NCBI RefSeq assembly: GCF_000154785.2
Contig: NC_015730.1
Location: forward strand, 4,053,501-4,117,500
Length of the DNA stretch: 64,000 nt
Source: Roseobacter litoralis Och 149
GTDB lineage: Bacteria > Pseudomonadota > Alphaproteobacteria > Rhodobacterales > Rhodobacteraceae
Direction: 5' to 3'
Each line of letters starts with the position of its first letter. Position 1 is the stretch's first letter. Both the position numbers and the translations under genes were made by a program. The notes under the pieces were generated by a model. The model did no database searches. It was not told where the DNA came from and saw nothing but the letters and a program-made list of their open reading frames with translations. Shown here piece by piece: positions 1 to 64,000 of the stretch.

Positions 1-312
1 CAAACACCGCCCGGGGCGAAGAAAACTGCCACGAATGGTTGATCGCAGTTCAGCGTCCATCTGGCTTGTCGTCACTGCTGTTAGATCTGGCGCCCCTAAA
101 AAGACAGCAAAGCAGAACCAGATGGAGGGTGAATTCACACTTCGCGGGACAAAACTTCCGTTCGACAAGTTTGCCTAAAAGGCTGCTCTGATGGCTGCTA
201 CGGACGTTCTGTACACGCCCCACACAGAGTGCACTCAGCGTTGCTCACGCAATTCTAGCGTGCGCCAAGTTTAGCGCGGTTCTACTGTGTTTGACTGAAT
301 TCGTGGCAGCGT
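1..312. other. No gene recognised
   Basis: I see no convincing coding region, RNA or repeat in this stretch, which lies downstream of the leftward operon's last gene. It may hold the operon terminator, but I could not pick out a clear stem followed by a T-run. Confidence 0.5.
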
Positions 313-645
313 TCAGTCCAGAAATTCTACTGGCCGCTCCCATTGGATTAAAACAACACAGCCCTCATTCGACCAGACAGAATGTGTGCTTCCGACGGGG
401 TTCACAACGAGCGAGCCCTTCGGATAGGTGCCCCGCTCATCAGATTGCGCGCCTTCAAGCACAAAAATGGTTTCCAGCCCTGCATGGCGGTGCAGCGGAA
501 TACGTGCACCCGGCGCATAGCGCAGCAAGGCGACGGCCGGTGCACCTTGCGTTATGTGATAAATGTCAACGCCTTCCCGGAACGGTGCAAAGGGAAGATC
601 CGCTATCTGGTCTGGTAAATCTGAGATGCAAATCGGGTCAGTCAT
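313..645 (-). CDS. Small cupin-domain protein (ChrR-type)
   Basis: This 110-residue protein is a single cupin barrel. Candidate metal ligands are His52, His54 and Glu58 in [11 protein letters not shown], followed by His88. It resembles the cupin of ChrR-like proteins without the N-terminal anti-sigma domain, so it is more likely a small-molecule or metal-binding accessory than an anti-sigma factor. Its start overlaps the end of the preceding isochorismatase gene by 8 bases, so the two are probably translationally coupled. It is the last gene of the leftward BMP-importer/amidohydrolase operon, which suggests a role in the same amide or ureide pathway. The substrate is unknown. Confidence 0.8.
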
Positions 646-1306
646 GCCAAGCTGCCTCCAACTGGGCGAATTGGGCCGTCCAACCTACAATGGCGCCTTG
701 CGCGCGGATCATCTCCAGCGTGGCCGTCTTGAATGAGGGGAAGTAGCTTTCGGTCGCATCCTCGATCAGCAGGCAATCATAGCCACGGTCATTGGCTTCG
801 CGCATCGTGCTTTGAACACAGACTTCGGTGGTGACGCCCGCAAAGATCAGGCTGGTGATCCGTCTTTGTCGCAGGTGGTCGCCAAGCGGCGTTGCGAAGA
901 AAGCCCCCTTTCCGGGTTTATCGATGACCAGCTCGCCCGCGATTGGGTAAAGTTCTGGAATAATATCCGCGCCGTCTTCACCCGCCACCAGGATCCGCCC
1001 CATTGGGCCCGGGTCACCAATCCGCAGACTGGGCGCGCCACGGTCGCGTTTTGACATCGGCAAATCGGACAAATCCGGCTTGTGACATTCGCGTGTGTGG
1101 ATCACTTCGATCCCCTTACCGCGGCAAAACGCCAGCAGTGCGGACGCGGTCGGTACGATGCCTTGAAGCAACGAGACGTCGTTGCCCAGCGTCTCGCCAA
1201 ACCCTCCGCGCTCTATAAAGTCGCGTTGCATGTCGATCACCACAAGCGCCGTTGTCGCCGGGTCGAAGGTGAACACAAATGGCAAGGCCGCATCGATTTT
1301 GACCAT
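638..1306 (-). CDS. Isochorismatase-family cysteine amidohydrolase (copy 2)
   Basis: A 222-residue cysteine hydrolase of the isochorismatase superfamily. The Asp-Lys-Cys triad is visible as Asp25 (VVIDMQRDF), Lys133 (DKPGKGAF) and Cys163 ([11 protein letters not shown]). The sequence style matches biuret hydrolase and ureidoacrylate amidohydrolase (RutB) relatives, which split C-N bonds of small ureides and release ammonia or carbamate. Its start codon overlaps the ATPase stop by one base. A paralogue sits on the other side of the ATPase. With allophanate hydrolase encoded about 13 kb away, a biuret-like substrate is plausible, but the exact substrate is inferred only from context. Confidence 0.85.
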
Positions 1307-2802
1307 TACCCGTGCCCCCCCATATGGTGCCCAATGGTCGCGATATCGGCCTCAGCCGTCGGCATGTCATACGTGATTGCCCCTTCGGACATGACCAGCA
1401 CGCGGTCCGTCAGCTCCATGATTTCGTCAAGGTCCTCTGACAGGATCAAGACAGCCGCGCCTGCATTTCGCGCCTTCATGATGCGCGCGCGTATTTCAGA
1501 AACAGCCGAAAAATCGAGGCCGAAGCACGGGTTGGAGATAATCAGTAAATCCACTTGCCCGGACAGCTCACGCGCCAAAACTGTGCGCTGGACGTTGCCA
1601 CCAGACAACGCGCTGATGGGTGCGCTGATGGAAGTCGTCTTGACCTTGAATTGGTTAACCAGATCAAAAGCGCGGGCGCGCATGTTGCGGCCCGACAGCC
1701 AGAAGCCGCCATCTGTGTCAAAGCTGCGAAACGCGATGTTGTCACAGACAGACATGCGCGGGGCGCAGGCGTTGTGCAGTGGCTCTTCGGGCAGGAAACG
1801 GATGTTATGGCGGTGTGCCTCGCTGCGACTGGCAATGTAGGGCGTGCCCTTGACGCGGATCTCGCCGCTTTGGCAAGGACGCTGGCCTGTGAGGATCTCC
1901 ATCAGCTCCATTTGACCGTTGCCCGAAATTCCGGCGACACCGACGATCTCAACTGCATGCACGCGCAAACTGTCGATCCGGATATCCTTGCGCCCGGTGC
2001 GGTCCGTGGCTTTGATCCCGGCCAGTTCCAATATCGGCGCACCACGTGTGCCAGCGCGGTGCGCTGGCTGAGCCAATTGCGCCTCCCCCATCATCAATCC
2101 GGCCATATCATCATGGCTTAGCTCAGCGACCTTGCCTCCGCCCACCAGCTTGCCACGCCGCAGGACGGAGACCGTATCGGCATAGGCCGTCACCTCGCGG
2201 AACTTGTGGGTGATCATGAGAACCGAGATCGCACCGTCCCGGCAAAGCGCACGCATGTGACTGAGCACTTCGTCTGCCTCGTCGGGGGTCAGCACGGAGG
2301 TCGGCTCGTCCAGTATCAAAAAACGCCTGCCCAGATAAAGCTGCTTGAGGATTTCAAGCTTCTGCTTCTCGCCGGCCGCAAGAGCGCGCACCGGCTGGTC
2401 AAGCGGCACCTGGAACGGCATGCCGTCCATGAAGTCCTGCAACGCGGCGCGTTCGGACCGCCAGTCGATGATGTTTGGAGCGTCCTCGCGGCTGATCACA
2501 AGGTTTTCCGCCACCGTCAGGGACGGAACCAGCGTGAAATGCTGATACACCATGCCTAGCCCAAGCGCATGGGCCGCTTTGGGATCGCTGATACGTGCCT
2601 CGCGCTGGTCGACGAGCATCTGGCCAGAGGTAGCGTGGTAAAACCCCATCATGCATTTCACCAACGTTGACTTGCCCGCGCCGTTCTCGCCCAAAAGCGC
2701 ATGAAAACTACCGGGCGCGATCTTGATAGAGCAATCCTCCAGCGCCGTGAAACCGCCAAATTTCATCGTCATATTCAGGGTTTCGACGCCGATGGCTGTC
2801 AT
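1306..2802 (-). CDS. BMP-type ABC importer, double ATP-binding protein
   Basis: This 498-residue protein carries two ABC domains in the RbsA/YufO layout. Walker A of the first domain is GENGAGKST at residues 38-46. The second half ([10 protein letters not shown]) lacks a proper Walker A lysine, which is usual for this family. It energises the nucleoside/purine-type permeases encoded upstream in the same operon. I chose the ATG at 2802 because it overlaps the upstream isochorismatase stop as ATGA; an in-frame extension further upstream runs through that gene and looks non-coding. It is unusual that the ATPase gene is separated from its permeases and flanked by two paralogous amidohydrolases. 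Confidence 0.9.
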
Positions 2803-3473
2803 GGCAACTGGTCCAAAACCGCGCGGCTGTCGCTGACGGCGCCGAACACGCCGCCTTGCATGGTGACCATCTTCAAAGCTGCATTGTGATTGCCCTGATC
2901 CGTTGCCCCGCAACAATCGGACAGCACAAGGCATTCAAAGCCCCGATCGTTGCCTTCCCGCATGGTGGTGGAGACGCAGACATCGGTGGTGATCCCGGTC
3001 AGGATGATGTTCTCAATGCCGCGCGTGCGCAGGATCATCTCCAGGTCAGTGGCGTAGAAACTGCCCTTGCCGGGTTTGTCGATGATCGGCTCGCCGTCTT
3101 GCGGGTACAGTTCCGGGACTATGTCCCAACCCGCTTCGCCACGCACGAGGATCTTGCCGCAAGGCCCCGGATCACCAATGCCCGCCCCGATCTGCCGCGA
3201 CCGCCAGCGTTTATTCGCAGGCAAATCCGTCAGATCAGCGCGGTGCCCTTCGCGGGTGTGAATGATGTGGTAGCCCCCGGCGCGCATGGCCTTCAACACT
3301 GCCTTGATCGGCTCAATGGGCGCTTGGGTCATCGACAGATCATAGCCCATCTTGTCGACATACCCGCCTTCACCGCAGAAATCTGTCTGCATGTCGATAA
3401 TCATCAGCGCGGTGTTTTCGGGCCTGAGATCACCGTTATAGGGCCATGCATAGGGGTTGGCTTGGATGGTCAT
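2799..3473 (-). CDS. Isochorismatase-family cysteine amidohydrolase (copy 1)
   Basis: A 224-residue isochorismatase-fold hydrolase with triad Asp27 (MIIDMQTDF), Lys136 (DKPGKGSF) and Cys166 ([10 protein letters not shown]). It is clearly paralogous to the protein encoded at 638-1306, sharing blocks such as IGDPGP and the TMRE(A/G)NDRG region after the nucleophile. Known relatives hydrolyse biuret, ureidoacrylate or related linear ureides. The gene overlaps formamidase (4 bases) and the ABC ATPase (4 bases), so it is tightly coupled to uptake. Two diverged copies in one operon suggest two successive or alternative ureide substrates, which is inference. Confidence 0.85.
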
Positions 3474-4486
3474 TCCGCGGCCTCTGATTTTGGAGAGTTG
3501 AACACGCGGGTCGGCGCGTCAAAGCCGAAGCCGCTGCCGTCGGTAACCATCACCTCGTCCTCCCACGGCAGGCGATACTGACCCGCCGCCAAATCGGTCA
3601 TGTAAGTGTATGGGCAATCCTGCGCGCCGCCCTTGACTGCCACGTAGCCACGATGCCCGAATTGGTAAATGTTATTCTCTACCCCCCAGTTTGTCCGCGC
3701 CTCGCGCACCAGATCGGGGCGGACCTCGGCGGTGATGATCTCATCCGCGCGCCCCGAAGTGCCATGCGCAATGATGGACCCGTCGAAGTTGCAGATCATG
3801 CCCTCGCCCATGCTGTCAAACGTGCCGTCGCTGCCGCACATGCAGACATTGGCGGTGACCATGAGGTTGCAGAAGGCGTTGGATTGGTTGGTGAATTGCC
3901 AACTGTCCCGAATCGGCGCGGTATAACCTGCGGTGCGCAGCATGATCTCGGCGCCCTTATAGGCCGCCTCCCGCGCCATTTCGGGGAACATACCGTCGTG
4001 GCAAATGATTAGGGACAGTTTGCACCCGTTTGGCCCCTCTATAACGGGTATGCCACCGTCGCCGGGCTCCCAGGGCTCGACCGGCACCCAAGGGTGCATC
4101 TTACGGTAATAAAGCTGCACCTCGCCCAGATTATCGATGATCAGGCCCACGTTATAGGGCATGCCGCCGGGGTTCGCCTCCATGATCGAAAAGCAGCCCC
4201 AAATGTCGTTGTCGGTGCAGGCTTGCTTGAAGGCGGCGACCTCGGGGCCGTCCATCGTGCACATGATCTCAGGGTTGATGTCCATCGACAGCCCATGCAG
4301 CGCATATTCGGGGAAGACCACCAGGTCCATCGTGCCCATGTTGCGCCGCGCCTTGGCGGTCATCTCGACGATGCGGGCAGTTTGGGTGGCCAGATCGGCG
4401 GGGGTTTCGACCACGGGCAGTTTCAATTGCACCAAGCCGATCACAACGCCGTTTGGCGATTTGTTCAAGCCTCCGAGTCCGTTCAT
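3470..4486 (-). CDS. amiF: Formamidase (nitrilase superfamily)
   Basis: A 338-residue nitrilase-fold amidase that matches bacterial formamidases in length and in sequence style from the N-terminus on. The catalytic Glu-Lys-Cys set is visible as Glu60 ([10 protein letters not shown]), Lys129 (YYRKMHPW) and Cys162 ([10 protein letters not shown]). Formamidase converts formamide to formate and ammonia in the cytosol. Aliphatic amidase (AmiE) is the main alternative, but the N-terminal region fits AmiF better. It sits between the permeases and isochorismatase copy 1 in the BMP-importer operon, so formamide may be an end product of the imported compound or of the nitrile hydratase branch. Confidence 0.88.
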
Positions 4487-4498
4487 AGCTGCGTCTCC

Positions 4499-5422
4499 CT
4501 ATTTGGTTATACTCAACTCCCCCGGCGCGCCGGTCATGGCGCGGGTGGGGGAGGAGGTTGCGATCAAAACACCCAACGTCAGCACGTAGGGTGCGGCGAA
4601 AAACAAGTAGTACCCTTCCGAGACACCCACCGATTGCAGCACCGGCCCAAGTGCACCAGCGCCTCCAAACAGCAACGCCGCACCAAAGCAGGCCAGCGGG
4701 TTCCAGCGCGCGAAAATCACCAAGGCGACTGCCATCAGACCTTGGCCGGAGGATATCCCTTCATTCCAACTTCCCGGGTAGTACAGCGACAGATAAGCTC
4801 CGCCGACGCCGGCAAAAGCCCCGCCAACTGCGGTCGCGCAGGTGCGGATCAGGGCTGGGCGCAGGCCCATGGCGCGCGCGGCATCCGTGCTGTCGCCGAC
4901 AACGCGCAGGGTCAAACCGACCCGCGTGGTGCGCAGCATCCACCACAACAGAACGGCCAAAGCCGCGCCGATCAGGAACAACACATTGACTTCCAGAGCG
5001 GCGCGGACCTGCGGAACATCGGACCACCAGCCAAAGCTGATCGCGGGCAAATCCGGGGCCACGGGCTGCACGAAAGGTTTGCCAAAGTAAAACGCCAGCC
5101 CCATGCCGAGGATCATCATGGCGATGCCCACCGCGATATCGTTGACGCGCGGCAGGGAGCATATGACGCCGTGCACCAGCCCGAACAGCGCGCCACAAAT
5201 GGCCGCTGCCAACACGCCAAGCCAGGGCGAGCCGGTCAGATAGGCAAGCGCGTAGCCCGACATCGCCCCAAAGACGAGCGTGCCTTCCAGGCCTAAATTG
5301 ATGCGGCCGGAACGCTCGGTCAGCGCCTCACCAAGGCTGACAAACAGGAACGGCGTCGACACCCGGATCGCGCCGCCAAGAATGGCAAGCGGGATGATCC
5401 AATAGCCCAGATCCGTTTCCAT
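4499..5422 (-). CDS. BMP-type ABC importer permease 2
   Basis: This 307-residue inner-membrane protein is made almost entirely of hydrophobic segments. It belongs to the BPD_transp_2 group of permeases (YufQ/NupQ-like) that pair with BMP lipoprotein-type binding proteins. Typical segments are the N-terminal LAILGGAIRVSTPFLFVSLG and the GINLGLEG-type motif, here GRINLGLEGTLVF. It starts one base inside the stop of permease 1, so expression is coupled, and formamidase follows 12 bases downstream. It should form the translocation path together with the product of 5422-6525. Confidence 0.9.
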   Translation of the reverse strand: METDLGYWIIPLAILGGAIRVSTPFLFVSLGEALTERSGRINLGLEGTLVFGAMSGYALAYLTGSPWLGVLAAAICGALFGLVHGVICSLPRVNDIAVGIAMMILGMGLAFYFGKPFVQPVAPDLPAISFGWWSDVPQVRAALEVNVLFLIGAALAVLLWWMLRTTRVGLTLRVVGDSTDAARAMGLRPALIRTCATAVGGAFAGVGGAYLSLYYPGSWNEGISSGQGLMAVALVIFARWNPLACFGAALLFGGAGALGPVLQSVGVSEGYYLFFAAPYVLTLGVLIATSSPTRAMTGAPGELSITK

Positions 5423-6525
5423 CAGGCGGCCCTCCAGCGCTCAGGCGCGAAGAGCTTGAAACGGCCATAGAGCGTCTCAGACATTAGAATTGACATGAAC
5501 ACAAAGCCTTGCAGCACCAGCACAGTCGCGTCTGGCAGGTCCATGCGGCGCTGCACCAGGCCCGATGAGGCCTCAAATCCGGCCAGCAGGATTGCGACCG
5601 GGATGATGGCCAGCGGATTGTGCCGCGCGAGGAAGGCGATCAGGATGCCCGTGTAACCGTAGCCGCCCGCGAGGCTGGCATTGGCAGAGCCATGTACCGC
5701 CGCAACTTCGAAAAAACCGGCCATGCCCGCAAAAGCCCCGCCCAAAGCGGTGAAGCCCACGATCAACCTGCCCACGGGCAGACCCTGTACCTGCGCTGCG
5801 CGGACATTGCCGCCCGCGATGCGCGCAGCAAAGCCCCATGTGGTTTTGTCGATCAAAATCCAGACCAGCACGCAGGCGATAACGCCAAAGGCCAGACCCC
5901 AATGCACGTCCCAGCCGGGGAGCGTGCCGACCCGCAAAGCATCAACCAAGGGTTCTGTGGACGGCTTGTTCAGGCTCGCCGGATCGCGCAAGGGTCCCTC
6001 GACCATATGGTTCATCAGCGCAATCGCGATGTAGGCCATGAGAAGGCTGGCAATGGTCTCGTTCACGCCGCGATAATGTCGCAAAACGCCAATGGCCCCG
6101 ATCCAAACCGCGCCGATCACCATGGCGGTCAGCAGCATGGCAGGAAGGGCGATGAGCGCCGGTGTTCCGGCCAACAGAGCACCGGCAAACCCCGCGCCGA
6201 CGCCGCCCAGCACAATCGCGCCCTCGCCGCCAATAACCACCAGACCCAGTCGCGCGGGCAAGGCCACACACAAGGCGGCCAGCAACAAAGGTGCCGCGCG
6301 CGACAGGGTGTTTTCCCACGAAAACGCGGTGCCGAAGCCCGCGCGGTAGACCAGCGCAAAGAAATCCGCAGGCGACTTGCCTTGCAGCAGCAAAAACAGG
6401 CTAAATGCGGCAAAGCCCACCAGCAATGCGCCAATAGGCAAGACAACGGCCTCCGCGCGGCGCGCAAGCCCGGCCCAGCCAACAGCAGGCCGTGCGGGAG
6501 CAGTGTCTGAGACAGGCAATGTCAT
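5422..6525 (-). CDS. BMP-type ABC importer permease 1
   Basis: A 367-residue polytopic membrane protein of the YufP/NupP type and the larger of the two permeases. An N-terminal cytosolic stretch of about 25 residues precedes the first membrane segment (VLPIGALLVGFAAFSLFLLL). Conserved family features include GVNETIASLLMAYIA and the C-terminal GFEASSGLVQRRMDLP. It lies directly after the binding-protein gene, with a three-base gap. Known relatives import nucleosides, purines, or other small nitrogen heterocycles and ureides; the substrate here is not evident from sequence. Confidence 0.9.
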   Translation of the reverse strand: MTLPVSDTAPARPAVGWAGLARRAEAVVLPIGALLVGFAAFSLFLLLQGKSPADFFALVYRAGFGTAFSWENTLSRAAPLLLAALCVALPARLGLVVIGGEGAIVLGGVGAGFAGALLAGTPALIALPAMLLTAMVIGAVWIGAIGVLRHYRGVNETIASLLMAYIAIALMNHMVEGPLRDPASLNKPSTEPLVDALRVGTLPGWDVHWGLAFGVIACVLVWILIDKTTWGFAARIAGGNVRAAQVQGLPVGRLIVGFTALGGAFAGMAGFFEVAAVHGSANASLAGGYGYTGILIAFLARHNPLAIIPVAILLAGFEASSGLVQRRMDLPDATVLVLQGFVFMSILMSETLYGRFKLFAPERWRAA

Positions 6526-6528
6526 TGA

Positions 6529-7644
6529 TCAGGAGGTCGAGCCGATCACGCCCTCGACCAGATAATCCATGCTCTCCAAGGCGATGTCATCCTCGGCAAA
6601 GCCTTCGCCTGCGGCCGCGATCACGTTGCCGGTGTTGTCCTTCAGAGGGCCTTTGATGGCTGCGAACCCTCCGGCCATGATCTCAGCCTTCACGGCTTCA
6701 AACTGGGCGCGGGACGCGTCTGAAACTGCAGGGCCAAGCGGGGACATCTTGATGAAGCCGTCGGCCAAACCGCCGCGCACGAAGTTGTCGATGGTGCCGC
6801 CGTCCAGCACGGTCTGCACCATGCCCGTGTAGACGCCCGCCCAGTTCCATTCGGCCCCGGTCAGGTACTTCTCGGGTGCCAGCGGCGACTGGTTGGCATG
6901 GTAGCCGCAGACAAAACAATCGCGTCCGGCGGCGGTTTCCATCACCACTTTGGGTCCGTCCACATGGCAGGTGATCACATCGCAGCCCGCATCAGCGAGG
7001 GCATTGGTGGCCTCCGCCTCTTTGACCGCCAGTGACCATTCGCCCGTAAAGATGACCTGACAGGTGATCTCAGGATCGACCTGCCGCGCGCCCAGAAGGA
7101 AAGAGTTGATGTTCAGCAGCACCTGCGGGATCGGTTTCGCTGCGACAAAGCCAATTTTCTTGGTTTTGGTAGCGTGCCCGGCGGTAATGCCATTCAGATA
7201 CTGCCCCATGCCAATATAGCCGAAATAAGAGCCGACATTGGTGGGCATACCGTCCGTCCAAAGCCCGGCTGCGTGCTGGAACCGCACATCGGGATGTTTG
7301 GGGGCAACCGCCAGCACATGCGGGTCGAAATAGCCAAATGAGGTCGGAAAGAGCAGTTTGGCATCGTCGAAATTGATCATCGACTCCATGGATTTCTGTA
7401 CGTCGATGGTCTCGGCCACATTTTCTTCCTCGACGACGACGACGCCCTCCATCGCTTTCACGGCGGCGGCACCCTCGGCATGGGCCTGATTGTAACCAAA
7501 ATCGTCTTTCGGTCCAACATAGATGAAGCCAATAGTCAAAGGGCTGTGGCCGTCCGCAAAGCCCATCTGGGGCACGGTGGCGGCACTGGCCAAAGCGGCG
7601 GTGCCCTTAAGAAAGCCGCGACGCGACAGGGGTGAGAATGACAT
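6529..7644 (-). CDS. BMP-family ABC substrate-binding protein, Tat-exported
   Basis: This 371-residue protein is a periplasmic binding protein of the BMP (basic membrane protein / PnrA) family. A Tat signal is visible at the N-terminus (Arg8-Arg9 in SRRGFLKGTAAL) followed by a short hydrophobic region. The mature part begins with LTIGFIYVGPKDDFGYNQAH, the typical BMP opening. It is the first gene of the leftward operon and should capture the substrate for the two permeases and the double ATPase. A LysR-type palindrome lies about 125 bases upstream of its start. Relatives bind nucleosides or purines; given the amidohydrolases in the operon, the ligand could be a ureide or a heterocycle precursor. 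Confidence 0.9.
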   Translation of the reverse strand: MSFSPLSRRGFLKGTAALASAATVPQMGFADGHSPLTIGFIYVGPKDDFGYNQAHAEGAAAVKAMEGVVVVEEENVAETIDVQKSMESMINFDDAKLLFPTSFGYFDPHVLAVAPKHPDVRFQHAAGLWTDGMPTNVGSYFGYIGMGQYLNGITAGHATKTKKIGFVAAKPIPQVLLNINSFLLGARQVDPEITCQVIFTGEWSLAVKEAEATNALADAGCDVITCHVDGPKVVMETAAGRDCFVCGYHANQSPLAPEKYLTGAEWNWAGVYTGMVQTVLDGGTIDNFVRGGLADGFIKMSPLGPAVSDASRAQFEAVKAEIMAGGFAAIKGPLKDNTGNVIAAAGEGFAEDDIALESMDYLVEGVIGSTS

Positions 7645-7769
7645 GAGAAATGCTCCTTCAACGCGATGTATGGCCCGGCTGCGCAGACATCTCGCAACGC
7701 CCGGTTTGGATCTTGCCTAGGATGCAAGGAGAGAAGCGCTGTTGTCTTCTGCTAATAATTCACCGTTAC

Positions 7770-7786
7770 GATGCAAAAAATGCATC
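7770..7786. promoter_or_regulatory. Putative LysR operator upstream of BMP operon
   Basis: A 17-bp palindrome, GATGCAAAAAATGCATC, with T-N11-A geometry and TGCA arms. It lies about 125 bases upstream of the BMP binding-protein start and just beyond the 3' end of the LysR gene. A near-identical 17-mer occurs at 8724-8740. Operator function is inferred from shape and position. Confidence 0.55.
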
Positions 7787-7799
7787 AGTGAGATGCGCG

Positions 7800-8702
7800 C
7801 TACTGGGCGACAAGCGCTTCAAGCGCTGCAACAAGCTGCTGTCCGAATTTGGCAGAGGCAACGGGCAGCGCACGCCCCTTCATTTGCCCCAATAACAGCT
7901 GCCCCGGCCGGACGTCGCGTTCCGCCAGCGGCCTGTGCCCAAACCCGGCCTCTTGAGGCGGTCTCAGGCCAATCGGAATCTGAAACCCCACAGCATCTTC
8001 CTGCAACACGTAATGGCGAATCAGGTCAAAGGACTCTGTCTCCAGCGTCGGCGCCAGCGTGCGTCCTATCGAGGTGGCCGCAAGTTCCAGAAGGTTGCGC
8101 ACCCCGTAAGCAGAGGTCGGCAGGATAAGTCGGTGGTTCAGGCAATCGCGCAATCGCAAGGCCGGCCCTTTCCCAAGCGGACTGTCTTTTGAATAGACAG
8201 CATGCACCCGTTGCGGCACGGCGTAGAGCACATCAAATTCGACCAGATGAACGGGCTCGAACACGAGGGCAAGATCGCTGCTGTAGGTGGCCAGATCACG
8301 CTCTGCCTGCACACGGTCACGCACATTGATCGAAAAGGTCACGCCGGGATGATTGGCCCGGTAAATTGCAATCTGCTGCGGCAGAAAATACGGTAACAAC
8401 GCCTGTGAACAGGCGATCGATATATGTCCGCGCCGCTCGCCTGACAGATCAGCCACCTGGCTTTGGACGCGGGCCAAATCGGTGCGTTGCAGTCGGATAT
8501 GTTGCATCAGCAACTCGCCCGCCGGATTCAGCCGCATGCCACGCGGCAGGCGTTCAAAGATTGGCCAGCCAAATTCCTGCTCGAACCCTTGGATGCGCCG
8601 GTTGAGCGCCGACGCTGTTAGGTTGGTGTCCTCTGCCGCTTTTCTGATTGAGCCCGCGCGCACGACCGCCTCAATGAGCTCAAAGGTTCGCAAATACTTC
8701 AT
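7800..8702 (-). CDS. LysR-family transcriptional regulator
   Basis: A 300-residue LysR-type regulator. The winged helix-turn-helix occupies roughly residues 1-60 (MKYLRTFELIEAVVRAGS, then ASALNRRIQGFEQEFG), followed by a periplasmic-binding-fold effector domain. The ATG at 8702 is chosen because it gives the normal family N-terminus; a longer in-frame reading would overlap the divergent promoter region. The gene lies between, and probably controls, the leftward BMP/amidohydrolase operon and the divergent rightward importer/allophanate hydrolase operon. Matching T-N11-A palindromes in front of both support this. The effector is unknown. Confidence 0.88.
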   Translation of the reverse strand: MKYLRTFELIEAVVRAGSIRKAAEDTNLTASALNRRIQGFEQEFGWPIFERLPRGMRLNPAGELLMQHIRLQRTDLARVQSQVADLSGERRGHISIACSQALLPYFLPQQIAIYRANHPGVTFSINVRDRVQAERDLATYSSDLALVFEPVHLVEFDVLYAVPQRVHAVYSKDSPLGKGPALRLRDCLNHRLILPTSAYGVRNLLELAATSIGRTLAPTLETESFDLIRHYVLQEDAVGFQIPIGLRPPQEAGFGHRPLAERDVRPGQLLLGQMKGRALPVASAKFGQQLVAALEALVAQ

Positions 8703-8723
8703 ATAAAGCAATTTCCCCAGGCC

Positions 8724-8740
8724 GATGCAAATTTTGCACC
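8724..8740. promoter_or_regulatory. Putative LysR operator in divergent promoter
   Basis: A 17-bp palindrome, GATGCAAATTTTGCACC, 22 bases upstream of the LysR start and about 100 bases upstream of the rightward ABC operon. It matches the site at 7770-7786 at 13 of 17 positions and keeps the T-N11-A form. An autoregulatory and divergent-promoter role is inferred. Confidence 0.55.
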
Positions 8741-8839
8741 GGTTATATTCTTTTATAGCATTAGAAGTGAACGCTTTTCCATCGCAACCTTCCTGGAAAT
8801 GCGAGTCGCTCGGCGCGGCACCAACAGTGAGGGGTTCAC

Positions 8840-10447
8840 ATGACTGATCAGACTTCGAGACGTAGCTTCCTGAAAATGGGCGCTGCCGGCGCATCAATGC
8901 TGCCGCTTTTGCGCGCGTTGCCTGCCTCGGCGCAGGGCAGTGACACGCTGGTTGTGGTGACCGGAGCCACGATCAACAGCCTTGATCTGCACCGTACCGG
9001 GACAAGCCGCGCCTCCTATCAGGTTGGCATCAATTGCTATGACCGTCTGCTGACATTCGGCACAAAGGAGGTGCCGGGTAATGGTTTGTCCTATGACTAC
9101 ACTGTGGTGGAGCCGGAACTGGCAGAAAGCTGGACCGAATCCGACGACGGCCTGACGCTGACCTTCAAGCTGAAATCCAACGCGACCTTCTGGGATGGCC
9201 GTAAAGTGACCGCGGCAGACGTGAAATGGTCTTTTGACCGAGCGGTGTCAGTGGGTGGCTTCCCGACAGTTCAGATGAAGGCAGGCGGGCTGGAGCGCCC
9301 CGAGCAGTTCGTGGCCGTGGATGACGAGACCTTTGTGATCAAGCTCGACCGTCCATCCAAACTGACCATCCCTGATTTGGCCGTGCCGGTGCCCTACATC
9401 ATCAACTCGGCCGAGGCTGTGGCCAATGCCACCGAAGACGATCCTTGGGCGCTGGAGTATCTGCACACGACACCGGCCGGGTCCGGGGCCTATAAGGTCG
9501 CGCGCTGGAATCCCGGCGAGCAGCTGGTTTATGAACGCAACGATGACTGGGTCGGCGGACCATTGCCCGCCACCAAGCGCGTTGTAATCCGCGAGGTGCC
9601 AAGCCCAGCCACACGGCGCGCCCTGATCGAGCGCGGTGACGTGCAGGTCGCCTTCAACATCCCCGACAAGGACGCAGCAGAGCTTGCCGACACGCTGGAT
9701 GTGTTCTCGACCCCGGTGGAAAACTGCATTCACTGCCTCTGCCCGAACTTCTCGTTCGAGCCGTTTCAGGACCCCGACGTGCGCAAGGCCATTGCCTATG
9801 CGGTGCCTTACGAGGACATCTTCCAAGCCGCAGCGTTCGGGCGAGGCTTGCCACTTTGGGGTGGCTCAGAAGAGATCACCGACATCGCTTGGCCGCGCAA
9901 GACGCAATATTTCACCGATCTGGACAAAGCCAAAGAGCACATGGCGAATTCCGCCTACGCGGACGGGTTCGACGTCCCGTTGTCGATCAGCCTCGATCTG
10001 GCATCGTGGATGGAACCGACCGCATTGCTCGTGCAAGAAGCGCTCGGCAAGATCGGGATCAACGTCACGATTGAGAAGATCCCCGGCGCCAATTGGCGCA
10101 CCGCCGTTCTGGTTGAAAAGCGCTTGCCGCTGCATCTGGAAAACTTTGGCGGCTGGCTGAACACGCCCGATTACTACTTCTTCTGGGCCTACAAGGACGG
10201 GCACTTGTTCAACTCGTCGAATTACCGCAACGAAGAGATCGAGGCGCTGGTCGACGCCACCCTCCATATGCCGATGGATGATCCGGAATATGCGCCGCAA
10301 ATCCAGCGTATGTTTGAGATCGCTCTGGATGAGCTGCCGCGCATCCCGCTGTACCAACCAGCGCTGAACGTTGCCACCAATGGGGCCGAAGGATACGAAT
10401 TCTGGTTCCACCGCCAGCTTGACGTCCGCGTTCTCAGCGCTGTCTAG
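8840..10447 (+). CDS. ABC substrate-binding protein, peptide/nickel family 5, Tat-exported
   Basis: This 535-residue family 5 solute-binding protein has a Tat-type signal (Arg7-Arg8 in SRRSFLKMGAAG) ending near ALPASAQG. The mature protein shows the usual family 5 layout, including LAESWTESDDGLTLTFKLK and TAADVKWSFDRA near residues 95-130. It should deliver a peptide-like or other polar nitrogen compound to the permeases encoded immediately downstream. It is the first gene of the rightward operon that ends with allophanate hydrolase and RidA, so a ureide or amide ligand is more likely than a peptide. That ligand assignment is inference. Confidence 0.9.
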   Translation: MTDQTSRRSFLKMGAAGASMLPLLRALPASAQGSDTLVVVTGATINSLDLHRTGTSRASYQVGINCYDRLLTFGTKEVPGNGLSYDYTVVEPELAESWTESDDGLTLTFKLKSNATFWDGRKVTAADVKWSFDRAVSVGGFPTVQMKAGGLERPEQFVAVDDETFVIKLDRPSKLTIPDLAVPVPYIINSAEAVANATEDDPWALEYLHTTPAGSGAYKVARWNPGEQLVYERNDDWVGGPLPATKRVVIREVPSPATRRALIERGDVQVAFNIPDKDAAELADTLDVFSTPVENCIHCLCPNFSFEPFQDPDVRKAIAYAVPYEDIFQAAAFGRGLPLWGGSEEITDIAWPRKTQYFTDLDKAKEHMANSAYADGFDVPLSISLDLASWMEPTALLVQEALGKIGINVTIEKIPGANWRTAVLVEKRLPLHLENFGGWLNTPDYYFFWAYKDGHLFNSSNYRNEEIEALVDATLHMPMDDPEYAPQIQRMFEIALDELPRIPLYQPALNVATNGAEGYEFWFHRQLDVRVLSAV

Positions 10448-10449
10448 GC

Positions 10450-11484
10450 ATGTTGGCCTCCTCCCCCCGGCTGCGCGCAATCTTGTTGCGCGTGGCGCAG
10501 GCCATTCCGGTGGTCATCGGTGTCGTGGTGATCAGCTTCCTGTTGACCCGGGCGCTGCCCGGGGACCCTGCGGTCTATTTCGCAGGGGTCGCGGCCGATG
10601 AGGCTTCGATCGAGGAAACGCGCGTGGCAATGGGCCTTGATAAACCCTTGCCCGTTCAGTTTCTCCACTACGTCGGAGATTTGTTGCGGGGCGATCTGGG
10701 GCAATCGTTGTCCAGCGGGCGGGCCGTCGCGACTGATCTGGCGAACCGCTTGCCCGCCTCGTTGGAGCTGACTTTGACAGCCTTGATCCTCGCCGTGGTC
10801 ATCGCCGTTCCGCTTGGCGTTTTGGCCGCGACCCGGCCCGGCACCTGGGTGGATCACCTCTGCCGTGTGCTCGTTACGGCAGGTGTGTCGCTTCCAACGT
10901 TCTTTACCGGCATCCTGCTGATTTATATATTTTATTATCTACTTGGCATTGCCCCCTCACCATTGGGACGGCTGGATTTTATCTACCTTTCCCCCGATCA
11001 TGTTACAGGTTTCTACCTGATCGATGCCGCCCTAATGGGCGATTGGGAGACGTGGCGCGGCGCGGCCAAGCAATTGGTGCTGCCCGCCGCGACTTTGGCG
11101 TTGTTCACGCTGGCACCCATCGCCCGCATGACCCGCGCCGCGATGCTGACCGCGCTGTCATCGGATTTCATTCGTACCGCCAAGGCGGCAGGGCTGTCCA
11201 ACCGCGCGGTGCTCTACCGCTACGCCTTTCGCAACGCGCTTTTGCCGGTGGTCACGACGCTTGGCATGGTCTTTTCCTTCGCGCTGGGGGCCAATGTGCT
11301 GGTGGAAAAGGTCTTCGCCTGGCCCGGCATCGGATCCTATGCGGTCGAGGCGCTGGTGGTCTCCGACTATGCCGCCGTGCAGGGCTTTGTGCTGGCCATG
11401 GCGCTGCTGTTCGTGGTGTTGAACCTCGTGATCGACCTGCTTTACACTGCGATCGACCCTCGCATCGGGTTTGACGCGCAATGA
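10450..11484 (+). CDS. ABC permease, DppB-type
   Basis: A 344-residue inner-membrane permease of the DppB/OppB class. The N-terminus has the first membrane span, then a region containing ITRALPGDP-like TRALPGDPAVYF. The cytosolic EAA-type loop is visible near ALSSDFIRTAKAAGLSNRAV. It starts two bases after the binding-protein stop and overlaps the following DppC-type gene by four bases (ATGA). It forms one half of the translocation channel of the rightward importer. Confidence 0.92.
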   Translation: MLASSPRLRAILLRVAQAIPVVIGVVVISFLLTRALPGDPAVYFAGVAADEASIEETRVAMGLDKPLPVQFLHYVGDLLRGDLGQSLSSGRAVATDLANRLPASLELTLTALILAVVIAVPLGVLAATRPGTWVDHLCRVLVTAGVSLPTFFTGILLIYIFYYLLGIAPSPLGRLDFIYLSPDHVTGFYLIDAALMGDWETWRGAAKQLVLPAATLALFTLAPIARMTRAAMLTALSSDFIRTAKAAGLSNRAVLYRYAFRNALLPVVTTLGMVFSFALGANVLVEKVFAWPGIGSYAVEALVVSDYAAVQGFVLAMALLFVVLNLVIDLLYTAIDPRIGFDAQ

Positions 11485-12359
11485 GCGATTTCACCCCCAC
11501 CGACCTGCCGCGCAAGCAAAGCACACTGGATCATGTGGTCTACGTTTTGCGCGCTAACCCGGTCACACTGATCGCTTTTGGCATGTTCGCCTTCCTCATC
11601 CTGTCGGCGATCATCGGCCCCGCATTGGTGCCATATGACCCGCTGGCCACAAATGCCAGCAACGCCTTGCAACCGCCATCATCCGCGCATTGGTTTGGCA
11701 CAGACCAGGTTGGGCGCGACGTGTTCAGCCGGGTCATCGTGGCGACGCGGCTGGATCTGACAATCTCTGTGGCTGCCGTTGCGATCTCCTTTGTGGTGGG
11801 ATCTGTCATGGGCTGCATCGCGGGCTATTGGGGCGGCTGGCCCGATATCATCCTCAACCGCTTTCTCGACACGATCATGGCCTTCCCGCTGTTCGTGCTG
11901 GCCATGGGCATTGTGGCCGCCTTGGGCAACACGGTCGAAAACATCATCTACGCGACGGCCATCATCAACATGCCCTTCTATGCGCGCCTCGTACGCGCTG
12001 AGGTCAACATTCGCCGCGACGCGGGCTTTGTACGCGCGGCCAAGCTGGCGGGCAGTTCCGACATCCGGGTGCTGGCCACGCAAATTTTTCCCAACGCGCT
12101 GCCGCCCATGATGGTGCAGGTGTCGCTCAACCTCGGCTGGGCGATCCTGAATGCCGCGGGCCTGTCTTTCATCGGTCTCGGCGTCAGCCCGCCCACGCCG
12201 GAATGGGGTATCATGGTGGCCGAAGGTGCGAACTTCATCGTCTCTGGTGAGTGGTGGTTGGCGGTTTTCCCGGGCCTTTGGCTCATGTTCGCGGTCTTCA
12301 CCTTCAACCTGTTGGGCGACGGGCTGCGCGACATTGTCGACCCGCGCAAAAGGACGTGA
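11481..12359 (+). CDS. ABC permease, DppC-type
   Basis: A 292-residue permease of the DppC/OppC class. The cytosolic N-terminus is followed by a membrane span (LIAFGMFAFLILSAIIGPAL), then the family motif HWFGTDQVGRDVFSRVI. The EAA loop appears as DAGFVRAAKLAGSSDIRV. It overlaps the DppB-type gene upstream by four bases and is followed five bases later by the fused ATPase gene. It is the second half of the rightward importer's channel. Confidence 0.92.
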   Translation: MSDFTPTDLPRKQSTLDHVVYVLRANPVTLIAFGMFAFLILSAIIGPALVPYDPLATNASNALQPPSSAHWFGTDQVGRDVFSRVIVATRLDLTISVAAVAISFVVGSVMGCIAGYWGGWPDIILNRFLDTIMAFPLFVLAMGIVAALGNTVENIIYATAIINMPFYARLVRAEVNIRRDAGFVRAAKLAGSSDIRVLATQIFPNALPPMMVQVSLNLGWAILNAAGLSFIGLGVSPPTPEWGIMVAEGANFIVSGEWWLAVFPGLWLMFAVFTFNLLGDGLRDIVDPRKRT

Positions 12360-12363
12360 CTGG

Positions 12364-14052
12364 ATGCTGAGTGTCAAAGACCTGAGCGTCATTTTCCATA
12401 CAAGACGCGGTGCCGTTGACGCGGTGCGTGGCGTAAGTTTTGACGTGGCCAAGGGCGAGATTCTGGGCATTGTCGGCGAAAGCGGGTCGGGCAAATCGGT
12501 CACGTCCTACGCGCTGATGCGCATTCTGGATGCGGGTGGCACGATCAAAGCGGGGGAGGCCACATACTCCGGTATCGACCTGCGGCGTGCGCGCGAACAC
12601 GACATGCGCGACATCCGGGGCCGCGAAATCTCGATGATCTTCCAAAATCCGCGTGCGGCGTTGAACCCTATCCGAAAAGTGGGTCATCAGATCGAGGACG
12701 TGCTGCGCCAACATGCCCGCGCCACCCGCTATGATGCGCGCGACAAGGCGATTGCCGCCATGGAGGCGGTCAAGATCAACGACGCCGCCGCGCGTTATGA
12801 AGCCTATCCTTTCGAGCTGTCAGGCGGGATGTGCCAACGCATCGTTTGCGCCATTGCGCTTGCCTGCAAGCCGCGCCTGCTGATCGCGGACGAGCCAACG
12901 ACGGGCCTTGATATCACAACCCAAAAGGCGGTGATGGATCTTGTGCGTGACCTGATCCGCGAACGCGACATGAGCAGCATCCTGATCACCCATGATCTGG
13001 GTCTTGCCGCGCAATATTGCGACCGGCTGATCGTGATGAAAGACGGGCAGATCATCGAACAGGGCGATCCCGAGCAGATTTTCAGCCAGCCCCAGCACCC
13101 CTATAGCCGAAAGCTGGTCGATGCGACCCCGCGCGCCGGTGCCTCCGTGCGGGACCTGCTGCCCGCCGAGGCCCGCGCGCCAGAGCCGCGCATTGTGATC
13201 TCCGACCAGCCGTTGGTTGAGGTTCGCGATCTGGTCAAAACCTATGCGGGCAAGTCCGGGCCTGTGCATGCGGTCAAAGGGATTTCTTTCACAGTGAACA
13301 AGAGCCAATGCGTTGGGCTTGTGGGCGAAAGCGGTTGTGGCAAGTCCACAACCTCCGAGATGCTGGTGCGGCTGATGGACGCCACGTCTGGCCAGATCAT
13401 CTTTGACGGCAATGATATCGCCCAAACGCCCGCACGCGGCTTTGCCAAAGACCCAAGGCGCGCCGAAATCCAGATGGTATTTCAGGACGCCACAGATAGC
13501 CTGAATCCGCGACATAGCGCGCGCCAGGCGATTGCCGAGCCGTTGCAGCGTTTGGGCAAGATGCGCGGTGCTGCACTGAGCGTGCGGATCGAAGAGTTGG
13601 CAGGTCTGGTCGGCCTGCCGCTATCGCTGCTGGATCGCTTTCCGCATCAGCTGTCGGGGGGCCAGAAGGCGCGGGTGGGAATCGCGCGTGCTGTGGCGTT
13701 GGACCCGAAGTTTTTGATCCTTGATGAACCCACTGCCGCTCTTGATGTCTCGATCCAAGCGGTTGTATTGAACTTGCTGGTCGATCTGCGCGCCAAGCTC
13801 GGTCTCAGCTACCTGTTTGTCAGCCACGACCTGCATGTGGTGAGGCTGCTCTGCGATCATGTCATTGTCATGAAAGACGGAGAAATCGTTGAAGAAGGTC
13901 CCGCTGCGCAGGTCATGTCACAGCCACAGAGCCCCTACACCAAATCCCTTATTGCCGCCGCGCCCAAACCGCCGAAACGCGCTGCAACCATAGACCAATT
14001 GGAGACATCCGATGCTCAGCACTCTGCCCTTCACGATCAACGCGCTTCGTGA
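12364..14052 (+). CDS. Fused DppD-DppF type ABC ATPase
   Basis: This 562-residue protein holds two complete ABC ATPase domains of the dipeptide/nickel importer type in one chain. Domain 1 has Walker A GESGSGKS (38-45), signature ELSGGMCQR and Walker B LLIADEPTTGLD. Domain 2 has GESGCGKST, QLSGGQKAR and LILDEPTAALD. Both look catalytically intact, unlike the BMP ATPase. I place the start at the ATG at 12364, since a longer reading frame runs back through the permease gene. Its 3' end overlaps the allophanate hydrolase gene by 41 bases, an unusually long overlap that ties transport to catabolism. Confidence 0.92.
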   Translation: MLSVKDLSVIFHTRRGAVDAVRGVSFDVAKGEILGIVGESGSGKSVTSYALMRILDAGGTIKAGEATYSGIDLRRAREHDMRDIRGREISMIFQNPRAALNPIRKVGHQIEDVLRQHARATRYDARDKAIAAMEAVKINDAAARYEAYPFELSGGMCQRIVCAIALACKPRLLIADEPTTGLDITTQKAVMDLVRDLIRERDMSSILITHDLGLAAQYCDRLIVMKDGQIIEQGDPEQIFSQPQHPYSRKLVDATPRAGASVRDLLPAEARAPEPRIVISDQPLVEVRDLVKTYAGKSGPVHAVKGISFTVNKSQCVGLVGESGCGKSTTSEMLVRLMDATSGQIIFDGNDIAQTPARGFAKDPRRAEIQMVFQDATDSLNPRHSARQAIAEPLQRLGKMRGAALSVRIEELAGLVGLPLSLLDRFPHQLSGGQKARVGIARAVALDPKFLILDEPTAALDVSIQAVVLNLLVDLRAKLGLSYLFVSHDLHVVRLLCDHVIVMKDGEIVEEGPAAQVMSQPQSPYTKSLIAAAPKPPKRAATIDQLETSDAQHSALHDQRAS

Positions 14053-15817
14053 GGCCTACGCCTCGGGCACGCGCCCGGCGGATGTCATCGACGAGATATT
14101 CAGCCGGCTAGACGCCGTGGGCGACCCAGGCATCTTTATCCATCTTCGTGATCGCGACGACCTTGTGGCTGAGGCAAATGCGCTTGGTCCATATGACCCG
14201 TTGGTGCCACTTTGGGGCATTCCCTTTGCTGCCAAAGACAATATCGACGTCGCCGGAATTGAGACGACTGCCGGCTGCCCCGCCTATGCCTACACGCCCG
14301 ATCAGGATGCCTTTGTGATAGCGAAGCTCCGTGCGGCGGGGGCCTTGATGATCGGCAAAACCAACCTTGATCAGTTCGCGACCGGCCTTGTCGGTGTCCG
14401 CACGCCCTATGGTGCGCCGCTGAATGCGGTCGATCCGGAGATCGTTCCGGGTGGATCATCCGGCGGCTCTGGCGTGATCGTGGGGCACGGTATCGTGTCG
14501 TTTTCGCTGGGCACTGACACGGCGGGCTCTGGCCGGGTGCCTGCCGCCTTGAACAATATTGTCGGGCTGAAACCGACTTTGGGTGCGTTGTCAGCAAGCG
14601 GGGTTGTGCCCGCCTGCCGCACGCTGGACACGGTGTCGATCTTTGCGATGACGGTGGACGACGCTTACGCGGCCTTCGCCGTGGCGCGCGGTTTCGACGG
14701 AAAAGACGCCTATTCCAAACCGCTTGTCCATGAGGACTTGACCGAACCGCCGCAGCCTTTGCGGGTTGGCATCCCGGATGCAGGCTCTATCGAGTTCTTT
14801 GGCGACACGGTTCAGCAGGCCGCGTTCGAGCGGGACGTGGCCGCGCTGAAGGCTCGCGGCGCCGTATGCGAAGAAATCGATTTCGAGCCGCTCTACGCCA
14901 TTGCGCGGATGCTTTACGAAGGGGCCTGGGTCGCCGAGCGCTATACCGTGATCGCCGACCTGCTGGCGAGCGACCCCGACGCGGTGCATCCAGTGACCCG
15001 CCAGATCATCACCCATGCAGAAAGCATGTCTGCTGCTGACGCGTTCACCGGCATCTACCGCTTGGCCGAACTGAAACGTGCTGCAGAACCAGTGCTGGAC
15101 AAGCTTGATCTGCTATGCGTACCGACGGTGCCGACCTTCTTTTCCGTCGCCGACCTAGAGGCCGACCCGGTCACGCCCAATTCCAACAATGGCACCTATA
15201 CGAATTTCGTGAACCTTTTGGATATGTGTGGCCTTGCTGTGCCAACGGCTCCGCGCAGCGATGGAAGACCGGGCAGTGTCACTTTGCTGGCGGCCGCAGG
15301 TCAGGATGCGCTGGTCGCCAGTGTCGCACGCGGGTTTGAACACGACTGCCCGCGCAACATGGGGGCGACCGGCCACGCCGTTCCCACGCCTGCGCCTTTG
15401 CCTCCCGCCACGCCGGATACGATCGAGATCGCCGTGTGCGGCGCGCATATGACCGGACTGCCGCTGAACTGGCAACTGACCGATTTGGGGGGGCGCTTGC
15501 TGCGCTCAGCCAGGACAACGCCCAATTATAAGTTCTACGCCCTTGCCGGCGGACCACTGGCGCGCCCCGGATTGATTAAGGCCGCGGGATTACATGCGGG
15601 ATCAATCGCGCTCGAAGTATGGAGCCTGCCAGCGACAGCTTTTGGGGCGTTCATGGCGGGCATCCCCGCGCCGCTAGGCATCGGCACCATTGATCTGGCT
15701 GACGGAACATCGGTGAAAGGTTTCTTGTGCGAAACAGCGGGATTGGACGGTGCCTTGGACATCACAAGTCTGGGCGACTGGCGTGTGTTTATTGAACAGC
15801 AAAGCGAACTGGCATGA
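14012..15817 (+). CDS. atzF: Allophanate hydrolase
   Basis: A 601-residue amidase-signature enzyme. The Ser-Ser-Lys triad is visible as Lys75 (PFAAKDN), Ser149 (PGGSSGGSG) and Ser173 (GTDTAGSGR), spaced as in AtzF. A C-terminal domain (about residues 460-601) matches the allophanate hydrolase extension. The enzyme hydrolyses allophanate to ammonia and carbon dioxide and completes the urea-amidolyase, biuret and cyanuric-acid pathways. No urea carboxylase or AtzE is in the window, so allophanate would have to come from biuret or a related ureide, for example through an isochorismatase-type hydrolase. It overlaps the ATPase gene by 41 bases and the RidA gene by 4. Confidence 0.93.
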   Translation: MLSTLPFTINALREAYASGTRPADVIDEIFSRLDAVGDPGIFIHLRDRDDLVAEANALGPYDPLVPLWGIPFAAKDNIDVAGIETTAGCPAYAYTPDQDAFVIAKLRAAGALMIGKTNLDQFATGLVGVRTPYGAPLNAVDPEIVPGGSSGGSGVIVGHGIVSFSLGTDTAGSGRVPAALNNIVGLKPTLGALSASGVVPACRTLDTVSIFAMTVDDAYAAFAVARGFDGKDAYSKPLVHEDLTEPPQPLRVGIPDAGSIEFFGDTVQQAAFERDVAALKARGAVCEEIDFEPLYAIARMLYEGAWVAERYTVIADLLASDPDAVHPVTRQIITHAESMSAADAFTGIYRLAELKRAAEPVLDKLDLLCVPTVPTFFSVADLEADPVTPNSNNGTYTNFVNLLDMCGLAVPTAPRSDGRPGSVTLLAAAGQDALVASVARGFEHDCPRNMGATGHAVPTPAPLPPATPDTIEIAVCGAHMTGLPLNWQLTDLGGRLLRSARTTPNYKFYALAGGPLARPGLIKAAGLHAGSIALEVWSLPATAFGAFMAGIPAPLGIGTIDLADGTSVKGFLCETAGLDGALDITSLGDWRVFIEQQSELA

Positions 15818-16287
15818 CCTCGCGCGCGGAAGAGCGCCTCGCCAAGTTGGGTCTTGAATTGCCCCCGGATTGGACCCCGCGCGGGCAGTTCCTGCCATTT
15901 CGCCGCGACGGGGCCATCGTCTATCTATCGGGCCAGATCTGTGAATGGGATGGCGCTGTCACCCATACCGGACCTGCGCAAGATACGCCCGAGGGCATCA
16001 AGACAGCACGCAAGGCCGCGCAAATTTGCGCCCTGAACCTACTATATCGGCTGCGCGAGGCCTGTGACGGTGATCTGGACCGTGTCGATGCGGTCCTGCG
16101 CCTTGGCGGCTTCGTCAACTGCACCTCTGGCTTTGGCCAAAGCCCGGCTGTCATCAATGGCGCAACCGAGCTTTTCATCGCCCTGTTCGGCGAGGACGGC
16201 TGGCATGCCCGTACCGCCGTCGGCGTGTCCGGCTTGCCCGGCAATGCCATGGTCGAGGTCGATGCAATCGTCAGGTTAACGCGGTAA
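15814..16287 (+). CDS. RidA family protein
   Basis: A 157-residue protein of the RidA/YjgF/UK114 fold, in the longer subgroup with an N-terminal RLAKLGLELPPDW segment. RidA proteins hydrolyse reactive enamines or imines; RutC does this in pyrimidine breakdown next to the isochorismatase-fold RutB. Here it overlaps allophanate hydrolase by four bases, and isochorismatase homologues lie in the partner operon, so a detoxifying step in ureide catabolism is plausible. The stop overlaps the 3' end of the convergent amidase gene by 12 bases. Confidence 0.87.
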   Translation: MTSRAEERLAKLGLELPPDWTPRGQFLPFRRDGAIVYLSGQICEWDGAVTHTGPAQDTPEGIKTARKAAQICALNLLYRLREACDGDLDRVDAVLRLGGFVNCTSGFGQSPAVINGATELFIALFGEDGWHARTAVGVSGLPGNAMVEVDAIVRLTR

Positions 16288-17466
16288 ACGGGGCGCTGAA
16301 AGTCTGGGCGCGTGGTGTTCCAGGCGGGCCGCCATCTCTAGTAAAAAGAGGTCCTGACCGGGATGCGCGGCCAGCATCACTGAACGGGGCCGCAACAGCG
16401 TGTCGATGCCCCAGGGCAGGCACACCAGCGGCCCGCCGAACACCGTCCACGGTGTCAGCCAGTCCTGAAAACCGGTGGTTCCGTCGATCAGCGGTGCGCC
16501 ATCGGGGACGGGTAAAGTCAGGATCAGGTCAGTGCCCCGCATCGCATCCCAGAACGCAGTGCGCGCGCCGGTCAAGAGGGTTCGCGCCTCGGAAAGGGTG
16601 GTCTTATCCAGATCGCGGCCAGCCTCCATTCCCGCTCGAAAATTTGGTTTGAGCATCTGGGCTTTGTCGTCCAACAAGGCGTGATGCGCTGCGAATGCTT
16701 CGGCGCACATCACGCAACGGTGGGCGCTGACCACGCTCCCCACATCAGCGGGAAGGACAATTTCCGTTACGCCCGACAGTGTACCAAGCGCGCCTCGCGC
16801 GTCGTCCAAGGCTTGCAACCAATCGGGCGAAACCTCGGCTTTCGTATCCCAAAGCCCGCATGCGACCCTCGGGGCGTTGAGCGCTCCCATTGTGGCGGCC
16901 GGGGCGAGCACACGGGCCGCGCGCTGCCCCAAGCTGACGTCGCGCGCAATGATGCCTACCGTATCAAAGCTGCGCGCCAAGGGTGTCACTCCACCCATCG
17001 GAAACAGCCCTGCACTTGGCTTAAATCCCACCGCCCCACAATAGGCAGCGGGGCGAATCAAAGACCCGGCGGTCTGCGTTCCAAGCGCAATGTCTACAAC
17101 CCCAGCTCCAACCGCAGCGCCCGACCCGCTGCTGGAGCCACCGGGCGAGCGTGACAGATCATGTGGGTTGTGACACGGTGTGGGGTCAGTAAACGCAAAT
17201 TCCGTTGTGGTGGTCTTTCCGACAATCTGTGCGCCCGCCGCGCGCAGCCGCTCAACAACCACCGCGTCATGTTCTGCAGGCATTGCATCTGCGCAGACCG
17301 CACTTCCGTTTCTTGTCGGCAGCCCCGCGACGTCGATGATGTCTTTAACCCCCACAGTCAGACCAGCTAACGGGCCGGGCCTGATGGAGGGCTTGGTGAC
17401 GGGCACGTCGGAGAGTTCCACGAAGGCTTGTATATATGGCTCCCAAGCGTAAAGCGCGCTTGTCAT
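16276..17466 (-). CDS. Amidase (amidase-signature family)
   Basis: A 396-residue amidase-signature enzyme with Lys41 (GVKDIID), Ser111 (PGGSSSGSG) and Ser135 (GTQTAGSLIRP) at the spacing of the Ser-cisSer-Lys triad. It follows the nitrile hydratase-like genes with a four-base overlap. A nitrile hydratase followed by an amidase is the standard two-step route from a nitrile through its amide to a carboxylate and ammonia. It is shorter than the roughly 450-500 residues of many amidases. The substrate is set by context only. Confidence 0.88.
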   Translation of the reverse strand: MTSALYAWEPYIQAFVELSDVPVTKPSIRPGPLAGLTVGVKDIIDVAGLPTRNGSAVCADAMPAEHDAVVVERLRAAGAQIVGKTTTTEFAFTDPTPCHNPHDLSRSPGGSSSGSGAAVGAGVVDIALGTQTAGSLIRPAAYCGAVGFKPSAGLFPMGGVTPLARSFDTVGIIARDVSLGQRAARVLAPAATMGALNAPRVACGLWDTKAEVSPDWLQALDDARGALGTLSGVTEIVLPADVGSVVSAHRCVMCAEAFAAHHALLDDKAQMLKPNFRAGMEAGRDLDKTTLSEARTLLTGARTAFWDAMRGTDLILTLPVPDGAPLIDGTTGFQDWLTPWTVFGGPLVCLPWGIDTLLRPRSVMLAAHPGQDLFLLEMAARLEHHAPRLSAPRLPR

Positions 17467-18008
17467 TCGACCTCTCGCGCCACGCCGATCAAATGGTCCC
17501 GCGATATCATGGCCTCGAGTTGCGTAAGGTCGAACCTTTCCACACCAGCAGGGGCGGCGGGCAAGACCAGATACCGCATGTCTGCATTGCTGTCATGAAC
17601 ATCCAGTTGAACCTCCATCGGCAAGTCCAGCCCAAACTCTTTCAGCACCTGCCGGGGTTCGCGGACCGACCTGGCCCGGTACGCTTTGGAGATGTACCAC
17701 GATGGTGGTTGCCCCAGAATAGAACGCGGATAGCAGGAACATAAGGTGCACGTGATCAAGTTGTGCAGGGACGGTGTGTTTTCGACCACGATGATGCTGG
17801 CCTCGGTGACCGGAATGCCCAATTCCTGCACCGCAGCGCGTCCATCATCCAGCAAACGCCGCTTGTATGCGGGATTAAGATAGGTGCCACAATAGCCCAC
17901 AATTTCACCAGCCTTGCGACGGATGTAATGAGGAATGCGCACATGCCCAGCCTTTCCAAGCGCCAGTACCTGAACACGATCGCCTGCGCGAAACCGTGTC
18001 ATTCGCAT
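17463..18008 (-). CDS. Nitrile hydratase chimera: beta C-terminal domain fused to alpha subunit
   Basis: This 181-residue protein combines two parts. Residues about 4-45 (RFRAGDRVQV, GHVRIPHYIRRKAG) match the SH3-like C-terminal domain of nitrile hydratase beta. From about residue 46 (NPAYKRRLLDDG) it is nitrile hydratase alpha, with the metal-binding claw CTLCSC at 87-92, the cobalt type. The alpha N-terminal helices, normally some 50-60 residues, are missing, and the beta domain looks shortened. The beta N-terminal half is a separate gene just upstream, overlapping by 10 bases. This three-part logic resembles thiocyanate hydrolase or toyocamycin nitrile hydratase, with two parts fused. It could be a working compact enzyme or the product of an in-frame deletion. 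Confidence 0.85.
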   Translation of the reverse strand: MRMTRFRAGDRVQVLALGKAGHVRIPHYIRRKAGEIVGYCGTYLNPAYKRRLLDDGRAAVQELGIPVTEASIIVVENTPSLHNLITCTLCSCYPRSILGQPPSWYISKAYRARSVREPRQVLKEFGLDLPMEVQLDVHDSNADMRYLVLPAAPAGVERFDLTQLEAMISRDHLIGVAREVE

Positions 18009-18340
18009 CCAGCCGTTTCCTGCCAGCGGTCGCGTCCTGCTGCAACAGCAGCGTCCAGTTCCGCCTGCGTGATGATGCCTTTCTCAAGGAGGATATCGTT
18101 CATGGCCTCAAGCCGGCGCCGATAAAACGAAAATTGGTTGTACTTCTCAACGCCGAAGCTCTCAAAGCCCCGCCGCACCTCATCGAGCGATACGATACGC
18201 CGCGTGCCGTCCCCCAGGAGACCGCGGATCGCCTCAACCTGTTTTTCCCAATGGAGCCACGGCAGTTCGACTTTAGGAATCTCGCCAGCCGTATCGCCAC
18301 CGACATCATGGTAACCTCGGGGTCCTTTTTCATCGCTCAT
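17999..18340 (-). CDS. Nitrile hydratase/thiocyanate hydrolase beta subunit, N-terminal half
   Basis: A 113-residue protein matching only the N-terminal helical half of nitrile hydratase beta (YHDVGGDTAGE near the start, then HWEKQVEAIRGLLG and FSFYRRRLEAMNDILLEKG). It ends after the segment normally followed by the SH3-like domain, which is encoded on the next gene. Split beta subunits are known in thiocyanate hydrolase. The start is well supported by AAGGAGG about nine bases upstream. It is the first gene of the leftward operon with the alpha chimera and the amidase. No nitrile hydratase activator gene is visible nearby. Confidence 0.82.
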   Translation of the reverse strand: MSDEKGPRGYHDVGGDTAGEIPKVELPWLHWEKQVEAIRGLLGDGTRRIVSLDEVRRGFESFGVEKYNQFSFYRRRLEAMNDILLEKGIITQAELDAAVAAGRDRWQETAGCE

Positions 18341-19909
18341 GCGTATTTGCCTCCTTGATTATCGTGGTGCAGCGCCATGATGCGAACAAATGCTATTTTT
18401 TCAGACTAGCGGTGCGAAAATCGAACCGGTCATTGGAAAAGGTGACGCCGTCACCCTGAAAATGAGGCGAACCAAGTTACTGTTGCCGGACTTAACTGCA
18501 TTCGTTGTAGACGTTTTGAACAGTGACGACGCCCGCTGAAGACTGATCAGCAAGAGAAGCAAGCGTCCCCGCCCTAAACCAATTCTCAACTGACAGGGAC
18601 GTTCAAAATTGCAAAGCGGTATCAATCACTACATCTCTTTGCGGCGCGGGTAGGGCCCAATGCCGTTCAAGGTTTGACGCGTTTGAATTCAAGATAACCA
18701 CATCAACCGCCAAAGCGCTCCAGAAGGCGAGATCACGCGCACAGATAAGGCACACGAACGGCGATGAACCTCCCAAAATTGATGGACATATTTCCAACCT
18801 GTTACTGGTCATGCTGGACTGACACGTTGAAAGGCGACTTTGGTCGTTTTCCGACCATCGGCATATACTGCAGCGCATGATAGTCTGGGATCTGCGTAGT
18901 CATTAGATTGATCGCAGCTTGTCCGCGGCATTAATGTATCCGCCCAAACATGGACGGCCCTTTCCAGACCTTGTTCGTGGTCTTCAATTGCTGCGGTGGC
19001 AAACCGCTTTTCTACCGTTCACTGCAAGCGCAAAATCAGGGGTTGGTCGAAGAGCGTTCTGCGGGACAAACCCGACTTTTCCAGTTGCGGCTTTGGCTGT
19101 CGCAGAGGACCTGTGCGTCTGCGGCATGACTGACGTCGCATTGCAGCTAACGTCTCAATAGCGGTCGCCCAATCTCTCCGCGGAGTGGAACAATTAAAGC
19201 GTCATGCGAAAAACCTGAATCACGTAACGCTGCCTGAAATAAAAGATTTCAACGCGTTACGTGATACTTGATGTTTCAGGTATTTCGTCAGACGCTCTAG
19301 TTACTCATTCATTGCGACCGGCCTGCGCCATCACGACGGGCGCTCACTGGCGATTTGGTCTGCAAGCGAACACTCGGTTCCGACAGATCCGATGGGTAGA
19401 GCGGCGCACCCCCGAAGAGAAAAGATTGCAGATCTATCCGAACCTGCGCCAGTCCTGATCAAACGCAGGTCGCAGCGGGAGGGACGTAATCTGCAGGTCT
19501 AACCCAAGAAAGGGACGCTGACCCGCCAGTACGACGATGATCTGATCCGTGCCAAATACATGGTACAGACCATGCGCCGGATCCGGATTGCCCATGGAAA
19601 TTCAAACGTGACCTTTAGCAGTTTCGTGTTTGACGCCCATCAGGTCATCCTTGCCGCCAACACGCCTTCATAAGGCAACTATCGTGGGCCAATGGCACGC
19701 AGAATGATGGTCTCTGCGCAACGCGCCGAATTGGGAAGGCGGATCTCGGGCCTGATAGAGGAAACGGATGGTGGACTACATCACACCCGCGCATTTGGAC
19801 TGAGTGTTCGGGTGGTTTGGCCATGGGAAACGTGCCGATCGTGCTGCAGCGATTCATTGACATTTATCCCTAGGATCGTGGTCCAACATGTACCTGTTGG
19901 CTTCAAACT
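18341..19909. other. Degenerate region without intact genes
   Basis: About 1.5 kb between the nitrile hydratase operon and the response regulator gene contains no convincing complete gene. One open stretch at 19521-19673 (+) has coding-like codons (AKYMVQTMRRIRIAH) but no usable start and no family I recognise, so it is probably a gene remnant. The first part may carry the nitrile hydratase promoter; a weak LysR-like GATGCGAACAAATGC lies near 18380. A 105-bp palindromic repeat lies at 19195-19299. Confidence 0.55.
19195..19299 (+). repeat. 105-bp palindromic repeat, copy A
   Basis: The element starts TAAAGCGTCATGCGAAA and ends TCGTCAGACGCTCTA. Its two ends are inverted repeats of about 28 bp, and the inner part also pairs (CACGTAACG with CGTTACGTG), so the unit can fold into one long hairpin. 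Three more copies of the same length are at 38631, 44296 and 50144. This copy has no intact gene on its left. Confidence 0.9.
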
Positions 19910-20581
19910 CTATGCCATTCGGTATCCCACATTGCGCAGCGTCACGATGCGCTGACCTTCCTGACCGAGCTTTCGGCGCAGCCGACCGACATACACATCC
20001 ACCACATTGGTCAAAGGGTCTGCATTCAGGCCCCAGACCGTGTTCAGAATGCGCTCTCTGGATAAAACCCGCCCATTGCTTGTCAGGAGAAGCTGTAAGA
20101 GATCACGCTCTTTCTTTGTGAGCTCAATCGGCTTTTTCTCCACATTGACCTCAAGGGAAGCACGGTCAAACGTAATGGCGCCGTTGGTGATAATCGTGTC
20201 ACTCACGTCGGCGGTATAGCCAGTGGCGCGTCGGTGCAACGCCTCGATACGTGCGACCAGTTCGTCAAAATCAAAAGGTTTGGGCAAGTAATCATCCGCG
20301 CCAATTTTCAGGCCCTCGACTTTTTCTTCGGACCCATCAAGCGCCGTCAGCATCATGATTGGTGTCTTGGATTTGCGAGCACGCAATTTACGGCAGACAC
20401 CCTGTCCCTGAATGCCCGGTAACATCAGGTCCAGCAACACGACGTCGTAGTTGTTCTGGGCGGCAAGCTCCAGACCATCTTCTCCGTTGGCGGCATGATC
20501 GACTGACCATCCTTCCGCTGCCAGACCACGGCGAACAAAGTCAGCAACGCGCGCCTCGTCTTCAATCAATAGAATGTTCAT
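19910..20581 (-). CDS. OmpR-family response regulator
   Basis: A 223-residue regulator with a receiver domain (residues 1-115) and a winged-helix DNA-binding domain (about 125-223). The phosphorylation site is Asp51 (VLLDLMLPG), with the acidic pair at Glu7-Asp8 and a conserved lysine in LPKPF. The C-terminus has the OmpR hallmark VYVGRLRRKLG. It is the last gene of a four-gene leftward operon, 74 bases after its cognate histidine kinase. Target genes are unknown; the upstream EF-hand gene is a candidate. Confidence 0.93.
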   Translation of the reverse strand: MNILLIEDEARVADFVRRGLAAEGWSVDHAANGEDGLELAAQNNYDVVLLDLMLPGIQGQGVCRKLRARKSKTPIMMLTALDGSEEKVEGLKIGADDYLPKPFDFDELVARIEALHRRATGYTADVSDTIITNGAITFDRASLEVNVEKKPIELTKKERDLLQLLLTSNGRVLSRERILNTVWGLNADPLTNVVDVYVGRLRRKLGQEGQRIVTLRNVGYRMA

Positions 20582-20655
20582 CGACCATCTCCTTCATCAC
20601 ATCGCGCGGTCGCCCAAGCACCCAACCGCAATTATGCTCCCAAGAGAATCCGCGT

Positions 20656-22233
20656 TCAACCGGGCGCAACATCGGTTGGCACTGGCCGTTGAGGCGGCTC
20701 TTTTGGGATCTTCATAATAACGCGCAGGCCACCTCCGTCCGGATCTTCCAATTCAACTGTACCGCCGTGGGCAAGCACAATGGATTTCACCACCGGCAAG
20801 CCGAGGCCGCTGCCCTCAATCCCCCGCCCAGACGCGTTTGATCCGCGGAAGAACCGTTCAAAGGCTCTGGATTTCTCATCCGGGCTTAGACCCGACCCGT
20901 CGTCTTCGACCGCAATTATGTTAGTTGTCGCGCTCTGGCGCAGTGATACGGATATCGATGGGCCGCCATAACGCTTGGCATTGTGCAACAACGCCAGCAC
21001 CGATTGGCGCAGCCTGACCTCATCAACGCTCCCGATAATTCTGGCGCCAGAGCTTTCCACCAACACCGTCTCTGGGAACATAGACACCGCGTCCTGTACG
21101 ATCTTGAGCAGGTTCACCTTCTTACGATCAAGTCTGAGTTGTCCTGCCTCAAGGCGGGCGACGGTCAGCAAATCATCAACAATTTGGTTTGTGTGTTTGG
21201 CGGAGTCGCGAATGCGGGCCAGCGCGTCCGATACTTCCAAACTCAACTTGTGCTGGGTGCGTAGGGTCACATCGGCCTCGCCCAGAATGATCGCCAGCGG
21301 GGTGCGCAGCTCGTGACTGATGTCGGCCATCAGTTGCTTGCGGTTTTCTTCACCCATTTCAAGCTTGTTGATCAGCTGCTGCAATTCTGCAGTGCGGTCA
21401 TGGACCGTTTCTTCCAGCTTTTTCTTCTGCTCCGCGCGGGTCGCCTCTCGCACGGCAAGTCCTTCACCCATGTCCTGCAGGACCGTACCGAGTTCACGGA
21501 ACTCAAGGCTGCCGCCGAGCACCACGGGTTTCGAGTAGTCCGCCCCGCGCAACCGATCGATTTCGATACGCAGGCGGACGATAGGTTGCCGGATTTGTCC
21601 GTTGAAGGAGAACAAAGCAACGATCAACGTTCCTACCGCCAGTGCCACCAACACATAGACCAGCTTTTCATTTCGCGCTCGAAATGCGACAGCATCGGCC
21701 AGAACTTCTTCGGTTTCTTCAATTTCCTCTTCAAGTGCGGCAGCAATCTTGCGGTCCAGTTCCACGTCAATGCCACCGTCCATGAGCGCGGCAAGGCGCT
21801 CTGCCTGCACAAAGGACTCCAGCGGATCTTTGGTGCTCGTCATGGCCGCAACCGTGGCATTCAGGGAACGAATGTCGGCTTCTATCTCAGCGAGCAGTTC
21901 AAGCTCCTCAAGCTCCTCTTCACCAACCATCTCGATCTCGCGCTCGATCGTCCGGCGAATGTCCAACAGTGTCTGATCAATCCTGGCGCGCAGTTCGCGT
22001 TCCGCAGCGCCTCCCTCGCTGCGCCCGAGCAGCAGAGACCCGCTATGTTGCTTGAACAGACGGTAGAGTTTCGTTTCCAGCTTCAGGTGGAGCCCATAGG
22101 ATTCCTGCGCCAATTGCGTGCGCGCGTCCCACCACCGCGATTTTTCGAGGTTGTACAGGGTCAGCCCGGCCAGTCCACCGATCAGGCCGATGACAACGAC
22201 CGCATAAATGCCAAAAAGAGTGGTGGAACGCAT
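20656..22233 (-). CDS. Sensor histidine kinase with acidic extracytoplasmic domain
   Basis: A 525-residue kinase. A first membrane span (7-27) is followed by an extracytoplasmic coiled region (about 30-190) very rich in Glu, including EEELEELELLAEIEAD and EEEIEETEEVLAD. A second span (191-210), a HAMP-like linker, a HisKA helix with His307 (DISHELRTPL) and an ATPase domain with N box (LLHNAKRYG), DDGSGL and GSGLGLP follow. All catalytic motifs are intact. The acidic sensor domain suggests binding of cations or a basic ligand, which fits an EF-hand protein encoded upstream. It starts one base after the dead ABC gene. Confidence 0.92.
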   Translation of the reverse strand: MRSTTLFGIYAVVVIGLIGGLAGLTLYNLEKSRWWDARTQLAQESYGLHLKLETKLYRLFKQHSGSLLLGRSEGGAAERELRARIDQTLLDIRRTIEREIEMVGEEELEELELLAEIEADIRSLNATVAAMTSTKDPLESFVQAERLAALMDGGIDVELDRKIAAALEEEIEETEEVLADAVAFRARNEKLVYVLVALAVGTLIVALFSFNGQIRQPIVRLRIEIDRLRGADYSKPVVLGGSLEFRELGTVLQDMGEGLAVREATRAEQKKKLEETVHDRTAELQQLINKLEMGEENRKQLMADISHELRTPLAIILGEADVTLRTQHKLSLEVSDALARIRDSAKHTNQIVDDLLTVARLEAGQLRLDRKKVNLLKIVQDAVSMFPETVLVESSGARIIGSVDEVRLRQSVLALLHNAKRYGGPSISVSLRQSATTNIIAVEDDGSGLSPDEKSRAFERFFRGSNASGRGIEGSGLGLPVVKSIVLAHGGTVELEDPDGGGLRVIMKIPKEPPQRPVPTDVAPG

Positions 22234-22234
22234 G

Positions 22235-23758
22235 TCAGATTACCTTTGGGGTCGACGTCTTAGACGATGTATCTGAAGGTTCTGCTAACACCAGCGTTGC
22301 AGAACTATATTCCTGCAGGACCTCTTGCAACGCACGTGCTTCTGGCTCGACAGACCAGCGCAGCGATGCGATCACAATCACGTCGGCCTTGCCCAGAACC
22401 GCGCGTGCCAGATCAAGCCGGAGCGTTTGCGCCGCACTAAGCCCGTTTCCATTTTCCGACAGGCGCTGATCCAACCCGCCCGAGGCGAGAAGCCCCCCAA
22501 GCCCAAAGCCCCTCAGGACCTCTGCGATACGCTCGTCCGTGGGTCGTTTTCGGTTCATCAATGTGACTGAGCGGCGCAGACTGCCCTGCAATCCGACGTG
22601 ATCGTCACCGATGTACGACACGCAGGGATGTTGCGCTTTACCATCAAAGCGCAAGTCAAGGGTATCGAACGTATCCAGCCCTGCAATGGCACGCGCGAGG
22701 TGACGGCTGGTGGAACCTGTGAGATGAGACGTCTCTCCGCCCGCAACCTCGAAAGCGACCGGCGTATCGCCCAGACGTCCAACGGCCTTTACCGAAACCG
22801 CTGCCTTTGAGGTCTTTAAATATCTGCGCACCGCCGGTTCCCGCAGCAGGTTTTGCGCTTTTCCCCGCGCCACGCGCCAGGCGCAATATTGATCCCAGGC
22901 TGCGCCCAGATGTTGCAGCGGCAGGGCGACCAGCGCCAGAACCGAAAGGCTGGCGGCAACTGTCGCGGGGGCAATCCCAGCCATGCTGGCCAACCACAGC
23001 ATCGTCAGACCGGACGCCGCCGTGCCAGCTTGCAAGAGCGACTGCAGCCCGACCGTGCGGCCACGTCTGGCAACGGCGTCATCGCGCAGTCGTACGCCTT
23101 GCGCGTCCAGACGACGCAGTTCAGTGCCGGTGCGTCCCATCACGTCCAGTTCCGGCGCAATGGCAATGCGTTCGATCATGGAAATTGCGATCCCGGCACG
23201 GCGTTGACGCAAACGGCGGTGGCGTCGTTCAAGATGCCACGCGGCAACAGCCATCACCACCAGCGCGATTGCAAGCGGCACCAGACCGCGTGTCGCCAGA
23301 ACCGGGCTCAGCGCATAAAGGATACCGACAGCACCCGGCAGCACCACGCAGGCCGACAATACTTCGGGAAGCCCACGCCCGAACCACAGCCGCGCGGCAG
23401 ACAGATCACCTACAAACCGCAATGACAGGGCACCGACACGGCGTTCCTCGTGCCGCGCTTTGGGCATCTGCGCGATCTTGGCGTAAAGCGTGCGGCGCAG
23501 GTCAATGGCGTAGCTTTGCCCAAGCCGTTCGGCCCGGCACCCGGAGATGAACAGGCACAGCGCTGTCAGCGCACCGGCCAGCGCCAGCTCCAGCATCGTT
23601 GTGGATGCGAGCGGGACACCACCGTGCAGTGCTGCAAAGGCATCGCGGGTGGCAAAGGCGGCAACGGCAAGCGCTGCGGCCTGCACGATCCCGCATGACA
23701 CGACGAGGACCGCGTCAAAGACGCGATCCCTTGTGGCTACTGGGGGAAGAAGTGTCAT
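22235..23758 (-). CDS. ABC exporter-like protein with inactivated ATPase domain
   Basis: A 507-residue protein with the layout of a type I ABC exporter half (CydC/CydD-like): membrane domain about 1-300 and nucleotide-binding domain about 325-490. Every ATPase motif is degenerate. Walker A reads GSTSRHLAR with no GKS/T, the Q-loop Gln is replaced (YIGDDHVG), the signature is LSAAQ instead of LSGGQ, Walker B ends VIVIAS without Asp-Glu, and the switch His is absent. The frame is nevertheless open over its full length, so the fold appears to be maintained. It overlaps the P-loop gene upstream by four bases and abuts the kinase gene. It may act as a membrane sensor or partner subunit; function is unknown. 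Confidence 0.8.
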   Translation of the reverse strand: MTLLPPVATRDRVFDAVLVVSCGIVQAAALAVAAFATRDAFAALHGGVPLASTTMLELALAGALTALCLFISGCRAERLGQSYAIDLRRTLYAKIAQMPKARHEERRVGALSLRFVGDLSAARLWFGRGLPEVLSACVVLPGAVGILYALSPVLATRGLVPLAIALVVMAVAAWHLERRHRRLRQRRAGIAISMIERIAIAPELDVMGRTGTELRRLDAQGVRLRDDAVARRGRTVGLQSLLQAGTAASGLTMLWLASMAGIAPATVAASLSVLALVALPLQHLGAAWDQYCAWRVARGKAQNLLREPAVRRYLKTSKAAVSVKAVGRLGDTPVAFEVAGGETSHLTGSTSRHLARAIAGLDTFDTLDLRFDGKAQHPCVSYIGDDHVGLQGSLRRSVTLMNRKRPTDERIAEVLRGFGLGGLLASGGLDQRLSENGNGLSAAQTLRLDLARAVLGKADVIVIASLRWSVEPEARALQEVLQEYSSATLVLAEPSDTSSKTSTPKVI

Positions 23759-24735
23759 GCGGCCACAGTCTGCGACGCACCGCGCATGAGGGGGGCGACG
23801 TGCGGCGCAATCGTGTCAGGGGACCAGAGGTCCTCGCGGGTCAGGATCGGCAGGCCTGTGACCGCTGCGGCCTCAGAAGCGGCGAGCGGTGAACAGCTGA
23901 CCATGCCGCTGATTGCGAATGCGCCAAGGTTCATCTTGTTCAGGACCGTTTCGCCCCCCAGAGCGCTGAGCGCATCGGGCGCCGCAAAGAGGATCCCGTC
24001 CAGCCGGTCGCGAATTCTGGACGATTTGAGGATGGCGCGGGTTTCCTGCTGAAACACCCCATCCGCGATCTCGACCACCACAACCTCAGCACCGCGTGCC
24101 GCAGCAGTAGCGATCAGCGTATCGAACCCCTTTTCAATCCTGTGCATCGGCATCCGGTAGGTGGTGGGCATGCCGACATCCGTGAAATCAAGCGCGGGAG
24201 CGCCGCCGTCCTCAAAGCTGTTGAAATCACCAAAAGCACCCGTTCCGGTCGCTTTGACCCCGGCCACGGTGTAGCCCGATTTCATGAGGCCATGCGCAAG
24301 GCTGGATGCTGCCGTCGTCTTGCCCGAGTTCATCGAGGCACCAAAGACACCGATGACCGTTACGTCATTGTTCGGGGCTGTAGAGGGCAAGGCGTATGAA
24401 GCGATGTTCATCACCTGACCCCGCGCATCGGTCAATAGGCCCAGTGGCTTCAGGCGGGTTGGCTCATCCATCTGGATATGCGCGACATCAACGCGTCCTG
24501 CGACACCACCACCTGCGACAAGGTCGATCAGATCGTCGTCGATGATGGCAGATGCCAGAAACTGATCCGGCGCGTAGCGATCACCCAGACACAGAACCAC
24601 AAGATCGCCCGGATAGCTGACTGACACGCGGCGCTCGGCAAGCTGAATTTTCTTGTGCTGTCCGAGCTCTGCGATTTCGCAAAGGATCAGATCACCGGCT
24701 TTGGCCGTGGCAAAGTTCGTGGACAGGCCGCGCAC
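23755..24735 (-). CDS. P-loop NTPase (DUF1611/dethiobiotin synthetase-like), start uncertain
   Basis: A 326-residue protein with a small N-terminal domain (1-90) and a P-loop domain whose Walker A is GASMNSGKTT (132-141). The overall style recalls SIMIBI-class enzymes such as DUF1611 or MobB-like proteins; no specific family is certain. The frame listed starts at a GTG with no ribosome binding site. A better start, ATG at 24819 with GGAG seven bases upstream, is in the same frame but meets TGA at 24786-24784 after 11 codons. So the gene may carry a nonsense mutation, reinitiate at the GTG, or contain a sequencing error. It is first in the operon with the dead ABC protein, kinase and regulator. 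Confidence 0.7.
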   Translation of the reverse strand: MRGLSTNFATAKAGDLILCEIAELGQHKKIQLAERRVSVSYPGDLVVLCLGDRYAPDQFLASAIIDDDLIDLVAGGGVAGRVDVAHIQMDEPTRLKPLGLLTDARGQVMNIASYALPSTAPNNDVTVIGVFGASMNSGKTTAASSLAHGLMKSGYTVAGVKATGTGAFGDFNSFEDGGAPALDFTDVGMPTTYRMPMHRIEKGFDTLIATAAARGAEVVVVEIADGVFQQETRAILKSSRIRDRLDGILFAAPDALSALGGETVLNKMNLGAFAISGMVSCSPLAASEAAAVTGLPILTREDLWSPDTIAPHVAPLMRGASQTVAA

Positions 24736-24952
24736 ATCGGTGCGAGTGACGCGGCGGGTGGTAAAGGCCCATTTTGCGTTTGTTCACAGGGCGGGGGAAA
24801 GTGATTTCATTTGGGTCATTGGTCGTCTCCGTTATGAAGCATGTGTTATGCCTCCTGTCTGACGTCTGGTGCTGAAAGCTTTCCGGCAGTCCGATGAACC
24901 ATTGCTCTTAAATCTGGTGAACGGGAGATGAACGGGGCGATTGGTGGGCAAA

Positions 24953-25429
24953 TCAGTCATCGTCACCATCCCCATCGCCGCCTCCATCGCCATCGCCGCC
25001 TCCATCGCCGTCACCGCCTCCATCGCCGTCACCGCCTCCATCCCGGTCGCTGCTGTTGTCATCACGGTCCCCATCATCGTCGTCGTTTTCGTCCCCATCG
25101 TCCCGATCGTTCCTGCCGGTGCCGCCTGTATCTCCCCTACTTCTGCTCCCCTGTCGCAACTCGAAGATTGTCAGCTTGCCGTCACCATTGCGATCGGACT
25201 GCGCAAGGAGCTGCTCGGCACCACGGACCCCAAACGCACTGATAAGTTCGTCACGGCTCAGCACCCGGTCCGAATTGGTATCTACGGTGCGAAAGCTGGC
25301 GGATTGCGCGAGGGCGGGTGTCAAAAAGGCACAGATTACGAGAACCGCACAGGCGCCACCAATCCATGCGCCCAGCTGCGCCATGAGATTTTTCACCATG
25401 CATCTCGGTGCCAATAAACTGTCCAGCAT
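24953..25429 (-). CDS. Secreted EF-hand protein with Gly-Asp repeat tail
   Basis: A protein of up to 158 residues (148 if started at Met11, 25399). A hydrophobic signal sequence ends near ALAQS at about residue 42. Two EF-hand loops follow: DTNSDRVLSRDE (50-61) and DRNGDGKLTIFE (79-90), both with the Asp/Asn and Glu calcium ligands in place. Residues 100-158 are almost entirely Asp, Gly, Arg and Asn, ending in GGGDGD repeats. It should be periplasmic or secreted and bind calcium or other cations. It lies directly upstream of the P-loop/ABC/kinase/regulator operon in the same direction, so it may be its sensor partner or target. Confidence 0.82.
   Translation of the reverse strand: MLDSLLAPRCMVKNLMAQLGAWIGGACAVLVICAFLTPALAQSASFRTVDTNSDRVLSRDELISAFGVRGAEQLLAQSDRNGDGKLTIFELRQGSRSRGDTGGTGRNDRDDGDENDDDDGDRDDNSSDRDGGGDGDGGGDGDGGGDGDGGGDGDGDDD
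24966..25041 (-). repeat. 18-bp tandem repeats encoding GGGDGD
   Basis: Four imperfect 18-bp units code for the Gly-Gly-Gly-Asp-Gly-Asp hexapeptide at the C-terminus of the EF-hand protein. Tandem units like this readily change copy number by slippage. They are coding and in frame and are not a CRISPR array. Confidence 0.85.
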
Positions 25430-26345
25430 CTAATCCGATTCCCAAACATATGCCGCACCACTGGTCTGCTCCCGTGGTCTCAAGCGGATGAGGGTCGCAC
25501 CGGCACATGAAGCGCGCTCTAATACTAAATGAACGCCAGATGAACACGAAAGCGGATCCAAAGGGAATGCCATGCGTCGTCGCGCTGCTCAGAGCAACAC
25601 TCTCACCACTGACCAAGCCACCGCTGTCTACATTGCGCATTAAACCGTGACACGCATTGCATCACAGATGCAGAACCACTCCACAGAGTGCCGCCAGTTT
25701 TGCAAAGAACGCCGACCATCCCGATGGTATGAACAGAACGGTTGGGACTATGCTGGAACGTCTGATTGCAAGCGGTATCATCGCACGCTTTACCCTCAAC
25801 AGCACTGCGATGACCTGCCTCATTTTCGGACTTTTGTATCAACGCTACCGCGACAAGTAATTGGTGATGACAGCAGCGCTGTTCAACATCTTTGCCTTCT
25901 GCGTTCTCACAATCCTCGGCCCGGTAGAGTTCTGGTTGGCGACAGGCTTTGGCCCCTGTGCGATCCTGGCACTCTTTTACCCTGCTCTCTGAGCAAATCA
26001 CCAAGATCGAGGTCAGCTATTTCTTCGGTTCCCTCACCATTGCCGTGAACTGTTCAATCCAGCGAACGACTTTGCCGTTTGTAATCACCGTGGTCGTGTC
26101 AGTGTTGCTGGCGGCCTACCTTGTAGGCCATCCACGCATTCTCAAGTCTGTCGATGGTTTGAATACCACCCTCGACAAGGTTGGCCGACGCTCTGTCTAA
26201 CCCCAACAAGATGCACCGCAACCTTTCAGAGCGCTTGGGCCTCGAATTCATGAACTATCAAATCGTCGCCTTCAATTTCATCGCCAATATGGCGCAGATC
26301 AGCGTCGGCTATCACAAATGAGCCGGCCCGCAAAAAGACTGTCAT
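25400..26345. other. Decayed or short-ORF region
   Basis: No recognisable full gene is present. Short hydrophobic frames occur on the plus strand at 25729-25860 (43 residues, MNRTVGTMLERLIASGIIAR) and 25867-25992 (41 residues, MTAALFNIFAFCVLTILG), then a hydrophobic stretch to 26200. They could be remnants of one broken membrane-protein gene or genuine small membrane proteins. I recognise no family. The left end should also contain the promoter of the EF-hand gene. Confidence 0.4.
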
Positions 26346-26843
26346 ATGACCTTCGATATCACAAATACCCTCACGATTTTAGACACGATCTCGCTTGAAA
26401 GCCTGAACGCCAAGGCCGCCATGCAGGAAAGACGGGACAGCAAGTATATCGCCCCTGCAGATTGACTGCCGATTGTCATCTGGATCATGCGCGACCAGTT
26501 TCAGGGCATCCCCGTGGAACTGGAAGAAGCAGCATTGGTCGACGGGCTTGGCATCTGGGGCGCGTTCATGCAGATCGTCCTGCCCATCGCCCTGCCCGGC
26601 ATGGTCGCCGCCTTTATCCTCAGCCTCGTGCTGTGCTGGAACGAATATTTCTTTGCCGCCCTTCTGACGGCCACGAACTCAACGACGCTGCCGGTGATGG
26701 TGGCCTCTCAGACCGGATCGCAAGGCATCAACTGGTGGTCCATGGCCGCCCTGTCGACCGCTGCGATCTTTCCGTTGATAATCGTCGCTGTGTTTCTGGA
26801 GAAATGCATTATCAAGGGCATGGCAGCCGGGGCGGTGAAATAA
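26346..26843 (+). pseudogene. Truncated carbohydrate ABC permease (MalG-type) remnant
   Basis: The 3' part codes for the C-terminal third of a sugar ABC permease, with the cytosolic EAA loop (EEAALVDGLGIWGAFMQIVLPIALPG, shown here only in part as EEAALVDGLG) and two last membrane segments ending GMAAGAVK. The 5' part begins MTFDITNTLT and reaches an in-frame stop (AD*) at about 26463, directly before LPIVIWIMRDQF, where the permease reading resumes. The first two thirds of the permease are missing. No other transporter gene is nearby, so this is a dead fragment. The insertion sequence begins 22 bases after its stop. Confidence 0.8.
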
Positions 26844-26865
26844 ACGCGGCACAATGACCGCTCCC

Positions 26866-28595
26866 GGCTGAGGGTGTGTGGAAACTCGCTTGGTTTCTCG
26901 ACGATGAGGACGTTTCAACCGATTTTGTGGAGGTATCCTGATTTTGGGCCACTTTTGCGCCTTTTGCTCCGGAGAGGGCTGAATCTGCGCACTTGTGACG
27001 TTTGCTGCGATACGATTTGAGCTGAGCGCCGCCCATCAGGCCGGAATGGCGGCCAGAAGCCCACGTACACCGATTAGGTTAATCATGCGCTTGATGTTGT
27101 AGGCGAGGACATGGAATGCCATCTCGGTGCGGACATTCTTGAGCGTGCGCATCCGGAAGTGCGCCGCCCCCATCCACGCTTTGATCGTGCCGAATGGGTG
27201 CTCGACCGTTGAGCGACGCAGTTTCATCAATGTGGGTTCGCTGCTCATGCGGTCGCGCATCTCGTCGACCAGATGTTCGTGTTCCCAACGTGTGATCCGG
27301 CGCTCTTTTCCGGTGGTGCAGCGCGCCTTGACCGGGCAGGTCTGACAGACGTTGGTCCAGTAGCGTCGCACGATCAAGCCGCCTTCTTCGGTCGTATAGC
27401 GGTAAGTCAGCGTCTCACCTGCCGGGCATCGGTAAAGATCCGCATCCGCGTCATAGGCAAAGTCGGCCTTCACATACATGCCCTTCTTGCGATTGCCCGA
27501 AGTCTCGGGCCGGGGGAGGGTCGGGGTGATGCCATCCTCGTGACAGGCCAGGATTTCGCGGCCGCTGAAGTAGCCCTTGTCCACTGCCCGGCAGGGTATT
27601 GCGAAGCAATATCCCGAGAGGGAGCCACCGCGCTCATTTCGTCACGTCTGAGAGCGGCCTTTGCCGCCTTGGCTATCGGCGACAGTTGTTCACGGTCGTG
27701 CCCGGCATTGATGTCGTGCCCGGCATTGATCACGTCATGTGTGACAATCAGATGGGTCTCGGTATCCACCGCGGACTGGGCGTTGTAGCCAACAAAACCG
27801 CTGCCCTTGGCGCTGGTGGCCATGGAGCGGGCATCCGGATCCGTCAGGGATATCTGACTGTCCGGGCTTTCCCTGAGCGCCTGGCCGATGTCCACCAAGC
27901 GTTCGATCTCCTGCCGGATACGCGCGCAGCGTTGTGCCAGATTGGCGACCTTCTCGGCCCGGACCTCACCCTCTTCCTGACGGTCGATCCGGACCATTTC
28001 ATCGAGGTAGCGCTCGATACTCGCAATCAGATGGGTGGTGCGGCTCGCGATCTTGCCCTTGGTAAAGTTCTTGTCTCGATTATTGTCCGCCTTGAATTTG
28101 GAGCCGTCGATGGCAACACAATCCCCCTTCAGCACCCCGATCCGGCGACAGAGTTCGACGAACTGTGCACAAGTTCGCCGAATGGCGGGACCGTTATCGC
28201 GGCGAAAATCAGCGAGTGTCTTGTGGTCCGGGACCAATCGCCGCGTCAGCCACATCACCTCAACATTGCGACCAGCCTCCCGCTCCAGCGCGCGGCTGGA
28301 GGGCACGCGGTTCAGATAGCCGTAGATAAACAGCTTAAGCAGGACAGATGGGTAATAGCCGGGCCGCCCTGTCCGCGCCGGCGCCGTCCACAGGAAACCG
28401 ATCGCCTCAAGGTCGATCTCCTCCACAAAGAGGTCAATCACGCGAACCGCATTGTCCTCGTCGATCCAGTCTTCCAGCCGGTCCGGAAAAAGCGTCATCT
28501 GACTTCGATCTGCACCTTCGATATATCCCGACATGCACGCCTCCTATTCTTGACGAGAAGCATACAACATCCAGAGTTTTCACACACCCTCAGCC
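26866..28595 (-). mobile_element. IS1182-family insertion sequence (disrupted)
   Basis: A 1730-bp element bounded by 22-bp terminal inverted repeats at 26866-26887 and 28574-28595 (GGCTGAGGGTGTGTG then G/A AAACTC), matching at 21 of 22 positions. It contains one transposase gene on the minus strand that is broken by a frameshift. I could not identify a convincing target-site duplication. It lies between a dead permease fragment and AT-rich DNA, within a region of general decay. Confidence 0.9.
27036..28534 (-). pseudogene. IS1182-family transposase, frameshifted
   Basis: The N-terminal part (28534 to about 27625, MSGYIEGADRSQMTLFPDRL) and the C-terminal part (to 27036, MDKGYFSGREIL through TVEHPFGTIKAWMGAAHF) are in different frames. 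An insertion of about 38 bp near 27585-27622 separates them and contains a 22-bp palindrome at 27594-27615. An 18-bp tandem duplication at 27695-27730 also repeats the hexapeptide INAGHD. The core transposase motifs of the family remain recognisable on both sides. The enzyme is unlikely to be active unless a programmed frameshift is used, for which I see no slippery site. Confidence 0.85.
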
Positions 28596-28861
28596 CGAAG
28601 AAGACATCCTCGTAAAGCATAGTTGTAGCTTCGCTGCGAGAGAGCGCAACTTTAGAATTTTCATTGTTGCGCTAATATTCTCGTTGCACTGCATCATTAA
28701 GGCCGGTTGTTTGGCAATGTTGGTCATAAGACGCTTTCAGATAGAAACGTGTTGGTCGAGCCAGCGCGCGCTGGTTGGTTCTGTCGGAGGATCGGGATGA
28801 AGCAGCTGGGGGGGGAATTATGGGGTAAGGCCGGCATGAAACATCAGGTTCAATTCAAATC

Positions 28862-29095
28862 ATGAAATTTCACGATTTAGATGACGCTTACGAAAAGAGG
28901 CCAATAATCACGGGCATCTTGGTTCTGGCGTCTCATTTTTCACTTTCAATACTTGTACCTTGGCTCATATCAGTCTTCCCAGATCACGCAGATTCGATTG
29001 TTACCATTTTCTTATGGGTTTGGTTGGCTTGGATGATCATCTCGGGTGTGGCCACTATAAAATACTTGGAAAAAATCATTAAAAGGAAAAAATAA
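28862..29095 (+). CDS. Small membrane protein, unknown
   Basis: A 77-residue frame with two predicted membrane segments (ITGILVLASHFSLSILVPWL and IVTIFLWVWLAWMIISGVA) and a basic C-terminus (KIIKRKK). The local DNA is AT-rich compared with its surroundings and has no clear ribosome binding site, as expected for recently acquired or decaying DNA. I recognise no family. It may be a real gene of a small mobile region next to tRNA-Lys. Confidence 0.4.
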   Translation: MKFHDLDDAYEKRPIITGILVLASHFSLSILVPWLISVFPDHADSIVTIFLWVWLAWMIISGVATIKYLEKIIKRKK

Positions 29096-29565
29096 GTGGG
29101 TGGTAAGGTAAAGGTTGGCGGTTCTGAAGTCGCAGAACATGCTCCGATTTCACTTGGTAGTGAGTATGTCAGAGTAACTGGTTCAGAGTCTGTTGGCGTG
29201 AGCAATGGTGGATTGCCAGCGCGGTTCAGCAACAAGACTTTGCAAAGTCCGGTTTCTGCGCATTGATGCAATTGATTCAGACCGCAGCGATAGCACCTTG
29301 GTGATTGGTTCCTTGAGCGGCCGCTTTTGCCAAGCCGATACTTTGTCTGCGCAGCTGCAGCGAACTTCCGCTTCTCGCCCTTGGTGTTTTTCGCTGCAGA
29401 TGAATATCCTGCAAAGCATAACCTTCTGGTTCTTTTTTTCGTACCAAGCTGGCTGCTTGACCGTCAAACGGGCCAAAAACGGCAAAATTTCATATGTGAG
29501 TGTCGATAATTTCAAAGACTGTGTCGAAGTTCACTACTTACTGTCATTCGACACATGTGATTCAG
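29096..29565. other. AT-rich intergenic DNA beside tRNA-Lys
   Basis: I see no supported gene, RNA or repeat in this 470-base stretch. It touches the 3' end of tRNA-Lys, a typical integration site, and no copy of the tRNA end was found on the left. Confidence 0.5.
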
Positions 29566-29641
29566 TGGTGAGCCGTGCAGGGTTCGAACCTGCGACCCAC
29601 TGATTAAAAGTCAGTTGCTCTACCAACTGAGCTAACGGCCC
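29566..29641 (-). tRNA. tRNA-Lys (TTT)
   Basis: A 76-nt cloverleaf with an encoded CCA end. The acceptor pairs GGGCCGT with ACGGCTC, the D-loop region is TAGCTCAGTTGGTAGAGC, the anticodon stem-loop CTGACTTTTAATCAG gives anticodon TTT, and the T-arm contains GGTTCGAACC. The 3' end faces the AT-rich, gene-poor side. Confidence 0.97.
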
Positions 29642-29748
29642 ACTAAGCGGTGTACTTAGAAAGGTGGGGCGAGCGGGTCAAGCCCTTAAATCAGTGTTTT
29701 CCAAAGGTTCCACTGGATAGTTCGGACGCATCGGCTTATATCGCCGCA

Positions 29749-30582
29749 ATGTACCAGAAAGACGATAGCGGTTTGCCCTTCATGAAGATGCACGGGCTGG
29801 GGAACGACTTTGTCGTTTTGGATGCGCGTGTACGGTCGATCGGAGTTACGCCGCTGTTTGCGCAAGCTCTGGCCAACCGACATACCGGCGTTGGATTTGA
29901 CCAACTTGCCTTGATAACAAACACAAAAACCGGGGTGCACCTCGCGTTCTTCAATGCGGATGGCTCTGTTTCGTCGGCCTGTGGGAATGCGACGCGCTGC
30001 ATTGCCGATTATATCATGGCGCAGACTGGGGCTTCGGATGTTACCTTATCCACGGACCGGGGCGTGCTGGCCGCGTGCCGTGCGGCAAATGGTCAGACCT
30101 CGGTCAATATGGGTGCGCCGCAGCTTGATTGGGCCGAGGTGCCTCTCGCGCGCGAGATGGACACGCTTGAGCTCCCGATGAAGGGCGCTCCAACTGCGAC
30201 TGGTATGGGCAATCCGCATTGCACCTTCTTTGTGGATGACGCCATGCAGATAGACGTTGCAAAGCTTGGTGCCGAATTCGAACACCATGAACTGTTCCCA
30301 CAGCGGACAAATGTACAGTTTGCCTCGATTACAGGGCCTGACCAGATACGCATGCGGGTTTGGGAACGTGGTGTGGGGATAACGCTGGCGTCGGGGTCTT
30401 CCAGTTGCGCCGTGGCAGTCGCTGCCGCCCGGCGCGGGTTGACCGGGCGCAAGGTTCAGATTGATCTGGATGGCGGTCGCTTGGAGATTGACTGGCGCGA
30501 CGATGGCGTTTGGATGACCGGCCCGACGCAGCACGTGTTTTCCGGTACGCTTACGCCGTCTTATCTGGCCAACCTTGCATGA
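29749..30582 (+). CDS. dapF: Diaminopimelate epimerase with Ser at second catalytic position
   Basis: A 277-residue protein that matches DapF throughout (FMKMHGLGNDFVVLDAR, then NADGS). DapF interconverts LL- and meso-diaminopimelate for lysine and peptidoglycan synthesis, using two cysteines as acid and base. The first is present at Cys78 (SACGNATRC). At the second, the usual TLACGSGACA-type motif reads TLASGSSSCA, so Ser215 occupies the catalytic Cys position; Cys220 is the later conserved residue. I start at 29749 because earlier in-frame sequence overlaps the tRNA side and does not look coding. It overlaps mtaB by four bases. Confidence 0.92.
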   Translation: MYQKDDSGLPFMKMHGLGNDFVVLDARVRSIGVTPLFAQALANRHTGVGFDQLALITNTKTGVHLAFFNADGSVSSACGNATRCIADYIMAQTGASDVTLSTDRGVLAACRAANGQTSVNMGAPQLDWAEVPLAREMDTLELPMKGAPTATGMGNPHCTFFVDDAMQIDVAKLGAEFEHHELFPQRTNVQFASITGPDQIRMRVWERGVGITLASGSSSCAVAVAAARRGLTGRKVQIDLDGGRLEIDWRDDGVWMTGPTQHVFSGTLTPSYLANLA

Positions 30583-31832
30583 GCGCCCCAAAGTTCACGA
30601 CCTTGGGCTGCCGTTTGAATGCCTATGAAACCGAAGCGATGAAAGAGCTCGCCGCGCAGTCGGGACTTTCGGATGCTGTGGTTGTCAACACCTGTGCGGT
30701 AACCGGCGAAGCGGTGCGAAAAGCGCGCAGCACAATACGTAAACTGCGCCGGGAAAACCCGTCCGCACGCCTTATCGTGACCGGCTGCGCCGCTCAGACG
30801 GAGCCGCAGACGTTTGCGGCGATGCCCGAAGTCGATGCTGTCATTGGTAACACCGAAAAGATGCAGGGCGACACATGGAACGCGCTGGCCGCGGATTTCA
30901 TAGGCGAAAGTGAAGCGGTGCAGGTCGATGACATCATGTCTGTGACCGAAACGGCAGGTCATCTTATTGACGGGTTTGGCACCCGCAGCCGTGCGTATGT
31001 TCAGGTGCAAAACGGATGCGACCATCGCTGCACATTTTGCATCATCCCTTATGGCCGAGGCAACTCGCGTTCGGTAGCTGCCGGTGTTGTAATCGATCAG
31101 ATCAAACGTCTGGTGGACAAAGGCTTCAACGAAGTCGTCCTGACGGGCGTGGATCTGACAAGTTGGGGGGCAGATCTACCGGCTGCGCCAAAACTTGGTG
31201 ATCTGGTGATGCGCATCCTCAGGCTTGTACCGGATTTACCGCGTCTGCGGATCAGCTCAATTGACAGTATCGAAGTTGACGAAAACCTGATGCTGGCCAT
31301 TGCCACCGAACCGCGGTTGATGCCACATTTGCACCTGTCATTGCAGCACGGTGATGACATGATCCTGAAACGGATGAAACGGCGGCATTTGCGGGATGAC
31401 GCCATCCGTTTCGCACAGGATGCGCGGCGGTTGCGTCCGGATATGACTTTTGGCGCTGATATCATTGCGGGTTTCCCGACCGAAACTGACGCGATGTTCG
31501 AAAACTCTCTGGCATTGGTACAGGAATGCGACCTGACCTGGCTGCATGTTTTTCCCTACTCCGCACGCCCCGGTACGCCCGCCGCACGGATGCCAGCGGT
31601 GCATGGTCAGATCATCAAGGAACGTGCGTCGCAGTTGCGTGCTGCTGGTGATGCGCAAGTGCAACGACATCTCTCCGCTCAGGTGGGTAAAACGCACAGC
31701 GTTCTAATGGAAAGCCCCGTTATGGGTCGTACCGAACAGTTCACCGAGGTTCAGGTGTCGACACCTCAAAGCGAAGGTACGATTGTCTCGCTGCGCGTTG
31801 AAGGGACCGTCGGCGCCGCATTGCAGGCATAG
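30579..31832 (+). CDS. mtaB: tRNA (t6A37) methylthiotransferase MtaB
   Basis: A 417-residue radical-SAM methylthiotransferase. The N-terminal cluster-binding cysteines are Cys11 (LGCRLNAYE), Cys39 (NTCAVTGEA) and Cys70 (TGCAAQ). The radical-SAM cluster is Cys147, Cys151 and Cys154 (GCDHRCTFCIIPYGRG). It converts t6A to ms2t6A at position 37 of tRNAs reading ANN codons. The start overlaps the dapF stop as ATGA, so the pair is cotranscribed and translationally coupled. The C-terminal TRAM-like segment is present. Confidence 0.94.
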   Translation: MSAPKFTTLGCRLNAYETEAMKELAAQSGLSDAVVVNTCAVTGEAVRKARSTIRKLRRENPSARLIVTGCAAQTEPQTFAAMPEVDAVIGNTEKMQGDTWNALAADFIGESEAVQVDDIMSVTETAGHLIDGFGTRSRAYVQVQNGCDHRCTFCIIPYGRGNSRSVAAGVVIDQIKRLVDKGFNEVVLTGVDLTSWGADLPAAPKLGDLVMRILRLVPDLPRLRISSIDSIEVDENLMLAIATEPRLMPHLHLSLQHGDDMILKRMKRRHLRDDAIRFAQDARRLRPDMTFGADIIAGFPTETDAMFENSLALVQECDLTWLHVFPYSARPGTPAARMPAVHGQIIKERASQLRAAGDAQVQRHLSAQVGKTHSVLMESPVMGRTEQFTEVQVSTPQSEGTIVSLRVEGTVGAALQA

Positions 31833-31918
31833 CGGAAAAATTCAAATCTCAGGCGAAAACCCCGTGACAAAATAGCGTATTGGCCATTAACCTTCACGCT
31901 ACCTGAGGGAGATTTTTG

Positions 31919-32278
31919 ATGACAAAACACATCCAGTGGATTCTGGAAATGAATGTGCGCGATGACGACATAGATGCGGTCGAGCAACTCGTCGATGAAA
32001 TAGTCAGCGCCACAAAGGCGAATGAACCGGGTGCATTGATTTACGAATACTATCTTTCGGAAGATAGAAGTCGGTGTTCTGTTGTTGAGCGATATGCGGA
32101 TTGCGCTGCGGTCATGGTTCATCTGAAGAATTTCGAGGATCATTTTGCCGAAAGGTTTTTTGCTTTATTTGAGCCCAGCCTCTTTCGTGTGTATGGTCCA
32201 GCCAACGAAGGTGTCAGAAATGCTCTTGGCAGCCTTGGCGCGACCTTTGATATCGGCGTCGGCGGTTTCATACGATAA
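31919..32278 (+). CDS. Antibiotic-biosynthesis monooxygenase (ABM)-fold protein
   Basis: A 119-residue small alpha/beta protein of the dimeric ABM fold (HIQWILEMNVRDDD, then LIYEYYLSEDRSRCSVVERYAD). Such proteins are usually quinone or heme-type monooxygenases or ligand-binding dimers. GAGGGAG just upstream supports the ATG at 31919. It stands alone between mtaB and the Crp-family gene. The substrate is unknown. Confidence 0.8.
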   Translation: MTKHIQWILEMNVRDDDIDAVEQLVDEIVSATKANEPGALIYEYYLSEDRSRCSVVERYADCAAVMVHLKNFEDHFAERFFALFEPSLFRVYGPANEGVRNALGSLGATFDIGVGGFIR

Positions 32279-32378
32279 CACAGAACGTGTGTTTTGCGTA
32301 ATCTAGACGGCTATAAAACAGTGTGACTGGTACAAGTTTCTTTCACTTGAAAACACAGAAATCGGGGATTGGAGTACA

Positions 32379-33053
32379 ATGGACAGTTCGGAGTTGCCAA
32401 AAACAGGATTTTTGGCGCATGCCTCGCAGAACTTGTCCGATCTGTTGAACTCGGTCGCGACGGAAGTTGATTTAAGCGAAGGCGAGGTGCTTTTCGAACA
32501 AGGCGATACCGGTGATGCGCTTTATGCGATCGTCTCCGGCAGCCTTGAGTTCAGCATCATATCACGGGAAGGGCGCAAACTGTCATTGGATGTTATGCGC
32601 CCCGGTGCGCTTTTCGGTGAGATTGCACTTTTTGATCCCGGCACGCGCACAGCCACAGTGACGGCGCTTGAGCCCTGCCGTGTACGTGGCGTTAAGAACG
32701 CCGATATTCTTGCAGCCATTCGCAAGTCGCCAGAGCTGGGGATTGACCTTATCCAGCTGGCGGGTGAGCGGCTGCGTTGGATGAGCAGTCAGTTGAACGA
32801 GCAGGTGTTCCTTCCCATGCCAGCACGGCTTGCACGTAAAATATTGTACCTTACGATAGACGGATCGGACGATCTCGGGCTTTTGAATTTGTCCCAAGCC
32901 GAACTGGCAGAGTTCGTCGGTGCGACCAGAGAAGCGGTTTCCAAAACGCTCTCTCTTTGGAAGCGAGCGGGGGTCATTGACGCCACGCGGGGCGGCGTAC
33001 GAGTTATCGACCGCAACGCCCTGCAGATCATGGCGGACCTGCATCACATTTGA
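32379..33053 (+). CDS. Crp/Fnr-family transcriptional regulator
   Basis: A 224-residue regulator with a cyclic-nucleotide-binding-type beta barrel (about 15-130), a dimerisation helix and a C-terminal winged helix. No Fnr-type N-terminal cysteine cluster is seen. The recognition helix reads VGATREAVSKTL, with the Arg-Glu pair of Crp-type readers of TGTGA. Two perfect TGTGA-N6-TCACA palindromes lie just downstream, at 33062 and 33385, and are plausible targets. The effector is not evident. Confidence 0.9.
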   Translation: MDSSELPKTGFLAHASQNLSDLLNSVATEVDLSEGEVLFEQGDTGDALYAIVSGSLEFSIISREGRKLSLDVMRPGALFGEIALFDPGTRTATVTALEPCRVRGVKNADILAAIRKSPELGIDLIQLAGERLRWMSSQLNEQVFLPMPARLARKILYLTIDGSDDLGLLNLSQAELAEFVGATREAVSKTLSLWKRAGVIDATRGGVRVIDRNALQIMADLHHI

Positions 33054-33061
33054 TGCATCCA

Positions 33062-33077
33062 TGTGATTAGGGTCACA
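33062..33077. promoter_or_regulatory. Crp-type palindrome 1
   Basis: A perfect TGTGA-N6-TCACA site nine bases after the Crp/Fnr regulator stop and 100 bases upstream of a 51-residue gene. It matches the motif read by Crp-type recognition helices. Binding by the adjacent regulator is inferred. Confidence 0.6.
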
Positions 33078-33176
33078 GACTGCGCCTTGCGTTTATACCA
33101 TATTGAAAGCTGGCAGGGATATTTTCACCTGCGGCAAGTGCCCCGACGTGGGCCTATATTTCAAAGGAGCCAGATT

Positions 33177-33332
33177 ATGGAACGCGATCCTGAAAATTCA
33201 TTTGTGAAGCAGAATACACCGCAAAAACCCTCGCCTGTCAAAGCCATGATTACGTGGCTGATAGAGACTGATCGTGAGGTGCGCGCAACTCAGTCGATCG
33301 TGAACGAGACGCAAGACAAACACCAAAAATAA
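33177..33332 (+). CDS. Small hypothetical protein
   Basis: A 51-residue soluble, charged protein (MERDPENSFVKQNT at the start, VRATQSIVNETQDKHQK at the end). A strong AAGGAG lies about eight bases before the ATG, so translation is likely. I recognise no family. It sits between two Crp-type palindromes and may be under control of the preceding regulator. Confidence 0.6.
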   Translation: MERDPENSFVKQNTPQKPSPVKAMITWLIETDREVRATQSIVNETQDKHQK

Positions 33333-33384
33333 TTGAGGGGAAAAATGCGGTGGGTTTCCCTTTTACAAAACTAATTCAGCCTTG

Positions 33385-33400
33385 TGTGAACAAGATCACA
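33385..33400. promoter_or_regulatory. Crp-type palindrome 2
   Basis: A second perfect TGTGA-N6-TCACA, about 50 bases after the small gene and about 110 bases upstream of the candidate small RNA. It could activate transcription of that RNA or of a transcript toward the terminator. This is inference from position. Confidence 0.55.
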
Positions 33401-33509
33401 GAACTCGAATCAGATGTTAGGTATTTGTTAGGTATTGAAGTGACCGGTAAAAAGTAGAAAGCCTCGCAACAGGTGTTTCAAAGGTAACAAGGGAAATTAT
33501 TTCACGGTC

Positions 33510-33590
33510 CAGAGGGGGAATCTGGTTGGTTTTTGGAGTGGCCTAAGGCCAGCGAAACTGACGAATTTTGGATACCCCTCTGATTTTTAC
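33510..33590 (+). ncRNA. Candidate small RNA with closing helix and U-run
   Basis: An outer helix pairs CAGAGGGG (33510-33517) with CCCCTCTG (33575-33582), followed by ATTTTTAC. Inside is a short hairpin, TGGCC-TAA-GGCCA. The perfect closing stem and U-run resemble an intrinsic terminator of a short RNA. No known family is recognised. Confidence 0.4.
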
Positions 33591-33633
33591 TCTCCCCAGG
33601 GTCTGTTATTAGCCTTTTTATAGGTGCAGACAG

Positions 33634-33675
33634 ACAACCCCCCAAGCCGCTCGTGCTCGGGGGGTTGTTTCTTTT
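33634..33675 (+). terminator. Intrinsic terminator
   Basis: ACAACCCCCC pairs with GGGGGGTTGT across a 15-base loop, followed by TTTCTTTTC. It ends rightward transcription and, read on the other strand, lies just after petC, so it may serve both directions. Confidence 0.8.
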
Positions 33676-33694
33676 CAGGAATGGAAAGTGTTTA

Positions 33695-34483
33695 TCAGGC
33701 TGACTTCTTGCCTTTAACAGGCGCCCAGATCCGTTTGTTTGTCAGGTACAACAGTACTGACAGGATCGTCAGGAAAAGCACGCCGACAAAACCGGCCTGT
33801 TTGCGTGCCATCATTTTAGGTTCAGCGGTCCACATCAGAAACGCGGAGACGTCTTCTGAAAGATGATGCAGGTCATTTGCATGGCCGTCCGCAAATTCGA
33901 CAAGCTCGTCATCCAGTGGCGGCGCCATTGAGATCCAGCCGCCGGGGAAGGCCGTGTTCTCATACAATACGATGCCTGCTTCTTCTTTCTCTTCGCCTGT
34001 ATAGCCTGTCAGGAGCGACGCGATGTACTCAGGACCACCAATACCCTTGAAGAACTGGTTGATCCCCAAGCCATAAGGCCCGTGGAAACCCGCACGCGCT
34101 TTGGCCATCAGGCTCAAGTCAGGCGCATTCTCCAAACCGGATTCCGGAAAGTGATCTGCCGGCTTAGCAGGACGGAAATCTTCGATTTCTTCGTCGTAGA
34201 CTTCGAAGTTCTCAGCATAGGCCCGGACCTGATCTTCCGGCATCGCTGGGCCACCCTCTTCGGACAGCGAGCGGATCGCAACGAACTTCAATCCATGGCA
34301 TGCGGCACAGACTTCGGTATAAACCTGAAGGCCCCGCTGCAGCTGGTTTTGATCGAAAGTTCCGAAAGGCCCTTCGAACGAAAAGTCGAAGTCTTCGATA
34401 TGCGTGTCATAGGCGCCAGCCGCCAGACTCGCCGTGGCAAACCCAAAGGTCGCCACAGCACTCAGTATAAGTCTTCTGAACAT
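33695..34483 (-). CDS. petC: Cytochrome c1
   Basis: A 262-residue precursor with an N-terminal signal ([21 protein letters not shown]), the heme-binding CAACH motif (Cys59, Cys62, His63) and a C-terminal membrane anchor ([17 protein letters not shown]). It is the c-type heme subunit of the cytochrome bc1 complex and passes electrons from the Rieske centre to soluble or membrane cytochrome c. The start at 34483 gives the proper signal peptide; the frame is open further upstream only inside petB. It is the last gene of the petABC operon. Confidence 0.96.
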
Positions 34484-34497
34484 TTTCTTTTGTTCCT

Positions 34498-35841
34498 TTA
34501 CTCGGCCGGTGTTGCCAGCGGTTGCGATCCACCATTTGCGGCAGCTTTTTGGGCGGCGACGTCGGCTTCGATGGTTTCTGGCCGTGCCAGCGGCTTTTCG
34601 ATCACACCCAGCAACGGCAGGATGATCAGGAAATACGCGAACCAGTAGGCGGACCCAATCAAGGCAATGACCGGGTAGATACCTTCGGCAGGCATTGCGC
34701 CAACCCACATCAGCACAAAGAAGTTCACGACGAACACCCAGAACCACCACTTCAGCATGGGACGGTAGCGTGCGGAGCGAACAGATGATGTGTCCAGCCA
34801 AGGGGCCAGCGCCATCACGACGATCGCACCGAACATCGCAAGCACACCGAAGAACTTGGCATCGACGATACCACCGGTGATGAAGGATGCCAGTTGCACT
34901 GCCCAGACAGTATCATCGAACGCACGCAAAATGGCGTAGAACGGCAGGAAGTACCATTCGGGCACGATGTGTGCAGGCGTCGCAAGCGCGTTGGCTTCAA
35001 TGTAGTTGTCCGGGTGGCCAAGGTAGTTTGGCATAAAGCCTACGATTGCGAAGTACACCGCAAGGATAACCGCCAGCGCAAAGAGGTCCTTCATGACGAA
35101 GTAGGGCCAGAATGGCAGCGTGTCTTTTTCTGCTTCTTCCTTGGACGTCCGACGCACTTCCACGCCTGTCGGGTTGTTGTTGCCCGTGGTGTGGAAGGCC
35201 CAAATGTGCACCACAACCAGCCCCAGAATAACGAAGGGCAGCAGATAGTGCAGAGAGAAGAAGCGGTTCAAGGTTGCATTGTCCACCGCTGGTCCACCCA
35301 GCAGCCAAGTTTGCAGCGCTTCACCAACGAAAGGAACCGCGCCGAACAGGCCGGTGATAACGGTCGCACCCCAGAAGGACATCTGACCCCATGGCAGAAC
35401 GTAGCCCATAAAGGCCGTGCCCATCATAAGCACGTAAATCAGCATGCCGATGATCCATGTAATCTCGCGTGGTGCCTTGTAAGAGCCGTAGTAAAGCCCG
35501 CGCAGGATGTGCGCATAGACCGCCACAAAGAAGAGCGACGCGCCGTTTTGGTGCATGTATCGCAGCATATAGCCGCCATTCACGTTGCGCATGATGTGCT
35601 CAACCGATGCGAAGGCGTGGTCCACATGCGGCGTGTAGTGCATTGCGAGGACGATGCCCGTGACGATCTGCAAAACCAGTACGAATGTGAGGACGATACC
35701 CCAAATCCACATCCAGTTCAGGTTCTTCGGTGTCGGGATCATAAGTGTGTCGTACATCAAGCCAACAATCGGCAGTCGCTTGGCGAGACTTTTCTCCCAG
35801 GCTGCCTTTGGCTCGTAGTGATCGTGAGGAATTCCACCCAT
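34498..35841 (-). CDS. petB: Cytochrome b
   Basis: A 447-residue integral membrane protein with eight membrane segments and the paired histidines for hemes bL and bH, plus the PEWY motif in the Qo region ([14 protein letters not shown]). It catalyses quinol oxidation and reduction in the bc1 complex. The C-terminal extension is cytosolic. The gene lies 12 bases after petA and 14 bases before petC. Confidence 0.97.
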
Positions 35842-35853
35842 TCGTTTTCTCCC

Positions 35854-36414
35854 TTACCCGAGTTGGATCGTGGTATCATCCACGAATACTGCTGTTGGTA
35901 CCGGCAGGTTTGTTGGTGCTGGACCTTTGCGAATGCGGCCGGAGGTGTCGTAGTGTGAACCATGGCAGGGGCAGAACCACCCGTCATAATCACCCGCATC
36001 GCCGAGCGGTACGCAGCCGAAGTGCGTGCATACGCCCATCATCACCAGCCACTCACCGCTTTCATCCAGTGAACGGTTCTCATCGGATGCATCCGCATCA
36101 GGGGCGATGTTTGCGTTTTCAGCCAATTGGTCCGGCAAATCGGCAAGATCAACGGCGCGCGCGGCGTCGATTTCCTCTTGGGTCCGGCGACGGACGAATA
36201 CGGGCTTGCCCAACCATTTCACGGTCAACTGCGTGCCGGGCTCGATCCCGCTCACGTCAACCCGGATGGATGACAAGGCCAAAACGTCGGCTGTCGGGTT
36301 CATTTGATTGACCAAAGGCCAAATTGCGGCCCCTGCGGTTACTGCACCGGCACCTGCCGTGGCGTAGTAAAGGAAATCCCGCCGGGTGCCTTCGTGGTCT
36401 TCTGCATGCGACAC
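35854..36414 (-). CDS. petA: Rieske iron-sulfur protein
   Basis: A 186-residue protein with a twin-arginine N-terminus ([14 protein letters not shown]) serving as membrane anchor. The 2Fe-2S ligands are Cys129 and His131 (CTHFGC) and Cys148 and His151 (CPCHGSHYD); Cys134 and Cys150 form the usual disulfide. It takes electrons from quinol and passes them to cytochrome c1. It is the first gene of the operon. The petP-petR regulators that control this operon in Rhodobacter are encoded 10 kb away at 45789-46999. Confidence 0.97.
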
Positions 36415-36611
36415 AGGTTTACTCCTCTTAGGGGCCGGTTATACGGCCAATAGCGATTTGGCCGCGTAGAACACGACATTTGCTTGTTGGGCTATGTAGC
36501 GCCGTGGTTTGGTTCAGTCCAGTGACCTTAAACGCGCAAACCGTCGCAGTCCCCTAATGTTTTTGACAAAAACACGGATTCGGGCTGTTTTTTTAAACGG
36601 TTGGGAAAGGT

Positions 36612-37223
36612 TCATGCCGCTGGCGGGTGAGTCGCACGCATTGAGGGGCGCGAATCAAAACCCGCGTGCCATTTCGCCAACGCTTCGTTTCCCTCTCGCC
36701 AGTTGCGCGCATCATGTCGGAAATCGAGGTAGGACAAGGCACAAGCCACCGAAATATGCCCCATCGTCAAAGGGCCTGACAAATGGCTGATCCAACGTGT
36801 GTTCAGGGCAAAAAGCGTGCGCTCGATTTTTGCCCACTGCGCGTCGATCCACGCTTGCGAGACCCGTTCGGCATCCCGCAGGCGCAATTCGTAAACCATG
36901 GATACACCTGAATCCATGATACCGTCCCCTGTCGCTTCCAAGGTCAGTGTTTCCCAGCGCGACGAGTTCTGCGGATAAAATGCGCCGTTGAACAAATGAT
37001 TGAGATAGGCCGTTATCACGCGGCTGTCATAGAGGGTAATGCCGTCGTCGCGTTCAAGGGCAGGCAAACGCGCCAGCGGATTGGCCGTCTTGAGCGCCTC
37101 ATCCGACGCAAGCGCTGTCGTCGTGACCGTTTTCAGCGTCACAGCATCGGTCTGACCAAGCTCATGCAGCAAAACGGTGACTTTGCGCACGAAAGGTGAC
37201 GCTGGCGAATGGTAGAGTTTCAT
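36612..37223 (-). CDS. Glutathione S-transferase family protein
   Basis: A 203-residue protein with an N-terminal thioredoxin-like GST domain (MKLYHSPASPFVRKVTVLLHE) and an all-helical C-terminal domain. The start at 37223 gives the typical GST beginning; the longer frame adds an unrelated leader. It lies 40 bases after the PaiB-like gene in the same direction. Specific substrate unknown. Confidence 0.88.
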   Translation of the reverse strand: MKLYHSPASPFVRKVTVLLHELGQTDAVTLKTVTTTALASDEALKTANPLARLPALERDDGITLYDSRVITAYLNHLFNGAFYPQNSSRWETLTLEATGDGIMDSGVSMVYELRLRDAERVSQAWIDAQWAKIERTLFALNTRWISHLSGPLTMGHISVACALSYLDFRHDARNWREGNEALAKWHAGFDSRPSMRATHPPAA

Positions 37224-37263
37224 AGGATGGCCCTCACTATATATAACGATGGTATCAGAGCCG

Positions 37264-37890
37264 CTAGCTCTGTCCATCCACCGCGCGCATCAGTGCCGAC
37301 AACAGTTTCAACTCGGTGCCCTGACCATAGGCGTCAACATGATCCGCAGCACTCTGTCGTACTTCGGGCGCTTTGTTCTGATTAAGTTTCCAAGTCCCCT
37401 CAACCGACGTCAGAACCATCCGGCAGGGCACAATCGCGCGCATCATGCGTGTCATCACGCCATCCGACATCTTATCTGTCGTCCATGGTTGTTTGGGGAC
37501 AAGTCGATCCTCGAAATGCGCCGATTGCCGATCCAGAATGCCGTGCAACTCGTCCTGCGGGCGCAACTCAAGCTCTCCGGTGAGATGCACAGCCACGTAA
37601 TTCCATGTGGGCACCTGATCGATCACACCATACCAATCGGGCGAAATGTAACTGTCAGGGCCAGACACCGCGATTCTGGCCGCGCGGTTTTCTGTCAGCG
37701 CGCGCACAATCGGGTTGGAGCGTACAAGATGCAGCCAGACCGTTTTGCCGTCGTCATCCACCAGAAACGGGATATGAGACAAAAGCGGGCCATTTTCACC
37801 ATTCACCGCAAGCACGCCGAAGCCTCGTTCACGCGCGAAGGCAAGGTTTTCGATCTCTTGTCGCGTGTGAAAAGCCGGGTTCGGGTGCAT
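37264..37890 (-). CDS. PaiB-family FMN-binding protein
   Basis: A 208-residue protein of the PaiB family (MHPNPAFHTR, then FGVLAVNGENGPLLSHIPFLVDD, and NYVAVHLTGELE). PaiB proteins have a flavin-reductase-like split barrel and were named as negative regulators in Bacillus; binding of FMN is expected. The gene is divergent from the FMN riboswitch and ribH2, so a link to flavin status is possible. Confidence 0.87.
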   Translation of the reverse strand: MHPNPAFHTRQEIENLAFARERGFGVLAVNGENGPLLSHIPFLVDDDGKTVWLHLVRSNPIVRALTENRAARIAVSGPDSYISPDWYGVIDQVPTWNYVAVHLTGELELRPQDELHGILDRQSAHFEDRLVPKQPWTTDKMSDGVMTRMMRAIVPCRMVLTSVEGTWKLNQNKAPEVRQSAADHVDAYGQGTELKLLSALMRAVDGQS

Positions 37891-37960
37891 CGTTTTGCCT
37901 TTGTAGTGTGTCGTATTTGGTCTTGCAGATTTTTGAAACTATTGGCAACCTTGGCGTATT

Positions 37961-38102
37961 CTCAGGGCGGGGTGAAATTCCCCACCGGCGGTATGTGGGG
38001 CCTGACCTTACGAGCCCGCGAGCGGCCTTTCCCGAACTGAAAGGTGTCAGCAGATCTGGTGAGATGCCAGAGCCGACGGTCATAGTCCGGATGAAAGAGA
38101 AT
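37961..38102 (+). promoter_or_regulatory. FMN riboswitch (RFN element)
   Basis: The conserved RFN blocks are present in order: CAGGGCGGGGTGAAATTCC, CACCGGCGGTA, GCCCGCGAGCG, GTCAGCAGATCTGGTGAGA, GCCAGAGCCGACGGTCATAG and GGATGAAAGAGAAT. It precedes ribH2 by about 85 bases. A short terminator hairpin at 38114 follows and can serve as the switch. Confidence 0.96.
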
Positions 38103-38113
38103 GCGACCGCAAG

Positions 38114-38133
38114 AAGGCACGCCTGTGCCTTTT
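38114..38133 (+). terminator. Riboswitch terminator hairpin
   Basis: AAGGCAC pairs with GTGCCTT across GCCT, followed by a short T-run. It lies 12 bases after the FMN aptamer and before ribH2, which fits transcription attenuation. Confidence 0.65.
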
Positions 38134-38186
38134 CGCGGGCGTGATCGCCTTGGGTGGACGTGTCGACCGCAAAAAAGGAGATCACT

Positions 38187-38633
38187 ATGACACACACCCG
38201 CTTCGCCTTTGTCAAAGCACAATGGCATGCCGATATTGTCGACCGGGCCTTGGATGGCTTTACCGAGATAATTCCCGCGGCACAGGTCGATGTTTTCGAC
38301 GTGCCCGGCGCTTTTGAAATGCCCTTGATGGCGCGTGATCTTGCAGGCACCGGGCGATATGATGCCGTGGTCTGCGCCGCATTTGTCGTGGATGGGGGTA
38401 TATATAGACATGATTTCGTGGCCCAGACGGTCGTGGATGGTCTGATGCGCGCGGGGCTGGACACAGGTGTGCCGGTGTTATCCGTATCCCTGACACCGCA
38501 TCATTATCAGGAAACCGATCATCACAACGAAATCTACCGCAGTCATTTCGCCACCAAGGGGCGCGAAGCGGCGCAGGCGGCCTTGGGTATCCTCAAAACC
38601 CGCCAGTCGCTCAGCGCGCGCAGCGCCGCATGA
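38187..38633 (+). CDS. ribH: 6,7-dimethyl-8-ribityllumazine synthase, RibH2 type
   Basis: A 148-residue lumazine synthase (FAFVKAQWHADIVDRALDGF, then VPGAFEMPLMARDLA and TPHHYQETDHHNEIY). It condenses ribitylaminouracil with dihydroxybutanone phosphate, the penultimate step of riboflavin synthesis. The sequence matches the type II enzymes of alphaproteobacteria rather than the icosahedral type, with Trp at the aromatic position near the start. AAAGGAGA precedes the ATG at 38187. It is a single gene under the FMN riboswitch; its TGA stop is the first triplet of repeat copy B. Confidence 0.93.
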   Translation: MTHTRFAFVKAQWHADIVDRALDGFTEIIPAAQVDVFDVPGAFEMPLMARDLAGTGRYDAVVCAAFVVDGGIYRHDFVAQTVVDGLMRAGLDTGVPVLSVSLTPHHYQETDHHNEIYRSHFATKGREAAQAALGILKTRQSLSARSAA

Positions 38634-38735
38634 GGCGTCTGACGAAATACCGGGAACATCACATATCAACTGACGCGTTGAAATCTCTGATTTCACGCAG
38701 CACTGGATGATCCGGGTTTTTCGCATGACGCTCTA
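38631..38735 (-). repeat. 105-bp palindromic repeat, copy B
   Basis: The same 105-bp palindrome as copy A in reverse orientation. It fills the space between ribH and thiQ exactly: the ribH stop (TGA) is its first triplet and the thiQ stop (TAG, minus strand) its last. Confidence 0.92.
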
Positions 38736-39425
38736 ACCGAGGTAGGCGCGCAATGCAGGCGGCGGGTTGTTCATCAGATCCGCCGCAGGTGCAGGCGCAT
38801 GCGCGCCCCCGCCTTCGACAAAGATCACGTCATCTGCAATCCGCGCGACGTCTTCCGGCGCATGTGTCACCATGAGCAGCGTCGCCCCCGTTTCGGTTGC
38901 CAGCTCTGCGACCAGATCAAGCATCTCATGTCGCAAGGCAGGACCAAGCGCGGCAAAGGGTTCATCCAACAGCACAAGCGGCTTATTCTGCACGAGAACG
39001 CGCGCCAGTGCCGCGCGGCTTTGCTGACCGCCTGACAAGGCCCCCGGCAGGCGCGCCTCAAACCCCGCGAGGCCAACCCGACTTATGGCGGCAGCAACAT
39101 GGGCCTTGTCATCCGCGCTGAGCTTGAGGTTGGGGCGCAGGCCAAGGCTGACGTTTTGCGCAACACTCAGGTGTGGGAACAGGTTGTTGTCCTGAAACAG
39201 CATCGCGATGGGCCGATCACCGGGTGCCGCGTCGCTGACGTCCTTGTCCGCCAGATGGATACGCCCCCGGGCAAGCGGGATAAAGCCACTGATCGCGCCC
39301 AGTATCGTTGACTTTCCCGCACCAGAGGGCCCGATTACAGCAACTTTGCGCCCCTGTTGCACCGTGAAATCCGCGTCCAACGCAAAGCTGCCTTGGGCGA
39401 TTGATACGTTGTCAAGTACGAGCAT
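38733..39425 (-). CDS. thiQ: Thiamine ABC transporter ATP-binding protein
   Basis: A 230-residue ABC ATPase with Walker A GPSGAGKST near residue 32, Q-loop FQDNNLFPHLS, signature LSGGQQSR and Walker B LVLLDEPFAAL. It powers thiamine/TPP uptake with ThiP and ThiB. The ATG at 39425 overlaps thiP by 14 bases; the longer frame is not preferred. Its stop lies in repeat copy B. Confidence 0.93.
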   Translation of the reverse strand: MLVLDNVSIAQGSFALDADFTVQQGRKVAVIGPSGAGKSTILGAISGFIPLARGRIHLADKDVSDAAPGDRPIAMLFQDNNLFPHLSVAQNVSLGLRPNLKLSADDKAHVAAAISRVGLAGFEARLPGALSGGQQSRAALARVLVQNKPLVLLDEPFAALGPALRHEMLDLVAELATETGATLLMVTHAPEDVARIADDVIFVEGGGAHAPAPAADLMNNPPPALRAYLG

Positions 39426-40968
39426 ACCAGCGCGCCCCCCTGTCAAAGCTCCAGAAAATGCCAAGTGCCATGGCCAGCAATATCAGCGCAGCACCCGCCG
39501 CCGCTTCGGTCTTATAGGCCCCCATCAGGCGATACATCTGCAAGGGCAGCGTTGTGCGATCCGGGTCCGAGAACAGTGCGATGACGCCAAGGTCACCAAT
39601 CGACAGTGCGCCCGTCAGCCCAGCGGCGAACCCGATCTGCGGCAGCGCACGCGGCAGGATCACCCAGCGCCAGGTGGTCCACCCGGTCATGTTCAGGGTC
39701 ATGCACAGCCGCCCATGCGACTGTAGCGCCTCGCGAATTCCCGGCACCATGATGCGCAGCGCAAAGGGCAGCGCCATCAGCGTGTTGACCACTGCCGTTA
39801 CCAAAAGCGACAGGCTGACAGGATCAGCAATCGGGTTGATCAGGATGAACCACCCGGTGCCGATCATCAAAGGCGATGCAGACAGTCCCAAAAGGCCGAT
39901 AGCCTCAACACTGCCCCGCGCATGGATGGCGATCCAGCCGGCAAGAGGCAGCGCAACGGCCAGCAAAACGCATACACTGATACCCGCCACCCAGAGCGAG
40001 GTCAGCGCCGCGCGCCACACCGAGGCGGGCACCTCTGGCAGGCCGATCAGCCCTGACACCGCCACCGAGAACAGCGGCAGCAACAAAAACCCAGCACCGA
40101 GCAGGATCGCGACGCCGTCCCCGAACCGTTGCAGACCGCCGCGCCCGTCCCATCGTTGCACCGGCCGGTCCATCCCACCGGTCAGTGAAATCTGCGGGAT
40201 GATCCAAAGCGCCAGCACGGCAGCGCCGCCCGCCAGAACAAGCTGGATCACCGACAGCAAAGCCGCCTTTGACAGATCGAAATCAAAGCGGAACGCCTGA
40301 TAGATGGCCAGTTCGATTGTCGTCGCGCGCGGACCGCCCCCCAGTGTCAGAGCAACCGCAAAGCTCGTCAGACAAATCACAAAGATCAAGGCGGCCGCAC
40401 CGGGCAGAATACGGATCAGCAGCGGCACCTCAATGGTGCGAAAGATAACCCATGGCGACAGGTTCAGTTGCGCGGCAAGGCGAAACCGCTCTGCCGGGAT
40501 GCTCTGCCAGCCTTGCAGCAACAGGCGTGTGGCCAAGGGCAGGTTGAAGAACACATGGGCCAATACCACACCGTGTAAGCCATAGATCGACACCGGCGGC
40601 AAACCCAAGGTGCCAAAGGCGGCATTGACCCACCCATTGCGACCAAATACGGCCAGCAGACCCAGAACCGCGACGATGACCGGCAGGATAAAAGGCGCAC
40701 CCAGCAAGGTGATCAGCATCTGACGTCCCGGCAGGTCACGCCGCGCCAGCGCACGGGCCAGCGGAATGGCCAGCACCACGGATATCGACGCGGACAGGAC
40801 GGACTGCACAACAGTAAAGCGGATGGCTTGCCATTCCGCAGCCCCAAAGCCCGCGCTGGCCTCGGCCCGCAAACCGATGCCAAGAAACGCCAACAGGACC
40901 GCCGCGACCACCAAGGTGCCCGCAACGATCCCCGCACGTCCGCTTATTGGCTGAGCGCTGCGCGCCAT
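39412..40968 (-). CDS. thiP: Thiamine ABC transporter permease
   Basis: A 518-residue permease with two homologous halves of about six membrane spans each, typical of ThiP and ferric-iron importers of this class. Each half has an EAA-type loop (for example QSIPAERFRLAAQLNLSPWV in the first half). It overlaps thiB by 25 bases and thiQ by 14 bases, an unusually compact operon. Controlled by the TPP riboswitch in front of thiB. Confidence 0.94.
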   Translation of the reverse strand: MARSAQPISGRAGIVAGTLVVAAVLLAFLGIGLRAEASAGFGAAEWQAIRFTVVQSVLSASISVVLAIPLARALARRDLPGRQMLITLLGAPFILPVIVAVLGLLAVFGRNGWVNAAFGTLGLPPVSIYGLHGVVLAHVFFNLPLATRLLLQGWQSIPAERFRLAAQLNLSPWVIFRTIEVPLLIRILPGAAALIFVICLTSFAVALTLGGGPRATTIELAIYQAFRFDFDLSKAALLSVIQLVLAGGAAVLALWIIPQISLTGGMDRPVQRWDGRGGLQRFGDGVAILLGAGFLLLPLFSVAVSGLIGLPEVPASVWRAALTSLWVAGISVCVLLAVALPLAGWIAIHARGSVEAIGLLGLSASPLMIGTGWFILINPIADPVSLSLLVTAVVNTLMALPFALRIMVPGIREALQSHGRLCMTLNMTGWTTWRWVILPRALPQIGFAAGLTGALSIGDLGVIALFSDPDRTTLPLQMYRLMGAYKTEAAAGAALILLAMALGIFWSFDRGARWYART

Positions 40969-41924
40969 GTCTCAATGGCTTCTGCCTGAAGCGCGGTTGC
41001 ATCGGCTTCGGAGTAAAACAGCACCTTGTCCGGCAGCGGCAATTGCGCCCAGCCTTCGGGCCATTGATCCTGCGGCAACGCAGATGGCAACGACCAGTTG
41101 GCCGCGGGGATCGAGGATTGAAAGCTCTGGCTCATCACATAGGCCATGAAGGCATCGGCCAGTTCAGGCTGATCCGTCGCTGCGATCTTGCCGACGGTTT
41201 CGACCATAAAATAGTGGCCCTCGGGGAAAATCGCGGCCTGTCTGGTGAAATCATCCTCGGCAAACATGTGGTAGGCGGGTGAGGTGGTATAACTCAGTAC
41301 CATGTCTGCTTCGCCATCGGTAAACATGCCGTAGCTGGCCGACCAGTCCTTGGTCACGGTCAGGATGTTCGGCGCGAGCTTTTCCCAGGCCGCGCCTGCG
41401 TCATCGCCAAAGACAGATTGCACCCAAAGCACCAGCGCCAGACCCGACAAAGACGTGCGCGGGTCCTGAATGACGATTTTTACATCATCGGGCATGTCCA
41501 GCATGGCCTCGAAACTCGCGGGCGGGTTGGCAACTGTCGCTGTATTGTAAACGAAGGCCGCATGCCCGTAGTTGAATGGCAAGAAGGTGTCATCCGTCCA
41601 GTCAACCGGCAGTGTCAGCGCCCCGTTGTCTTGCCCGTGCGGTGCAAACAAGCCGGTCGCACGTGCTTTGGATGTGACATCCGACGTCAGACCCATCACG
41701 ACATCAGCCTTGGTTCGCGCGCCTTCCAACAGCAAACGCGGCACAAGATCACCGGTCGAAAACTGCAGATCGCACCCGCAAATCTCTTCAAACCCGGTTT
41801 CGATCATCGGGCCGGGCCCCCATTCGGAGGTAAAGTAATCGCCCGCGTAGACGGTAAGCACGGGCGTTTCAGCCGCAGCCTGCGAGGCCAACACGATGCC
41901 AGCAGTTATCAGAGTTCTTCGCAT
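40944..41924 (-). CDS. thiB: Thiamine ABC transporter substrate-binding protein
   Basis: A 326-residue periplasmic protein with a signal peptide (MRRTLITAGIVLASQAAAE) and the ThiB opening PVLTVYAGDYFTSEWGPGP. It binds thiamine and its phosphates and delivers them to ThiP. It is first in the operon, about 50 bases after the TPP riboswitch. Confidence 0.94.
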   Translation of the reverse strand: MRRTLITAGIVLASQAAAETPVLTVYAGDYFTSEWGPGPMIETGFEEICGCDLQFSTGDLVPRLLLEGARTKADVVMGLTSDVTSKARATGLFAPHGQDNGALTLPVDWTDDTFLPFNYGHAAFVYNTATVANPPASFEAMLDMPDDVKIVIQDPRTSLSGLALVLWVQSVFGDDAGAAWEKLAPNILTVTKDWSASYGMFTDGEADMVLSYTTSPAYHMFAEDDFTRQAAIFPEGHYFMVETVGKIAATDQPELADAFMAYVMSQSFQSSIPAANWSLPSALPQDQWPEGWAQLPLPDKVLFYSEADATALQAEAIETWRAALSQ

Positions 41925-41972
41925 GATCTATCCTTTTCAAATGCGTCGAACGGCGAAAGAGGATGATATGCT

Positions 41973-42060
41973 CAACCTTCCCTCCGCCGGTTCTAACCGG
42001 TTCAGGTTCTACGGGTCCGCGCGCGTGCGCATCTCAGCCGGATTGGCCCCCCGAGGTAAG
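41973..42060 (-). promoter_or_regulatory. TPP riboswitch (THI box)
   Basis: Read on the minus strand: ACCTCGGGGGGCC, GGCTGAGATGC, GGACCCGTAGAACCTGAACC, then GCGGAGGGAAGGT. These are the conserved blocks of the thiamine pyrophosphate aptamer. It precedes thiB and should repress the operon when TPP is abundant. Confidence 0.95.
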
Positions 42061-42156
42061 CAGGGACGTATTACGCGCGGCGGGGCTTGGCAAGCGATAA
42101 GGGCTTGAGGCGCTCGGTCTGCGCGGCTAAGCACCTGTGCTAAAGGAGCACCGCCG

Positions 42157-43257
42157 ATGTCGATGAATTCATTTGGCCATCTTTTCCGTGTCACCACGTG
42201 GGGTGAAAGCCATGGCCCCGCCCTTGGCGCCACTGTGGATGGCTGCCCGCCCGGTGTCGCAATTGACGCGGGCAAAATTCAGCACTGGCTGGACAAACGC
42301 AAACCCGGGCAGAACAAATACACCACGCAAAGGCGCGAGGCGGATGAGGTCAAAATCCTCTCCGGCACCTTCGAAGGGGTGACGACCGGCACGCCGGTTC
42401 AACTGATGATCGAGAACACGGATCAACGCTCCAAAGATTACGGCGATATCAAGGATAAATTCCGCCCCGGCCATGCGGATATCACCTATTTCCAGAAATA
42501 CGGCGTGCGTGATTATCGTGGTGGCGGCAGGTCCTCGGCGCGCGAAACAGCAGCGCGTGTAGCCGCCGGTGGGCTGGCGCGCGAGGCGATCAATGCCATC
42601 GCACCGGGGATCGACATCAAAGGTTACATGACGCGTATGGGCGCGCATGAAATCGACCGCTCCCGGTTCGACTGGGATCAGATCGACGCCAACCCCTTCT
42701 GGACGCCCGATGCGCAGGCGGCGGATGAGTGGGCAAACTACCTAGATGGGCTGCGCAAGTCGGGCAGTTCCGTAGGCGCGGTGATCGAAGTCGTCGCGCG
42801 TGGGGTCCCCGCAGGTCTGGGTGCGCCGATCTATGCCAAGCTGGACACGGATCTGGCCGCCGCGATGATGAGCATCAACGCCGTCAAAGGTGTCGAGATT
42901 GGCGAGGGTATGTCCGCCGCCATGCTGACCGGTGAATTGAACGCCGATGAAATTTCGATGGGACCGGATGGCCCAGAGTATTCATCGAACCATTCCGGCG
43001 GGATTCTGGGCGGTATCAGCACCGGGCAGGATGTTGTGGTGCGTTTTGCCGTCAAACCGACCTCAAGCATCCTGACCACGCGCAAGACGATCACCAAAAG
43101 CGGCGAAGACACCGAGATCATCACCAAGGGCCGCCATGATCCTTGTGTCGGCATTCGCGCCGTTCCCGTTGGTGAGGCAATGATGGCCTGCGTTTTGCTC
43201 GACCATCTGCTGCTCCACCGGGGGCAGGTTGGCGAAAATCAGGGTCATATCGGGTAG
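42157..43257 (+). CDS. aroC: Chorismate synthase
   Basis: A 366-residue enzyme with family signatures [18 protein letters not shown] and [20 protein letters not shown]. It makes chorismate from EPSP with reduced FMN. TAAAGGAG about ten bases upstream supports the start. It stands apart from other aro genes; a DMT transporter follows. Confidence 0.97.
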
Positions 43258-43323
43258 CAGCCATGCATTCAGCGCCGTGCCCGCGCGCTTGATCTTTGCA
43301 AGACGGGCGCGCACAGAAGGCTT

Positions 43324-44298
43324 ATGGCAACCGATCTGACCCAAAACAAACCCGGCCGCGCAATCGCCCTGAAGCTCTGCGCGGTCTTTCTGTTTATGGT
43401 CATGGCGGCGCTGATCAAATCCGTATCACCCCATGTGCCACCCGGTCAGGCCGTGTTTTTCCGCTCCTTCTTTGCGCTGCCGGTGCTGGTGCTTTGGTTG
43501 TGGCAACGAGGTCAGTTGCGGCAGGGGCTGGTGCCGTCCAATCTGATGGGGCACGTCTGGCGCGGTATTTTTGGCACATCGGCGATGGGGCTGACCTTTG
43601 CCGGGCTTGGTCTGTTGCCTCTGCCCGAAGTGACCGCCATCGGGTACGCGACGCCCCTCTTTGCCGTGCTCTTCGCCGCGATTTTCCTTGGTGAGCGCGT
43701 GCGCATCGTCAGATTGTCTGCGGTGGCATTGGGTCTGATCGGTGTCATGATCGTCATTGCGCCCCGCTTGTCCGTCGGCGCGGATGCCTTGACATCAGCG
43801 GCGACCGTGGGCGCGGTTCTGGTATTGATCGCCTCGATCCTGCGCGCGATGGTCCAGATCCATGTGCGTCGCCTTGTGCAGACTGACACGACGGCCTCCA
43901 TCGTGTTTTACTTTTCCATCACCGCCTCAACACTGGGGTTGCTCACGCTGCCGTTGGGATGGGCGACGGGGCTGGATGTGCTGACATGGACTGCACCCCC
44001 GGCCTGGGTCATCTGGATGTTGATCCTGTCGGGCCTGATCGGCGGCATCGCACAGATCATGGTCACCGCCTCGTACCGTTTCGGCAGCGCGTCCATGCTG
44101 GCGCCTTTTGACTATGCCTCGATGATCTTTGCCAGCTTCATCGGATATATCGCCTTCGGCGAGTTGCCCACCGGACCCATCCTCATCGGCGCGAGCCTCG
44201 TGATCGCGGGTGGCGTCCTGATCATCTGGCGCGAAAGGCAACTCGGGCTGGACCGCAGCAAGTCCAAACCGAACGTCCCACCGTCCGGGACGCCCTAA
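43324..44298 (+). CDS. DMT-superfamily (EamA) transporter
   Basis: A 324-residue protein with ten hydrophobic segments in two EamA repeats (ALKLCAVFLFMVMAALIKSV at the start, LIGASLVIAGGVLIIW near the end). Members export amino acids or other metabolites. The TAA stop is the first triplet of repeat copy C. Substrate unknown. Confidence 0.88.
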   Translation: MATDLTQNKPGRAIALKLCAVFLFMVMAALIKSVSPHVPPGQAVFFRSFFALPVLVLWLWQRGQLRQGLVPSNLMGHVWRGIFGTSAMGLTFAGLGLLPLPEVTAIGYATPLFAVLFAAIFLGERVRIVRLSAVALGLIGVMIVIAPRLSVGADALTSAATVGAVLVLIASILRAMVQIHVRRLVQTDTTASIVFYFSITASTLGLLTLPLGWATGLDVLTWTAPPAWVIWMLILSGLIGGIAQIMVTASYRFGSASMLAPFDYASMIFASFIGYIAFGELPTGPILIGASLVIAGGVLIIWRERQLGLDRSKSKPNVPPSGTP

Positions 44299-44400
44299 AG
44301 CGTCATGCGACAAACCCGAAGCACATAACGCTGCCTGAAGTGAAGGATTTCAACGCGTCAGGTGATATGCGATGTTTCTGGTATTTCCTCAGACGCCATG
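44296..44400 (+). repeat. 105-bp palindromic repeat, copy C
   Basis: The same 105-bp element in forward orientation. The DMT-gene stop (TAA) is its first triplet, and the convergent SnoaL-like gene ends 10 bases inside its right end (TGA). Its right terminus has diverged (GCCATG instead of GCTCTA). Confidence 0.92.
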
Positions 44401-44745
44401 GGACGGGACCGTGTGGCAGGCCGAAGCCTCAATCACCAGACCATCCGGACCAAAACGCAGTGTTTCTGCCGCCTCAACATCGTTCTGGTTGCGATAGGTG
44501 ATGACAATCATCGCATGACCGATGAACACATTCGTCACGATGAAGGAAAGGCCGGGTTGTTGATCCAGCGCCTTGATCCAATAGTCACGCAGCGCGTCGC
44601 GACCTCTGATTTCGCCCTGACCGACCAGCCGCATCGCCTTGCGCGACCGGAACACAACGTCGGGCGCATAATGCGCCATGATCCGGTCGATGGCGTGAGA
44701 ATTCCACGCGGCCTCCCATTCAACAGCGAAGGCCGCGTAGTCCAT
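44389..44745 (-). CDS. SnoaL/NTF2-like protein
   Basis: A 118-residue cone-shaped NTF2-fold protein (MDYAAFAVEWEAAWNSHAID, then IMAHYAPDVVFRSRKAMRLVGQGEIRG). Such proteins are small enzymes or ligand binders. I start at 44745, four bases after the ilvE stop; an upstream ATG inside ilvE would add nine residues. Its stop lies inside repeat copy C. Function unknown. Confidence 0.78.
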   Translation of the reverse strand: MDYAAFAVEWEAAWNSHAIDRIMAHYAPDVVFRSRKAMRLVGQGEIRGRDALRDYWIKALDQQPGLSFIVTNVFIGHAMIVITYRNQNDVEAAETLRFGPDGLVIEASACHTVPSHGV

Positions 44746-44749
44746 TTGG

Positions 44750-45619
44750 TCAGACTCGTACCAGAGTTTCATAGCCTTGGGCGATGTCGCGGGTCAGGCT
44801 GCCGACCTCGAAATTGTAGTCGCCGATTTTTCCAACGGGTGTGACCTCGGCTGCTGTGCCAGTCAGCCAGCATTGTTCAAACCCTTCAAGCTCCTCCGGC
44901 ATGATATGCCGCTCATGCACTTTGACCTGACGGTCTTTGAGCATTCCGATTACGGTCTGGCGTGTGATCCCGTTCAGGAAACAATCGGGGTCAGGCGTGT
45001 GTACTTCGCCGTCCTTCACGAAAAAGATGTTGGCACCCGTCGCCTCGGCCACATAGCCACGATAGTCAAACATCATGGCATCCGAACATCCCTTGGCCTC
45101 TGCCGCGTGTTTTGACATGGTGCAGATCATGTAAAGACCGGCGGCCTTGGCATGGCTTGGGATGGTTTCAGGGCTGGGACGTTTCCATTTGGAGATATCC
45201 AGCTTTGCGCCCTTCATCTTGGCGTCGCCATAATAGGCACCCCATTCCCATGCCGCAATCGCGAGCCTGACCGGGTTTCGCGCGGAGGCGACCCCCATGT
45301 CTTCTCCAGCGCCGCGCCATGCGATGGCGCGCACATAGGCGTCCTGCAGCCCGGATTTTTCCAGCACCTCGACCTTGGCGGCTTCGATCTCGTCGATGGT
45401 AAAGGGGATCTCGAAATCAATCATCTGAGCCGACCGCTTGAGGCGTTCGGAATGCTCGCGGCTTTTGAAAATCTTGCCGTTATAGGCCCGCTCCCCCTCA
45501 AAGACGGATGATGCGTAATGCATGGCATGGGTCAGAATATGCACATTTGCATCGCGCCAATCTACCATCTGGCCATCCATCCAGATATGTCCGTCACGAT
45601 CATTATAGGCACCCGCCAT
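44750..45619 (-). CDS. ilvE: Branched-chain amino acid aminotransferase
   Basis: A 289-residue fold-type IV PLP enzyme. The PLP lysine is Lys158 (IPSHAKAAG), with the following conserved KHAAEAKGCSDAMMFDYRG. It interconverts branched-chain amino acids and oxo acids. GGAAGGA precedes the ATG at 45619. It is divergent from petP. Confidence 0.94.
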   Translation of the reverse strand: MAGAYNDRDGHIWMDGQMVDWRDANVHILTHAMHYASSVFEGERAYNGKIFKSREHSERLKRSAQMIDFEIPFTIDEIEAAKVEVLEKSGLQDAYVRAIAWRGAGEDMGVASARNPVRLAIAAWEWGAYYGDAKMKGAKLDISKWKRPSPETIPSHAKAAGLYMICTMSKHAAEAKGCSDAMMFDYRGYVAEATGANIFFVKDGEVHTPDPDCFLNGITRQTVIGMLKDRQVKVHERHIMPEELEGFEQCWLTGTAAEVTPVGKIGDYNFEVGSLTRDIAQGYETLVRV

Positions 45620-45788
45620 GGTTTTTCCTTCCGTGATTACCCATCGCATTTTTCATAAGTTGCGCCGATCGGTCCGCATCGGACATAAAATTGCGCAAAA
45701 CCTGCGATTCGATATCGCTTCGCTCTTGGAATGTCAACAACACTGACATAAGCTGGGCTGGAACAAAAAAGAATATTTGAGGCATTCA

Positions 45789-46301
45789 ATGGCAGATGGA
45801 CGCGCAGGCTCCGCCCATCACGGCGAAAACCTTCTGTTTTTGACAGATGAGCAGCTGAGGCAGGGCATCGAGGCAATGTTCTTCGCTTATCGCGGCTTTA
45901 CGGCCGACCCGGATCGGATATTGTCGGACATGGCCTACGGGCGGGCGCACCATCGGGCGATCCACTTTATCAACCGCGCACCGGGCACAACCGTCAACAA
46001 CCTGCTCAACATTCTTGGCGTCACGAAACAATCGCTGAACCGTGTCTTGCGCACCTTGATCGAGGATGGTCTGGTTGAAAGCAGGGTCGGCAAGAATGAC
46101 AAACGCGAACGCCATCTGTTCCTGACCCCCGACGGGCGCGGCCTTGAGCAAAAATTGTCTGATGCTCAGCGGGCCCGGATGAGGATGGCATTTCGTGATG
46201 CGGGGCCAGATGCTGTGGCAGGCTTTCGCAGGGTACTGGAGGCCATGATGGATCGAGAAATGCGCTATGCTTATACCCGACTGAAGGATAGCGGACCATG
46301 A
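45789..46301 (+). CDS. petP: MarR-family regulator, PetP-like
   Basis: A 170-residue winged-helix MarR-type regulator (TTVNNLLNILGVTKQSLNRVLRTLIEDGLVESR). It overlaps the response regulator gene by four bases, the same pairing as petP-petR of Rhodobacter capsulatus, where petR is needed for cytochrome bc1 expression. In Rhodobacter the pair lies next to petABC; here it is about 10 kb away. The assignment rests on gene pairing and sequence style. Confidence 0.85.
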   Translation: MADGRAGSAHHGENLLFLTDEQLRQGIEAMFFAYRGFTADPDRILSDMAYGRAHHRAIHFINRAPGTTVNNLLNILGVTKQSLNRVLRTLIEDGLVESRVGKNDKRERHLFLTPDGRGLEQKLSDAQRARMRMAFRDAGPDAVAGFRRVLEAMMDREMRYAYTRLKDSGP

Positions 46302-46999
46302 ATGACTTTGATGCACATTTGCTGATTGTTGACGACGACGAACGCATTCGCACCCTGCTGCAGAAATTTCTGGTGCGGAATGGTTTTCTGGTCACTGCCG
46401 CGCGCGATGCCGCCCATGCAAGGCGCATTCTGTCGGGGCTGGATTTCGATCTGATCGTTCTGGATGTGATGATGCCGGGCGAAGACGGTCTGGCCTTTAC
46501 CCGTGCCCTGCGCGAGACAAACGCGGTGCCGATCCTGTTGCTCACCGCCAAGGGTGATACGGACAACCGGATCGAAGGGCTGGAAGCGGGCGCGGATGAT
46601 TACCTGCCCAAACCGTTTGAACCCAAAGAGCTTTTGCTGCGGATCAACGCCATTTTGCGACGTGTGCCTGAGGTGCAGGAAGATGTGACCGCCCCCAAGG
46701 TTCTGTCGCTCGGCCCCATCCGCTATGATCTGGAGCGGGGCGAGTTATGGCAGGGCGAAGACCTCGTCCGGCTGACGGCGACCGAGATGCACCTGATGAA
46801 AATTTTTTCGGCCAGCTGTAACGAGGCGATCAGCCGCGCGAAACTGGTCGAAGAACTGGGCCGCGACCGTGGGCAGGCACAGGAACGCGCCGTTGATGTG
46901 CAGATCACACGGCTGCGGCGCAAGATCGAAAGTGACCCGAAACAACCACGCTATCTGCAAACCGTGCGCGGGGCTGGGTATATGCTTGCACCGGATTGA
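46298..46999 (+). CDS. petR: OmpR-family response regulator, PetR-like
   Basis: A 233-residue response regulator with receiver Asp56 (LIVLDVMMPGEDG), a conserved lysine in LPKPFEPKELL and an OmpR-type DNA-binding domain (VDVQITRLRRKIE). No histidine kinase gene is adjacent, as for petR in Rhodobacter, where it pairs with the MarR protein. The expected target is petABC. Confidence 0.88.
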   Translation: MNDFDAHLLIVDDDERIRTLLQKFLVRNGFLVTAARDAAHARRILSGLDFDLIVLDVMMPGEDGLAFTRALRETNAVPILLLTAKGDTDNRIEGLEAGADDYLPKPFEPKELLLRINAILRRVPEVQEDVTAPKVLSLGPIRYDLERGELWQGEDLVRLTATEMHLMKIFSASCNEAISRAKLVEELGRDRGQAQERAVDVQITRLRRKIESDPKQPRYLQTVRGAGYMLAPD

Positions 47000-47092
47000 C
47001 GACCGACAGTGATTTCACCGCGTTGCCGGTCTGGCACCTGCCTGAATTTATGACTACTGTTGGCGCAGACACGCATGCAGGATACCGACGCC

Positions 47093-47335
47093 ATGACAGA
47101 CACACCCGTCACCGAGATGAGTTTTGAACAAGCCATGAGCGAGCTTGAAAAAGTGCTTGGCCAGTTGGAGCGGGGCGATGTGGCCTTGGATGAGAGCATC
47201 GCGCTTTATGAACGCGGTGCAGCACTGAAAAAGCGGTGCGAGGAAAAGCTGAAAGAAGCAGAGGAAAAGGTCGCGGCCATCACGCTGGATGCAGATGGCG
47301 CGCCCACCGGTACAAAGCCTGTCACGGGCCTCTGA
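47093..47335 (+). CDS. xseB: Exodeoxyribonuclease VII small subunit
   Basis: An 80-residue helical protein matching XseB (MSFEQAMSELEKVLGQLERGD, then LDESIALYERGAALKKRCEEKL). With XseA it degrades single-stranded DNA. The ATG at 47093 gives the usual length; earlier in-frame starts are possible. It begins the isoprenoid cluster xseB-ispA-dxs common in proteobacteria. Confidence 0.94.
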   Translation: MTDTPVTEMSFEQAMSELEKVLGQLERGDVALDESIALYERGAALKKRCEEKLKEAEEKVAAITLDADGAPTGTKPVTGL

Positions 47336-47338
47336 CAC

Positions 47339-48208
47339 ATGTTTTCGCAACGGCTTGAAGCTGCGGGCGCTGCTGTTCAGGCGCATTTTGACAAGGTACT
47401 GGCTGAGTTTGAACCGCTCCCGATTGTTGAGGCCATGGCGCATGCCACCAGCGGGGGCAAACGTCTGCGGGGTTTTCTGGTGTTGGAAACGGCCCGGCTG
47501 CATGACATAGCGGCAGGCGAAGCCATCTGGTCCGCCACGGCCATTGAGGCCCTGCATGCCTATAGTCTGGTCCATGATGACCTGCCCTGCATGGATGATG
47601 ACGACATGCGGCGCGGTCAGCCAACCGTGCATAAGAAATGGGACGACGCCACAGCTGTGCTGGCCGGCGATGCCCTTCAGACGCTGGCCTTTGAACTGGT
47701 CACGCACCCCGGTGCCAGCCCCTCCGCAGAGGTGCGAGCCGATCTCGCCCTGAGCCTTGCGCGCGCGAGCGGGGCACAGGGGATGGTCTTGGGGCAAGCG
47801 CTTGATATTGCCGCTGAAACCGCACATACCCCCCTATCTCTGGATGAAATAACGCGGCTGCAGCAGGGCAAGACTGGTGCGTTGATTGGATGGTCGGCAC
47901 AGGCGGGTGCGCGGCTGGCACAGGCGGATACGGCGGCGCTGAAACGCTATGCGCAGGCCCTTGGCCTTGCCTTTCAGATCGCCGATGACATCCTCGACGT
48001 GACAGGCGACAGCGCGCAGGTTGGCAAAGCCGTGGGCAAGGATGCCAGCGCGGGAAAGGCGACTTTCGTATCACTTTTGGGTCTGGACGCAGCGCGCACG
48101 CGCGCCATGTCGCTGATTGACGAGGCCTGCGACAGCCTGGCGACTTACGGCGCCAGAGCTGACACCCTAAAAGACACCGCGCGCTTCGTGGTGCGACGCA
48201 CACATTAG
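47339..48208 (+). CDS. ispA: Farnesyl diphosphate synthase (polyprenyl synthetase)
   Basis: A 289-residue trans-prenyltransferase. The first aspartate-rich motif is VHDDLPCMDDDDMRRG (about 79-92) and the second is QIADDILDVTGD. It condenses IPP with DMAPP and GPP to farnesyl diphosphate. Three bases separate it from xseB and nine from dxs. Confidence 0.95.
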   Translation: MFSQRLEAAGAAVQAHFDKVLAEFEPLPIVEAMAHATSGGKRLRGFLVLETARLHDIAAGEAIWSATAIEALHAYSLVHDDLPCMDDDDMRRGQPTVHKKWDDATAVLAGDALQTLAFELVTHPGASPSAEVRADLALSLARASGAQGMVLGQALDIAAETAHTPLSLDEITRLQQGKTGALIGWSAQAGARLAQADTAALKRYAQALGLAFQIADDILDVTGDSAQVGKAVGKDASAGKATFVSLLGLDAARTRAMSLIDEACDSLATYGARADTLKDTARFVVRRTH

Positions 48209-48217
48209 GGAACGACA

Positions 48218-50146
48218 ATGACAGACACGCCCAAAACCCCGCTTTTGGATCTGGTGCACCGCCCCGCCGACATGAAGGGCCTGTCAGACCGGCAGCTGGT
48301 GCAGTTGGCAGATGAGCTGCGCCGCGAAACCGTTTCAGCGGTTTCGGTAACGGGTGGGCATCTGGGCGCAGGCCTAGGTGTGGTGGAACTCACGGTCGCG
48401 CTTCATGCGGTGTTCGACACGCCCCGCGACAAGATAATCTGGGACGTTGGGCATCAGTGTTATCCGCATAAAATCCTGACGGGTCGGCGCGACCGCATCC
48501 GCACCCTGCGCATGAAAGGGGGCCTCAGCGGGTTCACCAAACGCAGTGAATCCCCCTATGATCCTTTCGGTGCCGCCCATAGTTCCACGTCGATTTCGGC
48601 GGCTTTGGGATTTGCCGTTGCGCGTGATCTGGGCGGTGTCGTACCGGAAGGTCTTGGGGACGCCATTGCCGTTATTGGCGACGGGTCGATGTCTGCGGGC
48701 ATGGCCTATGAAGCGATGAACAACGCGGGTCATCTGAAAAAACGTATGATCGTGATCCTGAACGATAATGAGATGTCGATTGCTCCGCCCACCGGTGCGA
48801 TGTCGTCTTATCTCAGCCGTCTCTATTCGGGCGAACCCTTTCAGGATTTCAAAGCGGCGGCCAAAGGGGCGGTGAGCCTGCTGCCGGAACCGTTCCGCGA
48901 AGGGGCTAAAAGGGCCAAGGATATGCTCAAGGGGATGGCCGTCGGCGGCACCCTGTTCGAAGAGCTTGGGTTTTCCTATATCGGCCCGATTGACGGGCAT
49001 GATCTTGACCAGCTTTTGCCGCTTCTGCGCACCGTCAAAGCACGCGCGACCGGGCCGATCATGATCCACGCGCTGACCAAAAAGGGCAAAGGCTATGCGC
49101 CCGCCGAAACCGCCCGAGACAAGGGGCACGCCACCGCGAAATTCGACGTACTGACCGGGCAGCAAACCAAGGCCCCGTCGAATGCGCCCAGCTACACCAA
49201 AGTCTTTGCGCAAAGCCTGCTCGAAGAAGCAATGAAAGACGACAAAATCTGTGCCGTAACGGCTGCGATGCCGGATGGCACGGGGTTGAACCTCTTTGCG
49301 GAACGCTACCCCAGCCGCTGTTTTGACGTCGGTATTGCCGAACAACATGGGGTGACCTTTTCGGCGGCGCTGGCCGCGGGCGGGATGAAGCCGTTCTGCG
49401 CGATGTATTCGACATTCCTGCAAAGGGGCTACGATCAGGTTGTGCATGACGTTGCGATCCAGCGCCTGCCCGTGCGCTTTGCGATTGATCGCGCAGGGTT
49501 GGTCGGGGCGGATGGCGCGACGCATGCAGGGTCCTTTGACATCGCCTATCTGGCCAACCTGCCCGGTTTCGTTGTGATGGCCGCCGCCGATGAAGCAGAA
49601 CTGAAACACATGGTTGCCACCGCTGTTGCGCATGATGATGGGCCAATCGCGTTCCGCTTTCCACGCGGCGAAGGCAATGGCGTCGATATGCCGGAAGTTG
49701 GCGAAGTGCTGGAAATCGGCAAGGGCCGGATCATCACAGAGGGAGCGCGCGTCGCGATCCTGTCCTTTGGCACCCGTCTGGCAGAGGTTCAAAAGGCAGG
49801 CGAAGCACTGGCGGCCCGCGGCATCACGCCGACGATTGCGGATGCACGGTTCGCCAAACCGCTCGACCGGGACATGATCCTTGATCTGGCCGTCAACCAT
49901 GAGGCCCTGATCACCGTCGAAGAAGGGGCCATCGGCGGTTTTGGCAGCCATGTGGCGCAGTTGCTTTCGGATGAAGGAGTGTTTGATACCGGCTTCAAAT
50001 TCCGCTCAATGGTGCTGCCCGATATCTTTATAGACCAGTCCAGCCCGGCGGACATGTACGCCGTTGCGGGCATGAACGCGGCGGATATCGAAACCAAAGT
50101 GCTGTCGGTTTTGGGCATTGCCCAGATCGGTGAGGCGCGGGCCTAA
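48218..50146 (+). CDS. dxs: 1-deoxy-D-xylulose-5-phosphate synthase
   Basis: A 642-residue thiamine-diphosphate enzyme, first step of the MEP pathway. The TPP-binding segment [18 protein letters not shown] and the transketolase pyrimidine domain ([15 protein letters not shown]) are intact. The length is normal. Its TAA stop is the first triplet of repeat copy D. Confidence 0.97.
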
Positions 50147-50248
50147 AGCGTCATACGGAAAACCTGGATCATGTAACACTGCCCGACATCAAGGGATTCA
50201 ACGCGTTACGTGATACTTGATGTTTCAGGTATCTCGTCAGACGCTCTA
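50144..50248 (+). repeat. 105-bp palindromic repeat, copy D
   Basis: The same 105-bp element, forward orientation, close to copy A in sequence. It exactly fills the gap between dxs (TAA, first triplet) and the convergent BASS transporter gene (TAG, last triplet). Confidence 0.92.
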
Positions 50249-51127
50249 AAGCAGACTGTCCGGCATCTTTTGCTCTGCCGCCGTGTTGGCGCGCCGGAAT
50301 ACCAGCGTGACCAATGTGGCGACAATCACGATAAACAGGGAATAGAGCACGGGCACCGCAGTGACGGCCTGTTGCTCAGCTCCCGAAAAGGTGAAAACGA
50401 TAATCGCAATCGCCAAGGGTCCGTTCTGAATACCCGTTTCCAAGGCGACGGTGCGCGCATTTCTGGGGTGCAGACGCAGCGCGCGCGCAAAGATATACCC
50501 GATAGTGATCCCGAAAACACCCAATGCGATGGATGCGAAATAGGTCGCCGCGCTGGTTTCCAGCAGGAATTGCCAATTGCGCGGTATCCAGCTGACGATG
50601 AGGAACAGAATAAAGAACAGCGCCAGAGCAGAGCCGAAAAACTCCGTCACAGCCCCGACATTCGCGCTGATCTTGCGCAGCACCATGCCGATCGCCACGG
50701 GAACGAGCAGCAGGACCAAAGTGGCGATGATATTTTCGCGCGGAATCTCAAGATCAAGCGCCGTTGCGTAAACCAGCAACACAATCGGGATCATGATCAC
50801 GCCTGTCACCGTCGACGTTACCGTCATCAAGACCGAGAGCGCCAGATTACCTTTGGAGAAATAGGTGAAGATGTTCGACGTTGTGCCCCCCGGCATGCAC
50901 GACATGATCAATATGCCAATCGCAATAGCGGGCGGGACATTCAGCAGGGTCGCCAGCAAAAAGCCGATCAGGGGCATAAACCCATATTGCGCGATCACGC
51001 CGATGGCGAGGCCATAGGGTCGCCGCAAGGCCAGATAAAAATCGCGCGGCGTCAGCGACGCCCCCATCCCCAGCATGATCACGAAAATCATCAACGCGAG
51101 GATCGCCTGTTCAAATGCTCCGACCAT
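50246..51127 (-). CDS. Bile acid:sodium symporter (BASS) family transporter
   Basis: A 293-residue protein with about nine hydrophobic segments and the family motif IMSCMPGGTTSNIFTYFSKGNLALS. BASS proteins are sodium-coupled carriers of organic acids such as pantothenate, pyruvate or bile acids. It is five bases downstream of the acyl-CoA ligase gene in the same direction. Substrate unknown. Confidence 0.9.
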   Translation of the reverse strand: MVGAFEQAILALMIFVIMLGMGASLTPRDFYLALRRPYGLAIGVIAQYGFMPLIGFLLATLLNVPPAIAIGILIMSCMPGGTTSNIFTYFSKGNLALSVLMTVTSTVTGVIMIPIVLLVYATALDLEIPRENIIATLVLLLVPVAIGMVLRKISANVGAVTEFFGSALALFFILFLIVSWIPRNWQFLLETSAATYFASIALGVFGITIGYIFARALRLHPRNARTVALETGIQNGPLAIAIIVFTFSGAEQQAVTAVPVLYSLFIVIVATLVTLVFRRANTAAEQKMPDSLL

Positions 51128-51132
51128 GCCCG

Positions 51133-52854
51133 TTACTCCTGCGCCTGATGCGCGATCTCGGTCGCGCGCAGGTCTTTTCTGAGGATTTTTCCGACGTTGG
51201 ATTTCGGCAGTTCATCGCGAAACTCGACCCGTCTGGGGATTTTATAGGCGGTCAGATGCGCCTTGCAATGGGTGCGGATGTCAGCCTCCGACAGGCTGGG
51301 GTCTCGTCTGACGATAAAGGCTTTGACCGCCTCCCCGGTTGCGTCATCGGGGACGCCGATCACCGCCGCCTCAACAATCGCAGGATGGGTTGCGAGGCAT
51401 TCCTCGATCTCATTGGGGTAGACGTTGAATCCGGACACCACCACCATGTCTTTCTTGCGGTCCACAATAGTGAAATAGCCATCGGCATCCATGACGCCGA
51501 TGTCGCCGGTCAGGAACCAGCCGTCTTTCATCACCGCCGCGGTTTCCTCGGGCTTGTTCCAATAGCCGGCCATGATCTGCGGCCCCTTCGCTGCAATCTC
51601 TCCGGATTGGCCGACGGGGACTTCGTGGCCGTCATCATCAAGGCAGGCTACCAAGGTGGACGGCACAGGCACGCCGATGGTGCCACTGCGCTTTTTACCC
51701 AAGGGCTCAAAGGTCAAGGCGGGTGATGTTTCGGTCAGGCCATACCCCTGAACCACTGGTTTTCCGGTAATCTCCTGCCAGCGTTCTTCGACCGCCGTTT
51801 GCAGCGCCATACCGCCAGCAGAGGCGAATTTCAGATGTTTGGGCGGGCTGTCCGTGAACCAGACCTCATTCGTCAAGCCGTTGAACAGGGTGTTCACACC
51901 GCTCATCCACGTGATCTTGTAATTCTCCATCGCGCGTTTCAGGCTGGCCAGCGGGCGCGGGTTCGGGATCAGGATGTTGCGCGCGCCCAGCCAGTAAAAC
52001 CCGAGCAAATTTACCGTGAACGCAAAGATATGATACATCGGCAAAGCTGTCAGGGCGATCTCTTTGCCCTTCTCCACGCCGGAGATCAGCTCCATCACCT
52101 GTTCCATGTTCATGATCAGATTGGCATGGGTCAGCATCGCGCCCTTGGCCACGCCGGTCGTCCCACCGGTGTATTGCAGGCAGGCGATGTCGTCAGGCTG
52201 CACATTGCGCCGATAGGCATAAACCTCGATCTTTTCGGACTGCATATGCACCCGACCCGCCGCAATAGCATCGGGAAGACGAATATGCGGCACCTCAATG
52301 GGTTTCACCGATTTGTCCCAGTGCTTTTGCACCAGCCCGATGATCCACTTTGGCAGGGTCGGCAAAAACTCCGCGACCCGCGTAACAATGATATTCGGGA
52401 TCGGATGACCGCGCGTCGCTTGCGGGATTTTGTCGGCGAACATATCCACGATGATCAGGGCGTGGGGTTCTGCGTCCACGAATTGTTTTGCCATCTCGTC
52501 CGCTGTGTACAGCGGGTTCACATTGACCAGAACACACCCCGCTTTCAGGATCCCAAAGGCCGCGATTGGAAAGCTGAGGCAATTGGGCATCTGCAACGCG
52601 ACGCGATCACCCTGCTGCAACCCGGCGACCTCGCGCAGGTACACCGCAAAGGCGTCAGACATCTGGTCCACCTGCTCAAACGTCAAAGTTCCGTTCATGC
52701 CGTTGGGCATGCAGGCGGTGAAGGCCGGGGCCTTGCCATAGGTATTGGCGACGGAATGCACCAGATCGCCAATGGTTCGGTACGATGCCTCGGGCAGGTC
52801 CGGACGCACGTCCACACCATAAAATGCCGTCCATGGCCGCTCATGCGCAGTCAT
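51133..52854 (-). CDS. fadD: Long-chain fatty-acid-CoA ligase
   Basis: A 573-residue AMP-binding acyl-CoA synthetase. The P-loop-like motif is QYTGGTTGVAKGAMLTH, the adenylate motif GYGLTETSPA and the C-terminal hinge YFTIVDRKKDMVVVSGFNVYPNEIE (shown by position 51400-51480). It activates fatty acids for beta-oxidation or lipid synthesis. Length and motifs are normal for FadD. Confidence 0.93.
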   Translation of the reverse strand: MTAHERPWTAFYGVDVRPDLPEASYRTIGDLVHSVANTYGKAPAFTACMPNGMNGTLTFEQVDQMSDAFAVYLREVAGLQQGDRVALQMPNCLSFPIAAFGILKAGCVLVNVNPLYTADEMAKQFVDAEPHALIIVDMFADKIPQATRGHPIPNIIVTRVAEFLPTLPKWIIGLVQKHWDKSVKPIEVPHIRLPDAIAAGRVHMQSEKIEVYAYRRNVQPDDIACLQYTGGTTGVAKGAMLTHANLIMNMEQVMELISGVEKGKEIALTALPMYHIFAFTVNLLGFYWLGARNILIPNPRPLASLKRAMENYKITWMSGVNTLFNGLTNEVWFTDSPPKHLKFASAGGMALQTAVEERWQEITGKPVVQGYGLTETSPALTFEPLGKKRSGTIGVPVPSTLVACLDDDGHEVPVGQSGEIAAKGPQIMAGYWNKPEETAAVMKDGWFLTGDIGVMDADGYFTIVDRKKDMVVVSGFNVYPNEIEECLATHPAIVEAAVIGVPDDATGEAVKAFIVRRDPSLSEADIRTHCKAHLTAYKIPRRVEFRDELPKSNVGKILRKDLRATEIAHQAQE

Positions 52855-53069
52855 CGAATCCTCCTCCCCAAGAAATCCTTGAAAAGGACGTACCCGCAGG
52901 ACGACCCCTTGTCGAATACGACCCTACGGCCAATCCGCAGTTTCGCAGGCTTTGCAGTAATTTCCGTGCATCTGTGCAAAGTTAAACAGGATATATGCGT
53001 ATTTCGCGCTTATTTGCACAAAACAAGATGCTATCTAGGCACCAACGCAAACACATTCAGGAGACTGAC

Positions 53070-53987
53070 ATGGATAAGAAACGCATGAACGGCCTGCATC
53101 ACGTCACTGCAATCAGCGGCCCCCCGCAGGCAAATGCAGACTTTTTCACCAAGGTCATGCAACAGCGTCTGGTGAAAAAGACCGTCAATTTTGACGATCC
53201 GGGCACGTATCATTTGTACTACGGCAACGAAACGGCTGATCCCGGCACGATCCTGACGTTCTTCCCCTTTGTAAATGCAGGTCCCGGGCGCGCCGGTCCC
53301 GGTATGGCGTCTGCCTATGCATACGCTGTGGGTCAGCGCGGGTTTGATACCTGGATGGAACGTCTGGCGCTTGAGGCCATCGATTTTGATGGCCCCGCGG
53401 AACGGTTTGGCAGCAGGGTTATCAAAGTTTCGGACCCGGATGGGGCCAAGGTCGAACTTGTTGAAGTAGAAGGCGATGACCGCCCCACGCTGGACGGCTT
53501 TCATTCTGTGACTTTGCAACTGGACGATATGGAGCCGACGCAGCGGTTGCTGACGGACATCATGGGCTATGACGAGGTCGCGCATGAAACCAAGAACGGC
53601 GAAGAGCGTCTGCGTTTGCAACTGCCCGGCGACGTGCGTGGCGGCGTTGTTGATCTGATGCGCTCGGATGTACCTTCCATCGGGCGTCAGGGTGCGGGCA
53701 GCATCCATCACGTGGCCTTTCGCGCGCTGGATGACGAGGATCAATTGGATTGGCGCGAACGCTTGGTGAGCGCGGGCATGGACGTCACACCCGTGATCGA
53801 CCGGCAGTATTTCAACGCGATCTATTTTCGCGAACCCGGCGGTGTCCTTTTCGAAATTGCAACGGACCCACCCGGGTTTACCCGCGATGAAGACCTCGCG
53901 CATCTGGGTCAGTCCCTGCAGCTGCCCGCACAATACGAAAGCGCGCGCGACCGGATCGAGCGGACCCTGCCCCCGCTTGTGGCCTGA
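53070..53987 (+). CDS. VOC-family ring-cleavage dioxygenase, MhqO-like
   Basis: A 305-residue protein of two vicinal-oxygen-chelate domains (MNGLHHVTAISGPPQANADF and TLDGFHSVTLQLDDME), with metal ligands likely His (LHH), His (FHSV or IHH) and Glu (VLFEIATD). Its layout and its partner hydrolase match the MhqO/MhqD hydroquinone-resistance pair of Bacillus. CAGGAGA precedes the ATG at 53070. It could detoxify quinols by ring cleavage. Confidence 0.87.
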   Translation: MDKKRMNGLHHVTAISGPPQANADFFTKVMQQRLVKKTVNFDDPGTYHLYYGNETADPGTILTFFPFVNAGPGRAGPGMASAYAYAVGQRGFDTWMERLALEAIDFDGPAERFGSRVIKVSDPDGAKVELVEVEGDDRPTLDGFHSVTLQLDDMEPTQRLLTDIMGYDEVAHETKNGEERLRLQLPGDVRGGVVDLMRSDVPSIGRQGAGSIHHVAFRALDDEDQLDWRERLVSAGMDVTPVIDRQYFNAIYFREPGGVLFEIATDPPGFTRDEDLAHLGQSLQLPAQYESARDRIERTLPPLVA

Positions 53988-53997
53988 GGGGAGCGCG

Positions 53998-54651
53998 ATG
54001 CTACACGCCGGGCAGAACCCTCGGGCGGCGTCCTTTGGCCTCGTGCTTTTGCACGGGCGCGGGGCCGGGGCGTCGGATATCATCGGTTTGGGCGAAGCTT
54101 TGGCTTTGCCCGACCTTGCGCTGATCGCGCCCGAAGCGCCGGGGCGGTCATGGTGGCCAACGAGCTTTCTCGCACCCTCAGATCAAATGGAACCCTATGC
54201 GCAGGCCGGTCTGTCGCAGGTCGATGCCGCCATCAGAACCCTGAGCGAAAGTGGCCTGCCCCGAAAACGGATCGGGGTGCTCGGCTTCAGTCAGGGTGCT
54301 TGTCTGGCCGCTGAATATCTGGCGCGGCGCGGCACGGGGTTGGGCTTTGGTTTTATACTGTCAGGTGGCCTGATCGGAACAGCGGATGCCGGCACAGGCC
54401 CTGATGCCGCGCTGTACGGGTTTGGCGACAAAGTCCTGAACTACGATACCAATCTGGCAGGCACGCAGATCGACATGAGCTGCCACGCAGAGGATCCGCA
54501 TATTCCCCACCGGCGCTTTGCGGATAGTGCGGCGCGCTTGCAACAGGCCGGCGCGAACGTTTCGGCGCGGACCAAACCGGGTCAGGGCCATGGGATCGAC
54601 GAAGCCGATATCGCCAAAGTGCGTAAACTGCTGAATGTGACACCAGCGTAA
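53998..54651 (+). CDS. Alpha/beta hydrolase (phospholipase/carboxylesterase), MhqD-like
   Basis: A 217-residue hydrolase with nucleophile Ser98 in GFSQGA, the oxyanion region LLHGRGAGASD, and Asp and His near AEDPHIP and GQGHGID. It starts 11 bases after the dioxygenase gene. In Bacillus the equivalent MhqD acts with the dioxygenase against quinones. A longer frame inside the dioxygenase gene is not used. It ends one base before the livF 3' end (convergent). Confidence 0.87.
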   Translation: MLHAGQNPRAASFGLVLLHGRGAGASDIIGLGEALALPDLALIAPEAPGRSWWPTSFLAPSDQMEPYAQAGLSQVDAAIRTLSESGLPRKRIGVLGFSQGACLAAEYLARRGTGLGFGFILSGGLIGTADAGTGPDAALYGFGDKVLNYDTNLAGTQIDMSCHAEDPHIPHRRFADSAARLQQAGANVSARTKPGQGHGIDEADIAKVRKLLNVTPA

Positions 54652-54652
54652 A

Positions 54653-55339
54653 TCAGACGCCGATATACCGCGTGCTGATGTCCGGCGTGAGGTCGGTCAT
54701 GGCACCGGACCAGACGGTGGTTCCGCGTTCCAGTATGGTTGCACGTTCGCAAATGCGTGACAGCTCACCAAGCGATTTGTCGATCAGGATAATCGACATG
54801 CCCGTGGACCGTTTCAGTTCCGTGAGGGCCGCCCAGATCTCTTGCCGCACAAGGGGGGCCAAGCCTTCGGTTGCCTCATCCAGAATGAGCAGCCGGGGGT
54901 TTGTCATAAGGGCGCGCGCGATCGCCACCATCTGTTGCTCGCCACCCGAAAGCGTTGCGGCTTTTTGCTCCTTGCGTTCTGCAAGCCGGGGAAACAGTTC
55001 TGCAACCGTCTCGAATGTCCAGTGACCGGGGCGTGCTGCCGCAGACAGGTTTTCCGACACCGTCAGTGACGAAAAACAGCGCCGCCCCTCAGGCACCAGA
55101 CCGATACCCAGCCGCGCGGCGCGATGGCTGGGCAAGCGCGACAGATCTCGCCCATCAAACTCCAACGTGCCGCGTGTCGGCACCATCCTGCAAATCGCCT
55201 TGACGGTGGTGCTTTTGCCCATCCCGTTGCGCCCCATCAGCGCCATGACCTCGCCCGGCTGCAAGCTCAGATCGACACCGAAAAGCGCGGGGCTGACCCC
55301 GTAAGATGCCTCGACATTGCGCAGCGTCAAAAGCGTCAT
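54653..55339 (-). CDS. livF: Branched-chain amino acid ABC ATPase LivF-type
   Basis: A 228-residue ABC ATPase with Walker A GRNGMGKST, signature LSGGEQQM and Walker B LLILDEATEGLAP. It pairs with LivG. Last gene of the leftward liv operon, overlapping livG by four bases. Confidence 0.92.
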   Translation of the reverse strand: MTLLTLRNVEASYGVSPALFGVDLSLQPGEVMALMGRNGMGKSTTVKAICRMVPTRGTLEFDGRDLSRLPSHRAARLGIGLVPEGRRCFSSLTVSENLSAAARPGHWTFETVAELFPRLAERKEQKAATLSGGEQQMVAIARALMTNPRLLILDEATEGLAPLVRQEIWAALTELKRSTGMSIILIDKSLGELSRICERATILERGTTVWSGAMTDLTPDISTRYIGV

Positions 55340-56085
55340 GCCTCACCGCCTAAGTAAGCGTCGCGTACGGCTTTGCTGGCGCGTATCTCTGCCACGGTGC
55401 CGGTCTCGATCACCTTGCCATAGACCAGAACGCTGATCCGGTCGGCCAGCGCAAAAACAGCATCCATGTCATGCTCGACCAATAAAATCGGGGCATCCGC
55501 GCGCAGACTGTCCAGAAAGCCGGTCAATTGCTTGGACCCTTCCGACCCAAGGCCCGCCATAGGTTCATCCATCACAAAGGCTTTGGGTTGCAGGCTCAGC
55601 GCGACCGCGACTTCCAATTGGCGGCGCTGCCCGTGGCTGAGTTCCGCGGTGCGTTTGGCACGGGCATCCGTCAGGCCGACACGCGCCAACGCGGCCTCGG
55701 CCCTGTCACGCAGCGCATCATCTTTCAAGGCGGGTCGCAGGAATTGCCATGGGCGACCCATCGCCCCCAATGCGCCCAGCATGACGTTTTGCAACACGCT
55801 GTCTTCCATCGCCAGTGCAGATATCTGAAACGTGCGCCCAAGCCCTGCCCGCGCGCGCAGTCGCGTCGGTTCCTGTGTCACGTCTCGGCCCAGAAATTCG
55901 ATGCGCCCGCGATCAGGCGTCAGCCCACCGCAGATCTGCGCAATCAACGTGGATTTCCCTGCGCCATTGGGTCCGATCACCGCATGGATTTCACCCGCGC
56001 GCAGATCAAGCGTGACATCATCGGTTGCGGTCAACGCGCCGAAACTCTTGCTGAGGTTATGGGTGGCAAGCACAGGGTCAGTCAT
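55336..56085 (-). CDS. livG: Branched-chain amino acid ABC ATPase LivG-type
   Basis: A 249-residue ABC ATPase with Walker A GPNGAGKST, signature LSHGQRRQ (in place of LSGGQ, common in LivG) and Walker B AFVMDEPMAGL. I start at 56085, where the normal LivG N-terminus (MTDPVLATHNLSKSFG) begins and which overlaps livM by eight bases; the frame extends further upstream only inside livM. Confidence 0.92.
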   Translation of the reverse strand: MTDPVLATHNLSKSFGALTATDDVTLDLRAGEIHAVIGPNGAGKSTLIAQICGGLTPDRGRIEFLGRDVTQEPTRLRARAGLGRTFQISALAMEDSVLQNVMLGALGAMGRPWQFLRPALKDDALRDRAEAALARVGLTDARAKRTAELSHGQRRQLEVAVALSLQPKAFVMDEPMAGLGSEGSKQLTGFLDSLRADAPILLVEHDMDAVFALADRISVLVYGKVIETGTVAEIRASKAVRDAYLGGEA

Positions 56086-57061
56086 CCAGCCGCCCCCGCC
56101 CGCACAACAGACCGATGATCCCGCCACGGGCGAACAAGACGATGACCAGCAAAAGCGCCCCGAGATAGATGTGCCAGTAGTTGCTGAGGCCACCGAGTAT
56201 GTGTTCAAGCATGACAAACAACACCGCGCCAACCACCGGACCAAAGAGCCGCGCAACACCGCCGAGGATGACAAAAATCATTATCTCACCGGACATCTGC
56301 CAGCTGAACATCGTCGGGCTGACAAAGCGGTTGAGGTCAGCAAAAAGCGCGCCCGCCAAACCCGTGATCACGCCCGAAATCACAAAGGCGACCAGCTTGA
56401 GGCGCACAGGGTCCATCCCCACGGTCTCAACCCGGGTCGGCACCTGACGCGCGGCGTTCAGCGCAAGCCCAAAGGGTGATTTGATCAGCCGCGCGTTGAT
56501 AAAAAGCACGATGCACAGGATCACGAAACACAGGGCGAAAAAGTGGATCGGGACCAATGTGTTCAGCCCCGGAAAATCGTTCCTGACGTAGATGGATAGT
56601 CCATCCTCGCCGCCGTATTCCGCCCACGAAATGGCGAAATAGTAGAACATCTGCCCAAAGGCGAGGGTGATCATGATGAAATACACACCCGCCGTGCGCA
56701 GCGACAAAAGCCCGATCACGAGGGCCGCGACACCTGCGCTGATCATCGCCACCAGCCAGATCACAGGCATGGATTTTGTGCCCTCAATCAGGAACGGCCA
56801 TTCCATCACGGGGGTGAATGTCTGCGCATGATGGGCAAGGATACCCATCGCATAGCCGCCCAGACCAAAGAACACCGCATGCCCGAGGCTCACCAGACCA
56901 CCCCAACCCAGTGCGATGTTGAGACCAACAGCGGCCAGCGCGAAGATCACCGCGCGCGTGGCCAGCGTGATCGTGAAGGGTTCATCCACCAGCAGCGCCC
57001 AGATCGGCACGGCGCACAGGCCGATCAGCACGACACTATTGACCCCACGTTCAGAAATCAC
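56078..57061 (-). CDS. livM: Branched-chain amino acid ABC permease LivM-type
   Basis: A 327-residue membrane protein with the LivM motifs ALAAVGLNIALGWGGLVSLGHA and the EAA-like loop LNAARQVPTRVETVGMDPV. It forms the channel with LivH, and overlaps it by four bases. Confidence 0.93.
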   Translation of the reverse strand: MISERGVNSVVLIGLCAVPIWALLVDEPFTITLATRAVIFALAAVGLNIALGWGGLVSLGHAVFFGLGGYAMGILAHHAQTFTPVMEWPFLIEGTKSMPVIWLVAMISAGVAALVIGLLSLRTAGVYFIMITLAFGQMFYYFAISWAEYGGEDGLSIYVRNDFPGLNTLVPIHFFALCFVILCIVLFINARLIKSPFGLALNAARQVPTRVETVGMDPVRLKLVAFVISGVITGLAGALFADLNRFVSPTMFSWQMSGEIMIFVILGGVARLFGPVVGAVLFVMLEHILGGLSNYWHIYLGALLLVIVLFARGGIIGLLCGRGRLDD

Positions 57062-57978
57062 GCGCGCGCCCCATATAGCCCCGTGGGTCGCCAGATCAGC
57101 ACGGCGCCCATCAAAATGTAAATCGCCATGGAGGCCAACGCCGACCCCGCCGACGTGGCAGTGGAAGCATCGGTAAAGAGCTTGAACAGCTCAGGCAGGA
57201 AAATACCGCCCAACGTGTCCGTCAGGCCCACCAGCAAAGCACCGACAAATGCCCCCTTGATAGAGCCGATACCCCCGATCACGATGACCACAAACGCGAG
57301 GATCAGCACGGGTTCGCCCATGCCGACCTGCACGGATTGGATCGCCCCGACCAGTGCGCCCGCCAGCCCGGCCAACGCCGCGCCAAGTGCAAACACCAGC
57401 GTGTAAAGACGCGAGATATCCACCCCGAGGGCCGCGATCATCTCGCGGTCATTCTCGCCCGCCCTGATCTGAACACCGATGCGCGTGCGGTTAATGAGCA
57501 AAGCAAGCCCCAACCCCACGCCAAGCCCCACGGCAATCAGAACAAGCCGATACAGCGGATATTGAATGCCACCCGGCAGGGACACAGGCCCCGATACGGC
57601 ATCAGGAATATCCAAAAACAGCGGAAAAGAACCGAAGACCCACCGCGTTCCTTCTGAAAAGATCAGGATCAGCGCAAATGTGGCCAGCACCTGATCAAGG
57701 TGATCCGTGGCATAAAGCCTGCGGATGACAACCGTTTCGATCAACACGCCCGCCATCGCAGCAGCGGCCATCGCGGCGATCAGTGCAAGCAGGAACGACC
57801 CCGTCAGCCCGGCCACAGCCGCCGCCGCAAAAGCCCCGATCATATAGAGCGATCCGTGCGCAAGGTTGATCAGCCCCATGACGCCAAAGATCAGCGTCAG
57901 GCCAGCCGCCATCAAAAACAGCATCACGCCGAATTGCAGACCGTTCAGGACCTGTTCAATGATCAGAATTGTGGACAT
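57058..57978 (-). CDS. livH: Branched-chain amino acid ABC permease LivH-type
   Basis: A 306-residue membrane protein with LivH features (GLTLIFGVMGLINLAHGSLY near residue 27 and GVQIRAGENDREMIAALGVD). It is separated from the binding-protein gene by 51 bases containing a strong hairpin. Confidence 0.93.
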   Translation of the reverse strand: MSTILIIEQVLNGLQFGVMLFLMAAGLTLIFGVMGLINLAHGSLYMIGAFAAAAVAGLTGSFLLALIAAMAAAAMAGVLIETVVIRRLYATDHLDQVLATFALILIFSEGTRWVFGSFPLFLDIPDAVSGPVSLPGGIQYPLYRLVLIAVGLGVGLGLALLINRTRIGVQIRAGENDREMIAALGVDISRLYTLVFALGAALAGLAGALVGAIQSVQVGMGEPVLILAFVVIVIGGIGSIKGAFVGALLVGLTDTLGGIFLPELFKLFTDASTATSAGSALASMAIYILMGAVLIWRPTGLYGARA

Positions 57979-57991
57979 GGTTATATATACC

Positions 57992-58019
57992 GGTCCGGGT
58001 GCAAGGTCACACCCGGACC
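57992..58019 (-). promoter_or_regulatory. Intercistronic hairpin between livH and binding-protein gene
   Basis: A perfect 10-bp stem, GGTCCGGGTG with CACCCGGACC, and an 8-base loop, with no T-run after it. Such hairpins often stabilise the upstream mRNA so that the binding protein is made in excess over the membrane subunits. Confidence 0.6.
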
Positions 58020-58029
58020 AAGGCGTTGC

Positions 58030-59166
58030 TTACATCTTGCACTCAGCCGCATAGGCATCTGCATGGTCTTCAAGGGCAACGCCGATGATCTTGTTGGTAA
58101 AGACATCGCCTTCCTTGATGACCTCGCGGGCATAGATATCCTGAATGGGGTGGTGGTTGGACCCAAAGGCAAAGTCACCGCGTGTGCTGTCGAAATTCGC
58201 CGCCTTGAGTGCTGCGCGGAAGGCATCCGCATCCGCAGGGCTGGCCGTTGCGAGCGCAGAGATCAGCAGGTTTGCCGTGTCAAACCCTTGGCTGGCATAG
58301 AGTGACGGCAAACGCCCGTATTCCGCCTGAAATGTCTCGACAAAGGCGGCATTGGTCGGGTTGTCGATGTCCTTGCTCCACTGCGATGTGTTCACCACAC
58401 CAAGGGCTGCATCACCGACAGCCTGCAGGATGCCCTGATCAAAGGAAAACGCAGGACCAACCACGGGGATATCAATGCCACTGTCGGCATATTGCTTGAG
58501 GAATGAAATCCCCATGCCACCGGGCAGGAAAAAGAACACGGAATCTGCCCCGGACGCGCGGATCTGCGCAATCTCGGCGGCGTAATCGGTTTGACCCAGT
58601 TTGGTGAACAACTCCCCAGCTAATTCACCGCCAAAGGTTCGCTTGTAGCCCGTCAGCGCATCCTGACCGGCGGGATAGTTCGGCGCGAGGATAAAGCTGT
58701 TGGAATAGCCCGCAGAAGTGGCATAGGCACCAGCGGCCTCGTGCAGGTTATCGTTTTGCCACGCGACGTTGAAATAGTTCGGATGGCATCCCTTACCCGC
58801 CAGTGCGGATGGACCCGCATTGGGCGACAGGTAAAACTTGCCCTGTGCGACAGTCGCCGGAACAACAGCCATCGCGAGGTTCGACCAGATGATCCCGGTC
58901 ATCACATCGACCTTTTCGGACTGGATCATTTTATCGGCCAGTTGCACGGCGATATCGGGTTTGCGCTGGTCGTCTTCGATCACGACCTCGATGTCGTCAC
59001 GGCCCGACTGCTTCACCGCGAGCATGAAGCCGTCGCGCACGTCGATACCAAGCCCGGCGCCACCGCCCGAAAGGGTCGTGATCATGCCGACCTTGACGCC
59101 TTCTGCCGATACGCCGCCTGCCATTGCAGCCAATGCCGCAGACAGAATGAGTGATTTCACCTTCAT
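58030..59166 (-). CDS. Branched-chain amino acid ABC substrate-binding protein
   Basis: A 378-residue family 4 binding protein with a signal peptide (MKVKSLILSAALAAMAGGVSAE) and the opening VKVGMITTLSGGGAGLGIDVR. I start at 59166, where AGGGGAAA precedes the ATG; the earlier in-frame ATG adds 19 residues before the signal. Ligand may be a branched-chain amino acid, amide or aromatic acid. First gene of the liv operon. Confidence 0.92.
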   Translation of the reverse strand: MKVKSLILSAALAAMAGGVSAEGVKVGMITTLSGGGAGLGIDVRDGFMLAVKQSGRDDIEVVIEDDQRKPDIAVQLADKMIQSEKVDVMTGIIWSNLAMAVVPATVAQGKFYLSPNAGPSALAGKGCHPNYFNVAWQNDNLHEAAGAYATSAGYSNSFILAPNYPAGQDALTGYKRTFGGELAGELFTKLGQTDYAAEIAQIRASGADSVFFFLPGGMGISFLKQYADSGIDIPVVGPAFSFDQGILQAVGDAALGVVNTSQWSKDIDNPTNAAFVETFQAEYGRLPSLYASQGFDTANLLISALATASPADADAFRAALKAANFDSTRGDFAFGSNHHPIQDIYAREVIKEGDVFTNKIIGVALEDHADAYAAECKM

Positions 59167-59454
59167 CTTGATTTCCCCTGTTTTTCCCGGGTGGTTTTTG
59201 GTCGTCTGACGCATCGCATCCACCCCTGCAACTGCGTCGATTGTTCATATCCCGCAAGACTTGAGCAGAAACAACAGGGATTTGCCAGCCACCGCAGGAC
59301 AGAATTGGCCAAAAACTGCGCGCACGACTGCGAACGTGAGATGAAACTGCGTGCACCGACCCCATCCTGCCATGCACACACGTTTCCCAAGAACACGTCA
59401 TATCCAGATATTCAAAGGTCGCACACAGGCTTGTCTTGCGTTTCTATTCGCGTA

Positions 59455-59590
59455 AGGTCTGTTGAGATGGCGGCCTCTGAGAACGGGCCTTAATTGGGAA
59501 CCGGGTGCAAGACCCGGACTGCCCCCGCAACTGTAAGCAGCGAAAACGGCCAGAGCGCCAAAAGCTGCAAGTCAGGATACCAACCATCAT
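59455..59590 (+). promoter_or_regulatory. Cobalamin riboswitch
   Basis: The conserved B12-box elements are present: TTAATTGGGAACCGGG, GACCCGGACTGCCCCCGC, AACTGTAAGCAGCGAAAA and GCAAGTCAGGATACC. It precedes the CbiM-like gene by about 65 bases and should repress it when cobalamin is abundant. The remaining gap from 59167 to 59454 holds the divergent promoters and nothing else I recognise. Confidence 0.95.
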
Positions 59591-59653
59591 TCTGCAACTG
59601 CCGGAACATTCCGGCCATATAAATGCGTCGGGTGGACGCGAAAGGAAGTAAAC

Positions 59654-60334
59654 ATGCATATCGAACCGGGCGTCGTGGACGGCGCAAAAATGGTACTGGC
59701 CTATGGGACGGCGGCTGCTGCTGCGGGCTATTCCCTCAAACTGATCAATGATGATCTCAAGACCCATTCGGTGGTCTCCTTTGCCCTGCGCTCCGTGATT
59801 GCCGCGATCGGGGTGTTTATCTTCTTTGAGATTTTTCCGCATTTCGCGGTCGGTATCTCGGAAGTGCACATCATTCTGGGCACGACGCTGTTTCTGCTGC
59901 TTGGGTCTGGTCCGGCCGCGCTTGGCCTTGCGGGCGGTCTGGCGATCCAAGGCTTGTTTTTCGCACCTTCCGATGTGCCAATGTATTTCGTCAATGTCTC
60001 GACGCTGCTGTTCCCGCTTTTTGCGGTGGACGCGCTGGCCAAACGGGTCATTCCGCAGACAACGGCCTATGTCGATCTGCGCTACATGGATGTGCTGAAA
60101 ATGTCGGCTGTCTATCAGGGTGGCGTTGTCGCCTGGGTGGCCTTCTGGGCGATCTACGGGCAAGGCGTCGGGGCCGACAACCTCTCGGCGGTGACAAGCT
60201 TTGGCGTGGCCTATCTGCTGGTCATCCTGATCGAACCCTTGGCCGATCTGGCAGCGCTTGCCGGTGCCAAGGGCCTGCGCGCAATGACCGACCGGGGCAT
60301 CTTTACGCACCGTCTGCATAACGCGGCCACATAA
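59654..60334 (+). CDS. CbiM-like cobalt transporter component
   Basis: A 226-residue membrane protein with about six hydrophobic segments and the CbiM-type N-terminus MHIEPGVVDGAKM, whose His2 is used for metal binding in CbiM. It is the substrate-specific component of cobalt ECF transporters. No cbiN, cbiQ or cbiO is adjacent; the next genes are unrelated. The cobalamin riboswitch upstream fits cobalt uptake for B12. Confidence 0.87.
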   Translation: MHIEPGVVDGAKMVLAYGTAAAAAGYSLKLINDDLKTHSVVSFALRSVIAAIGVFIFFEIFPHFAVGISEVHIILGTTLFLLLGSGPAALGLAGGLAIQGLFFAPSDVPMYFVNVSTLLFPLFAVDALAKRVIPQTTAYVDLRYMDVLKMSAVYQGGVVAWVAFWAIYGQGVGADNLSAVTSFGVAYLLVILIEPLADLAALAGAKGLRAMTDRGIFTHRLHNAAT

Positions 60335-60344
60335 CAATGCCTTT

Positions 60345-60374
60345 GGACCGTGGCGCAACGGCGCGCCGCGGTCC
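60345..60374. terminator. Hairpin between convergent genes
   Basis: GGACCG...CGGTCC with inner GGCGC and GCGCC forms a strong imperfect stem 11 bases after the CbiM-like gene. There is no T-run, so termination is only probable. Confidence 0.45.
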
Positions 60375-60403
60375 CGTCTCTGCGCTGACCTGTTGCGCGG
60401 TTT

Positions 60404-60946
60404 CTATCCATGTTCAGAAATAGCCAGCAACCCAAGTGCCGCGATGGTTGGGGCATCCTTGATCTGCCCAGAGCGGATCATGTCATGTATCGCCTCAAGA
60501 CTGAACGACGCGGTTTGCATATCCTGTTCTTCTTTGTCGCGATTTACGCGCCCCTCTTGCAGACCGGTTGCCAGAAACGCGTGAAAGCCCTGATTTGAAA
60601 ACCCATATGCTTCGAAAAGATGCCCCAATCTGGTGAGGGAGTGTGCAAGATAACCGGTCTCCTCCTCCAACTCGGCAAGGGCGACCTTTTCCGGGTCCGT
60701 GCCCGGTCTGGTTTCCCATGACCCTTGCGGAAATTCCCAATAACGCCCGCCCACCGGATAGCGAAACTGCTGCACCAGCTGAAACCGCCCATCTGCATGC
60801 TGCGGGACAATCAGGACAAAGTCATCCTTGTCAACGACGCCGTAAATCCCGTCTGATCCATCAGGGAAAGTCACCACATCCTCATGGACTTTCATCCATC
60901 TGTTTTCGTAAACGGTGCGGCGTGACTGCCTTTTTATATCACTCAT
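60404..60946 (-). CDS. NUDIX hydrolase
   Basis: A 180-residue ADP-ribose-pyrophosphatase-like NUDIX protein. The Nudix box reads QGSWETRPGTDPEK, then VALAELEEETGY; the Glu cluster that binds metal is intact, with Ala where Arg is usual, as in a known subgroup with small residues there. The ATG at 60946 gives the normal start. Substrate not evident. Confidence 0.87.
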   Translation of the reverse strand: MSDIKRQSRRTVYENRWMKVHEDVVTFPDGSDGIYGVVDKDDFVLIVPQHADGRFQLVQQFRYPVGGRYWEFPQGSWETRPGTDPEKVALAELEEETGYLAHSLTRLGHLFEAYGFSNQGFHAFLATGLQEGRVNRDKEEQDMQTASFSLEAIHDMIRSGQIKDAPTIAALGLLAISEHG

Positions 60947-61169
60947 CGCAACACTCCCCTTCAGGTGCATATGCCATATCTTGAACCGGCCTTGCGGGCA
61001 GTGATTTGAAATCCGGCACACTCAGGTCTTTCCAATAGATCACACCCGCGATTTGATCCTGCCCGACGCGGCAGCCGACATGCAACGTCAAACGATAGCG
61101 TGATCGCCAATTGCAATTTCACCGCCTCATGGTAGGCAAAGTCTGATCACACCTGACCCGGAGCCATCC

Positions 61170-61847
61170 ATGGATTTGCATGCTGACTTTTCGCAACGTG
61201 TTGTTGTTCATTCTGACAAGGTTGAGTGGCGCGCCTCTCCGATGCCCGGTGTTGACCGGCGGATGCTGGACCGGATCGGGGGTGAGGTCGCGCGCGCCAC
61301 GACAATCGTGCGGTACGCGCCCAACAGCCGCTTTTCGGAACATACCCATACCGGCGGCGAAGAATTCATTGTCCTGGACGGGGTGTTTTCCGACGAGCAC
61401 GGCGATTTCCCGGCGGGGTCTTATGTGCGCAACCCGCCGACATCGGCCCACTCCCCTCATTCCGACGCAGGCTGCACGATCTTTGTGAAACTATGGCAAT
61501 TCCAGCCGGACGATCGCACCCATGTCGTCGTCGACATGAACAAAATGGAATTTATCCCCGATGCGACCCGCGCGGGGGTGGGCGTCATGACCCTGTTCCA
61601 CGACGATCAGGAAACGGTGCGCGCAGAAAAATGGGCCGCAGGCACCGCAGTTTCGATGGACTTGCCCGATGGTGGCGAGTTTCTGGTGCTGGAGGGCAGC
61701 ATGACCGAGGGCGGCGATCAGTTGCAACAGGGATCATGGCTGCGCCTACCCTGCGCAAGTACCCTGAACGCCACAGCGGGCCCGAAAGGCGTGCGCCTTT
61801 GGGCCAAACTGCGCCACATCCAACATGCAAAGCCCCCGGCCCCGTGA
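61170..61847 (+). CDS. Two-domain cupin protein (ChrR-like)
   Basis: A 225-residue protein with two cupin domains. The first has likely metal ligands His58, His60 and Glu64 (SEHTHTGGEE) and His94. The second keeps the fold (GGEFLVLEGSM) but lacks the His-X-His pair. The gene overlaps the amine oxidase gene by four bases (GTGA). It resembles ChrR cupin domains that respond to singlet oxygen or metal, without an anti-sigma N-terminus. Confidence 0.85.
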   Translation: MDLHADFSQRVVVHSDKVEWRASPMPGVDRRMLDRIGGEVARATTIVRYAPNSRFSEHTHTGGEEFIVLDGVFSDEHGDFPAGSYVRNPPTSAHSPHSDAGCTIFVKLWQFQPDDRTHVVVDMNKMEFIPDATRAGVGVMTLFHDDQETVRAEKWAAGTAVSMDLPDGGEFLVLEGSMTEGGDQLQQGSWLRLPCASTLNATAGPKGVRLWAKLRHIQHAKPPAP

Positions 61848-62908
61848 CACCTCGGCATCGCGCCGATGTTGTGATTGTTGGCGGCGGCATCGCCGGGCTT
61901 TACCTCGCGGACCAGCTGCATCAGGCGGGTCGCGATTATCTGCTGGTTGAAAGTCGGGACAGGCTGGGCGGTCGGGTGCTGAGTGAAACGGTCAACGGCG
62001 CCGCCTATGACCTCGGTCCGGCGTGGTTCTGGGCGGGCCAGCCGCGCATTGCCGGTCTGATATCACGCTTTGAGCTGCCGGTTTTTGAACAATACGCGCA
62101 GGGTGAATTCCGCTTTGAGGATGCGCAGGGTCGCATACAGCAAGGGCGCGGCGCAGCGTCCATGCAGGGTTCATTTCGAATTGACGGCGGTATGGGCACG
62201 CTTTGCACTGCGCTCGCGGGACAGATTGATCCGTCGCGCATCCTGCTGAACACCGAAGTGCGGCAACTTTCGCGATCAGATGGCGACATCCTCATAGGCT
62301 GCGAGGCAGGCGCAGAGATCCAAGCGCGGTCCGTGGTTCTGGCGATACCGCCGCGCGTCGCCGCATTCCTCGATTTCTCCCCTACTCTGCCCACAGCGGC
62401 GACAAAAACGATGGCCGCTATTCCGACATGGATGGCAAGCCAAGCGAAAGCCGTCATTTTATACGATGCCCCGTTCTGGCGTGACATGGGGCTGTCTGGT
62501 GATGCGATGAGCCACAAGGGACCGATGGTGGAGATCCACGATGCAAGCACCGCCACGGGCAGTGGCGCAGCCCTTTTTGGTTTCATCGGTGTGCCCCCGG
62601 ACCGCCGCGATCAGCAGGTGCTCAAATCAGCTATTGTTGATCAACTCATCCGCCTTTTCGGGTCACAAGCCGCATCCGCGAATGCGGTTCTGATCAAGGA
62701 TTGGGCAGCTGACACCAACACCGCGACGCAGGCGGACCACGCGCCAATGACAACACATCCGCTATACGGCCTTCCCCCTGCACTTGCCGGGCTTTGGGAT
62801 GGCAGGTTGATCTTTGGAGGAACCGAGGTCGCCGCCACGTTTGGCGGATACCTCGAGGGCGCATTGGAAGCTGCGGATGCCGCTTTGGTTGAAAGCATGC
62901 TACACTGA
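61844..62908 (+). CDS. Flavin-containing amine oxidoreductase
   Basis: A 354-residue FAD protein with the dinucleotide fold VVIVGGGIAGLYLADQL, VESRDRLGGRV, and the C-terminal FAD-binding block LIFGGTEVA. It is a member of the amine oxidase / phytoene-desaturase-like group. The GTG at 61844 overlaps the cupin stop as GTGA and is the best start; no ATG fits the fold start. Substrate unknown. Confidence 0.88.
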   Translation: MTPRHRADVVIVGGGIAGLYLADQLHQAGRDYLLVESRDRLGGRVLSETVNGAAYDLGPAWFWAGQPRIAGLISRFELPVFEQYAQGEFRFEDAQGRIQQGRGAASMQGSFRIDGGMGTLCTALAGQIDPSRILLNTEVRQLSRSDGDILIGCEAGAEIQARSVVLAIPPRVAAFLDFSPTLPTAATKTMAAIPTWMASQAKAVILYDAPFWRDMGLSGDAMSHKGPMVEIHDASTATGSGAALFGFIGVPPDRRDQQVLKSAIVDQLIRLFGSQAASANAVLIKDWAADTNTATQADHAPMTTHPLYGLPPALAGLWDGRLIFGGTEVAATFGGYLEGALEAADAALVESMLH

Positions 62909-62948
62909 CCATAACTGGCATGCACGGCCCCGCAAAAAGGATCATGGA

Positions 62949-63350
62949 ATGCAAAAGCTCAAGACATCTGCCGCTGATCTGGTCAGCGCCGCCCGCGCGC
63001 GGATCAAGGAGATTGAAACCCCCGACCTGATCGCCATGATGGATGACCCGGATGTGGTGATCGTCGATATTCGGGATCCGCGTGAAAGAGAGCGGTCCGG
63101 CTTTATCCCCGGCAGCTATCACGCGCCGCGCGGCATGATCGAGTTCTGGGTCGATCCCGAAAGCCCCTATTTCAAGGACATCTTTGGCCAGTCCAAGACC
63201 TATGTGTTCCACTGCGCGTCGGGCTGGCGCTCCGCACTGACGGTCGCGCAGTTGCAGGACATGGGGTTTGACGCCGCCCATCTGCGGGAGGGGTTTTCCA
63301 CATGGGAGAAGCAGGGCGGGCCGGTCGCCTTTGCCGATAAGAAAGATTGA
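62949..63350 (+). CDS. Rhodanese-like protein
   Basis: A 133-residue single-domain rhodanese (VVIVDIRDPRERERSGFIPGS) with active-site Cys89 in FHCASGWRS. It transfers sulfane sulfur. It precedes a beta-lactamase-fold hydrolase of persulfide-dioxygenase type, a pairing seen in sulfide-oxidation modules. The ATG at 62949 gives a normal length. Confidence 0.9.
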   Translation: MQKLKTSAADLVSAARARIKEIETPDLIAMMDDPDVVIVDIRDPRERERSGFIPGSYHAPRGMIEFWVDPESPYFKDIFGQSKTYVFHCASGWRSALTVAQLQDMGFDAAHLREGFSTWEKQGGPVAFADKKD

Positions 63351-63422
63351 CCGAACGATGGATTGCCAGGCATGGTCCGGCAAAGGATCCGCCCGCATGA
63401 AGGTCCGCATAAAGGATAGACA

Positions 63423-64000
63423 ATGACCGCTGTGAATTTAGACCAACACCCCGACGTGACGGCCTTTTTTGACGCGCAGTCCAATACCATCAGCTATCTC
63501 GTCAAGGACCCTGCAAGCACCGCCTGCGCCGTTGTCGATGCGGTCATGCAATTTGACTACGCCTCTGGCCGTCTGAGCTATGACAGCGCGGACGAGATCA
63601 TCGCGGCGATCAAGGCGCAGGGGCTGACGCTTGAGTGGATCATCGAAAGCCACGTGCATGCCGATCACCTGTCGGGCGCTCCCTATTTTCAACAAAAACT
63701 CGGCGGTAAGATCGGCATCGGTGAGCACATCACCGAAGTGCAGGACACCTTTGGCAAAGTGTTCAATGAGGGCACTGAGTTTGAACGTGATGGCTCGCAA
63801 TTCGACAAGCTGTTTAAAGATGGCGACCGGTATCGCGTGGGGGAGATGACGTGTTTTGCCCTCCACACGCCGGGGCATACGCCAGCCTGCATGGTGCATG
63901 TGATGGGCAATGCGGCCTTTACGGGCGATACGCTGTTCATGCCGGACGGTGGTTCGGCGCGCGCGGATTTCCCCGGCGGGGATGCGGGCCAGCTCTATGA
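63423..64000 (+). CDS. MBL-fold metallohydrolase, persulfide dioxygenase-like (partial)
   Basis: The first 192 residues of a metallo-beta-lactamase-fold protein, cut by the window end. The zinc/iron motif is ESHVHADHLSG (His77, His79, Asp81, His82), and the next ligands fall in TPGHTPAC and FTGDTLFMPD. The N-terminus matches ETHE1/Blh-type persulfide dioxygenases. It probably oxidises glutathione persulfide to sulfite with the rhodanese upstream. Confidence 0.88.
   Translation, partial: MTAVNLDQHPDVTAFFDAQSNTISYLVKDPASTACAVVDAVMQFDYASGRLSYDSADEIIAAIKAQGLTLEWIIESHVHADHLSGAPYFQQKLGGKIGIGEHITEVQDTFGKVFNEGTEFERDGSQFDKLFKDGDRYRVGEMTCFALHTPGHTPACMVHVMGNAAFTGDTLFMPDGGSARADFPGGDAGQLY

Follow-up and report, generated by a model that had tools for sequence, protein, structure and literature searches.

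A probable MITE-like palindromic element family that rebuilds stop codons at convergent gene ends in Roseobacter litoralis and other Rhodobacteraceae

Introduction

IS630 prefers CTAG targets. Bru-RS and, in Rhizobium, RIME are palindromic intergenic repeats of the Alphaproteobacteria, and attC sites, IS200/605 and REP elements are folded single-strand elements. The BOX repeats of Streptococcus pneumoniae are described, in the available part of PMC3049150, as over-represented between convergent genes and as encoding the stop codon of 36 genes, with strong evidence of truncation absent. The 107-bp RUP has been proposed to move via IS630-Spn1 at TA targets (available parts of PMC2229807 and PMC3049150), and REPs measure 20-40 bp (available part of PMC3733652).

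Here we analyse a palindromic element from a window of 64,000 nucleotides of Roseobacter litoralis Och 149 (NC_015730.1, positions 4,053,501 to 4,117,500). A preliminary description, made from the letters of the window, had read the element as a portable bidirectional terminator and stop-codon cassette of fixed length, possibly mobile and REP- or MITE-like. A non-exhaustive search of the open-licence literature found no earlier account of this Rhodobacteraceae element family.

Results

Four copies in the window and their adjoining genes

As had been described, the window harbors four copies of 105 bp, at 19195-19299 (+), 38631-38735 (-), 44296-44400 (+) and 50144-50248 (+). In an ungapped repeat search the copies at 44296 and 50144 are 84% and 89% identical to the 19195 copy, and the reversed copy at 38631 is detected by the family profile. 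The element is an imperfect palindrome over its whole length and carries no gene. Folding of all four copies bears out the long imperfect hairpin, the weakest being that of the 44296 copy (-28 kcal/mol, versus -34 to -49 for the other three). Rfam covariance models gave no gathering-level match on the element copies; at E values up to 5, five loci returned chance-level matches alone, the best of which (E 0.18) lies outside the copy.

Copy 1 is near the family consensus and adjoins no gene end, the nearest ones being 854 and 610 bp away according to our gene finder. Copy 2 lies between the convergent genes ribH (38154..38633, +) and thiQ (38733..39464, -; gene finder start 39425), whose stops, TGA at 38631-38633 and TAG at 38733-38735, are its terminal triplets, one end now reading TGA. 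Copy 3 forms the TAA stop (44296-44298) of a DMT-type transporter gene (43324..44298, +). Its right end has decayed to CCATG, and the facing gene of 127 aa (44389..44772, -) stops at a TGA that occupies bases 10-12 counted from that end and shares the frame of the decayed terminal triplet. Copy 4 lies between the convergent dxs (48218..50146, +) and a BASS-type transporter gene (50246..51127, -), and its terminal triplets are both stops (TAA at 50144-50146 and TAG at 50246-50248, respectively). The coordinates therefore confirm that five of the six convergent-gene stops are terminal triplets of the element and that the sixth lies inside it. Gene names are those assigned from sequence in the preliminary description; FMN and TPP riboswitches close to ribH and the thi genes are consistent with them.

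Among the 16 other same-genus genomes in which both ribH and thiQ were found, 9 have the stops of the two genes overlapping on a single TA. The insertions of copies 2 and 4 are common to R. litoralis and its sister species R. denitrificans (G011), and copy 3 gives a weak partial match there (E 0.008). The end of dxs falls at the same residue in the element-free genomes G003, G004, G012, G016, G017 and G018, where its stop is TAG or TAA.

A dispersed family

The genome-wide search proposed earlier reveals a dispersed family. Of 63-64 first-look candidate places in R. litoralis, 40 were scored, and all 40 reach E 7.3e-31 or better in the family search. The copies read number 50, all distinct. 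Their length ranges from 96 to 108 bp, and 39 of the 50 are 105 bp long with a score above 70, so that the fixed length stands for the four window copies and fails for the family. Terminal inverted repeats are present, with TAAAGCGTC... at one end and TAGAGCGTC... at the other. As in MITEs, the element is smaller than about 200 bp, lacks a transposase gene, and occurs as dispersed copies that are present or absent between close relatives.

Matches were found in 22 of 295 sampled Rhodobacteraceae, R. litoralis included, and 9 of the 18 other same-genus genomes have none at E <= 0.001. R. denitrificans has the most first-look candidates of the genus (163), whereas the match-less genomes give 4-15, which is noise. 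Its end-motif counts are 139 and 131, against 5 and 5 for the reversed control. Since candidate counts contain noise, we rely on copies that were read: 50 in R. litoralis, 48 of 163 candidates in R. denitrificans and 19 of 25 in G014. These were extracted from the best matches and from listed end-motif places, and are not random samples. A model search of 385 genomes of the class with strict filters gave, outside Rhodobacteraceae, one weak match. Rhizobiales palindromes with TAGAGC...GCTCTA ends were seen at 2 of 80 loci, and four control motifs at none.

Between genera, the core is near-invariant and the most conserved part; the outer arms are the least conserved, yet remain complementary. 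Both sides have changed in 20 of 37 cross-genus stem pairs, a number not reached in any of 500 shuffles (pairs counted on ungapped copies; alignment A1, with 29 of 31 sequences, leaving out the 106-bp one and L361).

Target site and empty sites

Filled sites carry TA, or a decayed form of it, at both ends, and empty sites in relatives carry a single TA, which corresponds to a target duplication. The target is the palindromic YTAR. In the 35 of 50 R. litoralis copies that retain an intact TA at either end, the left TA is preceded by C or T in 34 and the right TA is followed by G or A in 34. The same rule holds in 13 of 13 copies at both sides in G014, and in 27 of 28 and 26 of 28 in R. denitrificans. 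Cross-genus ends were called by looking for TA no more than 14 bases from where it was expected, a procedure that favours a TA reading there.

Comparison of orthologous sites, another check suggested earlier, yielded clean empty sites in each of the two sister species where the other is filled, and supports a mobile unit. R. denitrificans has a single TA at the filled R. litoralis sites 303352 and L006; R. litoralis has a single TA at the filled R. denitrificans sites 312295, 218259 and the doublet 192781-192987. At 303352, a single CTAG serves as double stop for two R. denitrificans genes; in R. litoralis the element occupies the TA of this CTAG, and neither protein has changed in length. At L006, a Tyr codon (TAT in R. 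denitrificans) is replaced by the element and the protein is truncated. Of five R. litoralis sites tested as empty in R. denitrificans, only L014 and L006 align base by base; at L003, L013 and L023 R. denitrificans is without the element and the junctions are unreadable.

Placement at stop codons

The element proper starts with A or G at each end. Because the TA is duplicated, it forms TAA or TAG with that base, and a stop is rebuilt at each end. In most cases that could be tested, insertion in the TA of an existing TAA or TAG rebuilds the stop and imposes no new one. The stop-codon cassette thus holds insofar as the ends do supply stops; these mostly restore existing TAA or TAG codons, and one tested case, L006, truncated a gene.

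Tabulated against stop codons, at least one neighbouring gene stops on a terminal triplet in 34 of 50 R. litoralis copies, 14 of 19 in G014, 31 of 48 in R. denitrificans, 9 of 17 from other same-genus or near genomes, and 23 of 45 from 20 other genera. Copies lie between convergent genes in 39 of 50, 17 of 19 and 20 of 45 cases in R. litoralis, G014 and the other genera, respectively. Among 466 non-coding YTAR sites in 464 kb, taken as a comparison set, 72 are at a stop and 88 between convergent genes (binomial 1e-16 and 2e-19, respectively, for the R. litoralis copies). Of the 62 R. litoralis gene ends within -30 to +40 of an element end, 44 are at exactly +3. Five of the ten best genome-search matches have no contact to any stop. 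The gene finder is a codon-hexamer model trained on the window and four relatives, and is less sure in other genera.

Copies mostly within genes or at promoters, which would have spoken against the preliminary description, were not seen. None of 134 copies, nor any of a further 45 from other genera, lies in an open frame spanning the element, a test that detects only frames open through the element and is blind to genes broken by insertion; 2 of the 134 are between divergent genes.

Search for a mobilising enzyme

The TA duplication with a YTAR/CTAG preference agrees with a MITE mobilised by IS630. No IS630 transposase with matching ends was found in the host and its relatives (19 same-genus genomes). 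DDE_3 (PF13358) gave partial matches only, in 4 of the 19 and none in R. denitrificans, and near the DDE_3 fragments L166 and L319 there are single end-like hexamers with no inverted pair. A larger element with the same ends was considered as a carrier, and nothing convincing was seen in the 2.84 Mb scanned, where only two matching end pairs lie 600-2600 bp apart, each with 15 of 22 bases at best. Two inverted copies 1.4 kb apart in R. denitrificans (1127307-1128856) were discarded as a carrier, their intervening ORFs being short as judged by eye. As for a RAYT partner, the Y1 transposase (PF01797) has no match in R. denitrificans and partial ones in G000 and G014.

Discussion

The empty sites, the TA duplication, the dispersed copies and the gene-end placement support a mobile MITE-like unit, as one part of the preliminary description had it. 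Most probably, the family consists of non-autonomous TA-targeting transposable elements that regenerate stops at the TA and whose survivors are found at convergent ends. The element inserts at the TA within YTAR and duplicates it, as the empty sites show. In the phase of the TA, this dinucleotide and the first element base spell TAA or TAG. Every stop is thereby kept when the element hits the TA of such a stop codon, or a TA shared by two convergent stops, as observed. Insertions elsewhere would mostly be lost through damage to genes, operons or promoters, and survivors may thus accumulate at convergent gene ends. Copies decay after insertion, as six shared ones show. TA duplication and the YTAR target suggest that a DDE transposase of the IS630/Tc1-mariner kind mobilises the element in trans. 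Against this reading stand the failure to find a partner enzyme, the truncation at L006 and those best matches that touch no stop. The outer arms, which a transposase would be expected to recognise, also vary most between genera while the core varies least, and an ordinary MITE does not predict a conserved core with variable arms. It is doubtful, though conceivable, that the enzyme reads hairpin shape and core, not ends, that the element is aimed at convergent stops, and that stop regeneration evolved as a safe landing.

A bidirectional terminator or mRNA 3'-end stabiliser, placed and kept by selection at convergent gene ends, could explain why the hairpin forms on both strands, why 39 of 50 copies are convergent and why arm pairing is kept across genera. 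The terminator reading is nevertheless not supported, because shared copies decay and the U-tract is absent: the long hairpin is not followed by the U-tract that completes an intrinsic terminator with its GC-rich hairpin. Between 38500 and 50400 there are 16 terminator-like matches, near the shuffled number (mean 12.3, sd 3.7), including two weak ones inside copies 2 and 3; two more lie around copy 1, neither inside it. In the six copies shared with R. denitrificans, compared only where both flanks are more than 80% identical, identity is 0.878 versus 0.942 in the flanks, and three have 7, 8 and 10 gap columns. In the three ungapped pairs, 13 of 16 one-sided stem differences fall where at least one of the two copies has the pair broken, and at 3 further stem pairs both bases differ. 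What R. denitrificans has of copy 3 is a weak remnant. Maintenance by selection as a terminator or stabiliser is thus improbable. An old, immobile intergenic sequence would fit the six read copies shared by position and five more suggested by split matches about 100 bp apart (L018, L021, L022, L026 and L029; 27 of 40 R. litoralis sites compared), but is refuted by the clean empty sites in both directions and has next to no probability.

Direct targeting of gene ends is an alternative to selective loss. Were the insertion machinery itself to seek stops or converging transcription, one would understand why, within convergent pairs, 33 of 39 R. litoralis copies hit a stop, compared with 36 of 88 for YTAR sites (binomial 2e-8) and 8 of 15 when only CTAG sites are counted (binomial 4e-5), and why the closely alike G014 copies are already so placed. 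However, the share of R. litoralis copies at stops, by thirds away from the consensus, rises as under selection (9 of 17, 11 of 17 and 14 of 16; convergent copies 12, 14 and 13), some copies are far from genes, such as that at 19195, and convergent placement in other genera is limited to the 20 of 45. We consider such seeking unlikely, if the least unlikely of the alternatives. The near-invariant core and the compensatory arm changes also suit a folded single-strand element recognised by shape, with core and pairing constrained and arm sequence free. However, the flanks show a symmetric preference, with Y ahead of the element and R behind it, as expected of a double-strand target, and Y1 transposase matches are absent or partial in the genomes named above. 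Across genera, A·C mismatches are at least as frequent as G·T (54 to 47), and the plus strand is therefore not favoured as the folded strand. We regard a single-strand element as rather unlikely.

For the MITE-like reading, stop rebuilding may let the element spread with little harm. The present account is exact to the base: a mobile element lands in a stop, even in two shared stops, and neither protein is changed. Targeting versus selection at such safe sites becomes testable in two sister species, and Rhodobacteraceae offer a structured, covarying element family whose enzyme was not found.

Among known systems, a REP-like unit is disfavoured. The element shares with REP/RAYT a palindromic, extragenic, many-copy nature, but it is about 105 bp long, R. 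denitrificans has no Y1 transposase, and of the REP tags (GTAG or CGTC), the CGTC near Roseobacter ends is missing in several other genera. CIR repeats of Caulobacter and Brucella, compared by description, are likewise alphaproteobacterial palindromic intergenic repeats (available part of PMC2229807). With the IS630 family and its MITEs the element shares TA duplication and a CTAG-type target; it differs in that no IS630 with a matching terminal repeat was found. RUP, Correia/NEMIS and ERIC are similarly short, with terminal inverted repeats, TA ends, target duplication and no transposase gene, and the available parts of PMC2229807 and PMC3049150 do not mention exact stop-codon placement for them; here, no matching IS630 was found, and across genera the arms are less conserved than the core. 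BOX is also a small interspersed repeat with gene-end stops and convergent placement, but, compared by description, is modular and can exceed 500 bp (available part of PMC3049150). That part of the source does not describe BOX copies that enter the TA of a stop codon and restore the stop at either end, as the Roseobacter element does.

A dispersed family of palindromes

The four copies of the palindromic element in the window (19195, 44296 and 50144 on the plus strand, 38631 on the minus strand) belong to a dispersed family. Searching the R. litoralis genome returned 63 candidate places, and all of the 40 that were scored matched; the core motif, allowing up to 3 mismatches, returned 62 places there versus 3 for a reversed control. 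Fifty distinct copies were read with their flanks. With R. litoralis itself counted, matches were observed in 11 of 59 relatives, in 22 of the 295 family genomes sampled and, using strict filters across the class, in 4 of 385 genomes (three within the family and one, weak, outside it). The sister species G011, which we take to be R. denitrificans OCh114, is 94% identical to R. litoralis over 14 kb. Short palindromes with TAGAGC...GCTCTA ends were also seen in Rhizobiales, in Bosea (L134, 13073-13114) and Bradyrhizobium (L136, 15541-15598; 0-based starts), while four control motifs gave none. Other features of the window are FMN (37954-38106, plus), TPP (41962-42063, minus) and cobalamin (59451-59602, plus) riboswitches, and imperfect, CATCGCC-rich 18-bp direct repeat units (24956-25053).

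Placement and target preference

At least one gene stop falls on a terminal triplet of the element in 34 of the 50 R. litoralis copies, and on both sides in 10. The neighbouring genes are convergent at 39 copies, tandem at 9 and divergent at none, with 2 unassigned. Copies in G011 (31/48 at stops, 33/48 convergent) and in the same-genus genome G014 (14/19 and 17/19) were classified likewise. In 20 genomes of other genera, a stop lies on the terminal triplet in 23 of 45 copies; only 20 of these 45 are convergent, with 17 tandem and 3 divergent, and the convergent bias is thus weaker there. As background, 400 kb plus the window contain 466 YTAR sites outside coding sequence and elements, 72 of them in stops and 88 in or at convergent gaps; the binomial tests of both enrichments treat copies as independent.

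Among the 35 of 50 R. litoralis copies with both TA intact, Y precedes in 34 and R follows in 34; the corresponding counts are 13/13 and 13/13 in G014, 27/28 and 26/28 in G011, and 23/28 and 30/33 in other genera. In 464 kb of the R. litoralis genome, only 91 of the 196 called TAA/TAG stops, those at elements included, have a Y before them; this pattern therefore reflects a preference in target choice rather than the nature of stop codons.

Empty and filled sites

The R. litoralis site at 303352 is empty in G011, with a single TA; the four bases CTAG are shared there by two convergent genes, both of which stop with TAG. Where the element is present the genes end in TAG and TAA, and the length of both proteins is unchanged. 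Reciprocally, the empty R. litoralis counterpart of G011 312295 is TTAG, and the ends of the two proteins align. At G011 192781-192987 (G011:C1:952782-952987), a single former stop codon is occupied by two copies in head-to-tail order, both absent from the orthologous R. litoralis site; the gene ends GCC TAG in G011 versus GCG TAA in R. litoralis, at the aligned residue, in a junction that was aligned by eye and whose right-hand TA has decayed to CA. At G011 218259, R. litoralis has one TA adjoining a stop but outside it, and the left TA of G011 is TG. At the R. litoralis site L006, where G011 has CTAT, a Tyr codon has become TAA and the protein is truncated. The element is also absent from G011 at three further R. 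litoralis sites (L003, L013 and L023), whose junctions do not align. In the 400-kb stretches compared, 19 G011 matches comprised 4 shared by position, 4 (at three sites) absent from R. litoralis, 1 unclear and 10 with a missing flank, and 10 R. litoralis matches comprised 4 shared, 1 absent from G011 and 5 with a missing flank.

Both ribH and thiQ, the genes on either side of the window copy at 38631, were found in 16 other same-genus genomes, and in 9 of these their stops overlap on a single YTAR exactly at the insertion point. The element is present in G011, and thiQ is longer by one residue in G017 and G018. The dxs and DMT genes, next to the copies at 50144 and 44296, keep the same final residue in each of the 18 same-genus genomes compared; divergent downstream sequence leaves these two sites without an empty counterpart that can be read base by base. 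A different hairpin-forming ribH-thiQ spacer of 118-119 bp occurs in four same-genus genomes (L290 in G012, L291 in G008, L292 in G015 and L285 in G014). It starts with TAA/TAG and ends with CTA, which again places both stops at its ends, and parts of it recur at L160, L195 and L295.

Conserved form and decay

An alignment of 29 sequences, drawn from within and outside the genus, spans 105 columns without gaps; their length was set by choice, as each was trimmed to 105 bp on a Roseobacter-derived profile. Paired cells amount to 87.5% versus 79.3% in shuffles, and both-sided changes occur in 20 of 37 pairs, a level reached in none of 500 shuffles; pairing in slid controls is 30-40%. When both TA ends and complementary arms were searched for freely, they were found in 20 of 45 cases, with a length of 104-107 bp in 19 and 125 bp in one. 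The outer arms vary; the core TGAATCAC..AACGCTGCCTGAAATCAAAGATTTCAACGCGTT hardly changes. In a set of 95 copies, most of them from the genus, pairing exceeds shuffles only slightly (91.1% versus 90.3%), as expected of decaying copies. Stem mismatches in R. litoralis, G011 and G014 are more often A·C than G·T (129 to 80 without pair 12/94; 104 to 80 when pair 30/66 is also left out), as if the minus strand folded better.

Six copies shared with G011 have a mean identity of 0.878, versus 0.942 in 200-bp flanks that are partly coding and hence constrained. In three shared pairs, 13 of 16 one-sided stem differences affect base pairs that no longer form in at least one of the two copies. By comparison with these partly coding flanks, single copies show no sign of being kept for function.

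Mobilisation and relation to known repeats

A duplicated TA within a palindromic YTAR target is characteristic of IS630/Tc1-mariner enzymes. Matches to this family in the genus are partial only, and the 2.84 Mb scanned yielded no larger element sharing the ends of this one. The real puzzle is this missing enzyme or larger element, together with the conserved core and free arms. A partial DDE_3 match in G004 has an end-like TAAAGCGTTTT (L319 1304) some 200 bp away; no partner end was seen, and this end-like sequence is possibly a chance occurrence.

In the pneumococcus, stop codons encoded by BOX repeats are reported for 36 genes, and over-representation between convergent genes is reported for BOX, RUP and SPRITE (PMC3049150); TA-ended MITEs are also a known kind (PMC2229807). 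Like BOX, the Roseobacter element supplies stop codons and favours convergent gaps. As far as the literature was searched, what is new is that one stop, or two together, can be regenerated with base precision, how frequently this happens, and a form that covaries across genera.
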